Virus record (IMG/VR): IMGVR_UViG_3300021857_000099
Span: 1 to 39,834 of that record
Direction: 5' to 3' (one strand)
Length of the DNA stretch: 39,834 nucleotides
Source of the DNA: a virus
Part shown: positions 1 to 39,834 of the stretch, piece after piece
Layout of the letters: each line of letters opens with the position of its first letter
Position numbering within the stretch: position 1 is the stretch's first letter
Notes under the pieces: model-generated
Databases searched by the model: none
What the model was told of the DNA's origin: nothing
Seen by the model: the letters and a program-made list of their open reading frames with translations, nothing else
Program-made: the position numbers and the translations under genes

Positions 1-1139
1 CCGTCGGTGGTCTGGTAGGCGGCATCCAGCACCTTGCGGCGCAGGTTGCACATCGACTCGACCGTATCGGCCATCTTCGCAGCGGCATCGAAGGTCGGCA
101 AGCGGAAGCCGGGGATGAGCACCTCAGCCTGCGCCATGACCTTCTTGAAGCCGGTTTCCAGCAGACGGCTGTCCGTGGAGTCGCCTTCTTTGGAGCTGCC
201 ATCATCGTCACCGGTCTTGGTGCGGCCAGCCGGGGCTTCCGTGAGACCGGCCACGGCGTCCGTCAGGGTTGACAGAGTCGAGGCGATGGACTCAAGAGCG
301 TCCTCCACCACGGCCAACCGGTCGTTGACCTGGGCCGCGTCAGCCGTCTGCTGGTCGCCCGTGGTAGAGCGCTCGCCGTCGGCGTGAATGTGGATGTGAG
401 TGTCGTTGCTGTCCTCACCGTCTTCGTTCAAGAGCGCATCGGCGTCCTCGAACGACTTCCGCAGTCCGTCGAAGACTGCGCGGCGGCGGGTTCCGCTACC
501 GGTATTTACTCGCTGGGCTGTCATCGACAGATCCTTCACGTTAAGGGTTGAAACAGAGTCTTCGTCACCAATGGCGCAGCGAGCACCACAGCGACCTTTC
601 CCGACAAGGGCCACATGGTTGACGATGATGTTGGACTGACGCCCAAGGCCATCACCGGTCTGCATATAGTCCGCGTCGTATCCCAAACTGATTTCACGCT
701 TGCCCTTCAGCACTTCGTCAATCAGCTTCGAATCCGTAATCAGCAGGTCACCAAGAATGACATCTGAGTCATCTCCAGTTCCCCGCCGTGCCTCAAGGCA
801 GATGCCGTGGGCATAGTTCTTCCAATTGCCCGGTGTCACGTCCACCGGCGGGTGGTCGTTGACAATGGCCGCGCCGACGCAGGAGCCAATGGTGGCGTCC
901 TGGAACAGGGTGTCGGCGTCACGCTCGACATAGGCAATGCCAGAGTCGTTGGTCTTGATGGGGGTCTCACGTGGCCCATACATCATCCAGCCAGTCCGGG
1001 CGAGGGGCACGTTCTTGTACAAGAGTGAGCCATTCGGGAGCCGGTGGCTGTTGGGACCCAACTGCTCGACCGTGTGAATGACAGCTCCGCCCGGGGGTCC
1101 CCGGTCTTCGGTGCTACTGCGTGTAATTCCAGGTTTCAT
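1..1139 (-). CDS. DUF2213 prohead protease-like protein (3' end outside window)
   Basis: The reading frame is open from an ATG at 1139 down to base 1, so the C-terminus lies beyond the window; 379 codons are visible. A strong Shine-Dalgarno (AAGGAGG, 1143-1149) precedes the ATG. Residues about 20-180 match the DUF2213 pattern: a PLARTG motif, a VNDHPPVD motif followed by VTPGNW, then SLGYDAD, RQSNIIVNHVALV and GRCG. DUF2213 proteins occupy the place of the capsid-maturation protease in many phage head modules and are inferred to process the prohead. The later part is acidic and helical, with a segment DTHIHIHADGE around residues 225-235 and a VEDALESIASTLSTLTDAVAGL stretch that looks like a short coiled coil, as in scaffold-type tails. 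It is the most distal gene seen in the leftward virion operon. Family assignment is firm; protease activity is inferred. Confidence 0.85.
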   Translation of the reverse strand, partial: MKPGITRSSTEDRGPPGGAVIHTVEQLGPNSHRLPNGSLLYKNVPLARTGWMMYGPRETPIKTNDSGIAYVERDADTLFQDATIGSCVGAAIVNDHPPVDVTPGNWKNYAHGICLEARRGTGDDSDVILGDLLITDSKLIDEVLKGKREISLGYDADYMQTGDGLGRQSNIIVNHVALVGKGRCGARCAIGDEDSVSTLNVKDLSMTAQRVNTGSGTRRRAVFDGLRKSFEDADALLNEDGEDSNDTHIHIHADGERSTTGDQQTADAAQVNDRLAVVEDALESIASTLSTLTDAVAGLTEAPAGRTKTGDDDGSSKEGDSTDSRLLETGFKKVMAQAEVLIPGFRLPTFDAAAKMADTVESMCNLRRKVLDAAYQTTD

Positions 1140-1152
1140 CAAAACCTCCTTG

Positions 1153-2619
1153 TTACCTTGTTGGCCATGAACTAATAAGACTGGTGGTCGTCCAAGTCCG
1201 CACCATCCCCTGAGTCTGGAACTTGGGAGAGGAGCGAGGTCGGAAATAGATCCACCAGAAGAAAAGGGTGGCAGTGGTCTTGTCAACGTCTTCCACCACG
1301 ACCACTGAGCCGTCAATCGGCAGGGCCGCCGTAGTGACCCAAGTCTCAAACTGCTCGCGCAGGTCAGCACTGAGCCCAGTCAAAGGGTCGACCCGGAACT
1401 GGACTGGCTCCAAAGTCTCCGTAGCCAAGGCCGTTAGATTGAGGATAGGGGAAACCCTAGCATCTAGACGCTCAGCCTCAAGCCCGGCGACCTGGAACTG
1501 GATACTTGACGTTCCCGCCCCCACCACTACATCTAAACCCTCGCTAGGAGAGCCAGAGACCGTGATTAGAGACGCGATTGCCACTGTGGCCTTGTCACCC
1601 CCTTCCCGCACGTCCCAAACCATTTGGAGGGCCGCCCACGTGACTACGAGGAAAGCCTGAACGAGCTCAGCAGCCTCTGCCACCGAAATCTGCCCGGAAA
1701 TGACCGGAGTAGCTATTGCTGACGACTGGTCTTGCTCGGCTACCGAACCACTCAGGCCAATGACCGTACCAAGGCTCCCGGTCACGGGCTCGCCGGTCTC
1801 GGTCATGGTCACACTGACACTCAGCGAGACTACAAAGGTCAAGGTGCTGGTGGCCATTTCCCCCAGCTCTTGCAGGTCAGAAGCAAAACCCACCAAGGTG
1901 CCGACGGAAGCAGCCAGGGAGTCGAAGCCCTCAGCCAATGCCCCACTCAAGCCGATGACCGGACCGGCTGCGGAGGTAGGCAGGTCTGACTCCATCAAGG
2001 ACGTAGAAGCACTGATAGCGCTGGCACCATTGACCAGAATGGTTTCGGCCTCGGTCAGGCTAGCCAGCAGGGCCACCACGGGGGACCCAGCCACGACTGT
2101 GACCTCACCAGTTTCTAGCCAGCTCGTTAGCAGCTGAATGAGTGGGGTCATGCTCACGACCATTGACTCAACGCCTTCACTCACCTCAACTGAACCGGAG
2201 ATAGTCGAGGTTCCCGTGGCCGTACTCGTCTCAACCACTTCCGTTGCCGTGACAGAGGGCTGTATGATCGGGGACGCTCCGAGCAAAATTGGCTCTACTC
2301 CCTCTGCCAAACTGCTTACCGTGACGATGGCAGGGCCGGCCACTACCGTCAATGCTTCGGCCTCAGTCAAGATGCCAGCGGTGGCAATAACTGACCCCAC
2401 AACGCTGTGACTGACCTCGACTTCTGTCAGTGAGGTCGAAGCCGTCACCGTGCTTGCTGCCACTCCCACCACTGGCTCTAGTGGCTCGAACAGAGCCGTG
2501 GAAAACAACAGGGTGTTGTTGGCGGCGAAGCTGGGGTCAAAGAACCCACCGATAGCCAACTGTGGGTCAAACCAGGAGTCTGCGACTAGTAGCGGGTCAA
2601 ACCATCCGAGTACTGCCAT
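1153..2619 (-). CDS. Repeat-rich putative virion/adhesin protein (about 20-residue repeats)
   Basis: 488 residues, no family recognised. The N-terminus carries three aromatic-FDP motifs (GWFDP, SWFDP, GFFDP) at roughly 9-12 residue spacing, a style seen at the start of phage structural proteins. From about residue 55 to 450 the protein is built of roughly 18 degenerate repeats of about 20 residues, with the pattern small/Val-rich strand, then S-L-x-E-x-E, for example STSLTEVE, AGILTEAE, LASLTEAE and GALAEGFD. The composition is rich in T, S, V, A and E and almost free of Lys and Cys, typical of an extended beta-solenoid or fibre. The C-terminus changes character (FFWWIYFRPR). It lies in the leftward head operon, 13 nt before the DUF2213 gene. 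Possible roles are head decoration, fibre or tail component; none is proven. Confidence 0.75.
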   Translation of the reverse strand: MAVLGWFDPLLVADSWFDPQLAIGGFFDPSFAANNTLLFSTALFEPLEPVVGVAASTVTASTSLTEVEVSHSVVGSVIATAGILTEAEALTVVAGPAIVTVSSLAEGVEPILLGASPIIQPSVTATEVVETSTATGTSTISGSVEVSEGVESMVVSMTPLIQLLTSWLETGEVTVVAGSPVVALLASLTEAETILVNGASAISASTSLMESDLPTSAAGPVIGLSGALAEGFDSLAASVGTLVGFASDLQELGEMATSTLTFVVSLSVSVTMTETGEPVTGSLGTVIGLSGSVAEQDQSSAIATPVISGQISVAEAAELVQAFLVVTWAALQMVWDVREGGDKATVAIASLITVSGSPSEGLDVVVGAGTSSIQFQVAGLEAERLDARVSPILNLTALATETLEPVQFRVDPLTGLSADLREQFETWVTTAALPIDGSVVVVEDVDKTTATLFFWWIYFRPRSSPKFQTQGMVRTWTTTSLISSWPTR

Positions 2620-2622
2620 AGG

Positions 2623-3525
2623 TCATGAAACGGCTCCATAGATGGTGGCCGTGCCTCCGGTAATTGCTCCCGCCGTAGACGGTGGGGTCGTGGTCAGGCC
2701 AGTGGTCGAGGTCCCTGCGATGGCCGGGGTAGCCGCCGCCAACTGACCACCAGTTTTTGCCGTACCACCCTTGAGGGTCACGACTGTGGTCGCCGTCATC
2801 ATGAAGCCGATGTAATAGAGGCCCGACGTGGGGACCCTATATGCAGTCGTCATGTTGAACGTGGTCTTGCTATTGGCCGCCCAAGCAGTGGTAGTCTGAT
2901 TGGCCGACTGGGCAAGCAAGGCCAGCGCCGAGCTGTACAAGGCCGCCCAGTAGTTGGTGGGAGTACCAGCCGCAGTCGTTGCCGACCAGAGACTGATAGC
3001 GCTCACCAAGGTGCCGGCCTTGAGGTAGATGGCCTGCATGAACATGGTACCCGAGGCACCGACTGCCGTATTGACCTCGGGACAGATCTCGCGGGGCATC
3101 GTCTCAGCCAAGGTGCCAGTGGCCCCCAGGTTGGTCAAAGAAGGCCCGGCGTAGGTATAAAAAGCACCCTGTGCGTCACTATGCTCCCAGCCGGTACCAT
3201 CCTCAAAAGTCAGGGTCTCACTAGGCAGCAGTGTACAGGTCACCATCTCGCTGGCATTCGTGCCGTCAGTATGAATCACCGTCACTTGGCACGAGGCCGA
3301 AGCATGGGTGTTCATGATGTTCAGGTGCTTGACATTGCGCTGGGTCGAGGCGGCCGGACTGCCTACAATAGTGGTCGTAGTCGCCGTGGCAATCGAAGCC
3401 GGGTTATTGCGCCCCGGCGTCTGGACACCAGAAGCGTAGTCGACGTAGGAGGCATGGACCTTGACCGTGGCCGCCGCACCAGTGACAAGCTGAACGAGGT
3501 CAGAGGTCGAGGTTAGGAGGAGCAC
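2623..3525 (-). CDS. Putative virion structural protein, 300 aa
   Basis: The predicted start is GTG at 3525, supported by GGGAG eight bases upstream; it begins just after the stop of the preceding gene. The product is threonine-, alanine- and glycine-rich with few charged residues. The first half (about residues 1-120) resembles a beta-rich decoration fold, with VKVHASYVDYASG, an NIMNTHASASCQVTVIHTDG stretch and TLLPSETLTFEDGTGW. That last motif is common in phage and pilus-like beta-sandwich proteins in which N-terminal strands handle ordered surface contacts. The second half (about 125-300) has a GxLxSAISLWSATTAAGTPTN-type jelly-roll pattern and ends in low-complexity TTG/ATP-rich sequence. 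No signal peptide. It belongs to the cassette of structural proteins between the Mu F-like protein and the DUF2213 gene. The exact role is not recognised. Confidence 0.75.
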   Translation of the reverse strand: MLLLTSTSDLVQLVTGAAATVKVHASYVDYASGVQTPGRNNPASIATATTTTIVGSPAASTQRNVKHLNIMNTHASASCQVTVIHTDGTNASEMVTCTLLPSETLTFEDGTGWEHSDAQGAFYTYAGPSLTNLGATGTLAETMPREICPEVNTAVGASGTMFMQAIYLKAGTLVSAISLWSATTAAGTPTNYWAALYSSALALLAQSANQTTTAWAANSKTTFNMTTAYRVPTSGLYYIGFMMTATTVVTLKGGTAKTGGQLAAATPAIAGTSTTGLTTTPPSTAGAITGGTATIYGAVS

Positions 3526-3528
3526 CGT

Positions 3529-4125
3529 TTAGGCTCCCGCAGCCGTCACCACCAAGCTGGTGAATTGGCAGCTCTGACCCGCGGCCACATTGGTATTGGC
3601 CACCGTCATGTCACCACCAAAGGTGATGGCCGCTGCATTGGCGACACCAGCGGTACTGGCCTGACTCATGGTGACCGTGGTACCAGTGGTAGCCAGCACC
3701 GTAGTTCCCGGGATGACACCAGTACCAGAAATCGACATACCCGCCACGACGCCTGTGGTGGCGGCGAAGTTGAGGACGTTGCTGTTGGCTGCAGTCAAGG
3801 CATTGGTCGTCAGCGGAGTGGACTGGTAGATGGTACCTTGGGCCACCGGTGTGCCACCGCTGGTGTTGATGCGGTAGTAGCCCAGAATGCCACTGGCGGC
3901 GGCATTGACGCTGGCCACGGCATTGGCAGTCAGCTGCTGACTGGCGACGGCACCAAAGGCGGTGGCATTGCCGGCGAACTGGACCAGCAGGGTACCAGTC
4001 ACAGCGGCGGCCACGTTGGCGGGTGGGGAGCCGGAGTAGCAAATGATCTGCGCATTGACCCCGATGTCAGTGTTGAGCTGAGTCATCGAGTTGTTACGGT
4101 GGGTGTTGGAGTACTGATTCGACAT
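3529..4125 (-). CDS. Putative virion protein, 198 aa, Ala/Thr-rich
   Basis: 198 residues starting with MSNQYSNTHRN. Residues 20-95 (NAQIICYSGSPPANVAAAVTGTLLVQFAG, then a YYRINTSGG strand and a GTI segment) follow the same plan as the 134-residue protein at 7028-7432: an initial strand with xxYxGxxPAN, a LLxxFA/LxW strand, a glycine-rich turn, and a C-terminal xGQxxxxTSLVVTxAG/N strand. The two are probably paralogues, here with an insert (GMSISGTGVIPGTTVLATT) in the middle. Proteins of this plan are common in phage structural modules next to capsid genes. No function is assigned. The upstream Shine-Dalgarno is weak. Confidence 0.72.
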   Translation of the reverse strand: MSNQYSNTHRNNSMTQLNTDIGVNAQIICYSGSPPANVAAAVTGTLLVQFAGNATAFGAVASQQLTANAVASVNAAASGILGYYRINTSGGTPVAQGTIYQSTPLTTNALTAANSNVLNFAATTGVVAGMSISGTGVIPGTTVLATTGTTVTMSQASTAGVANAAAITFGGDMTVANTNVAAGQSCQFTSLVVTAAGA

Positions 4126-4154
4126 GGAGCGTTCTTTCTACAAAGTAGAGTGGT

Positions 4155-4673
4155 TTAGTAATTCTGCCAGCTGTGGGCCCTGTACTTCGGCCCAGCCTCG
4201 GCCGCCACGGTTCCGTAGCCAGCGATGTTGCCAACGAACTGAAAGTCGTCGAGGCTGAAGGAGCCAGTCAGGGCATTCCCATTGGATGAGGCCAGGACCC
4301 CCGACCAGGTCGCGTCGTCGAGGCTGAAGGAGCCTGTGAGGATCGAGCTGTTACCAATCAGGATGGTGCCAGTCGCCACCCCCATGTCCACCCCGTCAGC
4401 CAAGAGCCTGAAGGTGAAGGTGTAGGCGCCGTCAGGGGCATTGCTCAGGGTAAAGGAGCCGTCTTCGTAGGCGAACCAGTTGCCAGCGCTTGGGGTCGTC
4501 AGTACAAGGCCACGGACCTCGACGTCGGCATCTGCTGGCAGGTTGAGGCAGGCGTACAGGAAGCTGGGACCATGCTGCCCCGTGCTTGGAACAGTTGAGC
4601 CAAGAACCCCCAGCCCACTAGTCCCAAAGTGGTAGGCACCAGCCATCATGTCGCCGGCGAAGCGGTAACTCAT
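4155..4673 (-). CDS. Putative virion protein with two GSFSLDD repeats
   Basis: 172 residues. The ATG at 4671-4673 overlaps the stop of the upstream gene (ATGA), indicating translational coupling. The N-terminal 50 residues are glycine/serine-rich (FAGDMMAGAYHFGTSGLGVLG). Residues about 55-105 look like a small beta-sandwich (ADVEVRGLVLTTPSAGNWFAYEDGSFTLSNAPDGAYTFTFRLLADG), similar to Ig-like or carbohydrate-binding modules. The last part carries two copies of a short module with the core TGSFSLDD followed by A/F and an aromatic residue. The same core occurs in the next two upstream proteins, so these three genes share a domain. Function unknown; a fibre or decoration role is inferred. Confidence 0.75.
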   Translation of the reverse strand: MSYRFAGDMMAGAYHFGTSGLGVLGSTVPSTGQHGPSFLYACLNLPADADVEVRGLVLTTPSAGNWFAYEDGSFTLSNAPDGAYTFTFRLLADGVDMGVATGTILIGNSSILTGSFSLDDATWSGVLASSNGNALTGSFSLDDFQFVGNIAGYGTVAAEAGPKYRAHSWQNY

Positions 4674-5701
4674 GTCACGGTCCTTTTCTGATTGCCGACA
4701 TTGGCACCGGTGGCGTCAGAAGTCACCACGAGCACGTCAGTGCCAGCCACTAGGGCAGGGGAGGAGACCGTGAGCACGCCGGTGGATGGATTGGTCACCT
4801 GGTTGGTCAGGGTCAACAAGTTGGTCATGTCACTCAACCTGAGGACCGCGAGCTTGGGCACCGTGAAGTTGACCAGCAAGGAGCCAGTATCATTCTTGAA
4901 GGCCTGCGTGGCCACTGTACCAGACTGAGGCGCCAGTAGACCCGACCAAGTCACATCGTCGAGGTTGAAGGTGCCAGTCAGTGACGAGGCAATGGAGCTG
5001 ATGGCCCCAGAAGGCCAGGTCACGTCCTCTGCCGTAAACGAACCACTCAGGTCAGAGGCCGGGCCGGCAAGCGGCTTCAGCGCGATCGTCATCGTCGTGA
5101 AGTCGTTGGCAGGACTAGACGACCACGCACCGGGGTTGTAAGACCCGGCAGCTCCCGTTGTCAGGTTGTAAGCAGTTTTGAAAGTGGCTCCGCTGGCGGT
5201 GCTATCTTGAATTTGCGTTGATCCACTCGGAACCGTCAGCGTTGGTGCATGCTGGTTGTACTCAATCGCAAAGGCAATGAGTGCGCAGTTTGCAGCCGTG
5301 GTGGTGACACTTGGGGAAGTTGGCGCCGCCGTAGTGGCCTGTTGCCCGCTGATTGCGAAGACATTGATTGGATTCGTGGTGTCAACACCACGAAAGGCCG
5401 CAATGCAGACATTTCCTTGGTGGCCTGTTCCGTCATTGGCCTGAGCCGGATAGTTCGCAGGCTCCGACCCACCAGCCACTCGGTAGTGGCTGTACATGGC
5501 ATTCCGGAATATCAACGGAATGGAGTCTCCGCCAAGTACTGTCCAGCCTGACGGCGTGATCGGGGTGAAATGATCTCCAACACTCCAAAACATGACCAAA
5601 AGATCACCCGAGGCCACGCCGGACGGCATTGGCACATTGACTGGAGTGCTGTTTGTCGCAACCACAACAACGGCGCCTGTGCCTACATATGAAATACTCA
5701 C
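4670..5701 (-). CDS. Putative virion/tail-associated protein, 343 aa, with LDD repeats
   Basis: Starts with GTG at 5701, with GAGG seven bases upstream. Residues 1-210 match a domain seen repeatedly in phage structural proteins: VPMPSGVASGDLLVMFWSV, then PSGWTVLGG, an HYRVAGGSEP segment, IAAFRGVDTTNPI and a final TMTIALKP strand. This is a concanavalin/jelly-roll-like beta-domain. Residues about 215-260 hold two LDD-type modules (LSGSFTAEDVTWPSG and LTGTFNLDDVTWSG) homologous to those in the neighbouring genes. The C-terminal 80 residues are beta-rich (VNFTVPKLAVLRLSDMTNL, VLVVTSDATGANVG). The stop overlaps the next start. A surface or receptor-contacting role is plausible but inferred. Confidence 0.77.
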   Translation of the reverse strand: MSISYVGTGAVVVVATNSTPVNVPMPSGVASGDLLVMFWSVGDHFTPITPSGWTVLGGDSIPLIFRNAMYSHYRVAGGSEPANYPAQANDGTGHQGNVCIAAFRGVDTTNPINVFAISGQQATTAAPTSPSVTTTAANCALIAFAIEYNQHAPTLTVPSGSTQIQDSTASGATFKTAYNLTTGAAGSYNPGAWSSSPANDFTTMTIALKPLAGPASDLSGSFTAEDVTWPSGAISSIASSLTGTFNLDDVTWSGLLAPQSGTVATQAFKNDTGSLLVNFTVPKLAVLRLSDMTNLLTLTNQVTNPSTGVLTVSSPALVAGTDVLVVTSDATGANVGNQKRTVT

Positions 5702-5710
5702 AGCGTTACC

Positions 5711-7024
5711 TCAATGAAGTTTCAGCGCCCACAACTTCTCAGTCGTGAGGTTAAGAAGGAAGGCGCAGCCATATTTCTGCGACAAGCGGAAGCGGCCCTG
5801 AGTGCCATTGGATGACGGCGCTGATGGAGTGCCACTGGGAGTCATTGTTGAATGAATCCAATTATTGGTGGATGGCGATGCTGCTGGTGGAGTAATAACT
5901 TTCAGAGTGCTTCCACCACTCCATACGAGATAGCGATCTGAGACCCCGTCGTATACGATTCCATAGGAACCCCATTGAAACGGAAGGGCGGCCTGAGGAG
6001 CGTTGAACAAAGTCACAGGATTGGCCGGATCAAAGAAAACGACGCTGGAAGAAGCCCATGCCCCACCACCAGGAGCACCAAGAAAAAGAACAACCAAATT
6101 CCTGGTCGTGTCGTACTCCATGTGGGAGTAGTACGCATCCACGTTGCCACCGGTGCTGATGGAGGTCGTGGTAACTACGCCGGTGACCAGGTTGACGCTG
6201 GCGATGACCGCCCCTGAAGCGTACCAAACCACATTACGCACTGGATCATAGCAACAAGAACCAGTAACTCCGGAACCAATTCCTGCGTAAGGATTTGATG
6301 TATCCCAATCGTTGGTTGACCCCATAAAGCGATAGCCGAAGTTGGTAGCTACTCCATTCCATTGGAATCCACGAGCCATCAAAACAAGGTTTCCTGCGTT
6401 GTCCGTCGTCAGCAGGTTGTAGTTGTGGACAGCATGCGGGCGGCCATCCGGTAGCAACGAGTTGTTGGCCCCATCCGCCGCGAAGCCACCCGGATTTGGC
6501 TTCTGAATGGAACCAGATGGATAACCGCGTCGCGCCCAGACCGGCACGTCCTGCTTCAAGTCAATTGAGTAGCACTCGTTGCCCTTATAGCCAGCATGAC
6601 CACCGCCGCTGACCCACATCTGGTCAATGGACTGGTCATACGCACCGCCAGACCATTGGTTGGTCATGTCGGAGAGAACCCCAGTTGGCGTCCACGGCGC
6701 ACTATTCGTACCGCCACCGCTTGGATTGATGGCCGCGTCCTGCGCGGGATTGACATCCTGAATGGTGTTGCTGCCGATCTGCGTCCAAGTCAGCAGAGAG
6801 AGCGAGGTGAACCATGCCGGTGGGCCGCTCAGTACTCCAGAAGGCCAAGTAGTATCGTCGAGACTGAAAGAGCCGCTGACGTTTGAGACCTGGATGCCAA
6901 GCCCACCGGAGAAGGCAGCGTCGTCGAGGCCGAAGGACCCGGTGACCTGAGCACCGAACCGGCCACCGAAGACGGTCTGCGTCCCGGACGGTGCGTTCCA
7001 GGTGGTATTGACCGGAGTCGGCAT
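5711..7024 (-). CDS. Putative Kelch/galactose-oxidase-like propeller virion protein
   Basis: 437 residues. Residues 20-75 contain two LDD modules (VTGSFGLDDAAFSG, VSGSFSLDDTTWPSG). From about residue 110 the protein reads as repeated four-stranded blades: WSGGAYDQSIDQMWVSGGGH, GNECYSIDLKQDVPVWARRG, HNYNLLTTDNAGNLVLMARG, GSCCYDPVRNVVWYASG, YSHMEYDTTRNLVVLFLG, YGIVYDGVSDRYLVWSGG and a closing FLLNLTTEKLWALKL. The recurrent Y-D-x-x-x-N/D-x-x-h-W/V pattern and the GGGH turn are characteristic of Kelch/galactose-oxidase beta-propellers. No copper-site residues can be assigned. Its place among adhesin-like proteins suggests a carbohydrate-binding or decoration role. The propeller call is from the repeat pattern only. 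Confidence 0.77.
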   Translation of the reverse strand: MPTPVNTTWNAPSGTQTVFGGRFGAQVTGSFGLDDAAFSGGLGIQVSNVSGSFSLDDTTWPSGVLSGPPAWFTSLSLLTWTQIGSNTIQDVNPAQDAAINPSGGGTNSAPWTPTGVLSDMTNQWSGGAYDQSIDQMWVSGGGHAGYKGNECYSIDLKQDVPVWARRGYPSGSIQKPNPGGFAADGANNSLLPDGRPHAVHNYNLLTTDNAGNLVLMARGFQWNGVATNFGYRFMGSTNDWDTSNPYAGIGSGVTGSCCYDPVRNVVWYASGAVIASVNLVTGVVTTTSISTGGNVDAYYSHMEYDTTRNLVVLFLGAPGGGAWASSSVVFFDPANPVTLFNAPQAALPFQWGSYGIVYDGVSDRYLVWSGGSTLKVITPPAASPSTNNWIHSTMTPSGTPSAPSSNGTQGRFRLSQKYGCAFLLNLTTEKLWALKLH

Positions 7025-7027
7025 TGC

Positions 7028-7432
7028 TTACTGGTTACCGGCGTTGGTGACGAGGGAAGTCAAGGTGACGTTCTGACCAGTGGCCACAGCCCCCGTAAAG
7101 GTCCAGAAGCCAGCACCCAGCGGGATGCGGAACTTGACCACGTCACCCGAGGTCGTCAGGTCAAGGAAGGTCGGAGTGCCGGCCACATGGGTAGCATTGT
7201 TCTGGGTGGCGCTGGCCTCGTCAAAGTCGATGGTACCACCGGTGGCAGTGCCAACCGGGACGCTGGGCCAGTTGAGGGTGGCGAGCAAAGTGTTGCCAGA
7301 CAAGGCAGCGCCGGCGTTAGCGGGCTGAGTACCGTTGTACAGCTTCATCTTGCCACCAGTGGCTCCGATGGCGGTGATGATGGCCTGCATGACTGCAGTG
7401 CGGGTAGCGAGGTCAAGGGAAGCGGTTGCCAT
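7028..7432 (-). CDS. Putative virion protein, 134 aa
   Basis: 134 residues beginning MATASLDLATRTAVMQAIITAIGATGG. A helical start (residues 5-22) is followed by a compact beta domain: MKLYNGTQPANAGAALSG, LLATLNWPSVPVG, TIDFDEAS, FLDLTTSGDVVKFRIPLG, FWTFTGAVATGQNVTLTSLVTN. This arrangement is common for small structural proteins in phage head or tail-tip modules and is paralogous in outline to the 198-residue protein at 3529-4125. It follows the Mu F-like gene by 9 nt in the same leftward operon. An AAAGAAG sequence upstream of the ATG gives a weak ribosome-binding site. Specific role unknown. Confidence 0.77.
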   Translation of the reverse strand: MATASLDLATRTAVMQAIITAIGATGGKMKLYNGTQPANAGAALSGNTLLATLNWPSVPVGTATGGTIDFDEASATQNNATHVAGTPTFLDLTTSGDVVKFRIPLGAGFWTFTGAVATGQNVTLTSLVTNAGNQ

Positions 7433-7441
7433 AGTCTTCTT

Positions 7442-8191
7442 TCAAAGGTTGGGTAAAACGGGTTCTGCGTAGCAGCGGCAATTCGGGCCGCAGCCCGCGT
7501 GGTAGGGCTCCAGGTTCTTGTCGGTCTTCGGTGGCTGGTCCCACCGCACGTACTTGCCTTCCATGTCCTGGTGGGTCAGGCGCACGTCATGGTCGCCACT
7601 GGTCCGCCAGATGTAGCCATCGCTGCCAGCGAACTGGGCACGGGCCTGCGTAAACAAGGCGGCGGAACGGGCCACCTCAGTCCGGGCAATGAGTCTGGCC
7701 CGGTTGGTGGTGACCTGGCCAGTCCGCATGATGTCGGCAGCAATCTCCTGAGCCCGGGTGCTCTGAGTACGACCCAGCGTGGCAAGGTCGTGGACCCGCT
7801 CTGCCGCCTTTGTGGGGAGGCTCGTAATCAGGTCCACTTGCTCGCGCATAAGCTGGCGGTAGACCTGACCCGTCGGGGCATGGGCAATCTCTGTCCTAAT
7901 GGCTGCGGACATGTCTTTGCTATTCTGCTTCCACTGCTTGGCGTCGCGACGGTCTACGTCGGTCACCATGTAGTTAGCCACCGAGGTGGCCCACGGAAGC
8001 AGGAGCCGGGCATAGGCGTTGAGGATCGTCGTGACCGGGGTAGGGTCTTTGATGAGGTCCTCAGGCAGGAAGCCCTTGATCAGGTGGTCAATGTGCCGGG
8101 CCACCCGGCGGAGCTGCGTGTTATACGAGCTTTCGGCGAACCGGGCGATGAGCCACCGTGACCGAATCCCGCGCCTGTCCATTGGCAGCAT
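7442..8191 (-). CDS. Phage Mu F-like head morphogenesis (minor capsid) protein
   Basis: 249 residues from an ATG at 8191 that has a clear AAGGAGAT Shine-Dalgarno; the frame is open further upstream to 8260, but that part lies inside the portal gene and lacks a ribosome site. The C-terminal half carries the Phage_Mu_F signature: a helical region ending in IARTEVARSAALFTQARAQ, then YIWRTSGDHDVRLTHQDMEG, then a WD-x-PP region and a closing YHAGCGPNCRCYAEPV with three cysteines. Mu gpF-family proteins are minor head proteins bound near the portal and needed for head assembly or DNA ejection. The gene overlaps the portal gene by 71 bp, which fits the usual portal-Mu F order. Confidence 0.9.
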   Translation of the reverse strand: MLPMDRRGIRSRWLIARFAESSYNTQLRRVARHIDHLIKGFLPEDLIKDPTPVTTILNAYARLLLPWATSVANYMVTDVDRRDAKQWKQNSKDMSAAIRTEIAHAPTGQVYRQLMREQVDLITSLPTKAAERVHDLATLGRTQSTRAQEIAADIMRTGQVTTNRARLIARTEVARSAALFTQARAQFAGSDGYIWRTSGDHDVRLTHQDMEGKYVRWDQPPKTDKNLEPYHAGCGPNCRCYAEPVLPNL

Positions 8192-9650
8192 TGCTATCTC
8201 CTTCGTCTCCTGGCAGGTCCATGTTACCGGTCTCCGGCTCTGGTGGCGCCACCTCGTCATCTGCGGCCTCGATGACCTCGCTGGTGATGTTGGTGAAGAT
8301 ACCAGTCACCCGGCTGCTTTGACGCAATTCCTTGAGTGCCGTCTGTCGACCAATAAGGCCATTCTCAAACGCATTGCTGACGGCGGTCTGCGTCGTCGAG
8401 GCCACGTCTGCCCGCTCTTTGTCATCAAGCTCCAGGAGACTTGAGAAGTCGAGGCGGAAGTCATCCCCCAGTTTGATGCCCTTGCTTTGGGCGATGAGCT
8501 TGTAGATGGTGGTCATGCCAACCGTCATGGTCTTGCGCTGCTGTTGCCGGACGTGGTCATAGAACATGCGCAGGTCAGACTCACCAGTGCTATTGAGGCC
8601 GGCGGGTGACTGACCGAAGAGCCGGACCAGTGGGATCTGAAGCGCACCACTGAGCTGTTGACCGAACTGGGTAAGCGCGTCACTCAGGCCACTGAAGGCC
8701 GAGTGACCTTGCACTTCAAACTCGTCCTCGGCATCCAGCATGGTAATGCCTTCCATGCCTTGGAAGCGGCGCATCATGTTGACCGACGACACAAGCCCTT
8801 CCAATGGCTTGCCACCGCTGGCCACAATGTCACGGAACCCCTTCATCTTGAGCGTCCGCAGGTAGCTCTTGTAGACCAACTGGGCAGCGCCGGTGCTGGC
8901 ACTGTCGAAGGCAATCATGCGGTCGTAGAGACGCTCAATGACGGAGAGGCCCCACAAGTTTTCAGTCAAGCGCTGGCGGTAAGGCAACTGGATGCCTTCC
9001 ATGCGGAACGCGAGCCGGCTATAGTGGACGGTCTGGCCACGCAAGGCCGGGGCATTGGACTGCACCCGGTAGTACTTGGGCAAGCCCATCATGGGACCGT
9101 AGTCCGTGACGAGGTCTTCCACTGACGCCTCAACCATCCAGCGGTCAAGGACAAGGAGGCCGCAGAACTGGTCCTCGCTCACGGTCTCAAGCCGGAGCGG
9201 CGTCTTCGGGTCTTGCTTGTCAATGAGCATGACGGCAATGCAGCCACCATAGAGCCGAGCCCATTTGATGGTTTCATTGGTCTTGCCCCAGATGTCGAGG
9301 TTGACGGCCTCGTTCTCCAGGACCTCCTGGTCACCGGGTTCCAGCTCGGTCAGGAAGTCGACGCCGGCCCGCGTCATGTCATCGGCCACCAGATCGACGG
9401 CAACCCCACCCAGCCAAGAGCCCCGGTGAATCCATTCGAGCTGGACCGGCTGGCGGGTGATGGGGTTGTAGCCGTAGGTGGCAGAGGTCAGCGGGTTGTC
9501 AGCACCGAAGCCCATCTTATGGGCAAAGTTGACAAAGTTGTCACCAGTGGGAACCGCGTTGAGCGAGGTGCCGGTGTTCAATCCGTCACGGGCTCGCCGG
9601 TCCGCGGTAGTGGCTTGCTTGATAGCAGCCTTGACGGATTGCTTCGCCAT
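8121..9650 (-). CDS. Phage portal protein, DUF1073 family
   Basis: 509 residues. It matches the DUF1073 (phage_portal_3) family: an N-terminal helical/loop segment, then YGYNPITRQPVQLEWIHRGS, WLGGVAVDLVADDMTRAGVDF, a WARLYGGCIAVMLID strand, an ENLWGLSVIERLYDRMIAFDSAS segment and SGALQIPLVRLFGQSPAGLNSTGESDLRMFYDHVRQQQ. The latter is the hallmark of portal proteins, where the stem and clip helices meet. About 510 residues is normal for the family. The portal forms the dodecameric ring for DNA packaging and exit. The acidic C-terminus (EAADDEVAPPEPETG) is coded in the overlap with the Mu F-like gene. Some DUF1073 proteins in databases are linked with the Acb1 anti-CBASS fold; I see no such added domain here. 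Confidence 0.93.
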   Translation of the reverse strand: MAKQSVKAAIKQATTADRRARDGLNTGTSLNAVPTGDNFVNFAHKMGFGADNPLTSATYGYNPITRQPVQLEWIHRGSWLGGVAVDLVADDMTRAGVDFLTELEPGDQEVLENEAVNLDIWGKTNETIKWARLYGGCIAVMLIDKQDPKTPLRLETVSEDQFCGLLVLDRWMVEASVEDLVTDYGPMMGLPKYYRVQSNAPALRGQTVHYSRLAFRMEGIQLPYRQRLTENLWGLSVIERLYDRMIAFDSASTGAAQLVYKSYLRTLKMKGFRDIVASGGKPLEGLVSSVNMMRRFQGMEGITMLDAEDEFEVQGHSAFSGLSDALTQFGQQLSGALQIPLVRLFGQSPAGLNSTGESDLRMFYDHVRQQQRKTMTVGMTTIYKLIAQSKGIKLGDDFRLDFSSLLELDDKERADVASTTQTAVSNAFENGLIGRQTALKELRQSSRVTGIFTNITSEVIEAADDEVAPPEPETGNMDLPGDEGDSNAANGQARDSVTVAHRPVRRKLV

Positions 9651-9653
9651 TGG

Positions 9654-10037
9654 TTACAGGCTCTTGAGGTAGGCCAGCATGTCGGCCTTGTATTGGAAGA
9701 CCAGCGGGTGACTGGCTTCGCTGACCTCGACCGCCTCAACTGCTTCCACCAGGTCGTCCACGATGGCACCTTCCACGTAGTCAGCGGCGGCCTCAATCTT
9801 GTTAGCCGTGGCGTGGTACAGGTCTGCCAGTTGGGTGGCCGGGTTCGAGGGTCGTGCGTAGAACTTCTTGGGAGCGGCCGCAGGAGCGTCGATTGCCGGA
9901 TCCGAGGGGGTGACAGGGGCAGTAGCCGTTGGGTCGCTCCCAGCCATGTCCTGGTCGTTCTGGGGTGGGGTTTGAGCGGCGAGCGCTGCTGCCTTCTGCT
10001 CGTCCGTCAATTGTGGGTCTTGGTTGGTATCGTCCAT
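9654..10037 (-). CDS. Hypothetical protein, proline/alanine-rich N-terminus
   Basis: 127 residues from the ATG at 10037, which has AAGGA six bases upstream; a TTG two codons earlier is less likely. The first 60 residues are low-complexity, acidic and Pro/Ala/Thr-rich (disordered). The remaining part is helical (ATQLADLYHATANKIEAAADYVEGAIVDDLVEAVEAVEVSE) and ends KADMLAYLKSL. It sits between the virion ADP-ribosyltransferase-like gene and the portal, separated from the portal by 3 nt, so it is probably made together with head proteins. Function not recognised. Confidence 0.7.
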   Translation of the reverse strand: MDDTNQDPQLTDEQKAAALAAQTPPQNDQDMAGSDPTATAPVTPSDPAIDAPAAAPKKFYARPSNPATQLADLYHATANKIEAAADYVEGAIVDDLVEAVEAVEVSEASHPLVFQYKADMLAYLKSL

Positions 10038-10039
10038 GG

Positions 10040-10303
10040 TCAATCCTTGTGGTAGTGAATGATGACCCGGCCCTTGGACCGGGGGTTTGAGTCTTGCAAG
10101 AATGAGTCAACCCATTCGTCGTCGTGAATCAGGCCAGCGTCTACGGCCCTAGTGTAGGTCTCAGTGCTGCGAAACCAAGCCAGGTCGAGGTCAGCCCCCA
10201 TCACCTGGAAGAACTCCGGGCTCTTGTACGGTGGCAAGTCCCAGGAGGTTTTGGTCCAGTCAGCGTCTTGCTGGTCCGCGTCAATGTCAATGACCTGCGT
10301 CAT
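10040..10303 (-). CDS. Hypothetical protein, 87 aa
   Basis: The start codon at 10303 overlaps the stop of the upstream gene (ATGA), and the stop lies three bases ahead of the next ATG, so it is embedded in a tightly coupled operon. The product is acidic and aromatic, with a WTKTSWDLPPYKSPEFFQVMG segment and a TRAVDAGLIHDDEWVDSFLQ segment, ending in basic and histidine residues. No known domain. Its position beside the portal suggests a small head-associated or assembly protein, which is inference from location only. Confidence 0.7.
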   Translation of the reverse strand: MTQVIDIDADQQDADWTKTSWDLPPYKSPEFFQVMGADLDLAWFRSTETYTRAVDAGLIHDDEWVDSFLQDSNPRSKGRVIIHYHKD

Positions 10304-12192
10304 GGTACTGCCTTTGCCTTCTTTTTCTTGCCAATGCCAAAAGCACTCAACACCTCACGCAGCTTCTCCGTGGCAGAGGTCGCAGAGGCGGCGGAGGTCG
10401 ACGGCAACGAATAGCTGTCAAGGGCATGATGCCCGAGCACCACTACTTCATGCTCGCTGGTGCAGCCGAACCCGGTCATATAAGTACTGAGTACCTGACT
10501 GGCTGGCACCTTGGTGAGGTAGACCGTGCCGCCACTGGCGAATGACTTGGCCGTTGAGTAGTTGGCACTGAACGAGCTGGCTGGTTGGAGCTTGAGCTTG
10601 CTAGGACCGGCGTGGGTCTGCGTGGCCGTGCTCAGTTTCATGCCCCGAGCCAGGTAGACGTCTTTGATGCCATGCTGACTTAGTAGGTCTTGAGTTTCAT
10701 GGTACTGGGCATGGACGAACTCTTGCAAGCCTGCCTTGAAGGTCTTGAGTTGCTCGTCCGTCTCTATTTTTAGGCCAAGCTGGTAGGCACCCTGAATGAA
10801 AGTCTTGTCCTCACCCAACTGAGCCACACTAGCCAGAGCCTTGAAAGATACGGCGTCGGTCGGCTGGGCAAACCCATCCCTGACGGCGAGCTGTAGGGCG
10901 CAGCTAATTGGGTTACTGTCACCACTACTCCCGGCCCATACTTTGACAAGCTTGGATTCAAGGCTCCCGATTGACCCATCCTGAGGACTATTCAGGGCCT
11001 TCTTCAGTTGGATAAAGTTGTGACTGTCTTTCAAGCGCTCCGACAGCTTCGTAGCCACGGACTTCTTGTTGCCAATGTTACTGCCCGACAGACCGGAGAG
11101 CAATTCCTTGAGAGCCAGGATGCCAGACTGGAACTTGCCATTCACTATGTCCTTGGGGCCAATGGGCTCGAAGGTCGAAGGTACCAACGAGTCGTAGTTC
11201 TTGGGAGCCACTGGCTTGTAGTTGGTCAGGTCTGCCACAGTCGAGGCCATGACGGCCGTGGGAGTGGTGGCAGGCTTGTCCGTCTTGACCACTGGTGGGT
11301 ACTTGCCTTGCTTCTCCAGGAGCGTATTGGTCTTCCACTGAATGATGCTGTCCTTGAGCGTGGCAGACCAAGTACCCGCCGTCGCTTTCTCGGCCTTGTT
11401 AAAAAGGTCAAGGGCCAAGGCATTGTCTGCTTTGAAGAGCTGCTGTACCATCGGGGCCTTGGCAATGCCATGGACTGCTTCCGACCATTTGGCCATCAAG
11501 TGGGCCTTCTGAGTCTTGTACTCAAGCACGGCGAAGTTCGCTGCGGATAGGTCACCCTGATCAAAAGCCTTCTGAATTTCCTTGCCCATGTCAAACAGGG
11601 CAAAGGTCATCTTCTGGTCGTACTCAGCACTGGCCAGGTCCTTCGCCGACTTGGACGGCTGCTTGGCAGGAGTGTCAACAGGCATGGTCTGCGTCAGGAT
11701 GGCGCCAATCTGTGAGCCCTCAGTGGTCAAAGCCGTGGCCACCTCACCAGTCGAGGTCACGACCTGGTAAGCCCCATTAGGCAGCTTCTTGATATCAAGG
11801 GCACCAGCCTTGGGAGCCGTCTTCGGGTTCTTAAAGAACGAGATGAACGACTTCATGGTGTTGGCGTTGGTATGGCCCGTAATCTCAAGTAGCTCGTTCA
11901 AGGTGAAGGGGTGACCGCTTGAGAGCAGTTCATACGCCGCATGCTTGGGCACCATGGTCGAGGCCGATGTGGGCTTTACGCCAGCCTTGACCACTGACGC
12001 AAACTGACCACCTTTGCTAGAGCCCGCCGGTTGATGGGGGTGCTTGGACGGGTCATAGTCGTCGTGGGTCTTGCCAGCCGCCATGTTCAGGGCCTCAAGC
12101 ACTCGCTCTGTCAACTCGTCGTAAAGGTCTTCCAGACTCCGGCCGTCCGCTGTCCTGCGCTTCCTACCTGGTATGGTGATGGTGGTGATCAT
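10300..12192 (-). CDS. Virion-associated putative ADP-ribosyltransferase, 630 aa
   Basis: The chosen ATG at 12192 overlaps the terL stop (ATGA); an ATG at 12222 would add ten residues but has poor spacing. Near residue 45 is a [18 protein letters not shown] motif, the DP-x-x-G-x-F linker typical of phage head-associated proteins bearing enzymatic modules. The C-terminal region has the R-S-E triad of arginine-type ADP-ribosyltransferases: YLARG (R516), [14 protein letters not shown] (S540-F-S542, the STS-like strand) and the [10 protein letters not shown] segment with E580-x-E582. The spacing fits the ART fold. The middle 400 residues are helical and unrecognised. Ejected phage ARTs such as T4 Alt modify host proteins at infection onset. 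The linker, the location between terL and portal, and the fused architecture suggest it is packaged in the capsid. The ART call is motif-based and strong; target unknown. Confidence 0.8.
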
Positions 12193-13508
12193 GAAATAGT
12201 AGTTCCGGCAAGGCGTGCCCATACTCCAAGGGCACCGCTGTGTTGGATCTCACCGTCGAGGCCATACCGGATGGCGTCCCAGCAGTGGTTATGCTTGTCC
12301 ACAACGACCGGGAGCACTTGGGGCTGGCCTGCCTCGTCCACCACCTTGGGATCGACCTTATAGCGGTATAGAAAGGCCTCGGCTGCGGTCTTGGTGCAGC
12401 GTGGGTGGATGATGATGGAGTCAAAGCCACGCAAGTGCGTAATGCCATCCTTGACACTGCCATCCCATTTCTCCGCACCATAGATGTTGTAGCCTTGGCG
12501 GCGGATGTAGCTAATGGTCTCGGGTCGGCTGCAGTCGGCACCAATGGGCCAGTCCCGGCTATTGGGCACGCCGTCGTAGAACGTAGGCATGTCGTCAAGC
12601 TCAACGTGGATGCCATAGGCCTCATGGCTAATGTACAGGGTCCGCCCAAGTATGAAAAAGCGGATGAGGGTGGACGGGTCCTGCGCAAAGCCGAAGTCGG
12701 CACCGAAGCGCAGTTTGTCTGCTTCCTTCCAGAGCTCGTCGTCAAACTCCTGGACGCGGTACTTGCCACTCAGAATGATGGCATTGGAAATCTTCCTCGG
12801 CATCCCCAACCAAATGTGCTCGTACAAATGGAAGTCGTTGCGTCGGTCATCCTCCATGTCCTTCTTCAGCTTGCCCGTGAAGTAGGGGTTGCTGTCGTAG
12901 TTGACCTTATGGACGATGGAGTCAGTGCGAGGCGTGGTGACGAAGCGACGGTAGGTGGCGTCGTTCTCGTCATCCATGTTGAAGCTAATCCAAATCTCCG
13001 ACGTGTCCTTGCGAATGGTCGGCAGCAAGACTTGCCACGAGCGCTCGCTTACGGAGTGGGCTTCCTCAACCCAGCAAATGTCCACGCCCTCAGTCGAGCG
13101 GATGCCGTTCTCGTTATTGAACAGGCCCTTGAAAATGAACTCGGCACCGACCCGGCTCGTAATGGTCTTCTCACCTACGGTAAACCAGCTGGACATGCCA
13201 AGGCGCTCAATAGTGTCCTTGAGGATCTTGTGGCTACTGTCCCTAATGCTGTTCTGGAACTCACGGCAGCAGAGGATACGGAGACTAGACGCACTGGCTA
13301 GGCGAATGAGTGCTTCGGCGAAGGCCCAGGACTTCGCAGCTCCCCGGCCTCCCCAATAAATCTTGTACGTGGCCTTCTTGTAGTAAAGGTCACTAAACAC
13401 GTGGCCCTTATTAAGGACCAGACTCGGTACGTCGGCAAAGTCAGGTGGCAGTTCCTGACTAGGAGAAGACTGCTCGACGGCTACGCGGTGGGCTTCCTTC
13501 CTCTTCAT
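12189..13508 (-). CDS. terL: Terminase large subunit (PBSX-like)
   Basis: ATPase and nuclease motor for packaging. The ATPase domain has Walker A GGRGAAKS (about residues 53-60), Walker [10 protein letters not shown] (about 142-150) and a coupling [10 protein letters not shown] segment. The nuclease domain has the [11 protein letters not shown] strand (Asp about 271), GADCSRPE, and [14 protein letters not shown] near the C-terminus, supplying the acidic metal ligands of the RNase H-like fold. These are features of the PBSX/Terminase_3 family. Three starts are possible: 13589 (GGAG six bases upstream but 131-bp overlap with terS), 13529 and 13508. I list 13508 because it gives the smallest overlap and a normal distance to Walker A. 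The stop overlaps the next gene. Confidence 0.93.
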
Positions 13509-13893
13509 CCGACGGCTCTTCTCCGCCATTGCCAAGATTAGTGCCTGTTTGGGCGGCAAGCTCCTTAATGATGCGATCAAGCTCGTCATCGTTGACTCCG
13601 GTAATGACCTCCACTGTACTAATCTTTGGCGCGTAGTACGGAGCCGCTGCTACCGCAGCCGACTTGCGTGCCTCAAAGTCGTAGTTCTCAACCACGCGAC
13701 TCACCTTCCCATCTTTGTCGACGGTCTCACGGTAAATGACTTCACCGCGGGCAATGCGTAGGAGCAGTTGGTGGGGCAGCTCGCCAGTAGCCAGTGCCAG
13801 TTGCCTGGACTCCTCTGCTATCTTGCTCAGCGATCCTTTAGGACGGCCGCTACCGGGTCGTGGTCCGCCTCGTCCAGTTAGTGTTGTTTTCAT
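13459..13893 (-). CDS. terS: Putative terminase small subunit
   Basis: 144 residues. The N-terminus has [19 protein letters not shown], an AT-hook-like basic arm common to small terminases of this type. Residues 25-50 form helices ([25 protein letters not shown]). [22 protein letters not shown] segment follows, which is also typical (AAPYxHPK). The C-terminus is acidic then basic. It is the first gene of the leftward virion operon, directly upstream of terL and overlapping it, the standard terS-terL order. Small terminases recognise the packaging site on phage DNA, often near their own gene; the hairpin-rich leader upstream is a candidate. Confidence 0.85.
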
Positions 13894-13942
13894 TGAAAGT
13901 TTACCTTACCGTCTTTGTTCTGTATCTCACGTACGTAAGCAA

Positions 13943-13959
13943 TTACCGTAATACGGTAA
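13943..13959. repeat. 17-nt perfect palindrome upstream of terS (operator candidate)
   Basis: TTACCGTAATACGGTAA reads the same on both strands around a central A. It lies 50 bp before the terS ATG, where a repressor or activator of the virion operon would bind. A half-site TTACCG also occurs nearby at 13914-13919 and at 14364-14369. Protein partner unknown. Confidence 0.45.
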
Positions 13960-13969
13960 GCAAAAGGAA

Positions 13970-14019
13970 AGCCCACGCAAAGGGAAAGGGAGGAGCATGT
14001 CCCTGTCTCTGCGTGGGCT
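13970..14019 (-). terminator. Possible leftward terminator or structured leader
   Basis: A 10-bp perfect stem (AGCCCACGCA with TGCGTGGGCT) encloses a 30-nt loop that holds a further GGG/CCC pairing. Read leftward it is followed by TTTCCTTTTGC, a pyrimidine-rich but interrupted tract. It could end transcripts from the 14365-16484 genes before the virion operon, or be part of a packaging signal or RNA leader. The large loop makes the terminator call weak. Confidence 0.35.
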
Positions 14020-14364
14020 ACCAATGGCCGTGTTGGATGAAAGGCTGGCCAAGCCCTTTCCCGGATGCTGCGCGCGCAAGCCATCATGTCCGGTCACGAG
14101 TGGTCGTTATCAGCCGGGTGAACCAACCCGTTAGGACTACCCGCAGGGGAGCTGTACGTTCCTTCCCGTTTGCTTGTGGTAATAGGCTAAATTGATGCCA
14201 TTAACTGGTCGCCAGTCAGAAGCTGTGTTGGCTCAACTGCCAACGTAGCCAGCGCTACTAGAACGATTCTAGTGCTTAATTGTCTTACGGTCTCCCAACC
14301 AAGAGCCCCTAGAAGTCACTCATAGTCGGAAGTGCGCGGTCACCGCTTGCCCTGACCCTTTTAG

Positions 14365-14583
14365 TTACCGTGGCCAGGAGCTTACTGGCCACACAGTGCG
14401 TTGGTCTGGCACTGGATTGTCGAGGATGATTGGCCCCACGAAGCCTTGAATTCGCTTGGCTTCAGCCTCGGCTTTGCTCTTGTCAGTACAGATACCGTGG
14501 AGTTCCCATTGCTTGGTAGTTGGGTTTGCCCAAGCCCTGTGCGCGCAGAAGACCGTGACCTGCTTGTCGGTGCTCGAAGTCAT
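14365..14583 (-). CDS. Hypothetical protein, 72 aa
   Basis: Short protein with an ordered beta/alpha pattern: KQVTVFCAHRAWANPTTKQWELHGICTDKSKAEAEAKRIQGFVGPIILDNPVPDQRT. The segment from the WELHGIC strand through the KAEAEAKRI helix and the GPIILDNPV strand resembles small phage proteins of unknown function that act as accessory factors. The 3' end forms a GTGGCCAG / CTGGCCAC hairpin (14370-14392) spanning the stop region. It is the last gene of the leftward small-gene operon. No function recognised. Confidence 0.65.
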   Translation of the reverse strand: MTSSTDKQVTVFCAHRAWANPTTKQWELHGICTDKSKAEAEAKRIQGFVGPIILDNPVPDQRTVWPVSSWPR

Positions 14584-14593
14584 GTAGTCTCCG

Positions 14594-14836
14594 TTATGGA
14601 TGTTGTGACTCCCAGCAAGAGCCTTCCGCGATCTTGAAGGTCACGTTCATGCTGGGTGCCACTCGCATCAAATGCTTGTTACAGATCATGTCGTCCCATA
14701 GGGTTCGGCTGTGCTTGCAGTCCTTGCATTGACGCTCGTCCACGTCGTATACTTTAACGCCGCAGTGCTGGCACCAGCTCCCGCGCTCACCCAAGCGGCT
14801 CCGCGTCCATGAATGTTGACACTCGTTGGCGGACAT
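14594..14836 (-). CDS. Small zinc-ribbon-like protein, 80 aa
   Basis: Contains C7-x-H8-type residues, then CQHC (22-25), CKDC (36-39), C50 and C73, i.e. paired CxxC motifs consistent with one or two zinc sites. The rest is polar. The start (ATG at 14836) overlaps the stop of the upstream membrane protein gene (TAATG). Such small zinc-ribbon proteins are frequent in phage accessory clusters and may bind nucleic acid or protein. No specific family is recognised. Confidence 0.7.
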   Translation of the reverse strand: MSANECQHSWTRSRLGERGSWCQHCGVKVYDVDERQCKDCKHSRTLWDDMICNKHLMRVAPSMNVTFKIAEGSCWESQHP

Positions 14837-15021
14837 TACCAGCCCTCTACGTCGTTGTGGTTGCCGGCAATGAGGACACCCACGGACTTGCTAGTAAAGG
14901 CAATAACTGGCAGGGCCAGGAGCGCGAAGGACCACCACTGGAGGCCCGACAGTGGGCCGACCAGGAAGTAGGCAAAGGCGAGCCAGTACAGGCTTAGGAG
15001 CCCGACTACTACGGCAATCAC
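14836..15021 (-). CDS. Small membrane protein, two predicted TM segments
   Basis: 61 residues from a GTG at 15021 that overlaps the upstream stop (GTGA) and has GGAG eight bases upstream; an alternative TTG at 15042 is weaker. Residues about 1-21 (IAVVVGLLSLYWLAFAYFLVG) and about 27-48 (WWSFALLALPVIAFTSKSVGVLIAG) are hydrophobic, predicting two membrane helices joined by a short PLSGLQ loop. The C-terminus is polar. It could be a holin-like or inner-membrane accessory protein, but no lysis enzyme sits beside it, so no function is assigned. Confidence 0.62.
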   Translation of the reverse strand: MIAVVVGLLSLYWLAFAYFLVGPLSGLQWWSFALLALPVIAFTSKSVGVLIAGNHNDVEGW

Positions 15022-15194
15022 TGACGTGGCTCCGTAACGCAAATTGCCTTGGTCACGTCTTGCCAGAGACGGCCAGTTGCTTGGCAGTAGCTCGGGTTCT
15101 TGAACACGGCCATCTTCTGCCAGCCCTCAATCTCGACTGGCTGTCCGTTGACAGTGCCAGCAATTACCACCATCCAAATGTACAAAGTAGTCAT
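15018..15194 (-). CDS. Small hypothetical protein, 58 aa
   Basis: An ATG at 15194 is preceded by a textbook AGGAGG five bases away. The 58-residue product starts MTTLYIWMVVIAGTVNGQPVEIEG, has a central VFKNPSYCQATGRLWQDVTKAICV with two cysteines, and ends TEPRQ. The hydrophobic start followed by a small polar domain with a Cys pair about 15 residues apart resembles small exported phage proteins. The stop overlaps the start of the following membrane protein (GTGA), which supports real translation and coupling. Role unknown. Confidence 0.68.
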   Translation of the reverse strand: MTTLYIWMVVIAGTVNGQPVEIEGWQKMAVFKNPSYCQATGRLWQDVTKAICVTEPRQ

Positions 15195-15225
15195 GGCTTC
15201 CTCCTAGCCTAGCTATACGCGAGAC

Positions 15226-15690
15226 CTAGAAATTGCCAGGACGGACCTGGAAGCAAGCAATGCCGTTAGCCCGCCACATGTCAACTACTCGCTGACGGTC
15301 GTCAAATACGGCAACGAGCCTGCGTCTGTCGTCCATAAGCATCGCACTCAGCCAGAGCTGCTTCAAGGCGTCGTCGGGGTTGTAGTCACCAACGTCACGC
15401 ATGGTCAAGCCAAGGTCCAGTTCGGCTTCCGTCAAGTCCGTGTGGTAGGTGAGCCATTGGATGGTTTGCTGACGCACTGCGGTCGAGCAACCACTAAAAA
15501 TCCAGATCTCGGCATCCGTGGCACGGAGCGCATTCATGGTCTTGATGACTGCCGGTATGGGCTGGTCCTGACCACACTCAGCCTCAAACTTGCGCCACCG
15601 TTCCTTGTCTCGCAAGTTGGTCAGGTGGTGGAGTCTGTGGCTCAAGTCACGCAAGGTGCCGTCAAGGTCAAAAATGTAGAGCGGACGCAT
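15226..15690 (-). CDS. HAD-superfamily phosphatase, PNKP 3'-phosphatase-like
   Basis: 154 residues. Motif I is at the N-terminus (YIFDLDGTLRD, nucleophile D8 and D10). Motif II is WIFSGCS. The later VAVFDDRQRVVDMWRANGIACFQV is the motif IV region with paired Asp, and its wording (DDR, VVDMWR, GI-C-QV) matches the 3'-phosphatase domain of T4 PseT-like polynucleotide kinase/phosphatases. The kinase half is absent, so this is a stand-alone phosphatase domain. In T4 the activity heals 3'-phosphate ends after anticodon nuclease or other damage. A nucleic-acid 3'-end or nucleotide phosphatase role is inferred; substrate not proven. Confidence 0.83.
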   Translation of the reverse strand: MRPLYIFDLDGTLRDLSHRLHHLTNLRDKERWRKFEAECGQDQPIPAVIKTMNALRATDAEIWIFSGCSTAVRQQTIQWLTYHTDLTEAELDLGLTMRDVGDYNPDDALKQLWLSAMLMDDRRRLVAVFDDRQRVVDMWRANGIACFQVRPGNF

Positions 15691-15693
15691 GAC

Positions 15694-15969
15694 TCAGTGC
15701 GCGGTGACGAAACCAGAGCCTTCGGCCTCAACGCAGACGGAGACCAGTGGGTGGTGGTCACCATAGACAATGAGGATGACGGGCTTGCCAGCATTCACGA
15801 GCTTGAGTTCCTCGGGGTCAAGAGTCCAGAAACTCATAATGGCCGGCTGACCGCCAACCTCTGCCACTGTAATGGGGAGCTGTGGGAGGATTTGCCGGCC
15901 TTCGCTGACTTCGATACCGGGTGGCAGGCCCAAGGCATTGTTGGTGGATGGGTGTTCAATTGGAATCAT
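15694..15969 (-). CDS. Hypothetical protein, 91 aa
   Basis: The ATG at 15969 overlaps the upstream stop (ATGA) and has GGAG in the leader; a start nine codons further upstream is less likely. The sequence (LPPGIEVSEGRQILPQLPITVAEVGGQPAIMSFWTLDPEELKLVNAGKPVILIVYGDHHPLVSVCVE) is a single beta-rich domain with a W-x-L-x-x-E-E-L helix turn and a conserved-looking GDHHPLVSV end. Proteins of this shape recur in many phages without known function. It is flanked by the nuclease-like gene upstream and the HAD phosphatase downstream. Confidence 0.7.
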   Translation of the reverse strand: MIPIEHPSTNNALGLPPGIEVSEGRQILPQLPITVAEVGGQPAIMSFWTLDPEELKLVNAGKPVILIVYGDHHPLVSVCVEAEGSGFVTAH

Positions 15970-16484
15970 GTCTGTTCTCTCCGTAAGGCTGACCACATGC
16001 GCAGACTAGCTAGTCGAGCCAAGTCAATGGCATCCACTGGACTAATCGGCTTGGCGTCCCTGTTGGGAGTTGCCCTGCGCACGACCTGGAGACTTATACC
16101 GGCTTTGTTGCTTTTATTGTGACGCAGGCCAATGACTCCGGAGGCTGGTGGCAGGAACGGGATGAGGTCAGGGTTCCATAACGAGAGCGGGATTGCGTAG
16201 TAGTGCTTCCAGACCTTGGCTGGCCACTCTCGCTTGGCGTGGGGACCGGGTACGGCTCGTCGAGACCATGGCCGGGTGCCCCACCACTTGTCCTTGTTGT
16301 AGTCGGCCTTGAGGTCGGAGCGGCTCACCTTGATTTCCACGTCGATGATGCGCAGGCCCTTCTCAATGACCAGGAGGTCGCATTCAGAACCAGTCCACCC
16401 ACAGTTGGGAATGACGAGGACTGACTTGCTATTGAGGGCTCCGAAGGCCAAGGCCGAGGCCACGTTGGTTTCTGTCCATTGCAT
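15966..16484 (-). CDS. Putative PD-(D/E)XK nuclease-like protein
   Basis: 172 residues. The region GWTGSECDLLVIEKGLRIIDVEIKVSRSDLKADYNKDKW carries the pattern E...D....hhhD-x-E-x-K expected for the PD-(D/E)XK core, seen also in MmcB-like and other DNA-repair nucleases that have a EIKVSRSD motif. The remainder (KVWKHYYAIPLSLWNPDLIPFLPPASGVIGL) supplies the following strand and helix. No terminase or recombination partner is adjacent. The ATG at 16484 lacks a clear Shine-Dalgarno and begins at the edge of the structured region 16485-16700. A nuclease or DNA-end-processing role is inferred from motif only. Confidence 0.62.
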   Translation of the reverse strand: MQWTETNVASALAFGALNSKSVLVIPNCGWTGSECDLLVIEKGLRIIDVEIKVSRSDLKADYNKDKWWGTRPWSRRAVPGPHAKREWPAKVWKHYYAIPLSLWNPDLIPFLPPASGVIGLRHNKSNKAGISLQVVRRATPNRDAKPISPVDAIDLARLASLRMWSALRREQT

Positions 16485-16494
16485 ACTAGTAGTT

Positions 16495-16621
16495 GACGGC
16501 GCCGGCAGGCGCTGGCAGCAAGCTCACATGAAGCAGTGTTTGAGGAGGGAGACATCAGGCTCTCGCCAAGGCGCTAACCCTTGGCTCTTGCTATCCCATT
16601 ACCAGCTTTCGCGGCGCCGTC
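16495..16621. repeat. Structured element closed by 10-bp inverted repeat
   Basis: GACGGCGCCG (16495-16504) pairs perfectly with CGGCGCCGTC (16612-16621). Inside, AGCAAG (16518-16523) can pair with CTTGCT (16587-16592), and GCCAAGG-CGCTAAC-CCTTGGC (16565-16585) is a 7-bp hairpin with a 7-nt loop. The nesting suggests a roughly 127-nt structured RNA or a DNA cruciform. It matches no tRNA or known RNA family that I recognise. Confidence 0.5.
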
Positions 16622-16689
16622 GAGTAAAGGCCCATTGACTGTTCCGCGCTCTGGTTAGACCAAGACTGATCGGAACTGGGCCTTTACTC
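16622..16689. repeat. 13-bp perfect inverted repeat with inner stems
   Basis: GAGTAAAGGCCCA (16622-16634) and TGGGCCTTTACTC (16677-16689) are perfect complements. Inside are GTTCCG / CGGAAC (16641-16646 and 16671-16676) and TGGT-tag-ACCA (16652-16662). It directly abuts the preceding 10-bp repeat. No T-run follows on either side, so it is not a standard terminator; ncRNA, origin or protein-binding cruciform are options. Confidence 0.5.
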
Positions 16690-16975
16690 CACGGGACTCA
16701 CCCATTACGAGTCGCGCAGAGTTGACATTGACTCACATACTGGCCTCACTTTAAGGTTGAAGAAAAGTCTTGAATTGCTAGTGGCTTCGAACTATACGGC
16801 TGACGACAAAAATACCCTGACCCACCGCCTGACAGAGCCGGCCAGGGACCACGAAGCTGAGGTGAGGCCGGTGGTCGCCCAACGACCGGACGCGAGTCCA
16901 GGAGGCCATGTCGGAGATCAAACATGACCCCCATGACGCGGCAACTTCTCAGAGCTGCCCCTGTTGGTCGGAGGC

Positions 16976-17006
16976 AACAAAAAGCCCCTAAAAAGGGGCG
17001 TTGTTA
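16976..17006 (-). terminator. Leftward intrinsic terminator
   Basis: Read leftward, GCCCC-TTTTTA-GGGGC forms a GC stem (16985-17000) followed at once by TTTTTGTTG. It lies about 90 bp after the stop of the HTH gene at 17091 and so ends the 17091-19024 transcription unit. Confidence 0.8.
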
Positions 17007-17090
17007 AACGTCAGACCAGATTCTGACCACTAATGAATGAGGCCCGAGAATACCATATTTTTCATCAAGTCAACACTTTTGTGAAAAAAT

Positions 17091-17759
17091 TTACGGTAGC
17101 CAGCCTGTCACCCCCTCAGCATCGAAGATGGCCCCTATTTGCTGCCAAGCCTCATTTTCAACGGCCTCTAATATGGCGACGCTCCATTCATTGTGCTTGA
17201 CCACCGTCACATGACTGACCCCGGTGGTCTCAGCTAGACGCGTGGTGGAAAAAGGAGAAAGACCGCTATAGAAAAACCGCTCCACGAGGAGCTTCCGCAA
17301 TTTGGGGTCGGTGCTGAACCCCCTCTTGCCGGTGGCCTTCTTGGCGTCCTCAGTATCCTGAAGCAGCTCGCACAGGCCGTAGATGGCAGTTGACCAGCCT
17401 TTATTCGGCCGCCAGCCCCGACAGCAGGCATTCCGGCACGAGCAAGAGTCTCGGTGCCGCGTTAAACGGGCCGCCAAGGTGTTTTGATGGGCTCGGTCTA
17501 GCCTTGCTACCAACTGGAGGATAAAACCCGCCTGCGCGGCCCTATCAAGGCCGGAGAGCCGGTCACCGGGTTGGGCTCCCAGGCTGGGGGACGGGCGGGA
17601 TGGGGTTTCGATAGGTCCCTGGCCCTTGAGCTTCTCCGGAGGCCCTTCCGCCATCATCTTGTTCATGGTGATGGCGGGAAGGTTGCCAAGCTCAAGATTG
17701 AAGGCGAAGGACAGGGCCTTCTCGACGTTGTCGAAGAGCGGGTCAGTCGGCTTAGTCAT
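17091..17759 (-). CDS. Putative helix-turn-helix DNA-binding regulator
   Basis: 222 residues from the ATG at 17759 (an upstream TTG is possible). The N-terminal half is polar and Pro-rich. A cysteine cluster CSCRNACCRGWRPN (about residues 105-118) could bind zinc. The C-terminal part has a probable HTH, RLAETTGVSHVTVVKHNEW (about 178-196), preceded by LRKLLVERFFYSG. The pairing of a Cys-rich motif with an HTH near the end of an early operon is reminiscent of phage antitermination or late-regulator proteins, but I cannot assign it to a named family. The start overlaps the stop of the MazG-like gene upstream, and a terminator follows. Confidence 0.7.
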   Translation of the reverse strand: MTKPTDPLFDNVEKALSFAFNLELGNLPAITMNKMMAEGPPEKLKGQGPIETPSRPSPSLGAQPGDRLSGLDRAAQAGFILQLVARLDRAHQNTLAARLTRHRDSCSCRNACCRGWRPNKGWSTAIYGLCELLQDTEDAKKATGKRGFSTDPKLRKLLVERFFYSGLSPFSTTRLAETTGVSHVTVVKHNEWSVAILEAVENEAWQQIGAIFDAEGVTGWLP

Positions 17760-18555
17760 CAACAGACTTGAACTGAAGGTGGGGTGGGGTCACTGTCTCG
17801 ACCAGCTTGTACAGGTCCGGGGGCATGTAGTTGACGCCCTTGATCCACTTGCCGTCAGGAGTCTTGTCAATGACCCCGGTGACTGGGTTTGCCTTGCTCA
17901 GGTTGGATTGCGTCACGTCGTAGTACGCGGTCTTGAGTGGCAGGCCAGTGGCATGGGCGGCTCCCATGACAACGACCAACGAGTCACAGAGACCATCAAG
18001 GAAGTCCGTCATGGCGGCGACCTCGACCATGTGGTTGTCCTGATAGGGCAAGGTCAACAGTCGGCTCCGCCAGTCTGCGGACCGCCTCATCAAGTCGTGG
18101 CCAGTTGTAGCGTAACTCGCGGCCAGTGCATGAATGGGTCCATTCCGGTCCTGAGCTGTTTTTGCCAACAAGACACCAAGGGCTGATAAGGTCTCACCTA
18201 TTTCCTCAGCCATTAGGGCGCCGTAGAGCAACGTGGTCTTGGTCAACTGGGGAGTGGCAGGCAGCTCCTGACCACTGGCCATCATGATGCGGTACTGGGC
18301 GCCCCATAGGGTGTTCTCAGGCAGTTCGTTGAGAGCCTTGTACATAATGCTCTTCTGTTTGGTCAGAGCATCCTTAAAGGTCTGTACGTCGCCACCAATG
18401 CGGAGCGATACGTAAATCCAGGTCACCACCAGCATCCACCCAATGGTGAAGAGCCGGGCCAGCCAGTCAGGGTCAGCAGTGGGCACTGGGAACAGCAGGA
18501 GAGGAACGACGAAGCACGCGATGTTGGCGAGCAGGAGAATGATAGCGGTGGGCAT
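17752..18555 (-). CDS. Membrane-anchored MazG/PRA-PH-like pyrophosphohydrolase
   Basis: 267 residues from the ATG at 18555, with AAGGA six bases upstream. Residues 4-24 and 32-51 are hydrophobic and predict two membrane segments at the N-terminus. The rest is an all-alpha NTP pyrophosphohydrolase: LMAEEIGETLSAL with E117, E118 and E121, then DFLDGLCDSLVVVMGAAHATGLPL with D187 and D191, then YYDVTQSNLSK (N218, K221) and the WIKGVNYMPPDL end. This is the signature of phage PRA-PH/MazG-like enzymes that hydrolyse nucleoside triphosphates or ppGpp-like alarmones. The two-helix anchor is unusual for this soluble family. The gene follows queD by 10 bp in the same unit. Confidence 0.8.
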   Translation of the reverse strand: MPTAIILLLANIACFVVPLLLFPVPTADPDWLARLFTIGWMLVVTWIYVSLRIGGDVQTFKDALTKQKSIMYKALNELPENTLWGAQYRIMMASGQELPATPQLTKTTLLYGALMAEEIGETLSALGVLLAKTAQDRNGPIHALAASYATTGHDLMRRSADWRSRLLTLPYQDNHMVEVAAMTDFLDGLCDSLVVVMGAAHATGLPLKTAYYDVTQSNLSKANPVTGVIDKTPDGKWIKGVNYMPPDLYKLVETVTPPHLQFKSVDD

Positions 18556-18565
18556 GGCGATTCCT

Positions 18566-19024
18566 TCAGCTGAGTGGGTAATAAATGGCGCTGTTGGCCC
18601 CGTGCTCGCGGACCTCGACAGATGACAGGTAGACGCGACCGTCAAGGTCTGGTTGCAGACTGAGCCAATAGATGACCTGGTCACCAATCAGCTTGGCAAA
18701 GGCCTCGCAGCCAGTGTCATGGACCACCACGACTTCGGCACCGCCCAATTCCTCAAGCCGCTTGAACTCGGCCAGGAGCGGGTCATCGGCGGCCACCAAG
18801 AGCTTGTGGTCGAAGGTGTTTTCAAGCATCTGTTTGATGGGCTTGAGAGAGCCGAAGTCAACCACCCAGTTCTTGCTGTTGAGGTGGGTGGCCAGGAACT
18901 CCATCTTGATGGCGAGGGCGTAGCCATGGACGAAGCGGCAGTGGCTGTCCGCCCGCCATTGACGGAAGCAGGCGGAAAGGCCAAGCTCGTGGCCAAAGGT
19001 TTTGGTACTGGCAAATTTAGGCAT
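18566..19024 (-). CDS. queD: QueD-like 6-carboxy-tetrahydropterin synthase
   Basis: 152 residues, starting at an ATG with AAGGA six bases upstream. It belongs to the T-fold 6-pyruvoyl/6-carboxy-tetrahydropterin synthase family and would convert dihydroneopterin triphosphate to 6-carboxy-tetrahydropterin, step two of preQ0 synthesis. Visible motifs: SACFRQWRADSHCRFVHGYAL (catalytic-type C29, H33), NWVVDFGSLK, FDHKLLVAADDP (D72, H73) and TGCEAFAKL (E107). The usual zinc triad is divergent: the first His is replaced by Phe (F20) and the HGH motif reads HGY (Y35). This variant wording (CFRQWRA...HGY) is one I know from phage and marine QueD-like proteins. It lies far from queE and queC, on the other strand. 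Confidence 0.82.
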   Translation of the reverse strand: MPKFASTKTFGHELGLSACFRQWRADSHCRFVHGYALAIKMEFLATHLNSKNWVVDFGSLKPIKQMLENTFDHKLLVAADDPLLAEFKRLEELGGAEVVVVHDTGCEAFAKLIGDQVIYWLSLQPDLDGRVYLSSVEVREHGANSAIYYPLS

Positions 19025-19040
19025 TGTGATTCCTTGGTGA

Positions 19041-19066
19041 CAAAAAGAAAGGGACCGAAGTCCCTC
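19041..19066 (-). terminator. Leftward intrinsic terminator with UUCG loop
   Basis: Read leftward: GGGAC-TTCG-GTCCC followed by TTTCTTTTTG. The C(UUCG)G tetraloop hairpin is exceptionally stable. It separates the DUF932 gene (stop at 19088) from queD (start at 19024), so queD may depend on read-through or on a promoter I could not see in the 20-nt gap. Confidence 0.82.
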
Positions 19067-19087
19067 ATTTATACGGGCGCTGACGAA

Positions 19088-20104
19088 TCAGGCCGTGAGC
19101 AGATCGAAGGCCGCCTGTTTGACGGCATCGCCGCGACCGAACCAAGCCGCGTCCATTCTGGTGTCATCACTGCGGCCCATGTCATGGTCGACAAGCTCAG
19201 TAACCGCGTTTAACAGGCCCCAGCGCGTTTCTTTGGCGCTGGTGAGGGTTGCCCCACGTCCCTGCCCTGAAAACAGCTCTAAGGCCCGGGAAACGACCCG
19301 GCTTTCTTTGGCCGCAGGAGCCACGGCGCTGGCACCAAGGCCAACCAGCCAAGCCAAGTCGGGTTTCGCCTCTTCTTTCTCGTCACTCTTGAAGAGCCGG
19401 CGAAGCACCTCGGTAGCCTCGGTCAGACCGACGGGCGTATCTGCCAGCTCTTTGGCCTTGGCCATGAAGACCTTGAAGCCGTCGCCCTTGAGTCCCAGGC
19501 TGCGCCGCACCAAGGTCGGATCGAAGGCGGTGCGGTGGCTGACCTCGACGTACTTCTTGTTGCGCTCGTTAATGAGAGCACGGGACAGAGTGTTGGCGCA
19601 GACCACACGCACGGTAGTTTCCTTGGCGATGGTCTTCATGGAGCCGTCGAGGCTAGTGGCCAGCAAGAGGTTCCGGACCACCTTGTCTCCCCGGCCCACG
19701 TTGGCGTCCTCGCCATTGGTGGCCATTGCCCAGATTTTGCGACCCTCACGGAGCACGCCAGCTGTGTGAATCCACCAGCCCTCGTGCTCAGTCATGTCAC
19801 GGAAGAATTCAAGAATGTCGACTGGCTGGACGACCTCGTAGCGGTCGCCCACAATGGCGAGCTGGTGGCCCGTATCGGAGCGGTACAGCATCTTGTAGCC
19901 GTCAGCTTGGATGTAATGACCCATGCCCTCGGGTTCAAATTTAACAATACCTTCCTTCGCCGTCCAATCAAGTCCGGCTTCCTTCGCCCAAACGCCGATG
20001 CTGGCTCCCTTGGTGACGGGCTGGCCAAGGCCACGCCACGGAGTTTCGCCGACGAAGGCCATTTCGGCGCTACCGTTAGCGCGGAGTGAGAGTTCGTGTG
20101 CCAT
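19088..20104 (-). CDS. DUF932-family protein (phage/plasmid-like, TIGR03299 type)
   Basis: 338 residues from the ATG at 20104 (AGGA about eight bases upstream). It begins MAHELSLRANGSAEMAFVGETPWRGLG, then LDWTAKEG, the MLYRSDTGHQLAIVGDRYEVVQP segment, and VVRNLLLATSLDGSMKTIAKETTVRVVCANTL. These are the diagnostic pieces of DUF932, a protein widespread in phages and plasmids. Its biochemical role is unknown; it is usually expressed early with recombination or replication genes. Here it is downstream of a ParB-like gene and ends at a strong terminator, so the two probably form one unit. Family assignment is firm, function is not. Confidence 0.9.
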   Translation of the reverse strand: MAHELSLRANGSAEMAFVGETPWRGLGQPVTKGASIGVWAKEAGLDWTAKEGIVKFEPEGMGHYIQADGYKMLYRSDTGHQLAIVGDRYEVVQPVDILEFFRDMTEHEGWWIHTAGVLREGRKIWAMATNGEDANVGRGDKVVRNLLLATSLDGSMKTIAKETTVRVVCANTLSRALINERNKKYVEVSHRTAFDPTLVRRSLGLKGDGFKVFMAKAKELADTPVGLTEATEVLRRLFKSDEKEEAKPDLAWLVGLGASAVAPAAKESRVVSRALELFSGQGRGATLTSAKETRWGLLNAVTELVDHDMGRSDDTRMDAAWFGRGDAVKQAAFDLLTA

Positions 20105-20190
20105 GATGAAGTTCCTCTGTAAGTTAGTAATGGTGAACGGGATGCTCACCTGCAAGCCCCGACCCGCGAGGCTAGCGGGTGGGTTATCTC

Positions 20191-21252
20191 TCAGACGGTC
20201 AACAGCTTGTTCTCAGCGCCGGCCGCCACCTTGAGTGCTTCGAGGGCGCCGAACATGAAGGCGATACGGTAACCTTCTGCTCGGCCCTTGAGCCATGCGT
20301 ACATGTCGGAGTCGAGGTCGAAGCCGTTGTTCTTCATCTCGTCCGAGAGCCGGGATGCCATGCTGGAGCCAATGGCGGACAGCTCGTTGTTGTCGAGGGC
20401 GCGAATCTTGACGACCTTGCCCTTGGACTTGGCCTTGGCCACCTTGGTGTTGTCGAGGCTACGGCGCAGGCTGCTGCGTTTGGTCTTGTCCTTGCCGACT
20501 GCCTTGGCTTGGGCCACCAGCTCGGCCTGCTTGGTCTTGTCACCCTTGGCCACCTTGGCAATGTCTTTGGCGGTAGTCTTGCTGACGGAGCCATCGGCCA
20601 CAGCTCCCTTGAGGTCGTCGCCGGCCTTCATCAGGTCAAGCATGCCACTGACGTGGACCTGAGCACGGCCGACTGCAGCACAAATGGCCTTGAGAGTCAT
20701 GCCGGCGTCTTTCATGCGCTGGTAGGCGGCGGCCTCTTCCAAGGGCAAGAAGTTCTTGCCGCTGTTGGCCTCAAACATCTGAACAAGGCTGGTCAGGTCT
20801 TTCTGTGCCCGGTCAACGATGACGGCCGGGATGCCTTCGGGGAAGGCTGCGTCGAACTTGCCTTTGGACATGAGGTGCTCCAAAGCCGACAGGCGGCGGT
20901 CACCGTCAATCAGCTCGAACAAGAAGACTTGGGTGCCAGTCTTGCCCTTGCCGTCATCAAGAACCGTGGGTTCAATCCGCTTGACGCGGATGGGGTTGAG
21001 CATGCCGTTCGCGGCAAGGCTCGTGGCAAGACCGTCAATCTCACCAAAGTCGAAGCGTGGATTCCAGCCGGGACGGCGCATGATGGCACGGGCGTCGATG
21101 AAATGAGCCACGCGTTTGGAATTGAGGACACCGTTGGTGGGAGCTGCCTTGGTCGTCTCCAGGTCTCCCTTGGCCATCGCCTTGGCAATGACGGCATTGG
21201 AAGCTGCGTGGATGTCGGTGGTCGTGGTAGCCGGTTTGGATGCTTTGGTCAT
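20191..21252 (-). CDS. ParB/Spo0J-like nuclease-domain DNA-binding protein
   Basis: 353 residues. The N-terminal ParB/sulfiredoxin-like domain shows NPRFDFGEIDGLATSLAANGMLNPIRVKRIE and FELIDGDRRLSALEHLM (GDRR box). A central helical region contains LKAICAAVGRAQVHVSGMLDLMKAG, a probable HTH. The C-terminal third is Lys-rich then ends in an alpha-helical YAWLKGRAEGYRIAFMFGALEALK. Members of this group in phages act as DNA-binding regulators, nucleases or partition-like factors. It is the first gene after the palindrome promoter at 21302-21328. The role in this phage (regulation or genome handling) is inferred. Confidence 0.85.
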   Translation of the reverse strand: MTKASKPATTTTDIHAASNAVIAKAMAKGDLETTKAAPTNGVLNSKRVAHFIDARAIMRRPGWNPRFDFGEIDGLATSLAANGMLNPIRVKRIEPTVLDDGKGKTGTQVFLFELIDGDRRLSALEHLMSKGKFDAAFPEGIPAVIVDRAQKDLTSLVQMFEANSGKNFLPLEEAAAYQRMKDAGMTLKAICAAVGRAQVHVSGMLDLMKAGDDLKGAVADGSVSKTTAKDIAKVAKGDKTKQAELVAQAKAVGKDKTKRSSLRRSLDNTKVAKAKSKGKVVKIRALDNNELSAIGSSMASRLSDEMKNNGFDLDSDMYAWLKGRAEGYRIAFMFGALEALKVAAGAENKLLTV

Positions 21253-21301
21253 GTCTGTACTCCGTTTGATTTACGCCGTCGAAATTGACTGGCGTGACTA
21301 A

Positions 21302-21328
21302 ATTATAACAACAATCTTTACAAAGATT
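21302..21328 (-). promoter_or_regulatory. Palindrome-class promoter for the ParB-like operon
   Basis: Leftward: AATCTTT-GT-AAAGATT (21313-21328), exactly five bases (GTTGT), then TATAAT (21307-21302). No TTGACA-like -35 is present; the palindrome fills the spacer. The ATG at 21252 is about 50 bp downstream. The identical layout occurs at 22645 and 29176. Confidence 0.75.
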
Positions 21329-21360
21329 CCGACTTTTTGCCAAATAAAACTAAAAAAGAC

Positions 21361-21386
21361 AACAAAAAGGGCCCAAAACTGGGCCC
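21361..21386 (-). terminator. Leftward intrinsic terminator
   Basis: Read leftward: GGGCCCA-GTTT-TGGGCCC followed by TTTTTGTTG. It ends the 21414-22601 unit about 28 bp after the stop of its last gene. Confidence 0.88.
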
Positions 21387-21413
21387 TGAGAGGGGAAGCG
21401 GTACGTAAAAAAG

Positions 21414-21818
21414 TCAGCCAGGGAGCCCGGTCAGTGCCTCAAAACGGCGTTTTGCCCGGTCAAGACAGGCCCCAGCTTCATCTTTCTGGCCGGCTGACCA
21501 AGGCACCGTGGGACTCTTGACAAGAGTCTCTAACCAACGTAGTGCTTCGACTAGGTCTTGGTTCGTCGGCGGGGCTGCTTCGGCCGTGTTGACCGGGGCC
21601 AGCTCAACGATGCGTGGGTACTGGCACATGGCCTCGTTCAAGTCCGCACAGCTAGAATTCTCAAACGCGTAACCAGTCCAGCGAGCGACAAGACCAGTTT
21701 CGCCCTTGTCAGTCATGCCCCGGTACCAGCGGCCGGCATGAAGCTCAATCGACTGGTGGTTGTTGAGGTTGGTGAACAGTGGGCTGAGTACCGTGGAAAT
21801 AACAGAACGTGGGGTCAT
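21414..21818 (-). CDS. Hypothetical protein, 134 aa
   Basis: The ATG at 21818 has AGGAGAG upstream and lies within the stop overlap of the preceding gene. Residues 1-75 (FTNLNNHQSIELHAGRWYRGMTDKGETGLVARWTGYAFENSSCADLNEAM) look like a small beta domain with conserved aromatic residues. Residues 85-130 form two helices (QDLVEALRWLETLVKS, KDEAGACLDRAKRRFEAL). No known family. It is the last gene of the small leftward operon driven by the palindrome promoter at 22645-22671 and is followed by a strong terminator. Confidence 0.72.
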   Translation of the reverse strand: MTPRSVISTVLSPLFTNLNNHQSIELHAGRWYRGMTDKGETGLVARWTGYAFENSSCADLNEAMCQYPRIVELAPVNTAEAAPPTNQDLVEALRWLETLVKSPTVPWSAGQKDEAGACLDRAKRRFEALTGLPG

Positions 21819-22141
21819 ACTTCTCTCCTGTGGTGTTTGAGAAATTCAGCGGGCCAAGAAAAGACCAGTCCGTGAGCAGCCTCAAGTTTGAGACCACCAG
21901 GAGCAATTGACTTGCAGACATGCTTCCGGTAAATGGCCATGCCGGCGCATTGGGTGTTTTTGATGGCGTGGCAAAGAATGATGTGGTCACTGTGGGAGAG
22001 AGCCACGTACTCGTCAGGAGTAGAACCGCCGAGCCAGCCCGGCAGTGAGGTACGGGCCATTGGGCAGTCTGAGCACGGAGTGGTGTGCTGCTTCTTCCCC
22101 TCTCCAGCCTCAGCTGATGAAATGAGACGACGGCCAGTCAT
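21815..22141 (-). CDS. Cysteine-rich hypothetical protein, 108 aa (DUF6283-like)
   Basis: The sequence has PCSDCPMARTSLPGWLGG, then HSDHIILCHAIKNTQCAGMAIYRKHVC. The arrangement CxxCP...G...CH...CAG is what I associate with the DUF6283-type small phage/actinobacterial proteins and would suit metal binding. Start and stop each overlap the neighbouring genes by four bases. Function unknown; the family name is tentative. Confidence 0.72.
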   Translation of the reverse strand: MTGRRLISSAEAGEGKKQHTTPCSDCPMARTSLPGWLGGSTPDEYVALSHSDHIILCHAIKNTQCAGMAIYRKHVCKSIAPGGLKLEAAHGLVFSWPAEFLKHHRREV

Positions 22142-22374
22142 ATCCTGGTGCCTCCGGTAACGATTGGCTTGTCAAGTGGCATTCCCGGCACAAAGCAGGC
22201 GTAGACCTTGATGTTGTCGCCGGTACGGGTCTCACCTTTGAAGGCTTCACGGAGCCTCTTGTGCATGGGGGTGTCGGCCTTGGTCTCGTACACGTAGTGA
22301 CGAGTCACGGTCTTGCCTGCATCAGGCCCTCGTCGTGGCTTGACGGTGCGTTGGTAGCTGGTCACGTAGGTCAT
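22138..22374 (-). CDS. Hypothetical protein, 78 aa
   Basis: A basic small protein: YVTSYQRTVKPRRGPDAGKTVTRHYVYETKADTPMHKRLREAF, then IKVYACFVPGMPLDKPIV. The beta-strand-rich pattern with R/K clusters is compatible with nucleic-acid or protein contact, but no domain is recognised. Both ends overlap adjacent genes (ATGA), so it is part of the four-gene unit 21414-22601. Confidence 0.7.
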   Translation of the reverse strand: MTYVTSYQRTVKPRRGPDAGKTVTRHYVYETKADTPMHKRLREAFKGETRTGDNIKVYACFVPGMPLDKPIVTGGTRI

Positions 22375-22601
22375 GCTCCGACTCCTTCAACTTGAGTGAA
22401 GTCACGACGCTGCTGTGGTGATGGCCATTCAAGGTAGCACTTGTCAATCCACTGGGTCGCCTGAGTCCGTCCCGGTCTCTCCCGAGTGGCGTCAATGAGT
22501 CCAACACCACTGGCTCCTTGATGGGCCACCACGCGGAACATGGTGGCGTCGGGGAGATGGTTGACGACTACGAGCTGGGCTACGTCTGGAAGTTTGTTCA
22601 T
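22371..22601 (-). CDS. Hypothetical protein, 76 aa
   Basis: First gene of the leftward unit under the palindrome promoter at 22645-22671. It has a strong AGGAG ribosome site six bases upstream of the ATG. The product starts MNKLPDVAQLVVVNHLPDATMFRVVAHQGASGVGLIDATRERPGRTQATQWIDKCYLEWPSPQQ, which reads as one small alpha/beta domain. No family recognised. It ends in an ATGA overlap with the next gene. Confidence 0.7.
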   Translation of the reverse strand: MNKLPDVAQLVVVNHLPDATMFRVVAHQGASGVGLIDATRERPGRTQATQWIDKCYLEWPSPQQRRDFTQVEGVGA

Positions 22602-22644
22602 CTGAGGCTCCTAAAACTGGCGAAGGGATTTCGCCGTTACCCCC

Positions 22645-22671
22645 ATTATAGCATAAATCTTTACAAAGATT
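22645..22671 (-). promoter_or_regulatory. Palindrome-class promoter for 22601-21414 unit
   Basis: Leftward: AATCTTT-GT-AAAGATT (22656-22671), five bases (TATGC), TATAAT (22650-22645). The spacing is identical to the copies at 21302 and 29176. It is about 45 bp ahead of the first gene's ATG, in an otherwise empty 80-bp gap. Confidence 0.77.
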
Positions 22672-22683
22672 ATTTTGCCGGTT

Positions 22684-23325
22684 TCAGTGAGGCTGAGTCC
22701 CGGCCACGATTCTGCGTGCCACGACTAGTCCCAGTCCCGAGGCCAAGTAGCCGGGGAACGAGCGGTCAAATAGAGCCTGCAGGTTACCGGAGCACGACAC
22801 GGCCAGCTTTACGGAGAGGGGAATGCTGTTACGCAAGCTAATGGCACGGGCTTGCTCAACTACAAGGGCGGCCAAGGTCTTGTACAGGCTTTGCCGCTCC
22901 GTTACGGTAAGCTCGTCAAAGTGACTGACGGTCATGAAGTCGGCGACAGGGCGCCAAGCGCTAGGAGCGGCCACTAAGCGTTTAATTACGGCCGGCCCTG
23001 CCAGTCCCCCATCCCCTGCCCCGAACGCGGTTTGTAGAGCTGAATACAAGGCTTGCGTCCACATATCCACGTCGCGGCTTTGCTCTGGTTTGGTTACCGT
23101 GGCCTCAAGTGCCAGCCTAGCCAGTAGTTCTTTACGTTGGGCTTTGGTCAAGGCCACGGCTTGCGTAAGAATATTAGCCACCCCATCCACGTCGTTGCCA
23201 CTAAGTCCCCCCTTAGTACCCCCCTCTATAGAGGGGGTAATACTAAGGGGGCTTTTAGGCCGGGCAGGAGCAGAAGAAATAGTTAAAGGAATCCGTGCTT
23301 GCCTAGTTAGTGAGACTTGGGCCAC
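22684..23325 (-). CDS. Hypothetical protein, 213 aa, with embedded palindrome
   Basis: The frame stays open far upstream inside the HTH gene, but the sensible start is GTG at 23325, one base after that gene's stop. The first 50 residues are low in structure and include SPLSITPSIEGGTKGGLSG, which is coded by a 44-bp DNA palindrome. Residues 50-213 are helical: VANILTQAVALTKAQRKELLARLALEATV, MWTQALYSALQTAFG, FDELTVTERQSLYKTLAALVVEQARAI. No family recognised. As the second gene after an HTH regulator at a divergent promoter it might be a co-regulator or replication accessory, which is a guess from position. Confidence 0.62.
   Translation of the reverse strand: MAQVSLTRQARIPLTISSAPARPKSPLSITPSIEGGTKGGLSGNDVDGVANILTQAVALTKAQRKELLARLALEATVTKPEQSRDVDMWTQALYSALQTAFGAGDGGLAGPAVIKRLVAAPSAWRPVADFMTVSHFDELTVTERQSLYKTLAALVVEQARAISLRNSIPLSVKLAVSCSGNLQALFDRSFPGYLASGLGLVVARRIVAGTQPH
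23208..23251. repeat. 44-bp near-perfect palindrome inside a CDS
   Basis: The outer arms CCCCCTTAGTA and TACTAAGGGGG (23208-23218 and 23241-23251) enclose a perfect 18-bp palindrome CCCCCTCTATAGAGGGGG (23220-23237). The connecting bases are c on one side and taa on the other. It resembles G-run-flanked palindromic repeats that insert into bacterial coding sequences in frame. It could also form a strong hairpin in the mRNA on both strands. Confidence 0.85.
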
Positions 23326-23326
23326 G

Positions 23327-23635
23327 TTAAGCCACCAGTCCTTGGCTTGCTCTGGTCTTTGGTCCCGGCTTCCCACGGACCTTACTAGCCAGTGCCCAGT
23401 TCCTTGCCACGGAAGCCGGGTCTTGATGCAAGACGAGGTCGTGCTGCTTGGCCCACTTGGTGACGGCCTTGGCAGAAAACTGCTTGGAGCGCTTGGTGGC
23501 ACCACCGGTCTGCGCGAGCTGGGGCAGTGGCTTGCGCTTCTGCGTTCCGGCACACCAACTGGAAATGGTGACGTGGCTGACCTCGAAAATTTCCATCAGG
23601 TCCTGCGTCGTCAGAGTGTCTACGGTCTTGCCCAT
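23327..23635 (-). CDS. Helix-turn-helix DNA-binding protein, 102 aa
   Basis: The N-terminus reads TTQDLMEIFEVSHVTISSWCAG (about residues 8-29), a clear HTH of the Nu1/MerR-like type. A basic stretch KRKPLPQLAQTGGATKRSKQFSAKAVTKWAKQ follows. The C-terminus is basic (KVRGKPGPKTRASQG). It is the first leftward gene of the divergent region facing queE, so it is a good candidate for the regulator acting on the nearby palindromes and for autoregulation. The family resembles terminase-small-like DNA-binding folds, but the real terS-like gene is elsewhere. Regulation role is inferred. Confidence 0.8.
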   Translation of the reverse strand: MGKTVDTLTTQDLMEIFEVSHVTISSWCAGTQKRKPLPQLAQTGGATKRSKQFSAKAVTKWAKQHDLVLHQDPASVARNWALASKVRGKPGPKTRASQGLVA

Positions 23636-23668
23636 GACTGAGCCCTTTCATTAAAACAAAGCTGTCAA

Positions 23669-23693
23669 ATTATAACGAGTCTTTGTAAAGTTT
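23669..23693 (-). promoter_or_regulatory. Leftward promoter of the divergent region
   Basis: TATAAT on the minus strand (23674-23669), with a degenerate palindrome AAACTTT-AC-AAAGACT (23693-23678) just upstream, at a gap of three instead of five. It lies about 35 bp from the HTH gene start. The shared core CTTTRYAAAG could serve both directions. Confidence 0.62.
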
Positions 23694-23709
23694 CCAGCCT
23701 TCCTATAAT
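23682..23709 (+). promoter_or_regulatory. Rightward promoter of the queE operon
   Basis: TTTGTA (23682-23687), 16-bp spacer, TATAAT (23704-23709); the predicted start is near 23716 and the queE ATG is at 23744 with CAGGAG eight bases upstream. The -35 overlaps the CTTTGTAAAG core of the leftward element, so one regulator could switch both. Confidence 0.68.
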
Positions 23710-23743
23710 TCCCCGTTCAATCACCATCACCAGGAGCCACTTT

Positions 23744-24463
23744 ATGTTTGGTCAAAACCCCATCCGCTCGGCCGAAACGGACCCGAAGCGACTCGCCATC
23801 CAGAGCACGTTCTACACCATCCAAGGCGAGGGTCCCTATTCGGGGATGCCGGCCCTGTTCATTCGCCTTGCCGGGTGTAACCTGGCCTGCCACTTCTGCG
23901 ACACTGAGTTCGAGACCATGGCGGAAATTTACAAAGACACGGACGCCCTCGTGAATACTCTCATCGCGACCTTGACAAAGACTCAGCGCAAGTTCGTGGT
24001 CTTGACTGGTGGCGAGCCAATGCGTCAAAACCTGCTTGGTCTGGTGACTCGTCTTTTTGAATCCGGCACTGAGCTGATTCAAATTGAAACCGCTGGCACT
24101 CTTTGGCAACCCGAACTGACTGGGTTCGTGAGCACTGGTTCCGTAGTGCTCGTCTGTAGTCCAAAAACCCCTTCCGTGCATCCACTAATTGGCCAACTGA
24201 CTCGCCATTGGAAGTACATCGTGGCCGCTGGTGAGACGAGCGAAGCTGACGGGCTCCCTAACCGAGGCACTCAGATGGCGACCAAAGACAAGGTCCAGAC
24301 CATCTTCCGAGCCAATCCACGCCATAACACCATCTGGGTGAGCCCTCGTGACGACTACGATCCTGTCAAGAACCAAGCCAACCAGGACCACGCCCGAGAT
24401 GTGTGTTTGAAATTTGGCTACCGGCTTAGCCTGCAAATCCACAAACTCATCGGCGTGGAATGA
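23744..24463 (+). CDS. queE: 7-carboxy-7-deazaguanine synthase QueE (radical SAM)
   Basis: 239 residues. The radical-SAM cysteines form CX3CX2C in CNLACHFCDT (C45, C49, C52). Other family features are STFYTIQGEGPYSGMPALFIRLAGC at the start, VLTGGEPMRQN (the GGE-like SAM contact), and IQIETAGTLW, SPKTP and WKYIVAAGE segments. QueE turns 6-carboxy-tetrahydropterin into 7-carboxy-7-deazaguanine, step three of preQ0 synthesis. It is the first gene of a rightward operon and overlaps the DUF6884 gene (ATGA). Together with queD, queC, folE and the dpdA-like gene it forms a full pathway to modified DNA. Very confident. Confidence 0.95.
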   Translation: MFGQNPIRSAETDPKRLAIQSTFYTIQGEGPYSGMPALFIRLAGCNLACHFCDTEFETMAEIYKDTDALVNTLIATLTKTQRKFVVLTGGEPMRQNLLGLVTRLFESGTELIQIETAGTLWQPELTGFVSTGSVVLVCSPKTPSVHPLIGQLTRHWKYIVAAGETSEADGLPNRGTQMATKDKVQTIFRANPRHNTIWVSPRDDYDPVKNQANQDHARDVCLKFGYRLSLQIHKLIGVE

Positions 24464-24915
24464 CTCCCAGGACTTACGACGTCGGGGTCATTCCCTGTAC
24501 GTCGAGGAAGCGGCCGGGTGGTCTCACGCCGGTAACCCTTTACATGGGGGGGCCGTTTTCTTTGATGATGCGTCACGCGGCCCAACGCTGCCGCAAAGTC
24601 ATCATCATGTCTGCCAAGTACGGCTTCATCGAGCTGACGGCACCAGTCCGGTGGTACGAAGCCTATTTGCCCAAGCTGGCGCCCCACGAACGCCGGCTTC
24701 TTCTGGACAAGCTCAGGGAGCAGGCCCCGGCCCAGTTTATTGGCAAGTCTGTGCTCTGGTACCCGTCGCAGGTCTACTTCGATGCCCTCGTCGAGGCCAC
24801 GCCGACCATTGCCGCCGGAGTCACCCGCCCTTACAAGACACTACCAAGTCTCGTCCTGTACAAAGTGCTCTCTAATGAAATTAAATGCTATGACAGCTCA
24901 CCGTCGAGACGGTAA
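24460..24915 (+). CDS. DUF6884-family protein
   Basis: 151 residues with the DUF6884 pattern: an N-terminal VGVIPCTSRKRPG (Cys-Ser-x-x-Lys motif), then LYMGGPFSLMMRHAAQRC, the KVIIMSAKYGFIEL strand, APVRWYEAYLPKL, and an RRLLLDKL helix. The biochemical role of the family is unknown; it is often found close to base-modification or glycosylase-type genes. Here it is translationally coupled to queE, which suggests a link to the deazaguanine pathway. This link is inference. Confidence 0.82.
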   Translation: MTPRTYDVGVIPCTSRKRPGGLTPVTLYMGGPFSLMMRHAAQRCRKVIIMSAKYGFIELTAPVRWYEAYLPKLAPHERRLLLDKLREQAPAQFIGKSVLWYPSQVYFDALVEATPTIAAGVTRPYKTLPSLVLYKVLSNEIKCYDSSPSRR

Positions 24916-25750
24916 CATCCTCCTCGCCGTAGACCTCTCATACCAGGTTTACAGAGCGGCGGCGGCCCATCCCTTGCTAACTAGCCGGCGAGTGTTTACG
25001 GGCGGTCTATACGGCTTCCTGACGACGTTTGCGAAGATGATGAGGGAGACCAGAGCCACCCATGTGGCCATCTGCTCAGACCGCAAGCCTTACGTGCGGA
25101 GCAAGACCTACCCCGAGTACAAGAAGCTGAGGAAGGCCCGAGCTGACGACGAGCTACTCAAGATGTTCAATCAGTCTATGACCCTCGTCACGCAAGTGCT
25201 CCAAGATTGTGGCCTGACCATCTGGGGAGTCCCTGGGTTTGAGAGTGACGACCTCGTGGCCCATTGCGTCAAGCAATACCGCCACCGCTTTGAGCACATC
25301 TACGCGGCCAGCAATGACAGTGACCTGTACCAGCTCTTGACTGCTCCCAACTTTTCCATCTACACCAAAGACTTGCTGGGAGCCATTACGGCGGCGACCC
25401 TCATGAAGAAGCAGGGCATGACGCCGGCTCAGTTCATGCTGACGACTGCTCTCACTGGTACCCACAATGACGTGGCTGGTATTGACAAGGTTGGCCCGGT
25501 CACTGCGAAGAAGGCAGTTTTCGACCCGGCAGTGATGAGGACCATGCGGGCCAAACACGCAGATATCATTGACCGGAACCTGGCCATCATCAAACTGCCT
25601 CACGCCGAGTTCCCGGTAACCACCAGACTGCCCGTATATGTGGGTGGGTTTGACAAGCGCAAGTTCTATCAAGCCCTGAGTCAATACGACATTGACCCGA
25701 CCCAGTCCATGGTGTCGGCGTTTGAGCAATTAACGAGGAGCCAATCATGA
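24875..25750 (+). CDS. 5'-3' exonuclease (FEN/PIN family)
   Basis: About 291 residues. The first acidic residue is in NILLAVDLSYQVYRA (D20). The metal-site motif is GVPGFESDDLVAHCVKQYR, and a second acidic pair is in YAASNDSDLYQLL. The helix-hairpin-helix (H3TH) is TGTHNDVAGIDKVGPVTAKKAV. This matches T5/T7-type flap endonucleases that remove RNA primers and degrade DNA from 5' ends. ATGs at 24875 and 24890 are both possible and neither has a good Shine-Dalgarno; the gene overlaps DUF6884 by 41 or 26 bp. It partners the family A polymerase at 36811, which lacks this nuclease domain. Confidence 0.9.
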   Translation: MKLNAMTAHRRDGNILLAVDLSYQVYRAAAAHPLLTSRRVFTGGLYGFLTTFAKMMRETRATHVAICSDRKPYVRSKTYPEYKKLRKARADDELLKMFNQSMTLVTQVLQDCGLTIWGVPGFESDDLVAHCVKQYRHRFEHIYAASNDSDLYQLLTAPNFSIYTKDLLGAITAATLMKKQGMTPAQFMLTTALTGTHNDVAGIDKVGPVTAKKAVFDPAVMRTMRAKHADIIDRNLAIIKLPHAEFPVTTRLPVYVGGFDKRKFYQALSQYDIDPTQSMVSAFEQLTRSQS

Positions 25751-25950
25751 CAATCAAACCCTTTCTAGTGACCCAAGTGCCCAAGCGGGGCAACCGCGAG
25801 AGCCACTCGATCGTGGTCCACGTTATCCAAGCTATCTCGGAACGAGATGCCTTGAAACGGGTGGCGACGGACCTGTTTAGTCCCGGTGACCGCTACTACA
25901 AAAAACCGCAGGCTCAGGCACTGGTTCAAAACCACGCGTATGTACTCTGA
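25747..25950 (+). CDS. Hypothetical protein, 67 aa
   Basis: The ATG overlaps the upstream stop (ATGA), and its own stop overlaps the next start. MTIKPFLVTQVPKRGNRESHSIVVHVIQAISERDALKRVATDLFSPGD reads as a strand-helix unit of about 45 residues with a positively charged face. No family recognised. It sits between the exonuclease and the replicative helicase, so it is a candidate accessory replication protein by location only. Confidence 0.68.
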   Translation: MTIKPFLVTQVPKRGNRESHSIVVHVIQAISERDALKRVATDLFSPGDRYYKKPQAQALVQNHAYVL

Positions 25951-27377
25951 TGAATAACGAAGAAAAACTGAGCGGAGCCCTGCAGGAAAATATCCTCTGC
26001 CTGCTTTGCTTCGACGACGTCAATTGCAGCCTCATCCGGGCCGCCGTCACTCCCCAACTGTTCGAGTCATCCGTCTTCCGTGAAGTTGCCGGTCATGCCA
26101 TCGACTTCATTGACCAGTACGGTGAGGCCATCAAGGAGCATCTGCCGGACCACCTGGAAGGCATCCTGACTGGTGAGGACACGAGGAAGGCTAGCAGCTA
26201 CAAGATGCTGCTTGACAACCTGTACTCAGCTCGTGGGTCAGTCAATGGCGACTACGTCGTCAGCCAGCTCCACAAGTTCGTCAGGCAGCAGACCCTGAAG
26301 GATGCCGTCATCAGGGCCGTTGAGGCAATCGAGGATGGACGTATTGAGCAGGCTGAAGTCGAGTTACAGAAGGGCCTTGCCAGTCAATCCATTTCCTTTG
26401 AAGGCGGTTTGAACCTGTCGAGTCCGGGTTCCGTCTCACTGGTCATGGATGCACCAGAGGAAGAAGGCTTCGAACTGGGCATCGAGGAGTTCGACCGCCA
26501 AGGCATCATTCCCCGTCGCAAGGAACTGTTCGGGCTTGTGGCTCCCCGTGGTCGTGGCAAGTCATGGGGCATTACCCACATTGCCAAGAAGGCCATGATG
26601 CAGCGCTGGTCAGTAGTCATCGTCACGCTGGAAATGAGTGAGCGGCGGTACGCGGCCAGGATGCTCCAGTCTTTCTTCTCCATCAGTCGCAGGGAGAGCG
26701 AGGTCAAGGTGTCAAGACTCGTCCACACCAATGACGGTGGCCTGCAGGATATCATTCAGGAGAAGATCAGTCGCAAGACCATGCAGGATGCCGATATCAA
26801 GAAGCACATTGTGCCCAAGGCCAAGCGCGAGTTCAGTCGACGGCCTCCGCTACGCATCAAGCAGTTCCCGACCGGACAGCTTGATCTGGCCGGTCTCAAT
26901 GCCTACCTGGATGGCCTTGAGCGCTTCGAGAAGTTCACTCCCGACCTCATCTGCATCGACTACCCCAAGCTGATGACCCTTGACTCCAAGAACCTGCGCA
27001 TTGAACTGGGGGCGTTGGGGGAAGGGCTCCGTGGTATTGCCATCAACCGGAACGCAGCCATGGTCATAGTGGCTCAGGGTAACAGGGAGGCCGAATCGGC
27101 GTCACTGGTGACCGGAGACATGATTAGTGAGGATATCAGTCTTCTAGCCACCGCTGACACGCTCCTGACCTATAGCCAGACACCAGCCGAACACAAGCTG
27201 GGGCTAGCCCGGCTCTACGCTGAGAAGGCGAGGAACGAGGCCAGCAAGATGCAGGTCCTCATTACCCAAGCCTACTCCATTGGTCAGTTCGTGCTTGACT
27301 CTTACCTCATCCGTGGCGACTACTGGGACCTCATGGAGGAGAAACGCAACGCGGGCGCCAAGCGCGGAAAGGATTGA
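25950..27377 (+). CDS. DnaB-like replicative helicase
   Basis: 475 residues. An N-terminal helical domain (about 1-150) is followed by a RecA-like motor: Walker A is APRGRGKS (198-205), a non-canonical form with Arg at the third position; VVIVTLEMSERRYAARML is the strand and E motif; Walker B is PDLICIDYPKLM (331-342); and VIVAQGNREAES is the sensor-like region. These features define DnaB/gp4-family 5'-3' ring helicases. It is adjacent to the exonuclease and, further on, the primase, which together form the replication fork machinery. Assignment is strong, although it is divergent from the E. coli protein. Confidence 0.9.
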   Translation: MNNEEKLSGALQENILCLLCFDDVNCSLIRAAVTPQLFESSVFREVAGHAIDFIDQYGEAIKEHLPDHLEGILTGEDTRKASSYKMLLDNLYSARGSVNGDYVVSQLHKFVRQQTLKDAVIRAVEAIEDGRIEQAEVELQKGLASQSISFEGGLNLSSPGSVSLVMDAPEEEGFELGIEEFDRQGIIPRRKELFGLVAPRGRGKSWGITHIAKKAMMQRWSVVIVTLEMSERRYAARMLQSFFSISRRESEVKVSRLVHTNDGGLQDIIQEKISRKTMQDADIKKHIVPKAKREFSRRPPLRIKQFPTGQLDLAGLNAYLDGLERFEKFTPDLICIDYPKLMTLDSKNLRIELGALGEGLRGIAINRNAAMVIVAQGNREAESASLVTGDMISEDISLLATADTLLTYSQTPAEHKLGLARLYAEKARNEASKMQVLITQAYSIGQFVLDSYLIRGDYWDLMEEKRNAGAKRGKD

Positions 27378-27378
27378 C

Positions 27379-27618
27379 ATGCCTCGTCGACTAGCACCAG
27401 AAGAAGTGGCCCGGCGCAAGGCCGTGGCAGACCAACGACGTCAAAAGGCTGAGGAGCGCAAGCGACAACGCCGGGAAGCATATGACCGGAACCACTGCGC
27501 CTGCGGTCGGGTACTCGGCTCCCTCAACAGAGCCAAGGGCCTCAAGACCTGCGACTACTGCCGGGCCAGCGCTGAGACCCGCAAGACCTGGGACTTCCTA
27601 AACGAGTGGATGCGATGA
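27379..27618 (+). CDS. Small zinc-finger-like protein, 79 aa
   Basis: ATG at 27379 with AAGG upstream, two bases after the helicase stop. A basic N-terminus (RRLAPEEVARRKAVADQRRQKAEERKRQRREAYDRN) precedes a four-cysteine motif HCACGRVLG...KTCDYCRAS, compatible with one zinc site. It ends DFLNEWMR and overlaps the next gene (ATGA). It probably binds nucleic acid or a replication protein. Confidence 0.7.
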   Translation: MPRRLAPEEVARRKAVADQRRQKAEERKRQRREAYDRNHCACGRVLGSLNRAKGLKTCDYCRASAETRKTWDFLNEWMR

Positions 27619-29177
27619 AGCTGGCAAGAGGAGCAGTCCGTGAGTACCTGAGCCGGGACCTCGACGACTTCCGGTGGATGAAAGCCCTCTTGCGTGAGCA
27701 GATACTGCGTGAGTTGGCCAGCTTCAAGGTCAAGCCAGTTTTCAAGACCGAACCATGGCTCCACCAGCTCGTCTGCTTTTACATCGGGCTCTGCCAGCCC
27801 AAGTTCCTGTTCCTCCTGGACATGGGGCTGGGCAAGTCAAAGATTGTGGCCGACCTCATCACGCAAAGAATCCGCGAAAAGAAAATTGACCGGGCTTGCG
27901 TCATGGTACCAAGGCTCAGTAACATTGACTCGTGGATGGACGGCCTTGCTCTTCACTCAGACCTTGAGCCATGTCCCGTCAAGGTCAGCGATACGGAAGC
28001 CAAGTGGGAAGCATTGGCCTACCCAAAAGGTGAGGTCACCCTAGTTGACTATCAGGGCTTCACCTTGGCTACCTCAACCCGCAAGTACTCATCCAAGACC
28101 AAGTACGATCTCGTCAGGGATGACAAGAAAATTAAGCACCTGCAGCGGACCTACAAGTTCATTGACCTTGACGAGAGCCACAAACTCAGCAACCACAACA
28201 ACCTCTGGTTCCATCTCCTCGACCCATTTACCAAGACTGCCGACTACTGCTACGCCAACACCGGCACCTTGTTTGGCAAAGACGTTGAGGACTTGTGGGC
28301 TCAGTTCTTTCTCGTTGACCGTGGCGAGACCTTCGGCCCCAACCTTGGCTTGTTCAGAGCCGGCTTCTTTCAGGCAAAGATGAACCCATGGAAGGGCACC
28401 ATCTATACCTTCGACAAGAAAGCGGACAAGCTCCTCAACGACATGCTCCAGCACCGGAGCATTCGCTACGACGAGACTGAGGTCCAGGACCTACCAAAAC
28501 TTACCCAGCGCCGCCATGCCATCAGGATGGGTGATGAGCAACGCCAACACTTCCTGCGTGCTTTGGAGGGCCTTATTAACGCCAACGGAGTCATCCAGAA
28601 CCTGGACGCGAACTGGTTGAGGATGAGGCAAATTAGTAGTGGCTACCTGGCTTGGAAAGACGAGCACGGTGACCACTTGCTCCCGTTCAAAGACAACCCC
28701 AAGCTGGACGCAGTAGAGCAGTTGGTGGACGAAATGGGGGATTCCAAAATCGTCATTGCTTACGACTACACGGAGACGGGCCGCCTCATCGTCGAGCGTA
28801 TCAAGTCAATGGGCCTTGGCTACGTCTGGTTCTATGGCGGCACCAAAGACAAGTCCGCAGCTCGTCAGAGCTTCCTACATGACACAAAGTGCCGGGTCAT
28901 GGTCATGAACAGTGAAGCTGGCGGTACTGGCAACGACGGCTTGCAAGACTGTGCCCGGTACCTTGTCATCTATGAGTCACCGACTCCACCTGACTCTCGA
29001 CGTCAGCTGATTAAACGGCTCCACAGAAGCGGACAGAAGCGACGTACCTTTGTGTATGACCTGGAAGCAGTGGGCAGTCTGGACAAGGGCATTATTGACA
29101 ACGCAGAGGCCGGCATTGACTTCCATTCCCAGGTCATTAACGGGCGGTTCAAAAAGAAAGATTTGCTACTGGCGTAA
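27615..29177 (+). CDS. SNF2/DEAD-type superfamily 2 helicase
   Basis: 520 residues, starting at the ATGA overlap. Motif I is FLLDMGLGKSK (Walker A, about 67-76). Motif II is IDLDESHKL (DESH, 186-189). Motif III-like ANTGTLFGKDVEDLW follows. The C-terminal helicase half has SKIVIAYDYTETGRLIVERIKSMGL, a WFYGGTKDKSA loop, and motif VI QLIKRLHRSGQKRRTFVYDLEAVGSLD. The HRxGQ wording and the DEAx-type box identify the SNF2-like/DEAD families of phage recombination or replication helicases. It completes the queE-led operon. The promoter for the next unit starts at the end of its coding region. Confidence 0.9.
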   Translation: MKLARGAVREYLSRDLDDFRWMKALLREQILRELASFKVKPVFKTEPWLHQLVCFYIGLCQPKFLFLLDMGLGKSKIVADLITQRIREKKIDRACVMVPRLSNIDSWMDGLALHSDLEPCPVKVSDTEAKWEALAYPKGEVTLVDYQGFTLATSTRKYSSKTKYDLVRDDKKIKHLQRTYKFIDLDESHKLSNHNNLWFHLLDPFTKTADYCYANTGTLFGKDVEDLWAQFFLVDRGETFGPNLGLFRAGFFQAKMNPWKGTIYTFDKKADKLLNDMLQHRSIRYDETEVQDLPKLTQRRHAIRMGDEQRQHFLRALEGLINANGVIQNLDANWLRMRQISSGYLAWKDEHGDHLLPFKDNPKLDAVEQLVDEMGDSKIVIAYDYTETGRLIVERIKSMGLGYVWFYGGTKDKSAARQSFLHDTKCRVMVMNSEAGGTGNDGLQDCARYLVIYESPTPPDSRRQLIKRLHRSGQKRRTFVYDLEAVGSLDKGIIDNAEAGIDFHSQVINGRFKKKDLLLA

Positions 29178-29202
29178 TCTTTACAAAGATTTGGGTTATA
29201 CT
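29176..29202 (+). promoter_or_regulatory. Palindrome-class promoter for the primase operon
   Basis: AATCTTT-AC-AAAGATT (29176-29191), five bases (TGGGT), TATACT (29197-29202). The palindrome begins within the stop codon of the SNF2-like gene. A leader AACCCAACCGG (29217-29227) follows, then AGGAGCATCAA before the ATG at 29246. Confidence 0.77.
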
Positions 29203-29245
29203 GGCACTGCCGGCTAAACCCAACCGGTGTTTTTAGGAGCATCAA

Positions 29246-29575
29246 ATGAACAAGCAACGCCGTAAGGCAATTGACAAAATCATCACGCAAGTTGAGGAGC
29301 TCAAGGTCAAGATGGAAGCCTTCAAAGAGTCCGTCAGCGGAGTCATTGAAGACCTCGCCACTGACATTGAAGACATTGGGCAAGAGGAATCCGATGCCTA
29401 CGAGAACCTGACGGACGGTGGCAAGGCAACCGAGCGCGGCCAGACCATGGAAGAAGTGGCCAGCAGTTTGCACTCTCTCAGCTATGACCTCAACTCATGG
29501 GCAGATGACGTGCTCAACATTGACACGCTCGATGAAATCGTTACTGGCCTGAGTGACGCCAAAGGCTCGGACTGA
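29246..29575 (+). CDS. Hypothetical coiled-coil-like protein, 109 aa
   Basis: AGGAG lies seven bases before the ATG. The N-terminal 45 residues (NKQRRKAIDKIITQVEELKVKMEAFKESVSGVIEDLATDIEDI) form a heptad-like helix, and EESDAYENLTDGGKATERGQTMEEVASSLHSLSYDLNSWADDVLN continues it. Such KQRRKAIDKIITQ-type proteins with a central E-x-x-AYENLTDGG turn are widespread in phages. Function unknown. It is the first gene under the promoter at 29176-29202. Confidence 0.78.
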   Translation: MNKQRRKAIDKIITQVEELKVKMEAFKESVSGVIEDLATDIEDIGQEESDAYENLTDGGKATERGQTMEEVASSLHSLSYDLNSWADDVLNIDTLDEIVTGLSDAKGSD

Positions 29576-29577
29576 CC

Positions 29578-30588
29578 ATGAAAGCCATTGATTGGCGGCG
29601 GCTCCTGACGGAGCACCGCGTGCCTTTCGCTGAGTCAGGACCCAACGTCAAACGGGGAGAGCTGGCCATCCAGTGCCCGTTCTGTGGCAGTGCCGACCCA
29701 TCCAAGCACATGGGCCTCAACCTTGAGACTGGTTGGTGGTCATGCTGGCGGAACAGACAGCAGCACTCAGGCAAGAGTCCCATCCGTCTCTTGATGAAGC
29801 TGCTCCGGCTTCCTTACGGAGCGGCGAGGGAAGCAGCCGGGCTTGACTCTACCTTCGTCGACCCAGAAGGCTTCGACGCCATTGCTGCCCGGGTCCTTGG
29901 CCGTTCCATTGCAGGCACCCACGAGTTCGACCAGTCCCGGCGTTTCCTCGAAATGCCTGGCCGGGAGATCAAGCCTACTGGCAGCACCAAATTCTGCTTC
30001 AACTATTTGATTGACCGTGGCTTTTTCCATCCCGGATATGGCTCACCATTCGTTGCCGACAACTACGGCCTGTTAGCTGGTGAGCATGGAACCGTTTGGC
30101 AGGACCGCGTGCTTCTTCCCTACTTTCTTGACGGTGAGCTGGTGACCTGGACGGCCCGGGCAATTGCCCCGTCTCGAATCAGGTATCGGGACCTTGAGGT
30201 CGAGGACTGCCTCGTGCCACCGAAGCAGACTCTCTACAACCATGACGCCATGTACAGTGGTGGGAAGGCCTTGGTCATTCAGGAAGGGCCGTTCGATGTG
30301 CTCAAGGTCGACTTCTACGGCAAACCCTACCACATCCGGTCTGTCGGCCTATCGACCAACTCGGTCAGCGAAGAGCAAATTTTCTTGCTCCAAGCAGCCG
30401 TGGGTAAGTTTGAGCGCATCGTCGTCATGCTTGATACCAAGAAGCGGCTTGGTATTGTCGACTCGATGAGGCTCAAACAGCAACTACGCTTTCTCGGTCA
30501 GGTCACCATTCTGCCGGTTCCATTCGGTGCCGGCGATGGTGGCAATATGACGTTCGAGGAAGTCAGGGAATTCGCGTTATCACTTTGA
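29578..30588 (+). CDS. DNA primase (zinc-finger plus TOPRIM)
   Basis: 336 residues. The N-terminal zinc motif is IQCPFCGSADPSKHMGLNLETGWWSCWRN with C33, C36, H44 and C56 as likely ligands. The TOPRIM core is ALVIQEGPFDVLKVD (E236 region) and VVMLDTKK (Asp about 288), which hold metal for primer synthesis. It is a phage-type primase without the helicase domain; the separate DnaB-like helicase is at 25950. It would synthesise RNA primers for lagging-strand replication. Confidence 0.88.
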   Translation: MKAIDWRRLLTEHRVPFAESGPNVKRGELAIQCPFCGSADPSKHMGLNLETGWWSCWRNRQQHSGKSPIRLLMKLLRLPYGAAREAAGLDSTFVDPEGFDAIAARVLGRSIAGTHEFDQSRRFLEMPGREIKPTGSTKFCFNYLIDRGFFHPGYGSPFVADNYGLLAGEHGTVWQDRVLLPYFLDGELVTWTARAIAPSRIRYRDLEVEDCLVPPKQTLYNHDAMYSGGKALVIQEGPFDVLKVDFYGKPYHIRSVGLSTNSVSEEQIFLLQAAVGKFERIVVMLDTKKRLGIVDSMRLKQQLRFLGQVTILPVPFGAGDGGNMTFEEVREFALSL

Positions 30589-30598
30589 GGAGAGCATC

Positions 30599-30928
30599 AT
30601 GTCTAAAAAACCAACCAAGACCATCAAGTGGAAGTCAGGCCCACCACCTTTCGTCGGCTGGTGGAACGCGAGCACAAGGCAAACCCAGATTAGTTGGAGA
30701 TGGTGGAACGGGTCGCACTGGTCCGTTCCTTGCTGCCCTGCGGACAAAGAAGTGGGGAGCTTCGCAGAAATACCCAGTAAAGCGCTGCGACGTTGTATCG
30801 AATGGAACGACCGCTGGCCAGAGGGAGCCAGAGTTCCACGCATTGACCCGCGACCAATTAATGGGGCCTTGAAAAAGATGAAGGTAGGTCAGTGGTATTC
30901 CTTAAAGCAACTGAGAGCCATCAAATGA
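30599..30928 (+). CDS. Hypothetical protein, 109 aa, Trp-rich
   Basis: Preceded by GAGGAG. The sequence PPPFVGWWNASTRQTQISWRWWNGSHWSVPCC is unusually rich in tryptophan (seven in the first 60 residues), followed by a helical stretch KALRRCIEWNDRWPEGARVPRI and LKKMKVGQWYSLKQLRAIK. Family not known. It probably folds as a compact domain with an aromatic surface. Its ATGA overlap with the next gene shows co-expression with the primase. Confidence 0.7.
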   Translation: MSKKPTKTIKWKSGPPPFVGWWNASTRQTQISWRWWNGSHWSVPCCPADKEVGSFAEIPSKALRRCIEWNDRWPEGARVPRIDPRPINGALKKMKVGQWYSLKQLRAIK

Positions 30929-31308
30929 GCCGCTTCAATTCCTACTTCGTCAACCACTTCGGTGGCTGTCGACATCTTGCCTCTACCCATGACCAGCACA
31001 GGAACCGGGATGTCAAGATTTACCAGGTGCCCGGCTACTCTGACGTCGTCGGAGTAACGGACGGCGTTGACTGCTGGGTGGCTCCCGTCTCGCATGAAAT
31101 CTTCAAGGTCGATATCAAGAAACTGTTGGCCGACCTGCAGGCAGGCAAGGCCATCCACCTACCTGTCACGGCCGGCCTCAAATCCAGTGCTCGCAGGCGC
31201 ATTTCTTTCGATGAGGGTGACTCTGCCCCACCGGAAGCCCAAAACGAGCCCAAAGCTCGTCCTAGTCAGTCCCAGCGCGGTTCCCGTCGTGCTGCCTTTG
31301 TTGAATGA
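30925..31308 (+). CDS. Hypothetical protein, 127 aa
   Basis: Starts with an ATGA overlap. Sequence features are FNSYFVNHFGGCRHLAST, HRNRDVKIYQVPGYSDVVGVTDGVDCWVAPVSHEIFKVDIKKLLADLQ, then an Arg/Ser/Pro-rich disordered tail (PSQSQRGSRRA). The central part looks like a small beta-rich domain. No family recognised. It lies between the Trp-rich protein and the sigma-like gene. Confidence 0.7.
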   Translation: MSRFNSYFVNHFGGCRHLASTHDQHRNRDVKIYQVPGYSDVVGVTDGVDCWVAPVSHEIFKVDIKKLLADLQAGKAIHLPVTAGLKSSARRRISFDEGDSAPPEAQNEPKARPSQSQRGSRRAAFVE

Positions 31309-31317
31309 GGAGAAGCC

Positions 31318-31863
31318 ATGGTCTACGTTCCCGTTTTCGCCGGCCCACTTGAGGGCTGGACCGTCAACTATTGCCGCCAACACTATTGGCGTGTCAAGCG
31401 CTCACTCCCGTGGGAGGACCTTATGCAGGAGGCCCAGTTGGTGTTCCTCCGCTGCAAGGCCAAGTACTGGTACGTGGAAGAGCCCAAGCACTTTATGGCT
31501 TTGTTCAAGACTGCGTGGACCCACCAGTTCACCAGCTTCTCTGTCGCTGACTCAGACGGCCGGTTCATTACGTCCGGAGCCGAGGACGACGAGCAAGCTC
31601 CGGACGGCGTTGGTGAGCTGACCAATGACGGTGAGCTGGCCGTCATGCTGAGACAAGCACCACGTGAGGTCTTGATGGTGCTCAACCTCTTACTCAGCGC
31701 ACCGACCGAAATCATGGACATAGCACTGTCCAGTTGGAACGGGCAAGACGCCCGCTGCAAGACTGGTGGCAGTGAAAGAATTTGCAAGATGCTGGGGCTC
31801 CCTGCGAACCTCGACGTCATGCAGATGGTGGTGGACTACTTTAGGCCACCGAAGCAGGGGTAA
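31318..31863 (+). CDS. Putative sigma-factor-like protein
   Basis: 181 residues; AGGAG lies seven bases upstream of the ATG. Residues 13-60 follow the sigma-70 region 2 pattern: WTVNYCRQHYWRVKRSLPWEDLMQEAQLVFLRCKAKYWY, where EDLxQEA (33-39) is the region 2.2 hallmark, and PKHFMALFKTAWTHQFTSFS continues it. The C-terminal half shows LRQAPREVLMVLNLLLSAP and a MLGLP-type turn, possibly region 4-like. Such proteins occur in many phages and are inferred to redirect RNA polymerase or interact with it. A DNA-binding target such as the palindrome promoters is only a suggestion. Confidence 0.68.
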   Translation: MVYVPVFAGPLEGWTVNYCRQHYWRVKRSLPWEDLMQEAQLVFLRCKAKYWYVEEPKHFMALFKTAWTHQFTSFSVADSDGRFITSGAEDDEQAPDGVGELTNDGELAVMLRQAPREVLMVLNLLLSAPTEIMDIALSSWNGQDARCKTGGSERICKMLGLPANLDVMQMVVDYFRPPKQG

Positions 31864-31878
31864 TTTTGCTCGCCTCTG

Positions 31879-31884
31879 TATAAT
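31879..31884 (+). promoter_or_regulatory. Candidate promoter for the beta-module gene
   Basis: TATAAT preceded by CTG, without a recognisable -35; the leader has AACCCAACCGG (31905-31915), the same 11-mer as the leader after the promoter at 29176. The ATG is at 31925. No CTTTRYAAAG palindrome is present here. Confidence 0.45.
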
Positions 31885-31924
31885 TGATTAGCCAATGTGG
31901 CTTTAACCCAACCGGAGATTTTGA

Positions 31925-32890
31925 ATGCCCAACGTGAAAAAAGAACTGCTCAAGGCAGGTGATGTTGACGACCAGAAGAAAGGCGAGAGCCGACAAGACT
32001 TCTGCTTGCGTGTGATGAAGGCCACCCACGAGCTGTCCGATGCCAAGTGGGAAGCCCTCAGCCAGGACGCCAAGGACTGGTTCAACGAAGCCTGCGACCT
32101 CAAGGCCGAGAACAAGAAAGGTCCCTGGGACTTCGCCGTCATGTCTGGTGAGGAACCCGACGAGGAAGAAAAGCCGACCACCCGCCGCCGTGGCTCCAGC
32201 GATGACGCACCAGCTGTCACGACCATCCAGCCCACCGCCGTCAAGGTCAAGATGATGGTGAAGATCACCAACAAGCGTGGCAAAGACTTCACGGGCACCG
32301 TGGTCGAGGCCGACGACGAGGTGATTGTGGTCAAGCTGGGTAACGGCGACGAAGAAGAAATCGGCGTCGACCGCATCGAGTCCATTGAGGTCCTCAACCT
32401 TGACAAGGGCAAAGGCAAGTCCGACGAACCCGAGGCCGACGTGGTCAAGGTGGGCACCGTGGTCAAGCTGGTGACCAAGCGTGACAAGGAAGTGACTGGC
32501 AAGATTGTTGAGCTGGACGACGAAATCGTGGTCATTGATGTTGACGGCCAGGACCAGGAATTTGCCGTTGACCGCGTCAAGTCCATGACTCCCGTGGCGG
32601 CCGAAGGCAAGGCAGAAGGCAAGGCAGAAGGTGGCCGTCGCGGCAAGACCGAGGAAGCCAACGAAGAGCCGGCCAAAGACGGCAAGGCCAAGCGCGCCAG
32701 CAACGAAGGCGTCAGCATTGGCCAGCGCATCAAGGAACTCATCGCCGAGAACCTCGACGCTGACGAGGCCGAGATTGCCAAGCTCCTCAAGAAGGAAGGC
32801 CTTGACTTCAAGGACAACACTCTCAAGCTGAACTTCGTGGACTGCCACAAGTTCCTGACCATCTTGAAGGCGAAGAAGCTGCTCAAGTAA
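31925..32890 (+). CDS. Protein with duplicated KOW/Tudor-like modules
   Basis: 321 residues. The N-terminal 80 are helical and acidic (FCLRVMKATHELSDAKWEALSQDAKDWFNEACD). Two beta-modules are clear repeats of each other: about 107-153 (VKVKMMVKITNKRGKDFTGTVVEADDEVIVVKLGNG) and about 175-221 (KVGTVVKLVTKRDKEVTGKIVELDDEIVVIDVDGQ), each ending V-D-R-hx-S/E-hx. Both have the G-T/K-V-V-K turn typical of KOW/Tudor/SH3-like folds. The linker has an AEGKAEGKAEGG micro-repeat, and the end (IGQRIKELIAENLDADEAEIAKLLKKEGL) is helical and winged-helix-like. A single-stranded DNA, RNA or polymerase-binding role is possible but not shown. It is followed by an intrinsic terminator. Confidence 0.75.
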   Translation: MPNVKKELLKAGDVDDQKKGESRQDFCLRVMKATHELSDAKWEALSQDAKDWFNEACDLKAENKKGPWDFAVMSGEEPDEEEKPTTRRRGSSDDAPAVTTIQPTAVKVKMMVKITNKRGKDFTGTVVEADDEVIVVKLGNGDEEEIGVDRIESIEVLNLDKGKGKSDEPEADVVKVGTVVKLVTKRDKEVTGKIVELDDEIVVIDVDGQDQEFAVDRVKSMTPVAAEGKAEGKAEGGRRGKTEEANEEPAKDGKAKRASNEGVSIGQRIKELIAENLDADEAEIAKLLKKEGLDFKDNTLKLNFVDCHKFLTILKAKKLLK

Positions 32891-32923
32891 CAACTGGGCG
32901 CCAAGTCACCGTTTGGTAAATCG

Positions 32924-32969
32924 TGGGGCCTGCGTAGTCTGTTCGCGGGCCCCATTCTTTTTTTTCTTT
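32924..32969 (+). terminator. Rightward intrinsic terminator before queC
   Basis: TGGGGCCTGCG and CGCGGGCCCCA pair (11 bp with one G-U) around a 9-nt loop, then TTCTTTTTTTTCTTT. The queC Shine-Dalgarno AGGAG starts at 32970, directly after the T-tract. No promoter fits between, so queC-folE-dpdA transcription depends on read-through or on a hidden upstream signal. Confidence 0.88.
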
Positions 32970-32981
32970 AGGAGCGAAAAC

Positions 32982-33812
32982 ATGAGCAAGAAAGCAATCG
33001 TGGTCCTGTCTGGTGGACAAGACTCCACGGCCTGTCTGGTATGGGCACAGCGTCAGGGCTACCAGGTCGAGGCCCTGACCTTCTACTACGGTCAACGCCA
33101 TGAACTGGAAATCCTCGCCGCCTCTGACGTGGCCCTGCTCTGTGGCGTCGAGCGTCACGAGATCCTCAAGGTCGGCCCGATCCTCAACGGAACCAGTCCG
33201 CTGACCAACAAGAGCGAGACCTTGGAGACCTACATGGACTTTCAGTCCATGGACTCCATCATCGGCAACCGCGTCGAGAAGACGTTTGTGCCCATGCGCA
33301 ATGCCCTGTTCCTGACGCTGGCAGCAAACCGCGCCGTCTGCCAAGGCGCCGACACCATCATCACCGGCGTCTGTCAAGCCGACAACGCCAACTACCCGGA
33401 CTGCCGGGAGCCCTTCATTCATGCTCAACAGCAGACCATCAATCAAGCACTAGGTCTTGACCACTTGCGCATTGTGACCCCACTCATGCATATTTCCAAG
33501 TCCGAGGCCATCGTGGAAATGGCAGACCATGGTGACTTGCCTTTGCTGGCTTGGACTCACACGGCCTACGATGGCCTGTACCCACCGACTGGTCAGGACC
33601 ATGCCTCAGTCCTTCGTGCTCAGAGCTTTGTCGAGGCCGAGTGGCCGGACCCACTGGTCGTCCGTGCCTATATGGAAGGCAAGATGGCATTGCCCACCAC
33701 TGCCAACTACGCCAACCTGAGCTTGATCGAGAGCATCTATGACGAGGTCGTCAAGCAGCGCCGCCGTCTGGAAGACCTCAAGTTCGCAGCCATGAAAAAG
33801 ATGCAAGCATGA
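32982..33812 (+). CDS. queC: 7-cyano-7-deazaguanine synthase QueC
   Basis: 276 residues. The start at 32982 has AGGAG seven bases upstream. The PP-loop VVLSGGQDSTACLVWA (about 7-22) and YYGQRHELE identify QueC, which makes preQ0 from 7-carboxy-7-deazaguanine with ATP and ammonia. Other family parts are FVPMRNALFLTLAANRAVCQGADTIITGV and the DNANYPDCREPF region. In the usual zinc site, where bacterial QueC has a C...CxxCxxC cluster, this protein reads THTAYDGLYPPTGQDHASVLRAQSF (193-216), without any cysteine. The fold may therefore be stabilised differently. The gene overlaps folE by four bases (ATGA). Confidence 0.93.
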   Translation: MSKKAIVVLSGGQDSTACLVWAQRQGYQVEALTFYYGQRHELEILAASDVALLCGVERHEILKVGPILNGTSPLTNKSETLETYMDFQSMDSIIGNRVEKTFVPMRNALFLTLAANRAVCQGADTIITGVCQADNANYPDCREPFIHAQQQTINQALGLDHLRIVTPLMHISKSEAIVEMADHGDLPLLAWTHTAYDGLYPPTGQDHASVLRAQSFVEAEWPDPLVVRAYMEGKMALPTTANYANLSLIESIYDEVVKQRRRLEDLKFAAMKKMQA

Positions 33813-34414
33813 CCGCAGTGAAGTTGAGCATCCCGGACTCTGACCGGGCCTTCAGTGACCATCATTGCGAAGGCCTCATCACATCACTGCTCCGCAATCT
33901 GGGTGAGGACCCAATGCGTGAGGGCCTGCGCGAGACTCCGGCTCGCGTGGTCAAGGCTTGGCGCCATTGGACGCAAGGGTATGGGCAAGCCGCCGCCGAC
34001 GTGCTCAAGACCTTCGAGGACGGCGCTGAGGGCACGGACGAGATGGTGCTGGTCAGGGACATTCAGTTCTACAGTCACTGCGAACACCACATGGCTCCCT
34101 TCTTCGGCAAGGCCCATGTGGCATACATCCCCGACAAGCGCATCGTGGGCCTGTCCAAGCTGGCCCGGGTGGTTGACGTCTTTGCCCACCGCTTCCAGGT
34201 CCAGGAGCGCTTGACCAACCAGGTGGCCGATACCATCCAGGACGTTCTTGACCCGGTGGGGGTTGGCGTCATCTTCGAGGCCACGCACTTCTGCATGTGT
34301 AGCCGTGGCGTCAACAAGCAGGGGTCTACTACCGTGACCTCAGCTCTGCGTGGCGCCATCAAAACCAAGCCGTCGGCAAGGGCCGAGTTCCTGGCCATCT
34401 GCGGGATGCGGTAA
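33809..34414 (+). CDS. folE: GTP cyclohydrolase I
   Basis: 201 residues. It catalyses GTP to dihydroneopterin triphosphate, the first step of the folate and preQ0 routes. Family signatures are LGEDPMREGLRETPARV, FYSHCEHHMAPFFG with C91 and H94 as zinc ligands, HVAYIPDKRIVGLSKLARVVD, QERLTNQVAD and THFCMCSRGV with C162. Length matches the bacterial enzyme. It lies between queC and the dpdA-like gene with stop-start overlaps on both sides. Placing folE in the cluster feeds the pathway with its starting compound. Confidence 0.96.
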   Translation: MTAVKLSIPDSDRAFSDHHCEGLITSLLRNLGEDPMREGLRETPARVVKAWRHWTQGYGQAAADVLKTFEDGAEGTDEMVLVRDIQFYSHCEHHMAPFFGKAHVAYIPDKRIVGLSKLARVVDVFAHRFQVQERLTNQVADTIQDVLDPVGVGVIFEATHFCMCSRGVNKQGSTTVTSALRGAIKTKPSARAEFLAICGMR

Positions 34415-35361
34415 TGGTCCTGCTTGGTGGCTCTGACACGAGCCCGTGGGCAATGCGGGCCATGTTGGAAGGTCACCTGCGGACCTGCCTGCGTTCCTTC
34501 TTCTCGGTGGCCTCTACTTCAATCGTGAGCAAGAGCATGATCACTCCTAACGACTTCCGCTTCTTCCTCGACTCCGGGGCCTTCTCTGCCTGGAGCCGGG
34601 GCACCCAGATTGACCTGGACGAGTATTGCGCCTTCATCCGGGCCAACATTGACCACATTGAGGTGTACGCCAACCTTGACGTGATCGCAGGCAAGCCAGG
34701 TGGCGACGTGACCAAAGCAGAGCGCAACGAAGGCGCGCGACAGTCTTGGGACAACTTCCTGTACATGAAAAATGAAGGCCTGTCGCCCATCCCCGTCTAC
34801 CATATCGGCGAGGATTGGGAGTGGTTAGATCGCATGCTTGAGTACGGCTGTGACTACATCGGCCTTGGTGGTTTAGTCGGCGTTGACTCAGTCAGGCGCA
34901 GGAGCTGGCTTGACTCCGTCTTCCTCAAGATCACCGATGCCAAAGGAATGCCCGTCGTCAAGACTCACGGCTTCGGTATGACCTCGATACCACTCATCTT
35001 CCGCTACCCGTGGTACAGCGTCGACTCGACGACCTGGATCAAGATCACGGCCAACGGAGCTATCTACTTGCCGGCCATGGTCAACAATGAATTTGTCTTT
35101 GATCAGATTCCGTCGACCGTGACCGTCTCAACGAGCAATCCGAAGCAGAGCGAAGGTGGCAAAGCAGCCAACACCATGTCGTCGGCCATGCGGTCGGTCC
35201 TTGACCGCTGGCTCAAGGAGTGTGGTAAGACCTTCGAGGAAGTGGCCGCCGACTACTACCACCGCGCCGTCTGCAACGTCATCTACTTCCGCAAGGTGAG
35301 CGAGCAGAAGGGGGTCGTGCCCTTCAAGCGCGACCGCATTGTGCGCTCAACAATCTGGTGA
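34414..35361 (+). CDS. dpdA: DpdA-like 7-deazaguanine DNA transglycosylase (TGT family)
   Basis: 315 residues. The TGT-type hallmark DSGAFSAW (D53-F57) is present and, in phage DpdA proteins, holds the catalytic-type aspartate. EVYANLDVIAGKP, PIPVYHIGEDWEWLDRMLEYGCDYIGLGGLVG, VVKTHGFG and the C-terminal YHRAVCNVIYFRKV give the rest of the TIM-barrel. TGT enzymes exchange guanine for a 7-deazaguanine; DpdA homologues act on DNA. It is coupled to folE (TAATG). No zinc-ligand Cys cluster like that of bacterial Tgt is seen, as expected for phage DpdA. The phage should therefore modify its DNA guanines. Confidence 0.88.
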   Translation: MVLLGGSDTSPWAMRAMLEGHLRTCLRSFFSVASTSIVSKSMITPNDFRFFLDSGAFSAWSRGTQIDLDEYCAFIRANIDHIEVYANLDVIAGKPGGDVTKAERNEGARQSWDNFLYMKNEGLSPIPVYHIGEDWEWLDRMLEYGCDYIGLGGLVGVDSVRRRSWLDSVFLKITDAKGMPVVKTHGFGMTSIPLIFRYPWYSVDSTTWIKITANGAIYLPAMVNNEFVFDQIPSTVTVSTSNPKQSEGGKAANTMSSAMRSVLDRWLKECGKTFEEVAADYYHRAVCNVIYFRKVSEQKGVVPFKRDRIVRSTIW

Positions 35362-35365
35362 CGCC

Positions 35366-35554
35366 ATGCGCATATTCCTTGTACAAGGAGGCACCGACCT
35401 CGAAGGCAACAGCGGCTACTCCCTTGGCCTGCTGAAAGGTGAGCAAAGGTTTCTGCTGTGCAGCTTCGTCGATTTCATGAAGGCGAAGAAGCCACTCATC
35501 CTGCCGGAGAAGCCTTCCAACCGGCGTCGGCTCCGCGACCGCAAAGACAAATGA
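35366..35554 (+). CDS. Hypothetical protein, 62 aa
   Basis: ATG at 35366, four bases after the dpdA-like stop. The product MRIFLVQGGTDLEGNSGYSLGLLKGEQRFLLCSFVDFMKAKKPLILPEK reads as a short beta-rich domain followed by a basic tail with RRRLRDRKDK. No family known. Its stop overlaps a following ATG (ATGA), hinting at further coupling. Confidence 0.6.
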   Translation: MRIFLVQGGTDLEGNSGYSLGLLKGEQRFLLCSFVDFMKAKKPLILPEKPSNRRRLRDRKDK

Positions 35555-35820
35555 AAGTCATTCCAGCCCTCGGTAGCGCCCCACTCTGGATGGGGCAGTG
35601 CGTAGCGCTCGCCCATGTCCGGGACGGGCTCCTCAGCTTCCACGACTACCCGAAGGCGTATAAATCTCTCGCCACCCTCAACTCCTCAATCCTGGAAAAA
35701 AGCCATGACCGAAAAAACAAGCATTCACCGCAACAAACTCTTGATGGCACTCAACCTGGTCAAGCCGGCGCTGGCCACGCAGGCCTATATCCCGGCCCTG
35801 ACCCACATCAAGTTCCATGA
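35551..35820 (+). CDS. Possible small overlapping gene
   Basis: An ATG at 35551 overlaps the stop of the preceding gene, and the first 50 residues (MKVIPALGSAPLWMGQCVALAHVRDGLLSFHDYPKAYKSLATLNSS) have a plausible folded composition. The last 40 lie inside the clamp gene in another frame and read as random. It may be a short coupled gene or chance. Upstream G-rich ribosome-site support is absent. Confidence 0.35.
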   Translation: MKVIPALGSAPLWMGQCVALAHVRDGLLSFHDYPKAYKSLATLNSSILEKSHDRKNKHSPQQTLDGTQPGQAGAGHAGLYPGPDPHQVP

Positions 35821-36808
35821 CAAGGTGGCCACCGCCTACAACGACATCTCCGCCGTCAGCGTCAAGGTAGAGCCTGACTGGTCACTCTGCCTGCCCGGTG
35901 ACCTCTTGACCAAGACCCTGAGCAGTTTCGCCACTGAGAACATTAGCGTCCAAGAAGTCGACCAAACTGTGGTCGTGAGCAGTGGTCGGTCCAAGATCAA
36001 ACTGCCGAGCCTTGAGACCAAGCAGTTCCCCTTCGAGGCACCGAGTCTCAAGAAGGTGCCAGTCATCGAGCTGGACAAGGATACCTTGCGCGGACTTGAG
36101 CGCTGCCTGTTGAGTGTGGGGAATGACCCGACCCATCCTGCGCAGATGGGCGTCACTCTTGACTGCTTACCCAGTGGTCACGCGGTGCTCTACTCGACCG
36201 ACAACTACACCCTGAGCCGCTACAAGACCAAGGCCAAGGTGGAACTGCCCGGTGACTCTCCCGTCATCCTGCCCACCTTCTTCTGCCAGCAGCTGGTCAG
36301 TCTGAGCAAAGCGTTCCCTGACGCACTACCAGACCTCTACGTGCTGCCCGGCCTCTTGGTCGTCAAGTTGGGGGAGGAAGCCACGCTGAGCACCAAGACT
36401 CTCGTTGACCTTGAGCCACTCGAGTTCGAATCCAAGTTTGAGAAGCACGCCAAGCTCAAGATCTTGGCTGACAGCATCGAGGTCATCCCCGACCAGTGGG
36501 AAGCTGCTTTCGAGCGGGCACTGCTGGTGCTTACGACTGAGGTCGACAAGGTCACCAAGATCACCGTCAATTCCGAAAGCCTGCGCCTGAGCTCAAGTTC
36601 TAACCTGGGAGACGCGGAGGATGTGTTGCCCCACTCAGGGGACCAGCAAGCGACGACCCTCGCGCCGCCTGAGCCGTTTTACCTCGATCCTGGCCTTGTT
36701 TTGAGGACGAGCAAAGTCTGCACCCATATGGCCTTCAGTTCCACGGCCCTGACCGTGACTGACAAAGACCTTCAGTTCGTCCACGTCATTGCCTACTGCA
36801 GCAAATAA
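35705..36808 (+). CDS. DnaN-like sliding clamp (beta clamp)
   Basis: 367 residues from the ATG at 35705, with GGA eight bases upstream. The sequence shows the clamp pattern: an N-terminal MALNLVKPALATQAYIPALTHIKFHDKVATAYNDISAVSVK module, then LCLPGDLLTKTLSSF, PSLETKQFPFEAP, a second module with a DCLPSGHAVLYSTDNYTLSRYKTK strand, and a third ending VTDKDLQFVHVIAYCSK. The beta-clamp dimer encircles DNA and tethers the polymerase. The adjacent polymerase and clamp-loader genes support the call. It is a divergent homologue, so the DnaN name is by fold. Confidence 0.82.
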   Translation: MTEKTSIHRNKLLMALNLVKPALATQAYIPALTHIKFHDKVATAYNDISAVSVKVEPDWSLCLPGDLLTKTLSSFATENISVQEVDQTVVVSSGRSKIKLPSLETKQFPFEAPSLKKVPVIELDKDTLRGLERCLLSVGNDPTHPAQMGVTLDCLPSGHAVLYSTDNYTLSRYKTKAKVELPGDSPVILPTFFCQQLVSLSKAFPDALPDLYVLPGLLVVKLGEEATLSTKTLVDLEPLEFESKFEKHAKLKILADSIEVIPDQWEAAFERALLVLTTEVDKVTKITVNSESLRLSSSSNLGDAEDVLPHSGDQQATTLAPPEPFYLDPGLVLRTSKVCTHMAFSSTALTVTDKDLQFVHVIAYCSK

Positions 36809-36810
36809 TC

Positions 36811-39408
36811 ATGGGTTTCTACTTCAACTCCACCCGGGACGAGGTGGCCAAGAAGCCGGCCAAGGCCAAGACCCTCAAACGGGACCGCATCCCCATCCAG
36901 AGCCTGCAGTCGATGGGATGCTCCGTCTGCCCCAGGAACGCCGATGCGACCAAGCTGGCCCACCCCAAGATGGAAGCCACTGGGGTCAAGCGCCCCAGCG
37001 TCTACCTACTTGGCACCAACCCCAATGAAGCCGACGACGAGGCTGGGGAGCACTGGGCCGGGAAGATGGGTGACGAGCTTTACGACAAGTTCGGCAAAGC
37101 CTTCATGCGGAACGAGGTCAGGTCCGGCTACGTGACTCAATGTCGAGGTGACCAGACCCTCATCGAAATTGAGTGCTGTCGGCTCCGCGTCGTGGCTGAC
37201 ATTGAGGCCACCAAGCCCTTGGTCGTGGTCGGCATCGGCGACATTCCCCTCAACTGGGCAACTGGCATAACGGGTGGCGCCTTCGTGCATCGGGGCACCA
37301 TGGTCCCGGTCAGGATAGGCACCCACACTTGCTGGTACTACTCCCTGGCCTTCCCGGCCTACATGGGCAAGAACCGCTTCGGCACCAGTGAGCATGAACT
37401 GGTCTCCAGGAACGACATCAACTTCATCAAAGACTGGGTCAGGGTACCAACTACCCCACACGTCGTCACCGGGCCGTATGACCAAGGCGTTGAGCTGATT
37501 ACCGGTCAAGAGCCGGGAGACATGCAGCGGCTGGAAGACGCATTCCACGAGCTGGCCAAGGCCAAGAACTCAGCGGTCGACGTTGAGACCAACGGACTGC
37601 GCCCACACTTTATGTCCAACCCGCATATCTGGACAGTGGCAGTGGGCACCTTTAACCGCACTGTAGCCTTCCCAGTTGACCATCCCGAGGGCTGGGGCAC
37701 CCAAGCACGCCAGAAGCGCGTTATGGGGCTCCTAGGCGACTATTTGATGGAGAGTGGGCGCAAGGCCGCCCACCACCTGGCAATGGAGCTGGAGTGGTTT
37801 AACTACTTCCTGGGAGCCGACGTGCTCCGACGAACGGAGTGGGACGACACTATGGCTATTGGCCATACGCTCGACGAGCGGCCGGGCACCAAGAGCCTTG
37901 GCCACCAGACCCTGATTACCTTTGGCTTCGACATCAAGAAGCAGAGCAACCTGGAAGTCACCCGACTACTTGACTACCCACTCACCCAAGTGCTCAGGTA
38001 CAACGGGATGGACACCAAGTGGACGGACGGCTTGCGGGCGGCGAAGATGCCCCTTGTCGAGGCCAACCCAAAGTACCTGGCTGAGTACAATCGGAAAGTA
38101 AGGCTGGCTCCCACACTGGTGCTCACATCAGCCAAAGGCCTGCCAGTTGACTTCAAGTACGCCAAGCAGCAGGGTCATCAGCTTGAGGAGCGGTTATCCA
38201 AGTTGTCGGCTCAAATCCAACGCTGCCCCGAAGTCAAGCAGTACACGACCCAGTTCGGTACATTCAGCCCCACCAATCCCGACCACGTACTTGACCTGAT
38301 GCGCAAGGTCTGCGAGCGCTCAGAGGTCAGGGTGGAAGACCCACGCACCAAGGCCGTGACGTGGACTAGTGGCGAGGATGCCCTGTCCAAAATCCCACCA
38401 CAGGAAGTGCCTAGTGCTCCGCTCGTCCTTGAGCACCGGGGAGTGGCCAAGCTATTGAGCACCTATGTACAGCCCATCCTCGACCGCAAGATTGTTTGCC
38501 CGGATGGCTATGTGCGGCCTACTTATGGCTCCATGGTGGCGGTGACTGGTCGCCTCAACGCTGAGGACCCCAACATCCAGAACTGGCCGTCTCGCAAGAG
38601 CCGGGAGATCAGGGGCATCATTTGCTCGCTGCGGAATGGTGGCTTGATGGCCATGGACTATGGCCAGATCGAGTTCCGGGTCGTGGGCATGGCCAGCGAA
38701 GACCCGGCTATCGTCAAAGCCTGCTGGACTGGCTACGACGTGCACAAACACTGGGCTGAGCGTCTTATTGACATCTACCCGCAGCAGAAAGACTACATCG
38801 TCGAGGCATTCAGTCTTGACTGGGACGAGAAGGGCCTGAAGACCTTGCGTCAGGAAATGAAGAACATGTGGGTGTTCCCCCAGCTTTTCGGTTCCAGTCT
38901 CCGTGGCTGCTGCGACAACCTCCACCTGCCCGACTGGGTAGGTCAGGAGCTGTACGACGAGTTCTGGGACGAGTTCTCAGCCACCAAGGTCTGGCAAGAC
39001 AAGTTGATCAAAGGCTACGAGAGAAACCTGTACGTCGAGACTCTTGGTGGTCGCCGTCGTCGTGGGGCCATGACCAAGAACGAGCTTATCAACATGCCCA
39101 TCCAAGGCACCGCGGCCGATATCGTCTTGGAAGCCATGTGCGCCGTCAGTGAGCTGTCTTACGAGCGCGACGACCCCGAGCTGCAACCAGCCCTCAATGT
39201 CCATGACGACTTGACCTTCCTCGTCAGCGACCAGACCATGACCGCCAAGATGGATACCATTGCCACGGAGATGTGCCGGCACCGGTTTAATTACATCAAC
39301 GTGCCCTTGGTGGTTGAGGCCAAGATCGGGGTGGCTTGGCATGAACTTGAGGAAGTCAAGGTATATAGGAGCAACGAACTGTTTAAGCTCAAAAACCCCT
39401 ATCAATAA
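36811..39408 (+). CDS. UDG-like/3'-5' exonuclease/family A DNA polymerase fusion
   Basis: 865 residues. Residues 1-210 resemble a family 4 uracil-DNA glycosylase: CSVC (C37, C40), LLGTNPNEADDEAGEHWAGKMGDEL, and C111 plus C122/C123, spaced like the iron-sulfur ligands of family 4 enzymes. The catalytic GEGPG motif reads GTNPN, so glycosylase activity is doubtful. Residues about 250-460 hold the DnaQ-like exonuclease: SAVDVETNGL (D257, E259), AAHHLAMELEW and YNGMDTKWT. The polymerase has motif A MDYGQIEFRV (D616), motif B LRQEMKNMWVFPQLFGSS and motif C NVHDDLTFLV (H798, D799, D800). It lacks the 5' nuclease, which is separate at 24875. The N-terminal fusion is unusual. Confidence 0.92.
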   Translation: MGFYFNSTRDEVAKKPAKAKTLKRDRIPIQSLQSMGCSVCPRNADATKLAHPKMEATGVKRPSVYLLGTNPNEADDEAGEHWAGKMGDELYDKFGKAFMRNEVRSGYVTQCRGDQTLIEIECCRLRVVADIEATKPLVVVGIGDIPLNWATGITGGAFVHRGTMVPVRIGTHTCWYYSLAFPAYMGKNRFGTSEHELVSRNDINFIKDWVRVPTTPHVVTGPYDQGVELITGQEPGDMQRLEDAFHELAKAKNSAVDVETNGLRPHFMSNPHIWTVAVGTFNRTVAFPVDHPEGWGTQARQKRVMGLLGDYLMESGRKAAHHLAMELEWFNYFLGADVLRRTEWDDTMAIGHTLDERPGTKSLGHQTLITFGFDIKKQSNLEVTRLLDYPLTQVLRYNGMDTKWTDGLRAAKMPLVEANPKYLAEYNRKVRLAPTLVLTSAKGLPVDFKYAKQQGHQLEERLSKLSAQIQRCPEVKQYTTQFGTFSPTNPDHVLDLMRKVCERSEVRVEDPRTKAVTWTSGEDALSKIPPQEVPSAPLVLEHRGVAKLLSTYVQPILDRKIVCPDGYVRPTYGSMVAVTGRLNAEDPNIQNWPSRKSREIRGIICSLRNGGLMAMDYGQIEFRVVGMASEDPAIVKACWTGYDVHKHWAERLIDIYPQQKDYIVEAFSLDWDEKGLKTLRQEMKNMWVFPQLFGSSLRGCCDNLHLPDWVGQELYDEFWDEFSATKVWQDKLIKGYERNLYVETLGGRRRRGAMTKNELINMPIQGTAADIVLEAMCAVSELSYERDDPELQPALNVHDDLTFLVSDQTMTAKMDTIATEMCRHRFNYINVPLVVEAKIGVAWHELEEVKVYRSNELFKLKNPYQ

Positions 39409-39411
39409 ATC

Positions 39412-39681
39412 ATGGCCAAAAAACGGGTACCTCGACTCAGTGAGCATTACACGTGCTGGGCTGAGTACTGGTTCCTGGAAGGCCGCGAGCATTCCATGTG
39501 GTTTTATTTGATGGCCGCATGGTTCTATGAAGACGAGGATGAAGAGCTGGCAAAGTCCTCGCCACCAACCCACAACGAAAGTGACCATGAGAAAACAATT
39601 GACGGAAACCCCAGCTTCAACGGAACCCCTGCATGTCAAATATCGCCCGACGAGCTTCCAGCAAGTAGTGGGGCAGGATGA
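39412..39681 (+). CDS. Hypothetical protein, 89 aa
   Basis: ATG three bases after the polymerase stop. The first 55 residues (KRVPRLSEHYTCWAEYWFLEGREHSMWFYLMAAWFYEDEDEEL) are aromatic-rich and acidic and look like a real small protein. The last 30 overlap the clamp-loader gene in another frame and are of mixed, low-complexity nature. It may be a genuine coupled gene with an overlapping 3' end. Function unknown. Confidence 0.55.
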   Translation: MAKKRVPRLSEHYTCWAEYWFLEGREHSMWFYLMAAWFYEDEDEELAKSSPPTHNESDHEKTIDGNPSFNGTPACQISPDELPASSGAG

Positions 39682-39834
39682 GGTAGTCAAATCCCTGAGC
39701 GGAGCACTCGACGCAAAGGCCTTGCCCCACGCCTTCCTGTTCACGGGAGGCAGTGGTACTGGCAAAACGACCTTGGCCCGCATCTTGACGAGCATGCTCA
39801 AGGTCGAGGCATCCAACATCGTCGAGGTCGACGC
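39587..39834 (+). CDS. DnaX-like clamp loader subunit (3' end outside window)
   Basis: 82 codons are visible before the window ends. The start is ATG at 39587 inside the upstream small gene. The N-terminus reads LHVKYRPTSFQQVVGQDEVVKSLSG, then LPHAFLFTGGSGTGKTTLARIL (Walker A 54-62), exactly the start of bacterial DnaX/RFC-type AAA+ clamp loaders. It would open the beta clamp encoded at 35705. The Shine-Dalgarno is weak and the overlap with the upstream gene is about 95 bp. The rest of the gene, including the ATPase Walker B, is not in the window. Confidence 0.9.
   Translation, partial: MRKQLTETPASTEPLHVKYRPTSFQQVVGQDEVVKSLSGALDAKALPHAFLFTGGSGTGKTTLARILTSMLKVEASNIVEVD

What the first reader, a model, noticed from the sequence alone, without database searches (positions are those of the whole stretch)
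10300..12192. Large virion protein with a C-terminal ADP-ribosyltransferase signature
R516, S540-F-S542 and E580-x-E582 form an R-S-E triad at normal spacing, in a 630-residue protein encoded between terL and portal. A DP-x-x-G-x-F-type linker occurs near the N-terminus. This suggests an enzyme packaged in the head and injected, as T4 Alt is, possibly modifying host RNA polymerase or defence factors. The roughly 400-residue middle is unrecognised.
Basis: partly seen in the sequence, partly recalled or inferred. Interest (0 to 1): 0.7.

Follow-up and report, generated by a model that had tools for sequence, protein, structure and literature searches.

The report
Phage DraT-like ADP-ribosyltransferase with conserved partner
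A gene between a phage's DNA-packaging and portal genes encodes an NAD-using protein-modifying enzyme, related to the nitrogen-fixation regulator DraT, that is probably carried in the phage head and injected; it travels with a tiny, strikingly conserved companion protein that looks like its dedicated regulator.

Summary
ORF 10300-12192 (minus strand) has R516, S540-F-S542 and E580-x-E582 exactly as stated. The pattern alone is weak evidence (12% of shuffles contain it), but R, S and the last E are invariant in 49 of 49 non-identical homologous domains, and E580 in 48. The domain is an ADP-ribosyltransferase (ART), but not a sequence relative of T4 Alt. It is a divergent relative of DraT, the arginine-specific dinitrogenase-reductase ART (hhalign 96.9%, E 1.6e-10; against seven Alts the score is at chance). 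Relatives are fused to MuF (7 of 34 ORFs) or portal (2), which supports head packaging; no virion data exist.

New here: the next gene (10040-10303, 87 aa) is a conserved partner (DWxKxxWDLPPYKSxEF...GLIxxDEW). A search with the partner alone retrieved loci that nearly all carry this ART. In 30 distinct loci it is the adjacent gene in 21, fused to the ART in 5, two genes away in 1. It is far more conserved than the enzyme (56% versus 36% mean identity).

Best reading: an injected arginine-ART with a cognate partner, more likely an inhibitor (as Bsi for the MuF-ART Bxa) than an activator or adaptor. Host target unknown. New variant of a known kind.

The parts
10300..12192 (-). ART effector gene, 630 aa (640 aa from an upstream ATG at 12222)
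12001..12063 (-). Linker, residues 44-64, [21 protein letters not shown]; nearly the same linker in L036; G[RQN][FW] precedes the ART in 20 of 37 related ORFs versus 6.6 expected
11743..11955 (-). Winged-helix-like module, residues about 80-150; shared with seven other distinct ART ORFs and with one neighbouring non-ART ORF (L053)
   Evidence: model pLDDT mostly above 84; HMM search
11308..11646 (-). Helical bundle, residues about 183-295, moderate confidence
10393..11160 (-). DraT-like ART domain, residues about 345-600
10645..10647 (-). Catalytic R516, 49/49 homologues
10567..10575 (-). S540-F541-S542 (S540 49/49; 541 F or W; 542 S, T or A)
10447..10455 (-). E580-x-E582 (48/49 and 49/49)
10040..10303 (-). 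Conserved partner gene, 87 aa, DWxKxxWDLPPYKSxEF...GLIxxDEW; start overlaps the ART stop (ATGA)
12189..13589 (-). Terminase large subunit (context)
9654..10037 (-). Small ORF of about 127 aa between partner and portal, start uncertain, no conserved match found in the related loci (context)
8121..9650 (-). Portal protein, Phage_portal_3 (context)
7442..8260 (-). MuF head-morphogenesis protein, here a separate gene (context)

Best explanation
The gene encodes an effector made with the head proteins, packaged in the phage head and injected with the DNA. Its C-terminal domain is a mono-ADP-ribosyltransferase of a phage branch related to DraT; by homology and by its E-x-E motif it should transfer ADP-ribose from NAD to arginine on one or more host proteins. 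The N-terminal linker, winged helix and helical bundle form the carrier part. The next gene, translationally coupled, encodes a dedicated 87-aa partner that binds the ART and most likely holds it inactive in the producing cell until it is packaged, as Bsi does for the MuF-ART Bxa. Shown by sequence: ART family, catalytic residues, partner linkage, head-gene context. Inferred: packaging, injection, arginine specificity, binding and inhibition by the partner. Unknown: the host target.
For: R/S/E triad kept in 48-49 of 49 domains found with keys that exclude it. Profile homology to DRAT over 169 columns with R, S and ExE superposed, score 72.3 versus at most 20.9 for 60 shuffles; two relatives pass Pfam's DRAT cut-off. 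Structural neighbours of a family member's model are ARTs in rows 1-17. Relatives fused to MuF (7/34) or portal (2/34); neighbours are portal, terminase, head protease and major head genes; whole cassette syntenic in L036; the same cargo is the C-terminal half of a MuF fusion in L008. Partner searched alone brings in the ART: adjacent gene 21, fused 5, two genes away 1, of 30 distinct loci. Precedent: Bxa with its blocking neighbour Bsi (PMC11699363); [quoted passage not shown]
Against: No virion proteomics and no enzyme assay. The window protein has no MuF or portal domain of its own. The window domain alone scores 11.7 bits against DRAT, below the cut-off of 25, and Foldseek's ExoS match is not significant by E-value. 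Immunity proteins usually diverge fast, whereas this partner is more conserved than the enzyme and is sometimes fused to it, which fits a simple immunity role less well. About 40% of distinct loci from the ART scan lack the partner.
Confidence: 0.55

Rival explanations
1. Same injected DraT-like ART, but the partner is an activator or substrate adaptor that works with the enzyme, comparable in role to the PII protein GlnB, which binds DraT and activates it.
For: Partner far more conserved than the enzyme, 56% versus 36% mean identity; fused to the ART in 5 of 30 distinct loci and repeated with it in tandem in L037; DraT is activated by GlnB (PMC7050489).
Against: The overlapping downstream position is the usual one of immunity genes (PMC5576092); the best-studied comparable MuF-ART has an inhibitor there (PMC11699363); several related ARTs lack the partner altogether.
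Confidence: 0.22
2. The ART is not injected but acts in the producing cell late in infection, or against superinfecting phages; its place among head genes reflects late expression only.
For: The window protein is stand-alone, and in SP-15 the pair lies among unannotated small genes and a protease rather than obvious head genes; Rhodococcus and Euzebya plasmids carry relatives outside phage head operons.
Against: MuF and portal fusions of the same family, the L008 bridge and the recurring linker upstream of the ART.
Confidence: 0.15
3. A member of the T4 Alt family carried by a different phage.
For: Same superfamily signature (R-S-E), similar protein length, similar inferred delivery.
Against: hhalign of the family against seven Alt proteins gives 19.7, within the range of shuffles (up to 20.0), whereas DraT gives 72.3; different locus.
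Confidence: 0.03
4. The domain has kept the ART fold but does something else in the head (structural or binding role), without transferase activity.
For: No enzymatic evidence exists here.
Against: The catalytic R, S, E and E are kept in 48-49 of 49 domains while mean identity is about 36%, which is hard to explain without catalysis.
Confidence: 0.05

Closest known systems
DraT (DRAT, PF07357), dinitrogenase reductase ADP-ribosyltransferase
   Same: Homologous along the ART domain, including the helical half; R, S and E-x-E superpose; both associated with a small regulating protein (PII GlnB for DraT, PMC7050489)
   Different: About 18% identity; encoded among phage head genes, with N-terminal cargo modules; no DraG-type ADP-ribosylglycohydrolase in the window and in 14 of 15 related records; the partner is not a PII protein by any match found
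Bxa, MuF-ART of a Bacteroides stercoris prophage, with immunity proteins Bsi and BAH (PMC11699363)
   Same: Phage-encoded ART in the head-morphogenesis region; small neighbouring gene; arginine as acceptor (shown for Bxa, inferred here)
   Different: The PHROG of Bxa was matched only by the separate MuF protein, weakly (E 0.011), not by this ART; no ADP-ribosylhydrolase here; the window ART is not fused to MuF
MuF polymorphic toxins (PMC5576092)
   Same: Relatives are fused to MuF; a small ORF follows the toxin gene
   Different: Window protein lacks MuF; MuF toxins were reported only from temperate phages, whereas this phage shows a virulent-type gene set
T4 Alt
   Same: Phage ART inferred to be packaged and injected; R-S-E signature
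   Different: No detectable sequence homology beyond a short generic motif; different locus and no partner of this family
Polyvalent proteins and head-linked phage ARTs of the Alt/VIP2 and N4 types (PMC5512222, PMC9503650)
   Same: ART cargo joined to MuF or portal, or placed near terminase and portal
   Different: Those reports name Alt/VIP2 and N4-type (HYD-type) ARTs; a DraT-like virion branch with this partner is not described in the parts read

Membership tests
ADP-ribosyltransferase superfamily, R-S-E type | Conserved R, S and E-x-E catalytic residues | tested here: met
   49/49, 49/49, 48/49 and 49/49 non-identical domains
ADP-ribosyltransferase superfamily, R-S-E type | ART fold | tested here: met
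   Beta strands and helices in ART order at pLDDT about 95 in the window model; ExoS first in Foldseek, not significant by E; a family member's model has ARTs in rows 1-17, Z 4.2-5.2. Modest scores, no competing fold
ADP-ribosyltransferase superfamily, R-S-E type | NAD-dependent transferase activity | not testable with these tools
   needs an enzyme assay
DRAT (PF07357) | Sequence homology along the domain | tested here: met
   hhalign 96.9%, E 1.6e-10, 169 columns; shuffles at most 20.9 versus 72.3
DRAT (PF07357) | Pfam gathering score of 25 bits | tested here: not met
   Window domain 11.7 bits; relatives L020 and L037 reach 39.1 and 35.4. Hence 'DraT-like', not DRAT
DRAT (PF07357) | Coupled DraG-type ADP-ribosylglycohydrolase | tested here: not met
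   None in the window; one in 15 related records; the records may be incomplete
DRAT (PF07357) | Acts on dinitrogenase reductase arginine, controlled by PII | not testable with these tools
   host and target unknown
T4 Alt family | Sequence homology to Alt | tested here: not met
   hhalign against seven Alts scores 19.7, shuffles up to 20.0
T4 Alt family | Present in the virion and injected | not testable with these tools
   context only
MuF polymorphic toxins | N-terminal MuF domain in the same protein | tested here: not met
   MuF is a separate gene, 7442-8260; 7 of 34 related ART ORFs do carry MuF
MuF polymorphic toxins | Small ORF directly downstream | tested here: met
   87-aa ORF overlapping the stop codon, conserved across loci
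MuF polymorphic toxins | Toxicity neutralised by the small protein | not testable with these tools
   needs co-expression tests in laboratory E. coli

The most novel reading that the evidence does not exclude
The 87-aa family is a dedicated activator or substrate adaptor of a phage-delivered DraT-like enzyme, so that the injected enzyme is switched on or aimed by a co-delivered micro-protein: a two-component injected ART unlike the toxin-immunity pairs known from MuF toxins.
Probability: 0.2. Interest if true: 0.75.

Novelty: new variant of a known kind. Interest (0 to 1): 0.58.

Why it matters
Phage ARTs placed among head genes are known, but have been assigned mainly to Alt/VIP2 or N4-type families. 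Here a separate, unannotated branch related to the nitrogenase regulator DraT is spread over metagenomic phages as stand-alone, MuF-fused and portal-fused cargo. It comes with one conserved small partner family that the libraries searched here did not recognise (Pfam, PHROGs, PDB sequences) and whose motif was not found in the paper library. Inhibition versus activation by the partner is a direct bench question, and the motif WDLPPYKS is a marker for finding more such pairs.

Tried and rejected
Direct searches of the window protein against Pfam, PHROGs and PDB sequences gave nothing usable, and the first viral scan with the whole protein found no relative; a C-terminal query and then an alignment worked. 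The whole-length model was a poor query for the PDB second look because the helical bundle filled the list; the ART fold was judged from Foldseek and from a family member's model, so the window's own ART domain was not folded and searched alone. Alt membership was considered and rejected. Partner as an obligate arginine substrate: its most conserved basic position next to the FxxxPVY motif is R in 22 and K in 7 of 29, which argues against it. NCBIfam and PHROGs have no convincing model for this ART. No DRAT structure was found by sequence in the PDB, so no structural comparison with DraT was possible. The SP-15 genome paper holds no virion proteomics terms. The literature search for the partner motif found nothing.

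Full report
Observation. The ORF lies on the minus strand, 10300-12192, 630 aa, with R516, S540-F-S542 and E580-x-E582 as reported. Its ATG overlaps the terL stop (ATGA) and its stop overlaps the ATG of an 87-aa ORF (ATGA), so terL, ART and partner are probably translationally coupled. The gene order is terL, ART, 87 aa, about 127 aa, portal (Phage_portal_3), MuF. Shuffling shows that an R-S-E-like pattern alone would be found in 12% of proteins of this composition, so the signature needed independent support.

ART identity. A first relative came from Bacillus phage SP-15 (SP15_258, 33% identity, E 5e-20), others from Rhodococcus and Euzebya plasmids and an IMG/VR contig. Alignment-based scans gave 28 viral loci with the ART query and 36 viral plus 3 genome loci with the partner query; some are the same contigs. 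Across 49 non-identical ART domains R516, S540 and E582 are invariant and E580 is kept in 48, together with a Y-x-x-T-Q helix motif and G574-x-G576. Neither search key contained the triad, so this conservation is not built in.

Closest family. Of 37 members scanned, 21 match Pfam DRAT weakly, and two members exceed its gathering cut-off. Profile-profile comparison with ten DRAT proteins from bacterial genomes gives 96.9% probability, E 1.6e-10, over 169 columns, with R, S and E-x-E superposed and the helical half included; 60 column-shuffled DRAT profiles reach at most 20.9 against 72.3. Seven Alt proteins give 19.7, within the range of their shuffles (up to 20.0). The domain is thus DraT-like, not Alt. 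DraT modifies Arg101 of dinitrogenase reductase (PMC7050489), so arginine is the expected acceptor; this is inference.

Structure. The AlphaFold model of the window protein has the ART domain at pLDDT about 95, a winged-helix-like module at 80-150 and a less certain helical bundle at 183-295. Foldseek against the PDB lists ExoS in its first two rows (E 0.065, prob 0.87), not significant by E-value. The viral library's first match is the SP-15 protein (E 8e-15), with an annotated head-morphogenesis protein at rank 3. A model of a natural ART-partner fusion (L017) has ARTs in rows 1-17 of the structural second look, Z 4.2-5.2. These scores are modest, but no other fold competes.

Context. Of 34 ART-bearing ORFs examined, 7 match MuF and 2 match a portal domain. 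The nearest large upstream genes match portal or terminase families most often, the downstream ones head maturation protease, major head or portal. L036 keeps the cassette TerS-TerL-ART-partner-portal-MuF at 43-68% identity. In L008 (the same contig as L003) the cargo part (window residues 71-601, 35% identity) is the C-terminal half of a 1512-aa MuF fusion, a direct bridge between the stand-alone and head-fused forms. G[RQN][FW] linkers precede the ART in 20 of 37 ORFs against 6.6 expected. Head packaging is therefore likely but unproven. The window carries DNA polymerase, helicase and clamp genes and no tyrosine integrase match, so it looks like a virulent-type phage, whereas MuF toxins were reported from temperate phages (PMC5576092); the record may be incomplete.

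Partner. The 87-aa ORF has no significant Pfam, PHROG or PDB match. Searching with it alone and then asking for the ART with an HMM gave, in 30 distinct loci including the window: the adjacent downstream gene in 20 (18 by domain distance, plus L038 and L067, whose ORFs are neighbours), the adjacent upstream gene in 1 (SP-15), the same polypeptide in 5, two genes away in 1 (L046), none in 3. Of those 3, L055 begins inside a truncated contig, and L070 and L071 look like decayed copies in bacterial contigs. L037 repeats linker-ART-partner twice in one ORF. Conversely, of 18 distinct loci from the ART scan, 8 have the partner, 3 only a short remnant, and 7 none. On the ART tree many of the partner-less members group together, which fits loss (support values were not examined). 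In the same loci the partner averages 56% identity against 36% for the ART, higher in 98% of comparisons.

Interpretation. The order enzyme-then-small-overlapping-gene and the experimental precedent of Bxa, a MuF-ART whose neighbour Bsi binds and blocks it (PMC11699363), favour an inhibitor. The unusual conservation and the fusions keep an activator or adaptor open, all the more because DraT itself is activated by binding the PII protein GlnB (PMC7050489). The two-domain fusion model (pTM 0.77, partner pLDDT mostly 60-84) does not decide between them.

Verdict. A real, DraT-like ART, very probably enzymatically competent and probably head-delivered, in a conserved pair with a small protein family that no library searched here names. 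The general idea of head-delivered phage ARTs is known (PMC9503650, PMC5512222); this branch and its partner were not found described in the papers searched, which do not include most subscription journals.

Noticed in passing
L037:4754-7474: One ORF with linker-ART-partner-linker-ART-partner-linker in tandem, as if the module were duplicated as a unit.
   Followed up: partly
L008:4218-8756: The MuF-ART fusion carries an intein/Hint-like insert between the MuF C-terminus and the linker, and a predicted metallopeptidase-like stretch (AHELGH) near its N-terminus; read by eye, not searched.
   Followed up: no
L053:3910-5709: The ORF after the partner holds the same winged-helix module and a GGQW linker but no ART, so the module is shared between different cargo proteins of one phage.
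   Followed up: partly
L035:1806-3752 and L020:7473-9608: Two tandem ART ORFs in L035 and two ART domains in one ORF in L020.
   Followed up: no
L018:5677-5736 and L024:8504-8566: Only the first part of the partner motif (LxNADWxK) survives directly after the ART, now fused to other ORFs: apparent partner remnants.
   Followed up: partly
L004-L007: Rhodococcus and Euzebya plasmids encode relatives of this ART without the partner, with different N-terminal regions.
   Followed up: partly
L008:8759-9517: In this phage the partner is the N-terminal part of a 252-aa protein that ends in a polyvalent-protein-type InPase domain (PF18823, E 1e-39).
   Followed up: partly
L089 (record of L050): One related phage record encodes a DraG-like ADP-ribosylglycohydrolase (PF03747, E 9e-68) far from its ART.
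   Followed up: no
window:17752-39408: The rest of the window holds a nucleotide pyrophosphohydrolase, a ParB-like protein, DnaB-type and other helicases, a DNA polymerase processivity factor and a DNA polymerase.
   Followed up: partly
window:1153-3525: Two ORFs of 488 and 300 aa beyond the head genes have no PHROG match.
   Followed up: no

Follow-up and report, generated by a model that had tools for sequence, protein, structure and literature searches.

A DUF6884 protein as candidate finishing enzyme in a phage 7-deazaguanine DNA modification gene set with zinc-less QueC

Introduction

The exchange of guanine for preQ0 in phage DNA is a known trick against restriction enzymes, and it is from the genes they carry that the DNA chemistry of phages is predicted. 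The locus described here raises the question of which base such a gene set would finally leave in the DNA. The data are a linear 39,834-base virus record (IMGVR_UViG_3300021857_000099) from an uncultured phage; the window is this whole record, a stretch of tailed-phage DNA that is probably a fragment. Neither a near-identity search nor two single-protein viral scans found a relative.

A complete gene set on both strands

The original prediction placed FolE, QueD, QueE, QueC and a DpdA-type transglycosylase in this record, and family matches (Pfam, phrog, NCBIfam) confirm all five genes at their positions. FolE, a GTP cyclohydrolase I (33809..34414, + strand; PF01227, E = 8.6e-73; phrog_2197, 8.2e-76), retains the CEHH and HFCM motifs and overlaps the QueC stop by four bases. 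The QueE-like radical SAM 7-carboxy-7-deazaguanine synthase (23744..24463, +; phrog_2076, 3e-45) scores slightly below the PF04055 cut-off (28.6 versus 29.5 bits) and below those of the NCBIfam QueE models; it has the cluster motif CxxxCxxC and matches the solved QueE 4njg by phmmer (7.9e-16). The QueD-like 6-carboxytetrahydropterin synthase (18566..19024, − strand; PF01242, 4.8e-15; phrog_2389, 5e-38) reaches 41.1 bits against the NCBIfam QueD equivalog cut-off of 89.25.

As predicted, both strands are used: QueE, QueC, FolE and DpdA, together with a DUF6884 gene, lie on the + strand and QueD only on the − strand, with QueC, FolE and DpdA overlapping each other (32982-35361, +). The accompanying claim of three transcription units was not borne out. 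Five genes share the + strand, QueD stands alone on the other, and promoter-like and terminator-like matches occur at the level of shuffled sequence (4 versus a shuffle mean of 5.8, and 20 versus 16.8, respectively).

The DpdA1-type guanine transglycosylase (34414..35361, +; phrog_887, 1.4e-55) overlaps the FolE stop by one base. Pfam gave no match at 0.01 and NCBIfam none at 0.1; tblastn to 259 phage records gave at best 57.8% (Edwardsiella phage ZHS), with 35.3% to phage 9g. D53, H130 and D204 are conserved in 11 of 11 aligned phage DpdA proteins, and we assume for these Asp and His residues the catalytic roles known from TGT. The predicted route is backed by these families, by the residues conserved in DpdA and by a relative with collinear genes: FolE, QueD, QueE and QueC would turn GTP into preQ0, and DpdA would exchange DNA guanine for it, presumably as an escape from host restriction enzymes. 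It is very improbable that the genes instead raise host tRNA queuosine, as was suggested for phages with preQ0 genes but without DpdA (PMC6884629): the DpdA1 gene is present, overlaps FolE and keeps the family residues, and deletion of dpdA in phage CAjan abolishes DNA modification (PMC6884629). Judged by sequence, it is well supported that the window encodes a complete phage 7-deazaguanine DNA modification gene set of the known DpdA1 type. Since gene order and strands are identical in phage ZHS, the set is not a chance assembly.

In the record, possibly a fragment, there is neither QueF nor Gat-QueC, as in the dPreQ0 group. The proposed check for queF was run over the whole record, and the sole PF14489 match is FolE itself; this profile matched in eight of nine related records, once above its cut-off, and the four of those eight matches that were placed (W01, G012, G008 and, over the cut-off, G025) lie by coordinates inside folE frames. 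The absence of an amidotransferase also held, Pfam finding no such domain in QueC. The ParB-like protein (20191-21252) was set aside as DpdB, as PADLOC gave it no match; DpdB models matched none of eight proteins of this possible fragment, the ParB-like one included, at 0.01. An SNF2 helicase (27606-29177) matched DpdE at best at 3.3e-11, but DrmD, ZorD and others matched it too, and we take the match as generic.

QueC and QueD without canonical zinc sites

QueC (32982..33812, +, or from 32913 in a longer TTG frame; PF06508, 5.1e-49) is classified here as a zinc-less variant of QueC because it passes the NCBIfam TIGR00364 cut-off (161 versus 150.3 bits). Canonical (cluster 1) QueC carries SGGxDS, YxQxHxxE, VPxRN, YPDC and an essential Tyr189 (PMC13329287), all of which have their counterparts in the window protein: SGGQDS, YxQRHxxE, VPMRN, YPDC and Tyr196. 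Its structure model (pLDDT 93.8) matches 3bl5 with Z 21.4. The zinc motif C(x)8CxxCxxC, described as a hallmark, with zinc as required (PMC13329287), is absent. A195, T203, D206 and S209 stand at the four cysteine places. QueD is likewise zinc-poor, F20 and Y35 replacing, in the alignment, two of what we take to be the three zinc-ligand histidines of canonical zinc QueD; C29, H33, D72-H73 and E140 are retained.

This pairing of zinc-less QueC and zinc-poor QueD is common among relatives. The ligand cysteines are absent from 78 of 98 sampled QueC proteins, a sample seeded from the window QueC and hence not a proportion for phages at large, and those aligned retain the other motifs. Count and tree leave out L001, L018, L048, L105 and L107, which are duplicates or fragments, as well as L039 and L025, which were unparsed or short; the class ‘0C’ denotes sequences without four cysteines in the motif stretch, L069 and L093 having one cysteine off the ligand places. 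In a QueC tree built by a quick method, with long branches flagged, zinc loss takes at least seven changes, but the starred branches force only one.

We rejected the idea that zinc-less QueC is phage-only, as the motif is also missing from QueC loci in GTDB genomes: among 80 such loci, 63 have it, 12 lack it by script, four more of the HTSYCG type (marked ‘?’ by script) lack it by eye, and one was unparsed. Several of these loci come from marine assemblies. Zinc-less QueC offers a natural test of the need for zinc in preQ0 synthesis.

A DUF6884 gene behind queE

No finishing gene had been seen in the window, an assessment that overlooked a candidate: a DUF6884 protein of 151 residues (24460..24915, +; PF21818, 55 bits against a cut-off of 30), whose start overlaps the QueE stop by four bases (ATGA). 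CxxxK and LSAxxG motifs are named for DUF6884 (PMC11701544); the window protein has C13xxxK17 and MSAKYG, with Met for Leu. Its model (pLDDT 94.7) shows a YaaA-like fold, and VIA-align ranked YaaA 5caj first (Z 8.4, 139 aligned) and AF0587 2q07 second (Z 6.6), ahead of a next row at 4.3. A Foldseek search of the PDB with the model had no match with an E value of 0.001 or below; YaaA 5caj stood at 0.13. A PDB profile search with the DUF6884 alignment gave release-factor matches only (E 0.49 or worse), which were taken as chance.

In a survey of dpd islands from bacteria, dpdC serves as the example of the DUF6884 domain (PMC11888242), and bacterial DpdC turns DNA-bound dPreQ0 into dADG (PMC12839542). 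Of the phage DUF6884 proteins, 10 were aligned, and seven of these match a PADLOC DpdC model when E values up to 1 are admitted, the lowest being 4.8e-06; the DUF6884 protein of locus L118 matches at 1.3e-06. The window protein was not filed as DpdC because the PADLOC DpdC models left it unmatched at E up to 1, PDC-M57A alone matching. Open-licence literature on DUF6884 or phage DpdC, in its accessible parts, was not found to assign DUF6884 an enzymatic role on preQ0 in phages. Cui et al. reportedly described DpdL/M/N and additional 7-deazaguanines of phages in 2023.

We propose, with confidence that we would call about even, that dPreQ0 is made and its nitrile then changed by the DUF6884 protein on the DNA-bound base. 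The protein would act via Cys13, most likely by hydration to the amide, and the product would then be dADG, the same result as that of bacterial DpdC.

Linkage of DUF6884 to que and dpdA genes

In a DUF6884-seeded scan, que or dpdA genes occur in 22 of 43 viral DUF6884 loci, in seven gene orders. Twenty of these 22 are within 700 nt, 21 are on the same strand and 17 overlap or lie at most 6 nt apart, gaps being measured between stop-to-stop open frames rather than start codons. The seed alignment (10 sequences) was drawn from que-bearing records and is biased accordingly. A cyanobacterial contig (L277) carries queE-queD-folE-queC-dpdA-DUF6884 in a single run. As a control, the window DUF932 protein was scanned in parallel, though not identically, with two seeds against 10: que or dpdA genes accompany it in 12 of the best 80 of 176 relatives, namely the 12 closest (53-61% identity), and in none of the other 68 of those 80.

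DUF6884 is found in 22 and QueF in 31 of 90 loci with queC, queE, folE and dpdA, and never both (raw p = 1.7e-5), as judged by QueF and que profiles built from a few phage proteins. Clustered tests were used because L059/L113 and L042/L114 each stand for a single contig; with DpdA clustered at 90, 70 and 50%, p becomes 0.007, 0.037 and 0.043, one cluster at 50% holding both kinds, and at 40% the exclusion is gone (p = 0.47).

DUF6884 also occurs outside que phages. Flanks of 21 of the 43 seeded loci hold no que gene, and QueC exceeded its cut-off in one of 25 records searched whole. Among Mycobacterium records, 148 match DUF6884 but only 44 match QueC, as totals of two separate searches. This abundance without a seen QueC match favours a reading in which dPreQ0 is the end product and DUF6884 binds or flips bases, aids replication or repair, or is carried along as a passenger, as does the role in DNA repair proposed for the related YfjM (PMC11701544). 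We consider this possible, if rather doubtful: the linkage in seven orders against 0 of 68 in the control, the exclusion with QueF and the use of the domain's name for dpdC (PMC11888242) all argue against it.

Measured chemistry and the finished base

The original view that preQ0-substituted DNA is the simplest outcome is weakened, because it rests on the absence of a finishing gene and the DUF6884 candidate is present. The part that stands is that dPreQ0 could still be the base, since the Rosebush type, the only DUF6884-bearing phage type found with measured chemistry, has it: in Rosebush DNA 28% of G is dPreQ0 and about 0.003% is dADG (PMC6884629). Over 14 records, mostly of phages with known chemistry, a DpdC model matched the Rosebush type only, and PF03883 none. 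We count against dADG that the Rosebush type combines DUF6884 with dPreQ0, and that DUF6884 was found neither in ZHS nor in the measured-dADG phages searched (MED16, 7-11, CP220, nt-1 and HVTV-1).

The second-best solved structure, AF0587 2q07, is presumably an ArcS homologue, which would point to an ArcS-like DUF6884 that adds an amine (e.g., lysine) onto the preQ0 nitrile in DNA. The product would then be an amidine, either dG+ or some adduct that escapes targeted assays. PF21818 and a DpdC model also match, at the genome level, the archaeal control Haloferax volcanii; ArcS moves lysine onto preQ0 (PMC11298593), and the Rosebush assay covered dPreQ0, dADG, dG+, dPreQ1 and dQ only (PMC6884629). 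Such an activity is nevertheless improbable: Pfam sees only DUF6884 in the 151 residues, with no PUA domain, and a search of the dG+ phages 9g, Vid5 and nt-1 for DUF6884 found none.

Returning to hydration of DNA-bound dPreQ0 by DUF6884, we suggest tentatively, and somewhat short of an even chance, a wider generalisation. Phages may own DpdC-like nitrile enzymes of the DUF6884 family as an alternative to QueF. These would finish DNA-bound preQ0 to dADG, or to an unlisted base derived from the nitrile, also in some phages presumed to carry dPreQ0 only, and in the present lineage the pathway would run with QueC and QueD both lacking their zinc sites. Should DUF6884 be a finishing enzyme, some dPreQ0 predictions for phages would be wrong, and the gene of the last step would become testable.

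Comparison with known systems

Edwardsiella phage vB_EpM_ZHS (OM621816; 71 kb), the closest isolate, has its que region in the order and strands of the window, with 12 protein pairs at 45-67% identity, and both have a zinc-less QueC and a zinc-poor QueD. In ZHS, however, ZHS_83, which has no Pfam match, stands behind QueE, with no DUF6884 anywhere in the 71 kb, and a nucleoside 2-deoxyribosyltransferase gene separates DpdA from the clamp gene; at this place the window has a 253-base gap.

Iggyvirus Iggy, Kleczkowskavirus RHEph04 and MMDA13 share with the window the zinc-less QueC, the zinc-poor QueD and the order of queC, folE, dpdA, beta clamp and polymerase, with other genes between. Unlike the window, they hold queE, queC, queD, folE and dpdA in one cluster and have no DUF6884; MMDA13 also has a QueF-like gene. 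The presence survey for DUF6884 behind these absences, and behind those in ZHS and CAjan, covered 58 of 95 records initially listed.

The group 2 dPreQ0 phages CAjan and Rosebush encode, like the window, FolE, QueD, QueE, QueC and DpdA and no amidotransferase (PMC6884629). CAjan lacks the DUF6884 gene of the window, whereas the Rosebush type has one (Arbiter gp8; G043). CAjan and Arbiter have a four-cysteine QueC and a histidine-bearing QueD, unlike the window.

Bacterial dpd islands (DpdA, DpdB, DpdC) differ from the window, which has a short phage-type DpdA and a DUF6884 protein unmatched by DpdC models; they nonetheless combine, as the window does, a transglycosylase, a DUF6884-domain protein and preQ0 genes (PMC11888242).

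Pathway genes of the window

The window is a complete linear IMG/VR virus record (39,834 bases, G+C 57.6%) and derives from a tailed phage, since it carries genes for a terminase large subunit (12189-13589, minus strand) and a portal protein (8121-9650, minus strand). Matches to Pfam, PHROG and NCBIfam profiles recovered all five of the genes named in the original prediction: FolE, QueD, QueE, QueC and DpdA. On the plus strand, QueC overlaps FolE by 4 bases and FolE overlaps DpdA by 1 base; next come genes for a protein resembling the DNA polymerase III beta clamp and for a family A polymerase. QueE lies 8.5 kb upstream of QueC on the same strand. QueD, encoded on the minus strand, neighbours a DUF932 gene (TIGR03299) and a ParB-like gene (the pair at 19088-21252, minus strand), which are also conserved in Edwardsiella phage vB_EpM_ZHS (OM621816); the window's ParB-like protein gave no match to the PADLOC models of DpdB. 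Separately, the family A polymerase (36811-39408) has an N-terminal match to the uracil-DNA-glycosylase superfamily (PF03167, 8.2e-06, residues 61-193).

A DUF6884 gene overlapping QueE

The prediction had seen no gene for finishing the base, having missed a plus-strand frame at 24460-24915 that starts within the end of QueE (ATGA) and scores 55 bits against the DUF6884 profile (cut-off 30). The protein carries both motifs that Pfam is reported to give for the family, CxxxK and LSAxxG (PMC11701544), as C13-K17 and MSAKYG. Its AlphaFold2 model, built from 28 sequences, reached a pLDDT of 94.7 and a pTM of 0.88. A Foldseek search of the PDB by itself yielded nothing at E 0.001, and the four strongest matches from the viral library (4e-09 to 6e-08) were three DUF6884-named proteins and one YaaA-named protein. 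A second structural comparison placed E. coli YaaA first (5caj, Z 8.4, 139 residues, 5.5 Å), followed by AF0587 (2q07, Z 6.6, 117 residues, 4.1 Å), with the rest at or below 4.3.

Linkage of DUF6884 to the pathway was examined in other records. Whole-record searches found DUF6884 in 8 of 58 que-bearing records, the window being outside the 58, and in seven of these the nearest que or folE gene was no more than 1.7 kb away (about 8 kb in the eighth, G029). A DUF6884-seeded scan gave 43 viral loci. The fetched flanks of 22 of them contained at least one que, folE or dpdA gene, a proportion biased upward because the seed alignment came from que-bearing records. Within these 22, DUF6884 was within 700 nt of such a gene in 20 and on the same strand in 21; in 17 the open frames overlapped or were at most 6 nt apart. 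Seven orders were seen: queE-DUF, dpdA-DUF, DUF-queC, folE-DUF, queC-DUF-dpdA, queC-DUF-folE and queC-DUF-queD. Stand-alone frames below 300 residues had such flanks in 21 of 28 cases, longer frames in 1 of 15. A control scan with the window's DUF932 protein gave 12 of 80 (best 80 of 176 relatives); the hits were the 12 nearest relatives, at 53-61% identity, with none among the remaining 68 (38-42%).

Two further arrangements were observed. A cyanobacterial contig of Chlorogloeopsis fritschii PCC 6912 (L277, 4464-8157) holds a compact run queE-queD-folE-queC-dpdA-DUF6884, and in four viral contigs (L127, L135, L143, L147) DUF6884 sits within open frames of ~2,000 to >5,000 residues, with que genes absent from the flanks.

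DUF6884, QueF and the likely product

Among 90 loci having queC, queE, folE and dpdA, 22 had DUF6884, 31 had QueF, none had both and 37 had neither (p 1.7e-5 on raw loci, many DUF6884 loci having been chosen for DUF6884 and some loci being fragments). Counted by DpdA cluster, p was 0.007 (90%), 0.037 (70%), 0.043 (50%) and 0.47 (40%), with one cluster mixing DUF6884 and QueF loci at 50% and two at 40%. This exclusion fits two alternative ways of finishing one nitrile.

In bacterial Dpd systems, preQ0 is described as being inserted by DpdA with DpdB, and dPreQ0 as being hydrolysed to dADG by DpdC (PMC12839542). A survey of bacterial Dpd islands names dpdC to exemplify its DUF6884 domain and reports that dADG in S. 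Montevideo requires dpdC (PMC11888242). One PADLOC DpdC model matched seven of the ten phage DUF6884 proteins in the alignment (threshold E 1, best 4.8e-06). The window protein matched no PADLOC DpdC model at E up to 1, its sole match being PDC-M57A (2.2e-08), and is therefore classed as DUF6884, not DpdC. It may nevertheless work like DpdC.

Against a simple equation of DUF6884 with dADG stands Rosebush DNA, where about 28% of G is reported as dPreQ0 and 0.003% as dADG (PMC6884629). DUF6884 is present in Arbiter (by placement the same species as Rosebush) and in a second Rosebush-type record, the two from which the type was judged. It is absent from the other twelve records searched, several of known chemistry, including MED16, 7-11 and CP220, for which dADG is reported. 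DUF6884 is thus neither required for dADG nor proof of it. The domain is also common outside que phages: two record searches matched 51 and 166 records, 148 of the latter Mycobacterium, while Mycobacterium records matching QueC numbered 44 (a comparison of totals). Both genes occur together in some records, for example the Rosebush type and CRB2, and QueC exceeded the cut-off elsewhere in 1 of 25 DUF6884 records lacking queC in the fetched flanks.

The preQ0 gene set behind the prediction of preQ0-substituted DNA stands. Its link to this candidate finishing gene makes a nitrile-derived base, most probably dADG, a likelier product than dPreQ0.

Zinc-less QueC and zinc-poor QueD

The window QueC has A195, T203, D206 and S209 at the four zinc cysteine places of solved QueC, and retains SGGQDS, YxQRHxxE, VPMRN, YPDC and the tyrosine essential in E. 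coli; the zinc motif is treated as a hallmark in the same account that reports this tyrosine (PMC13329287). Its model (pLDDT 93.8) matches B. subtilis QueC (3bl5) with Z 21.4 over 189 residues. The change is all-or-none: in a sample of 98 QueC seeded from the window protein, 78 had no ligand cysteines and 20 had four. In the window QueD, F20 and Y35 replace two of three zinc histidines, at positions which we take to be ligand sites. This zinc-poor type made up 49 of 82 classified QueD, and both QueD types co-occur with either QueC type.

Phage Iggy has both variants. The DNA of phage AA17, whose nearest neighbour is Iggy, is reported to have resisted the restriction enzymes tried, and Iggy DNA is said to resist too (PMC11945000). 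This suggests that the variant pathway works, AA17 being tied in by kinship. Zinc-less QueC also occurs in some marine bacterial assemblies and is thus not confined to phages. Among the GTDB genome contigs L257-L267, from bacterial assemblies of which several are marine (Dadabacteria and TMED58 included), most have QueC without zinc cysteines and queE in the flank; L259 does not fit this pattern.

Comparison with known systems

Phage ZHS shares the window's gene order and strands, at 45-67% identity over 12 protein pairs compared. Its annotated DpdA start (20115; gene region 20001-20915) omits ~114 bases alignable to the window DpdA, and a nucleoside 2-deoxyribosyltransferase gene (21856-22266, PF05014, 2e-08) lies nearby. 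In Cellulophaga phage phiSM (L035), a gene annotated ParB-like (3518-3982) sits between dpdA and queC; bacterial DpdB is likewise termed ParB-like (PMC12839542).

Iggy, RHEph04, MMDA13 and 9g hold queE, queC, queD, folE, dpdA, clamp and polymerase genes in that order in one cluster, with other genes interspersed; the split set of the window therefore looks like a rearranged form. The gene set and its meaning belong to a known kind of system, as described in PMC6884629; the novelty lies in the DUF6884 link and the zinc-less enzymes.
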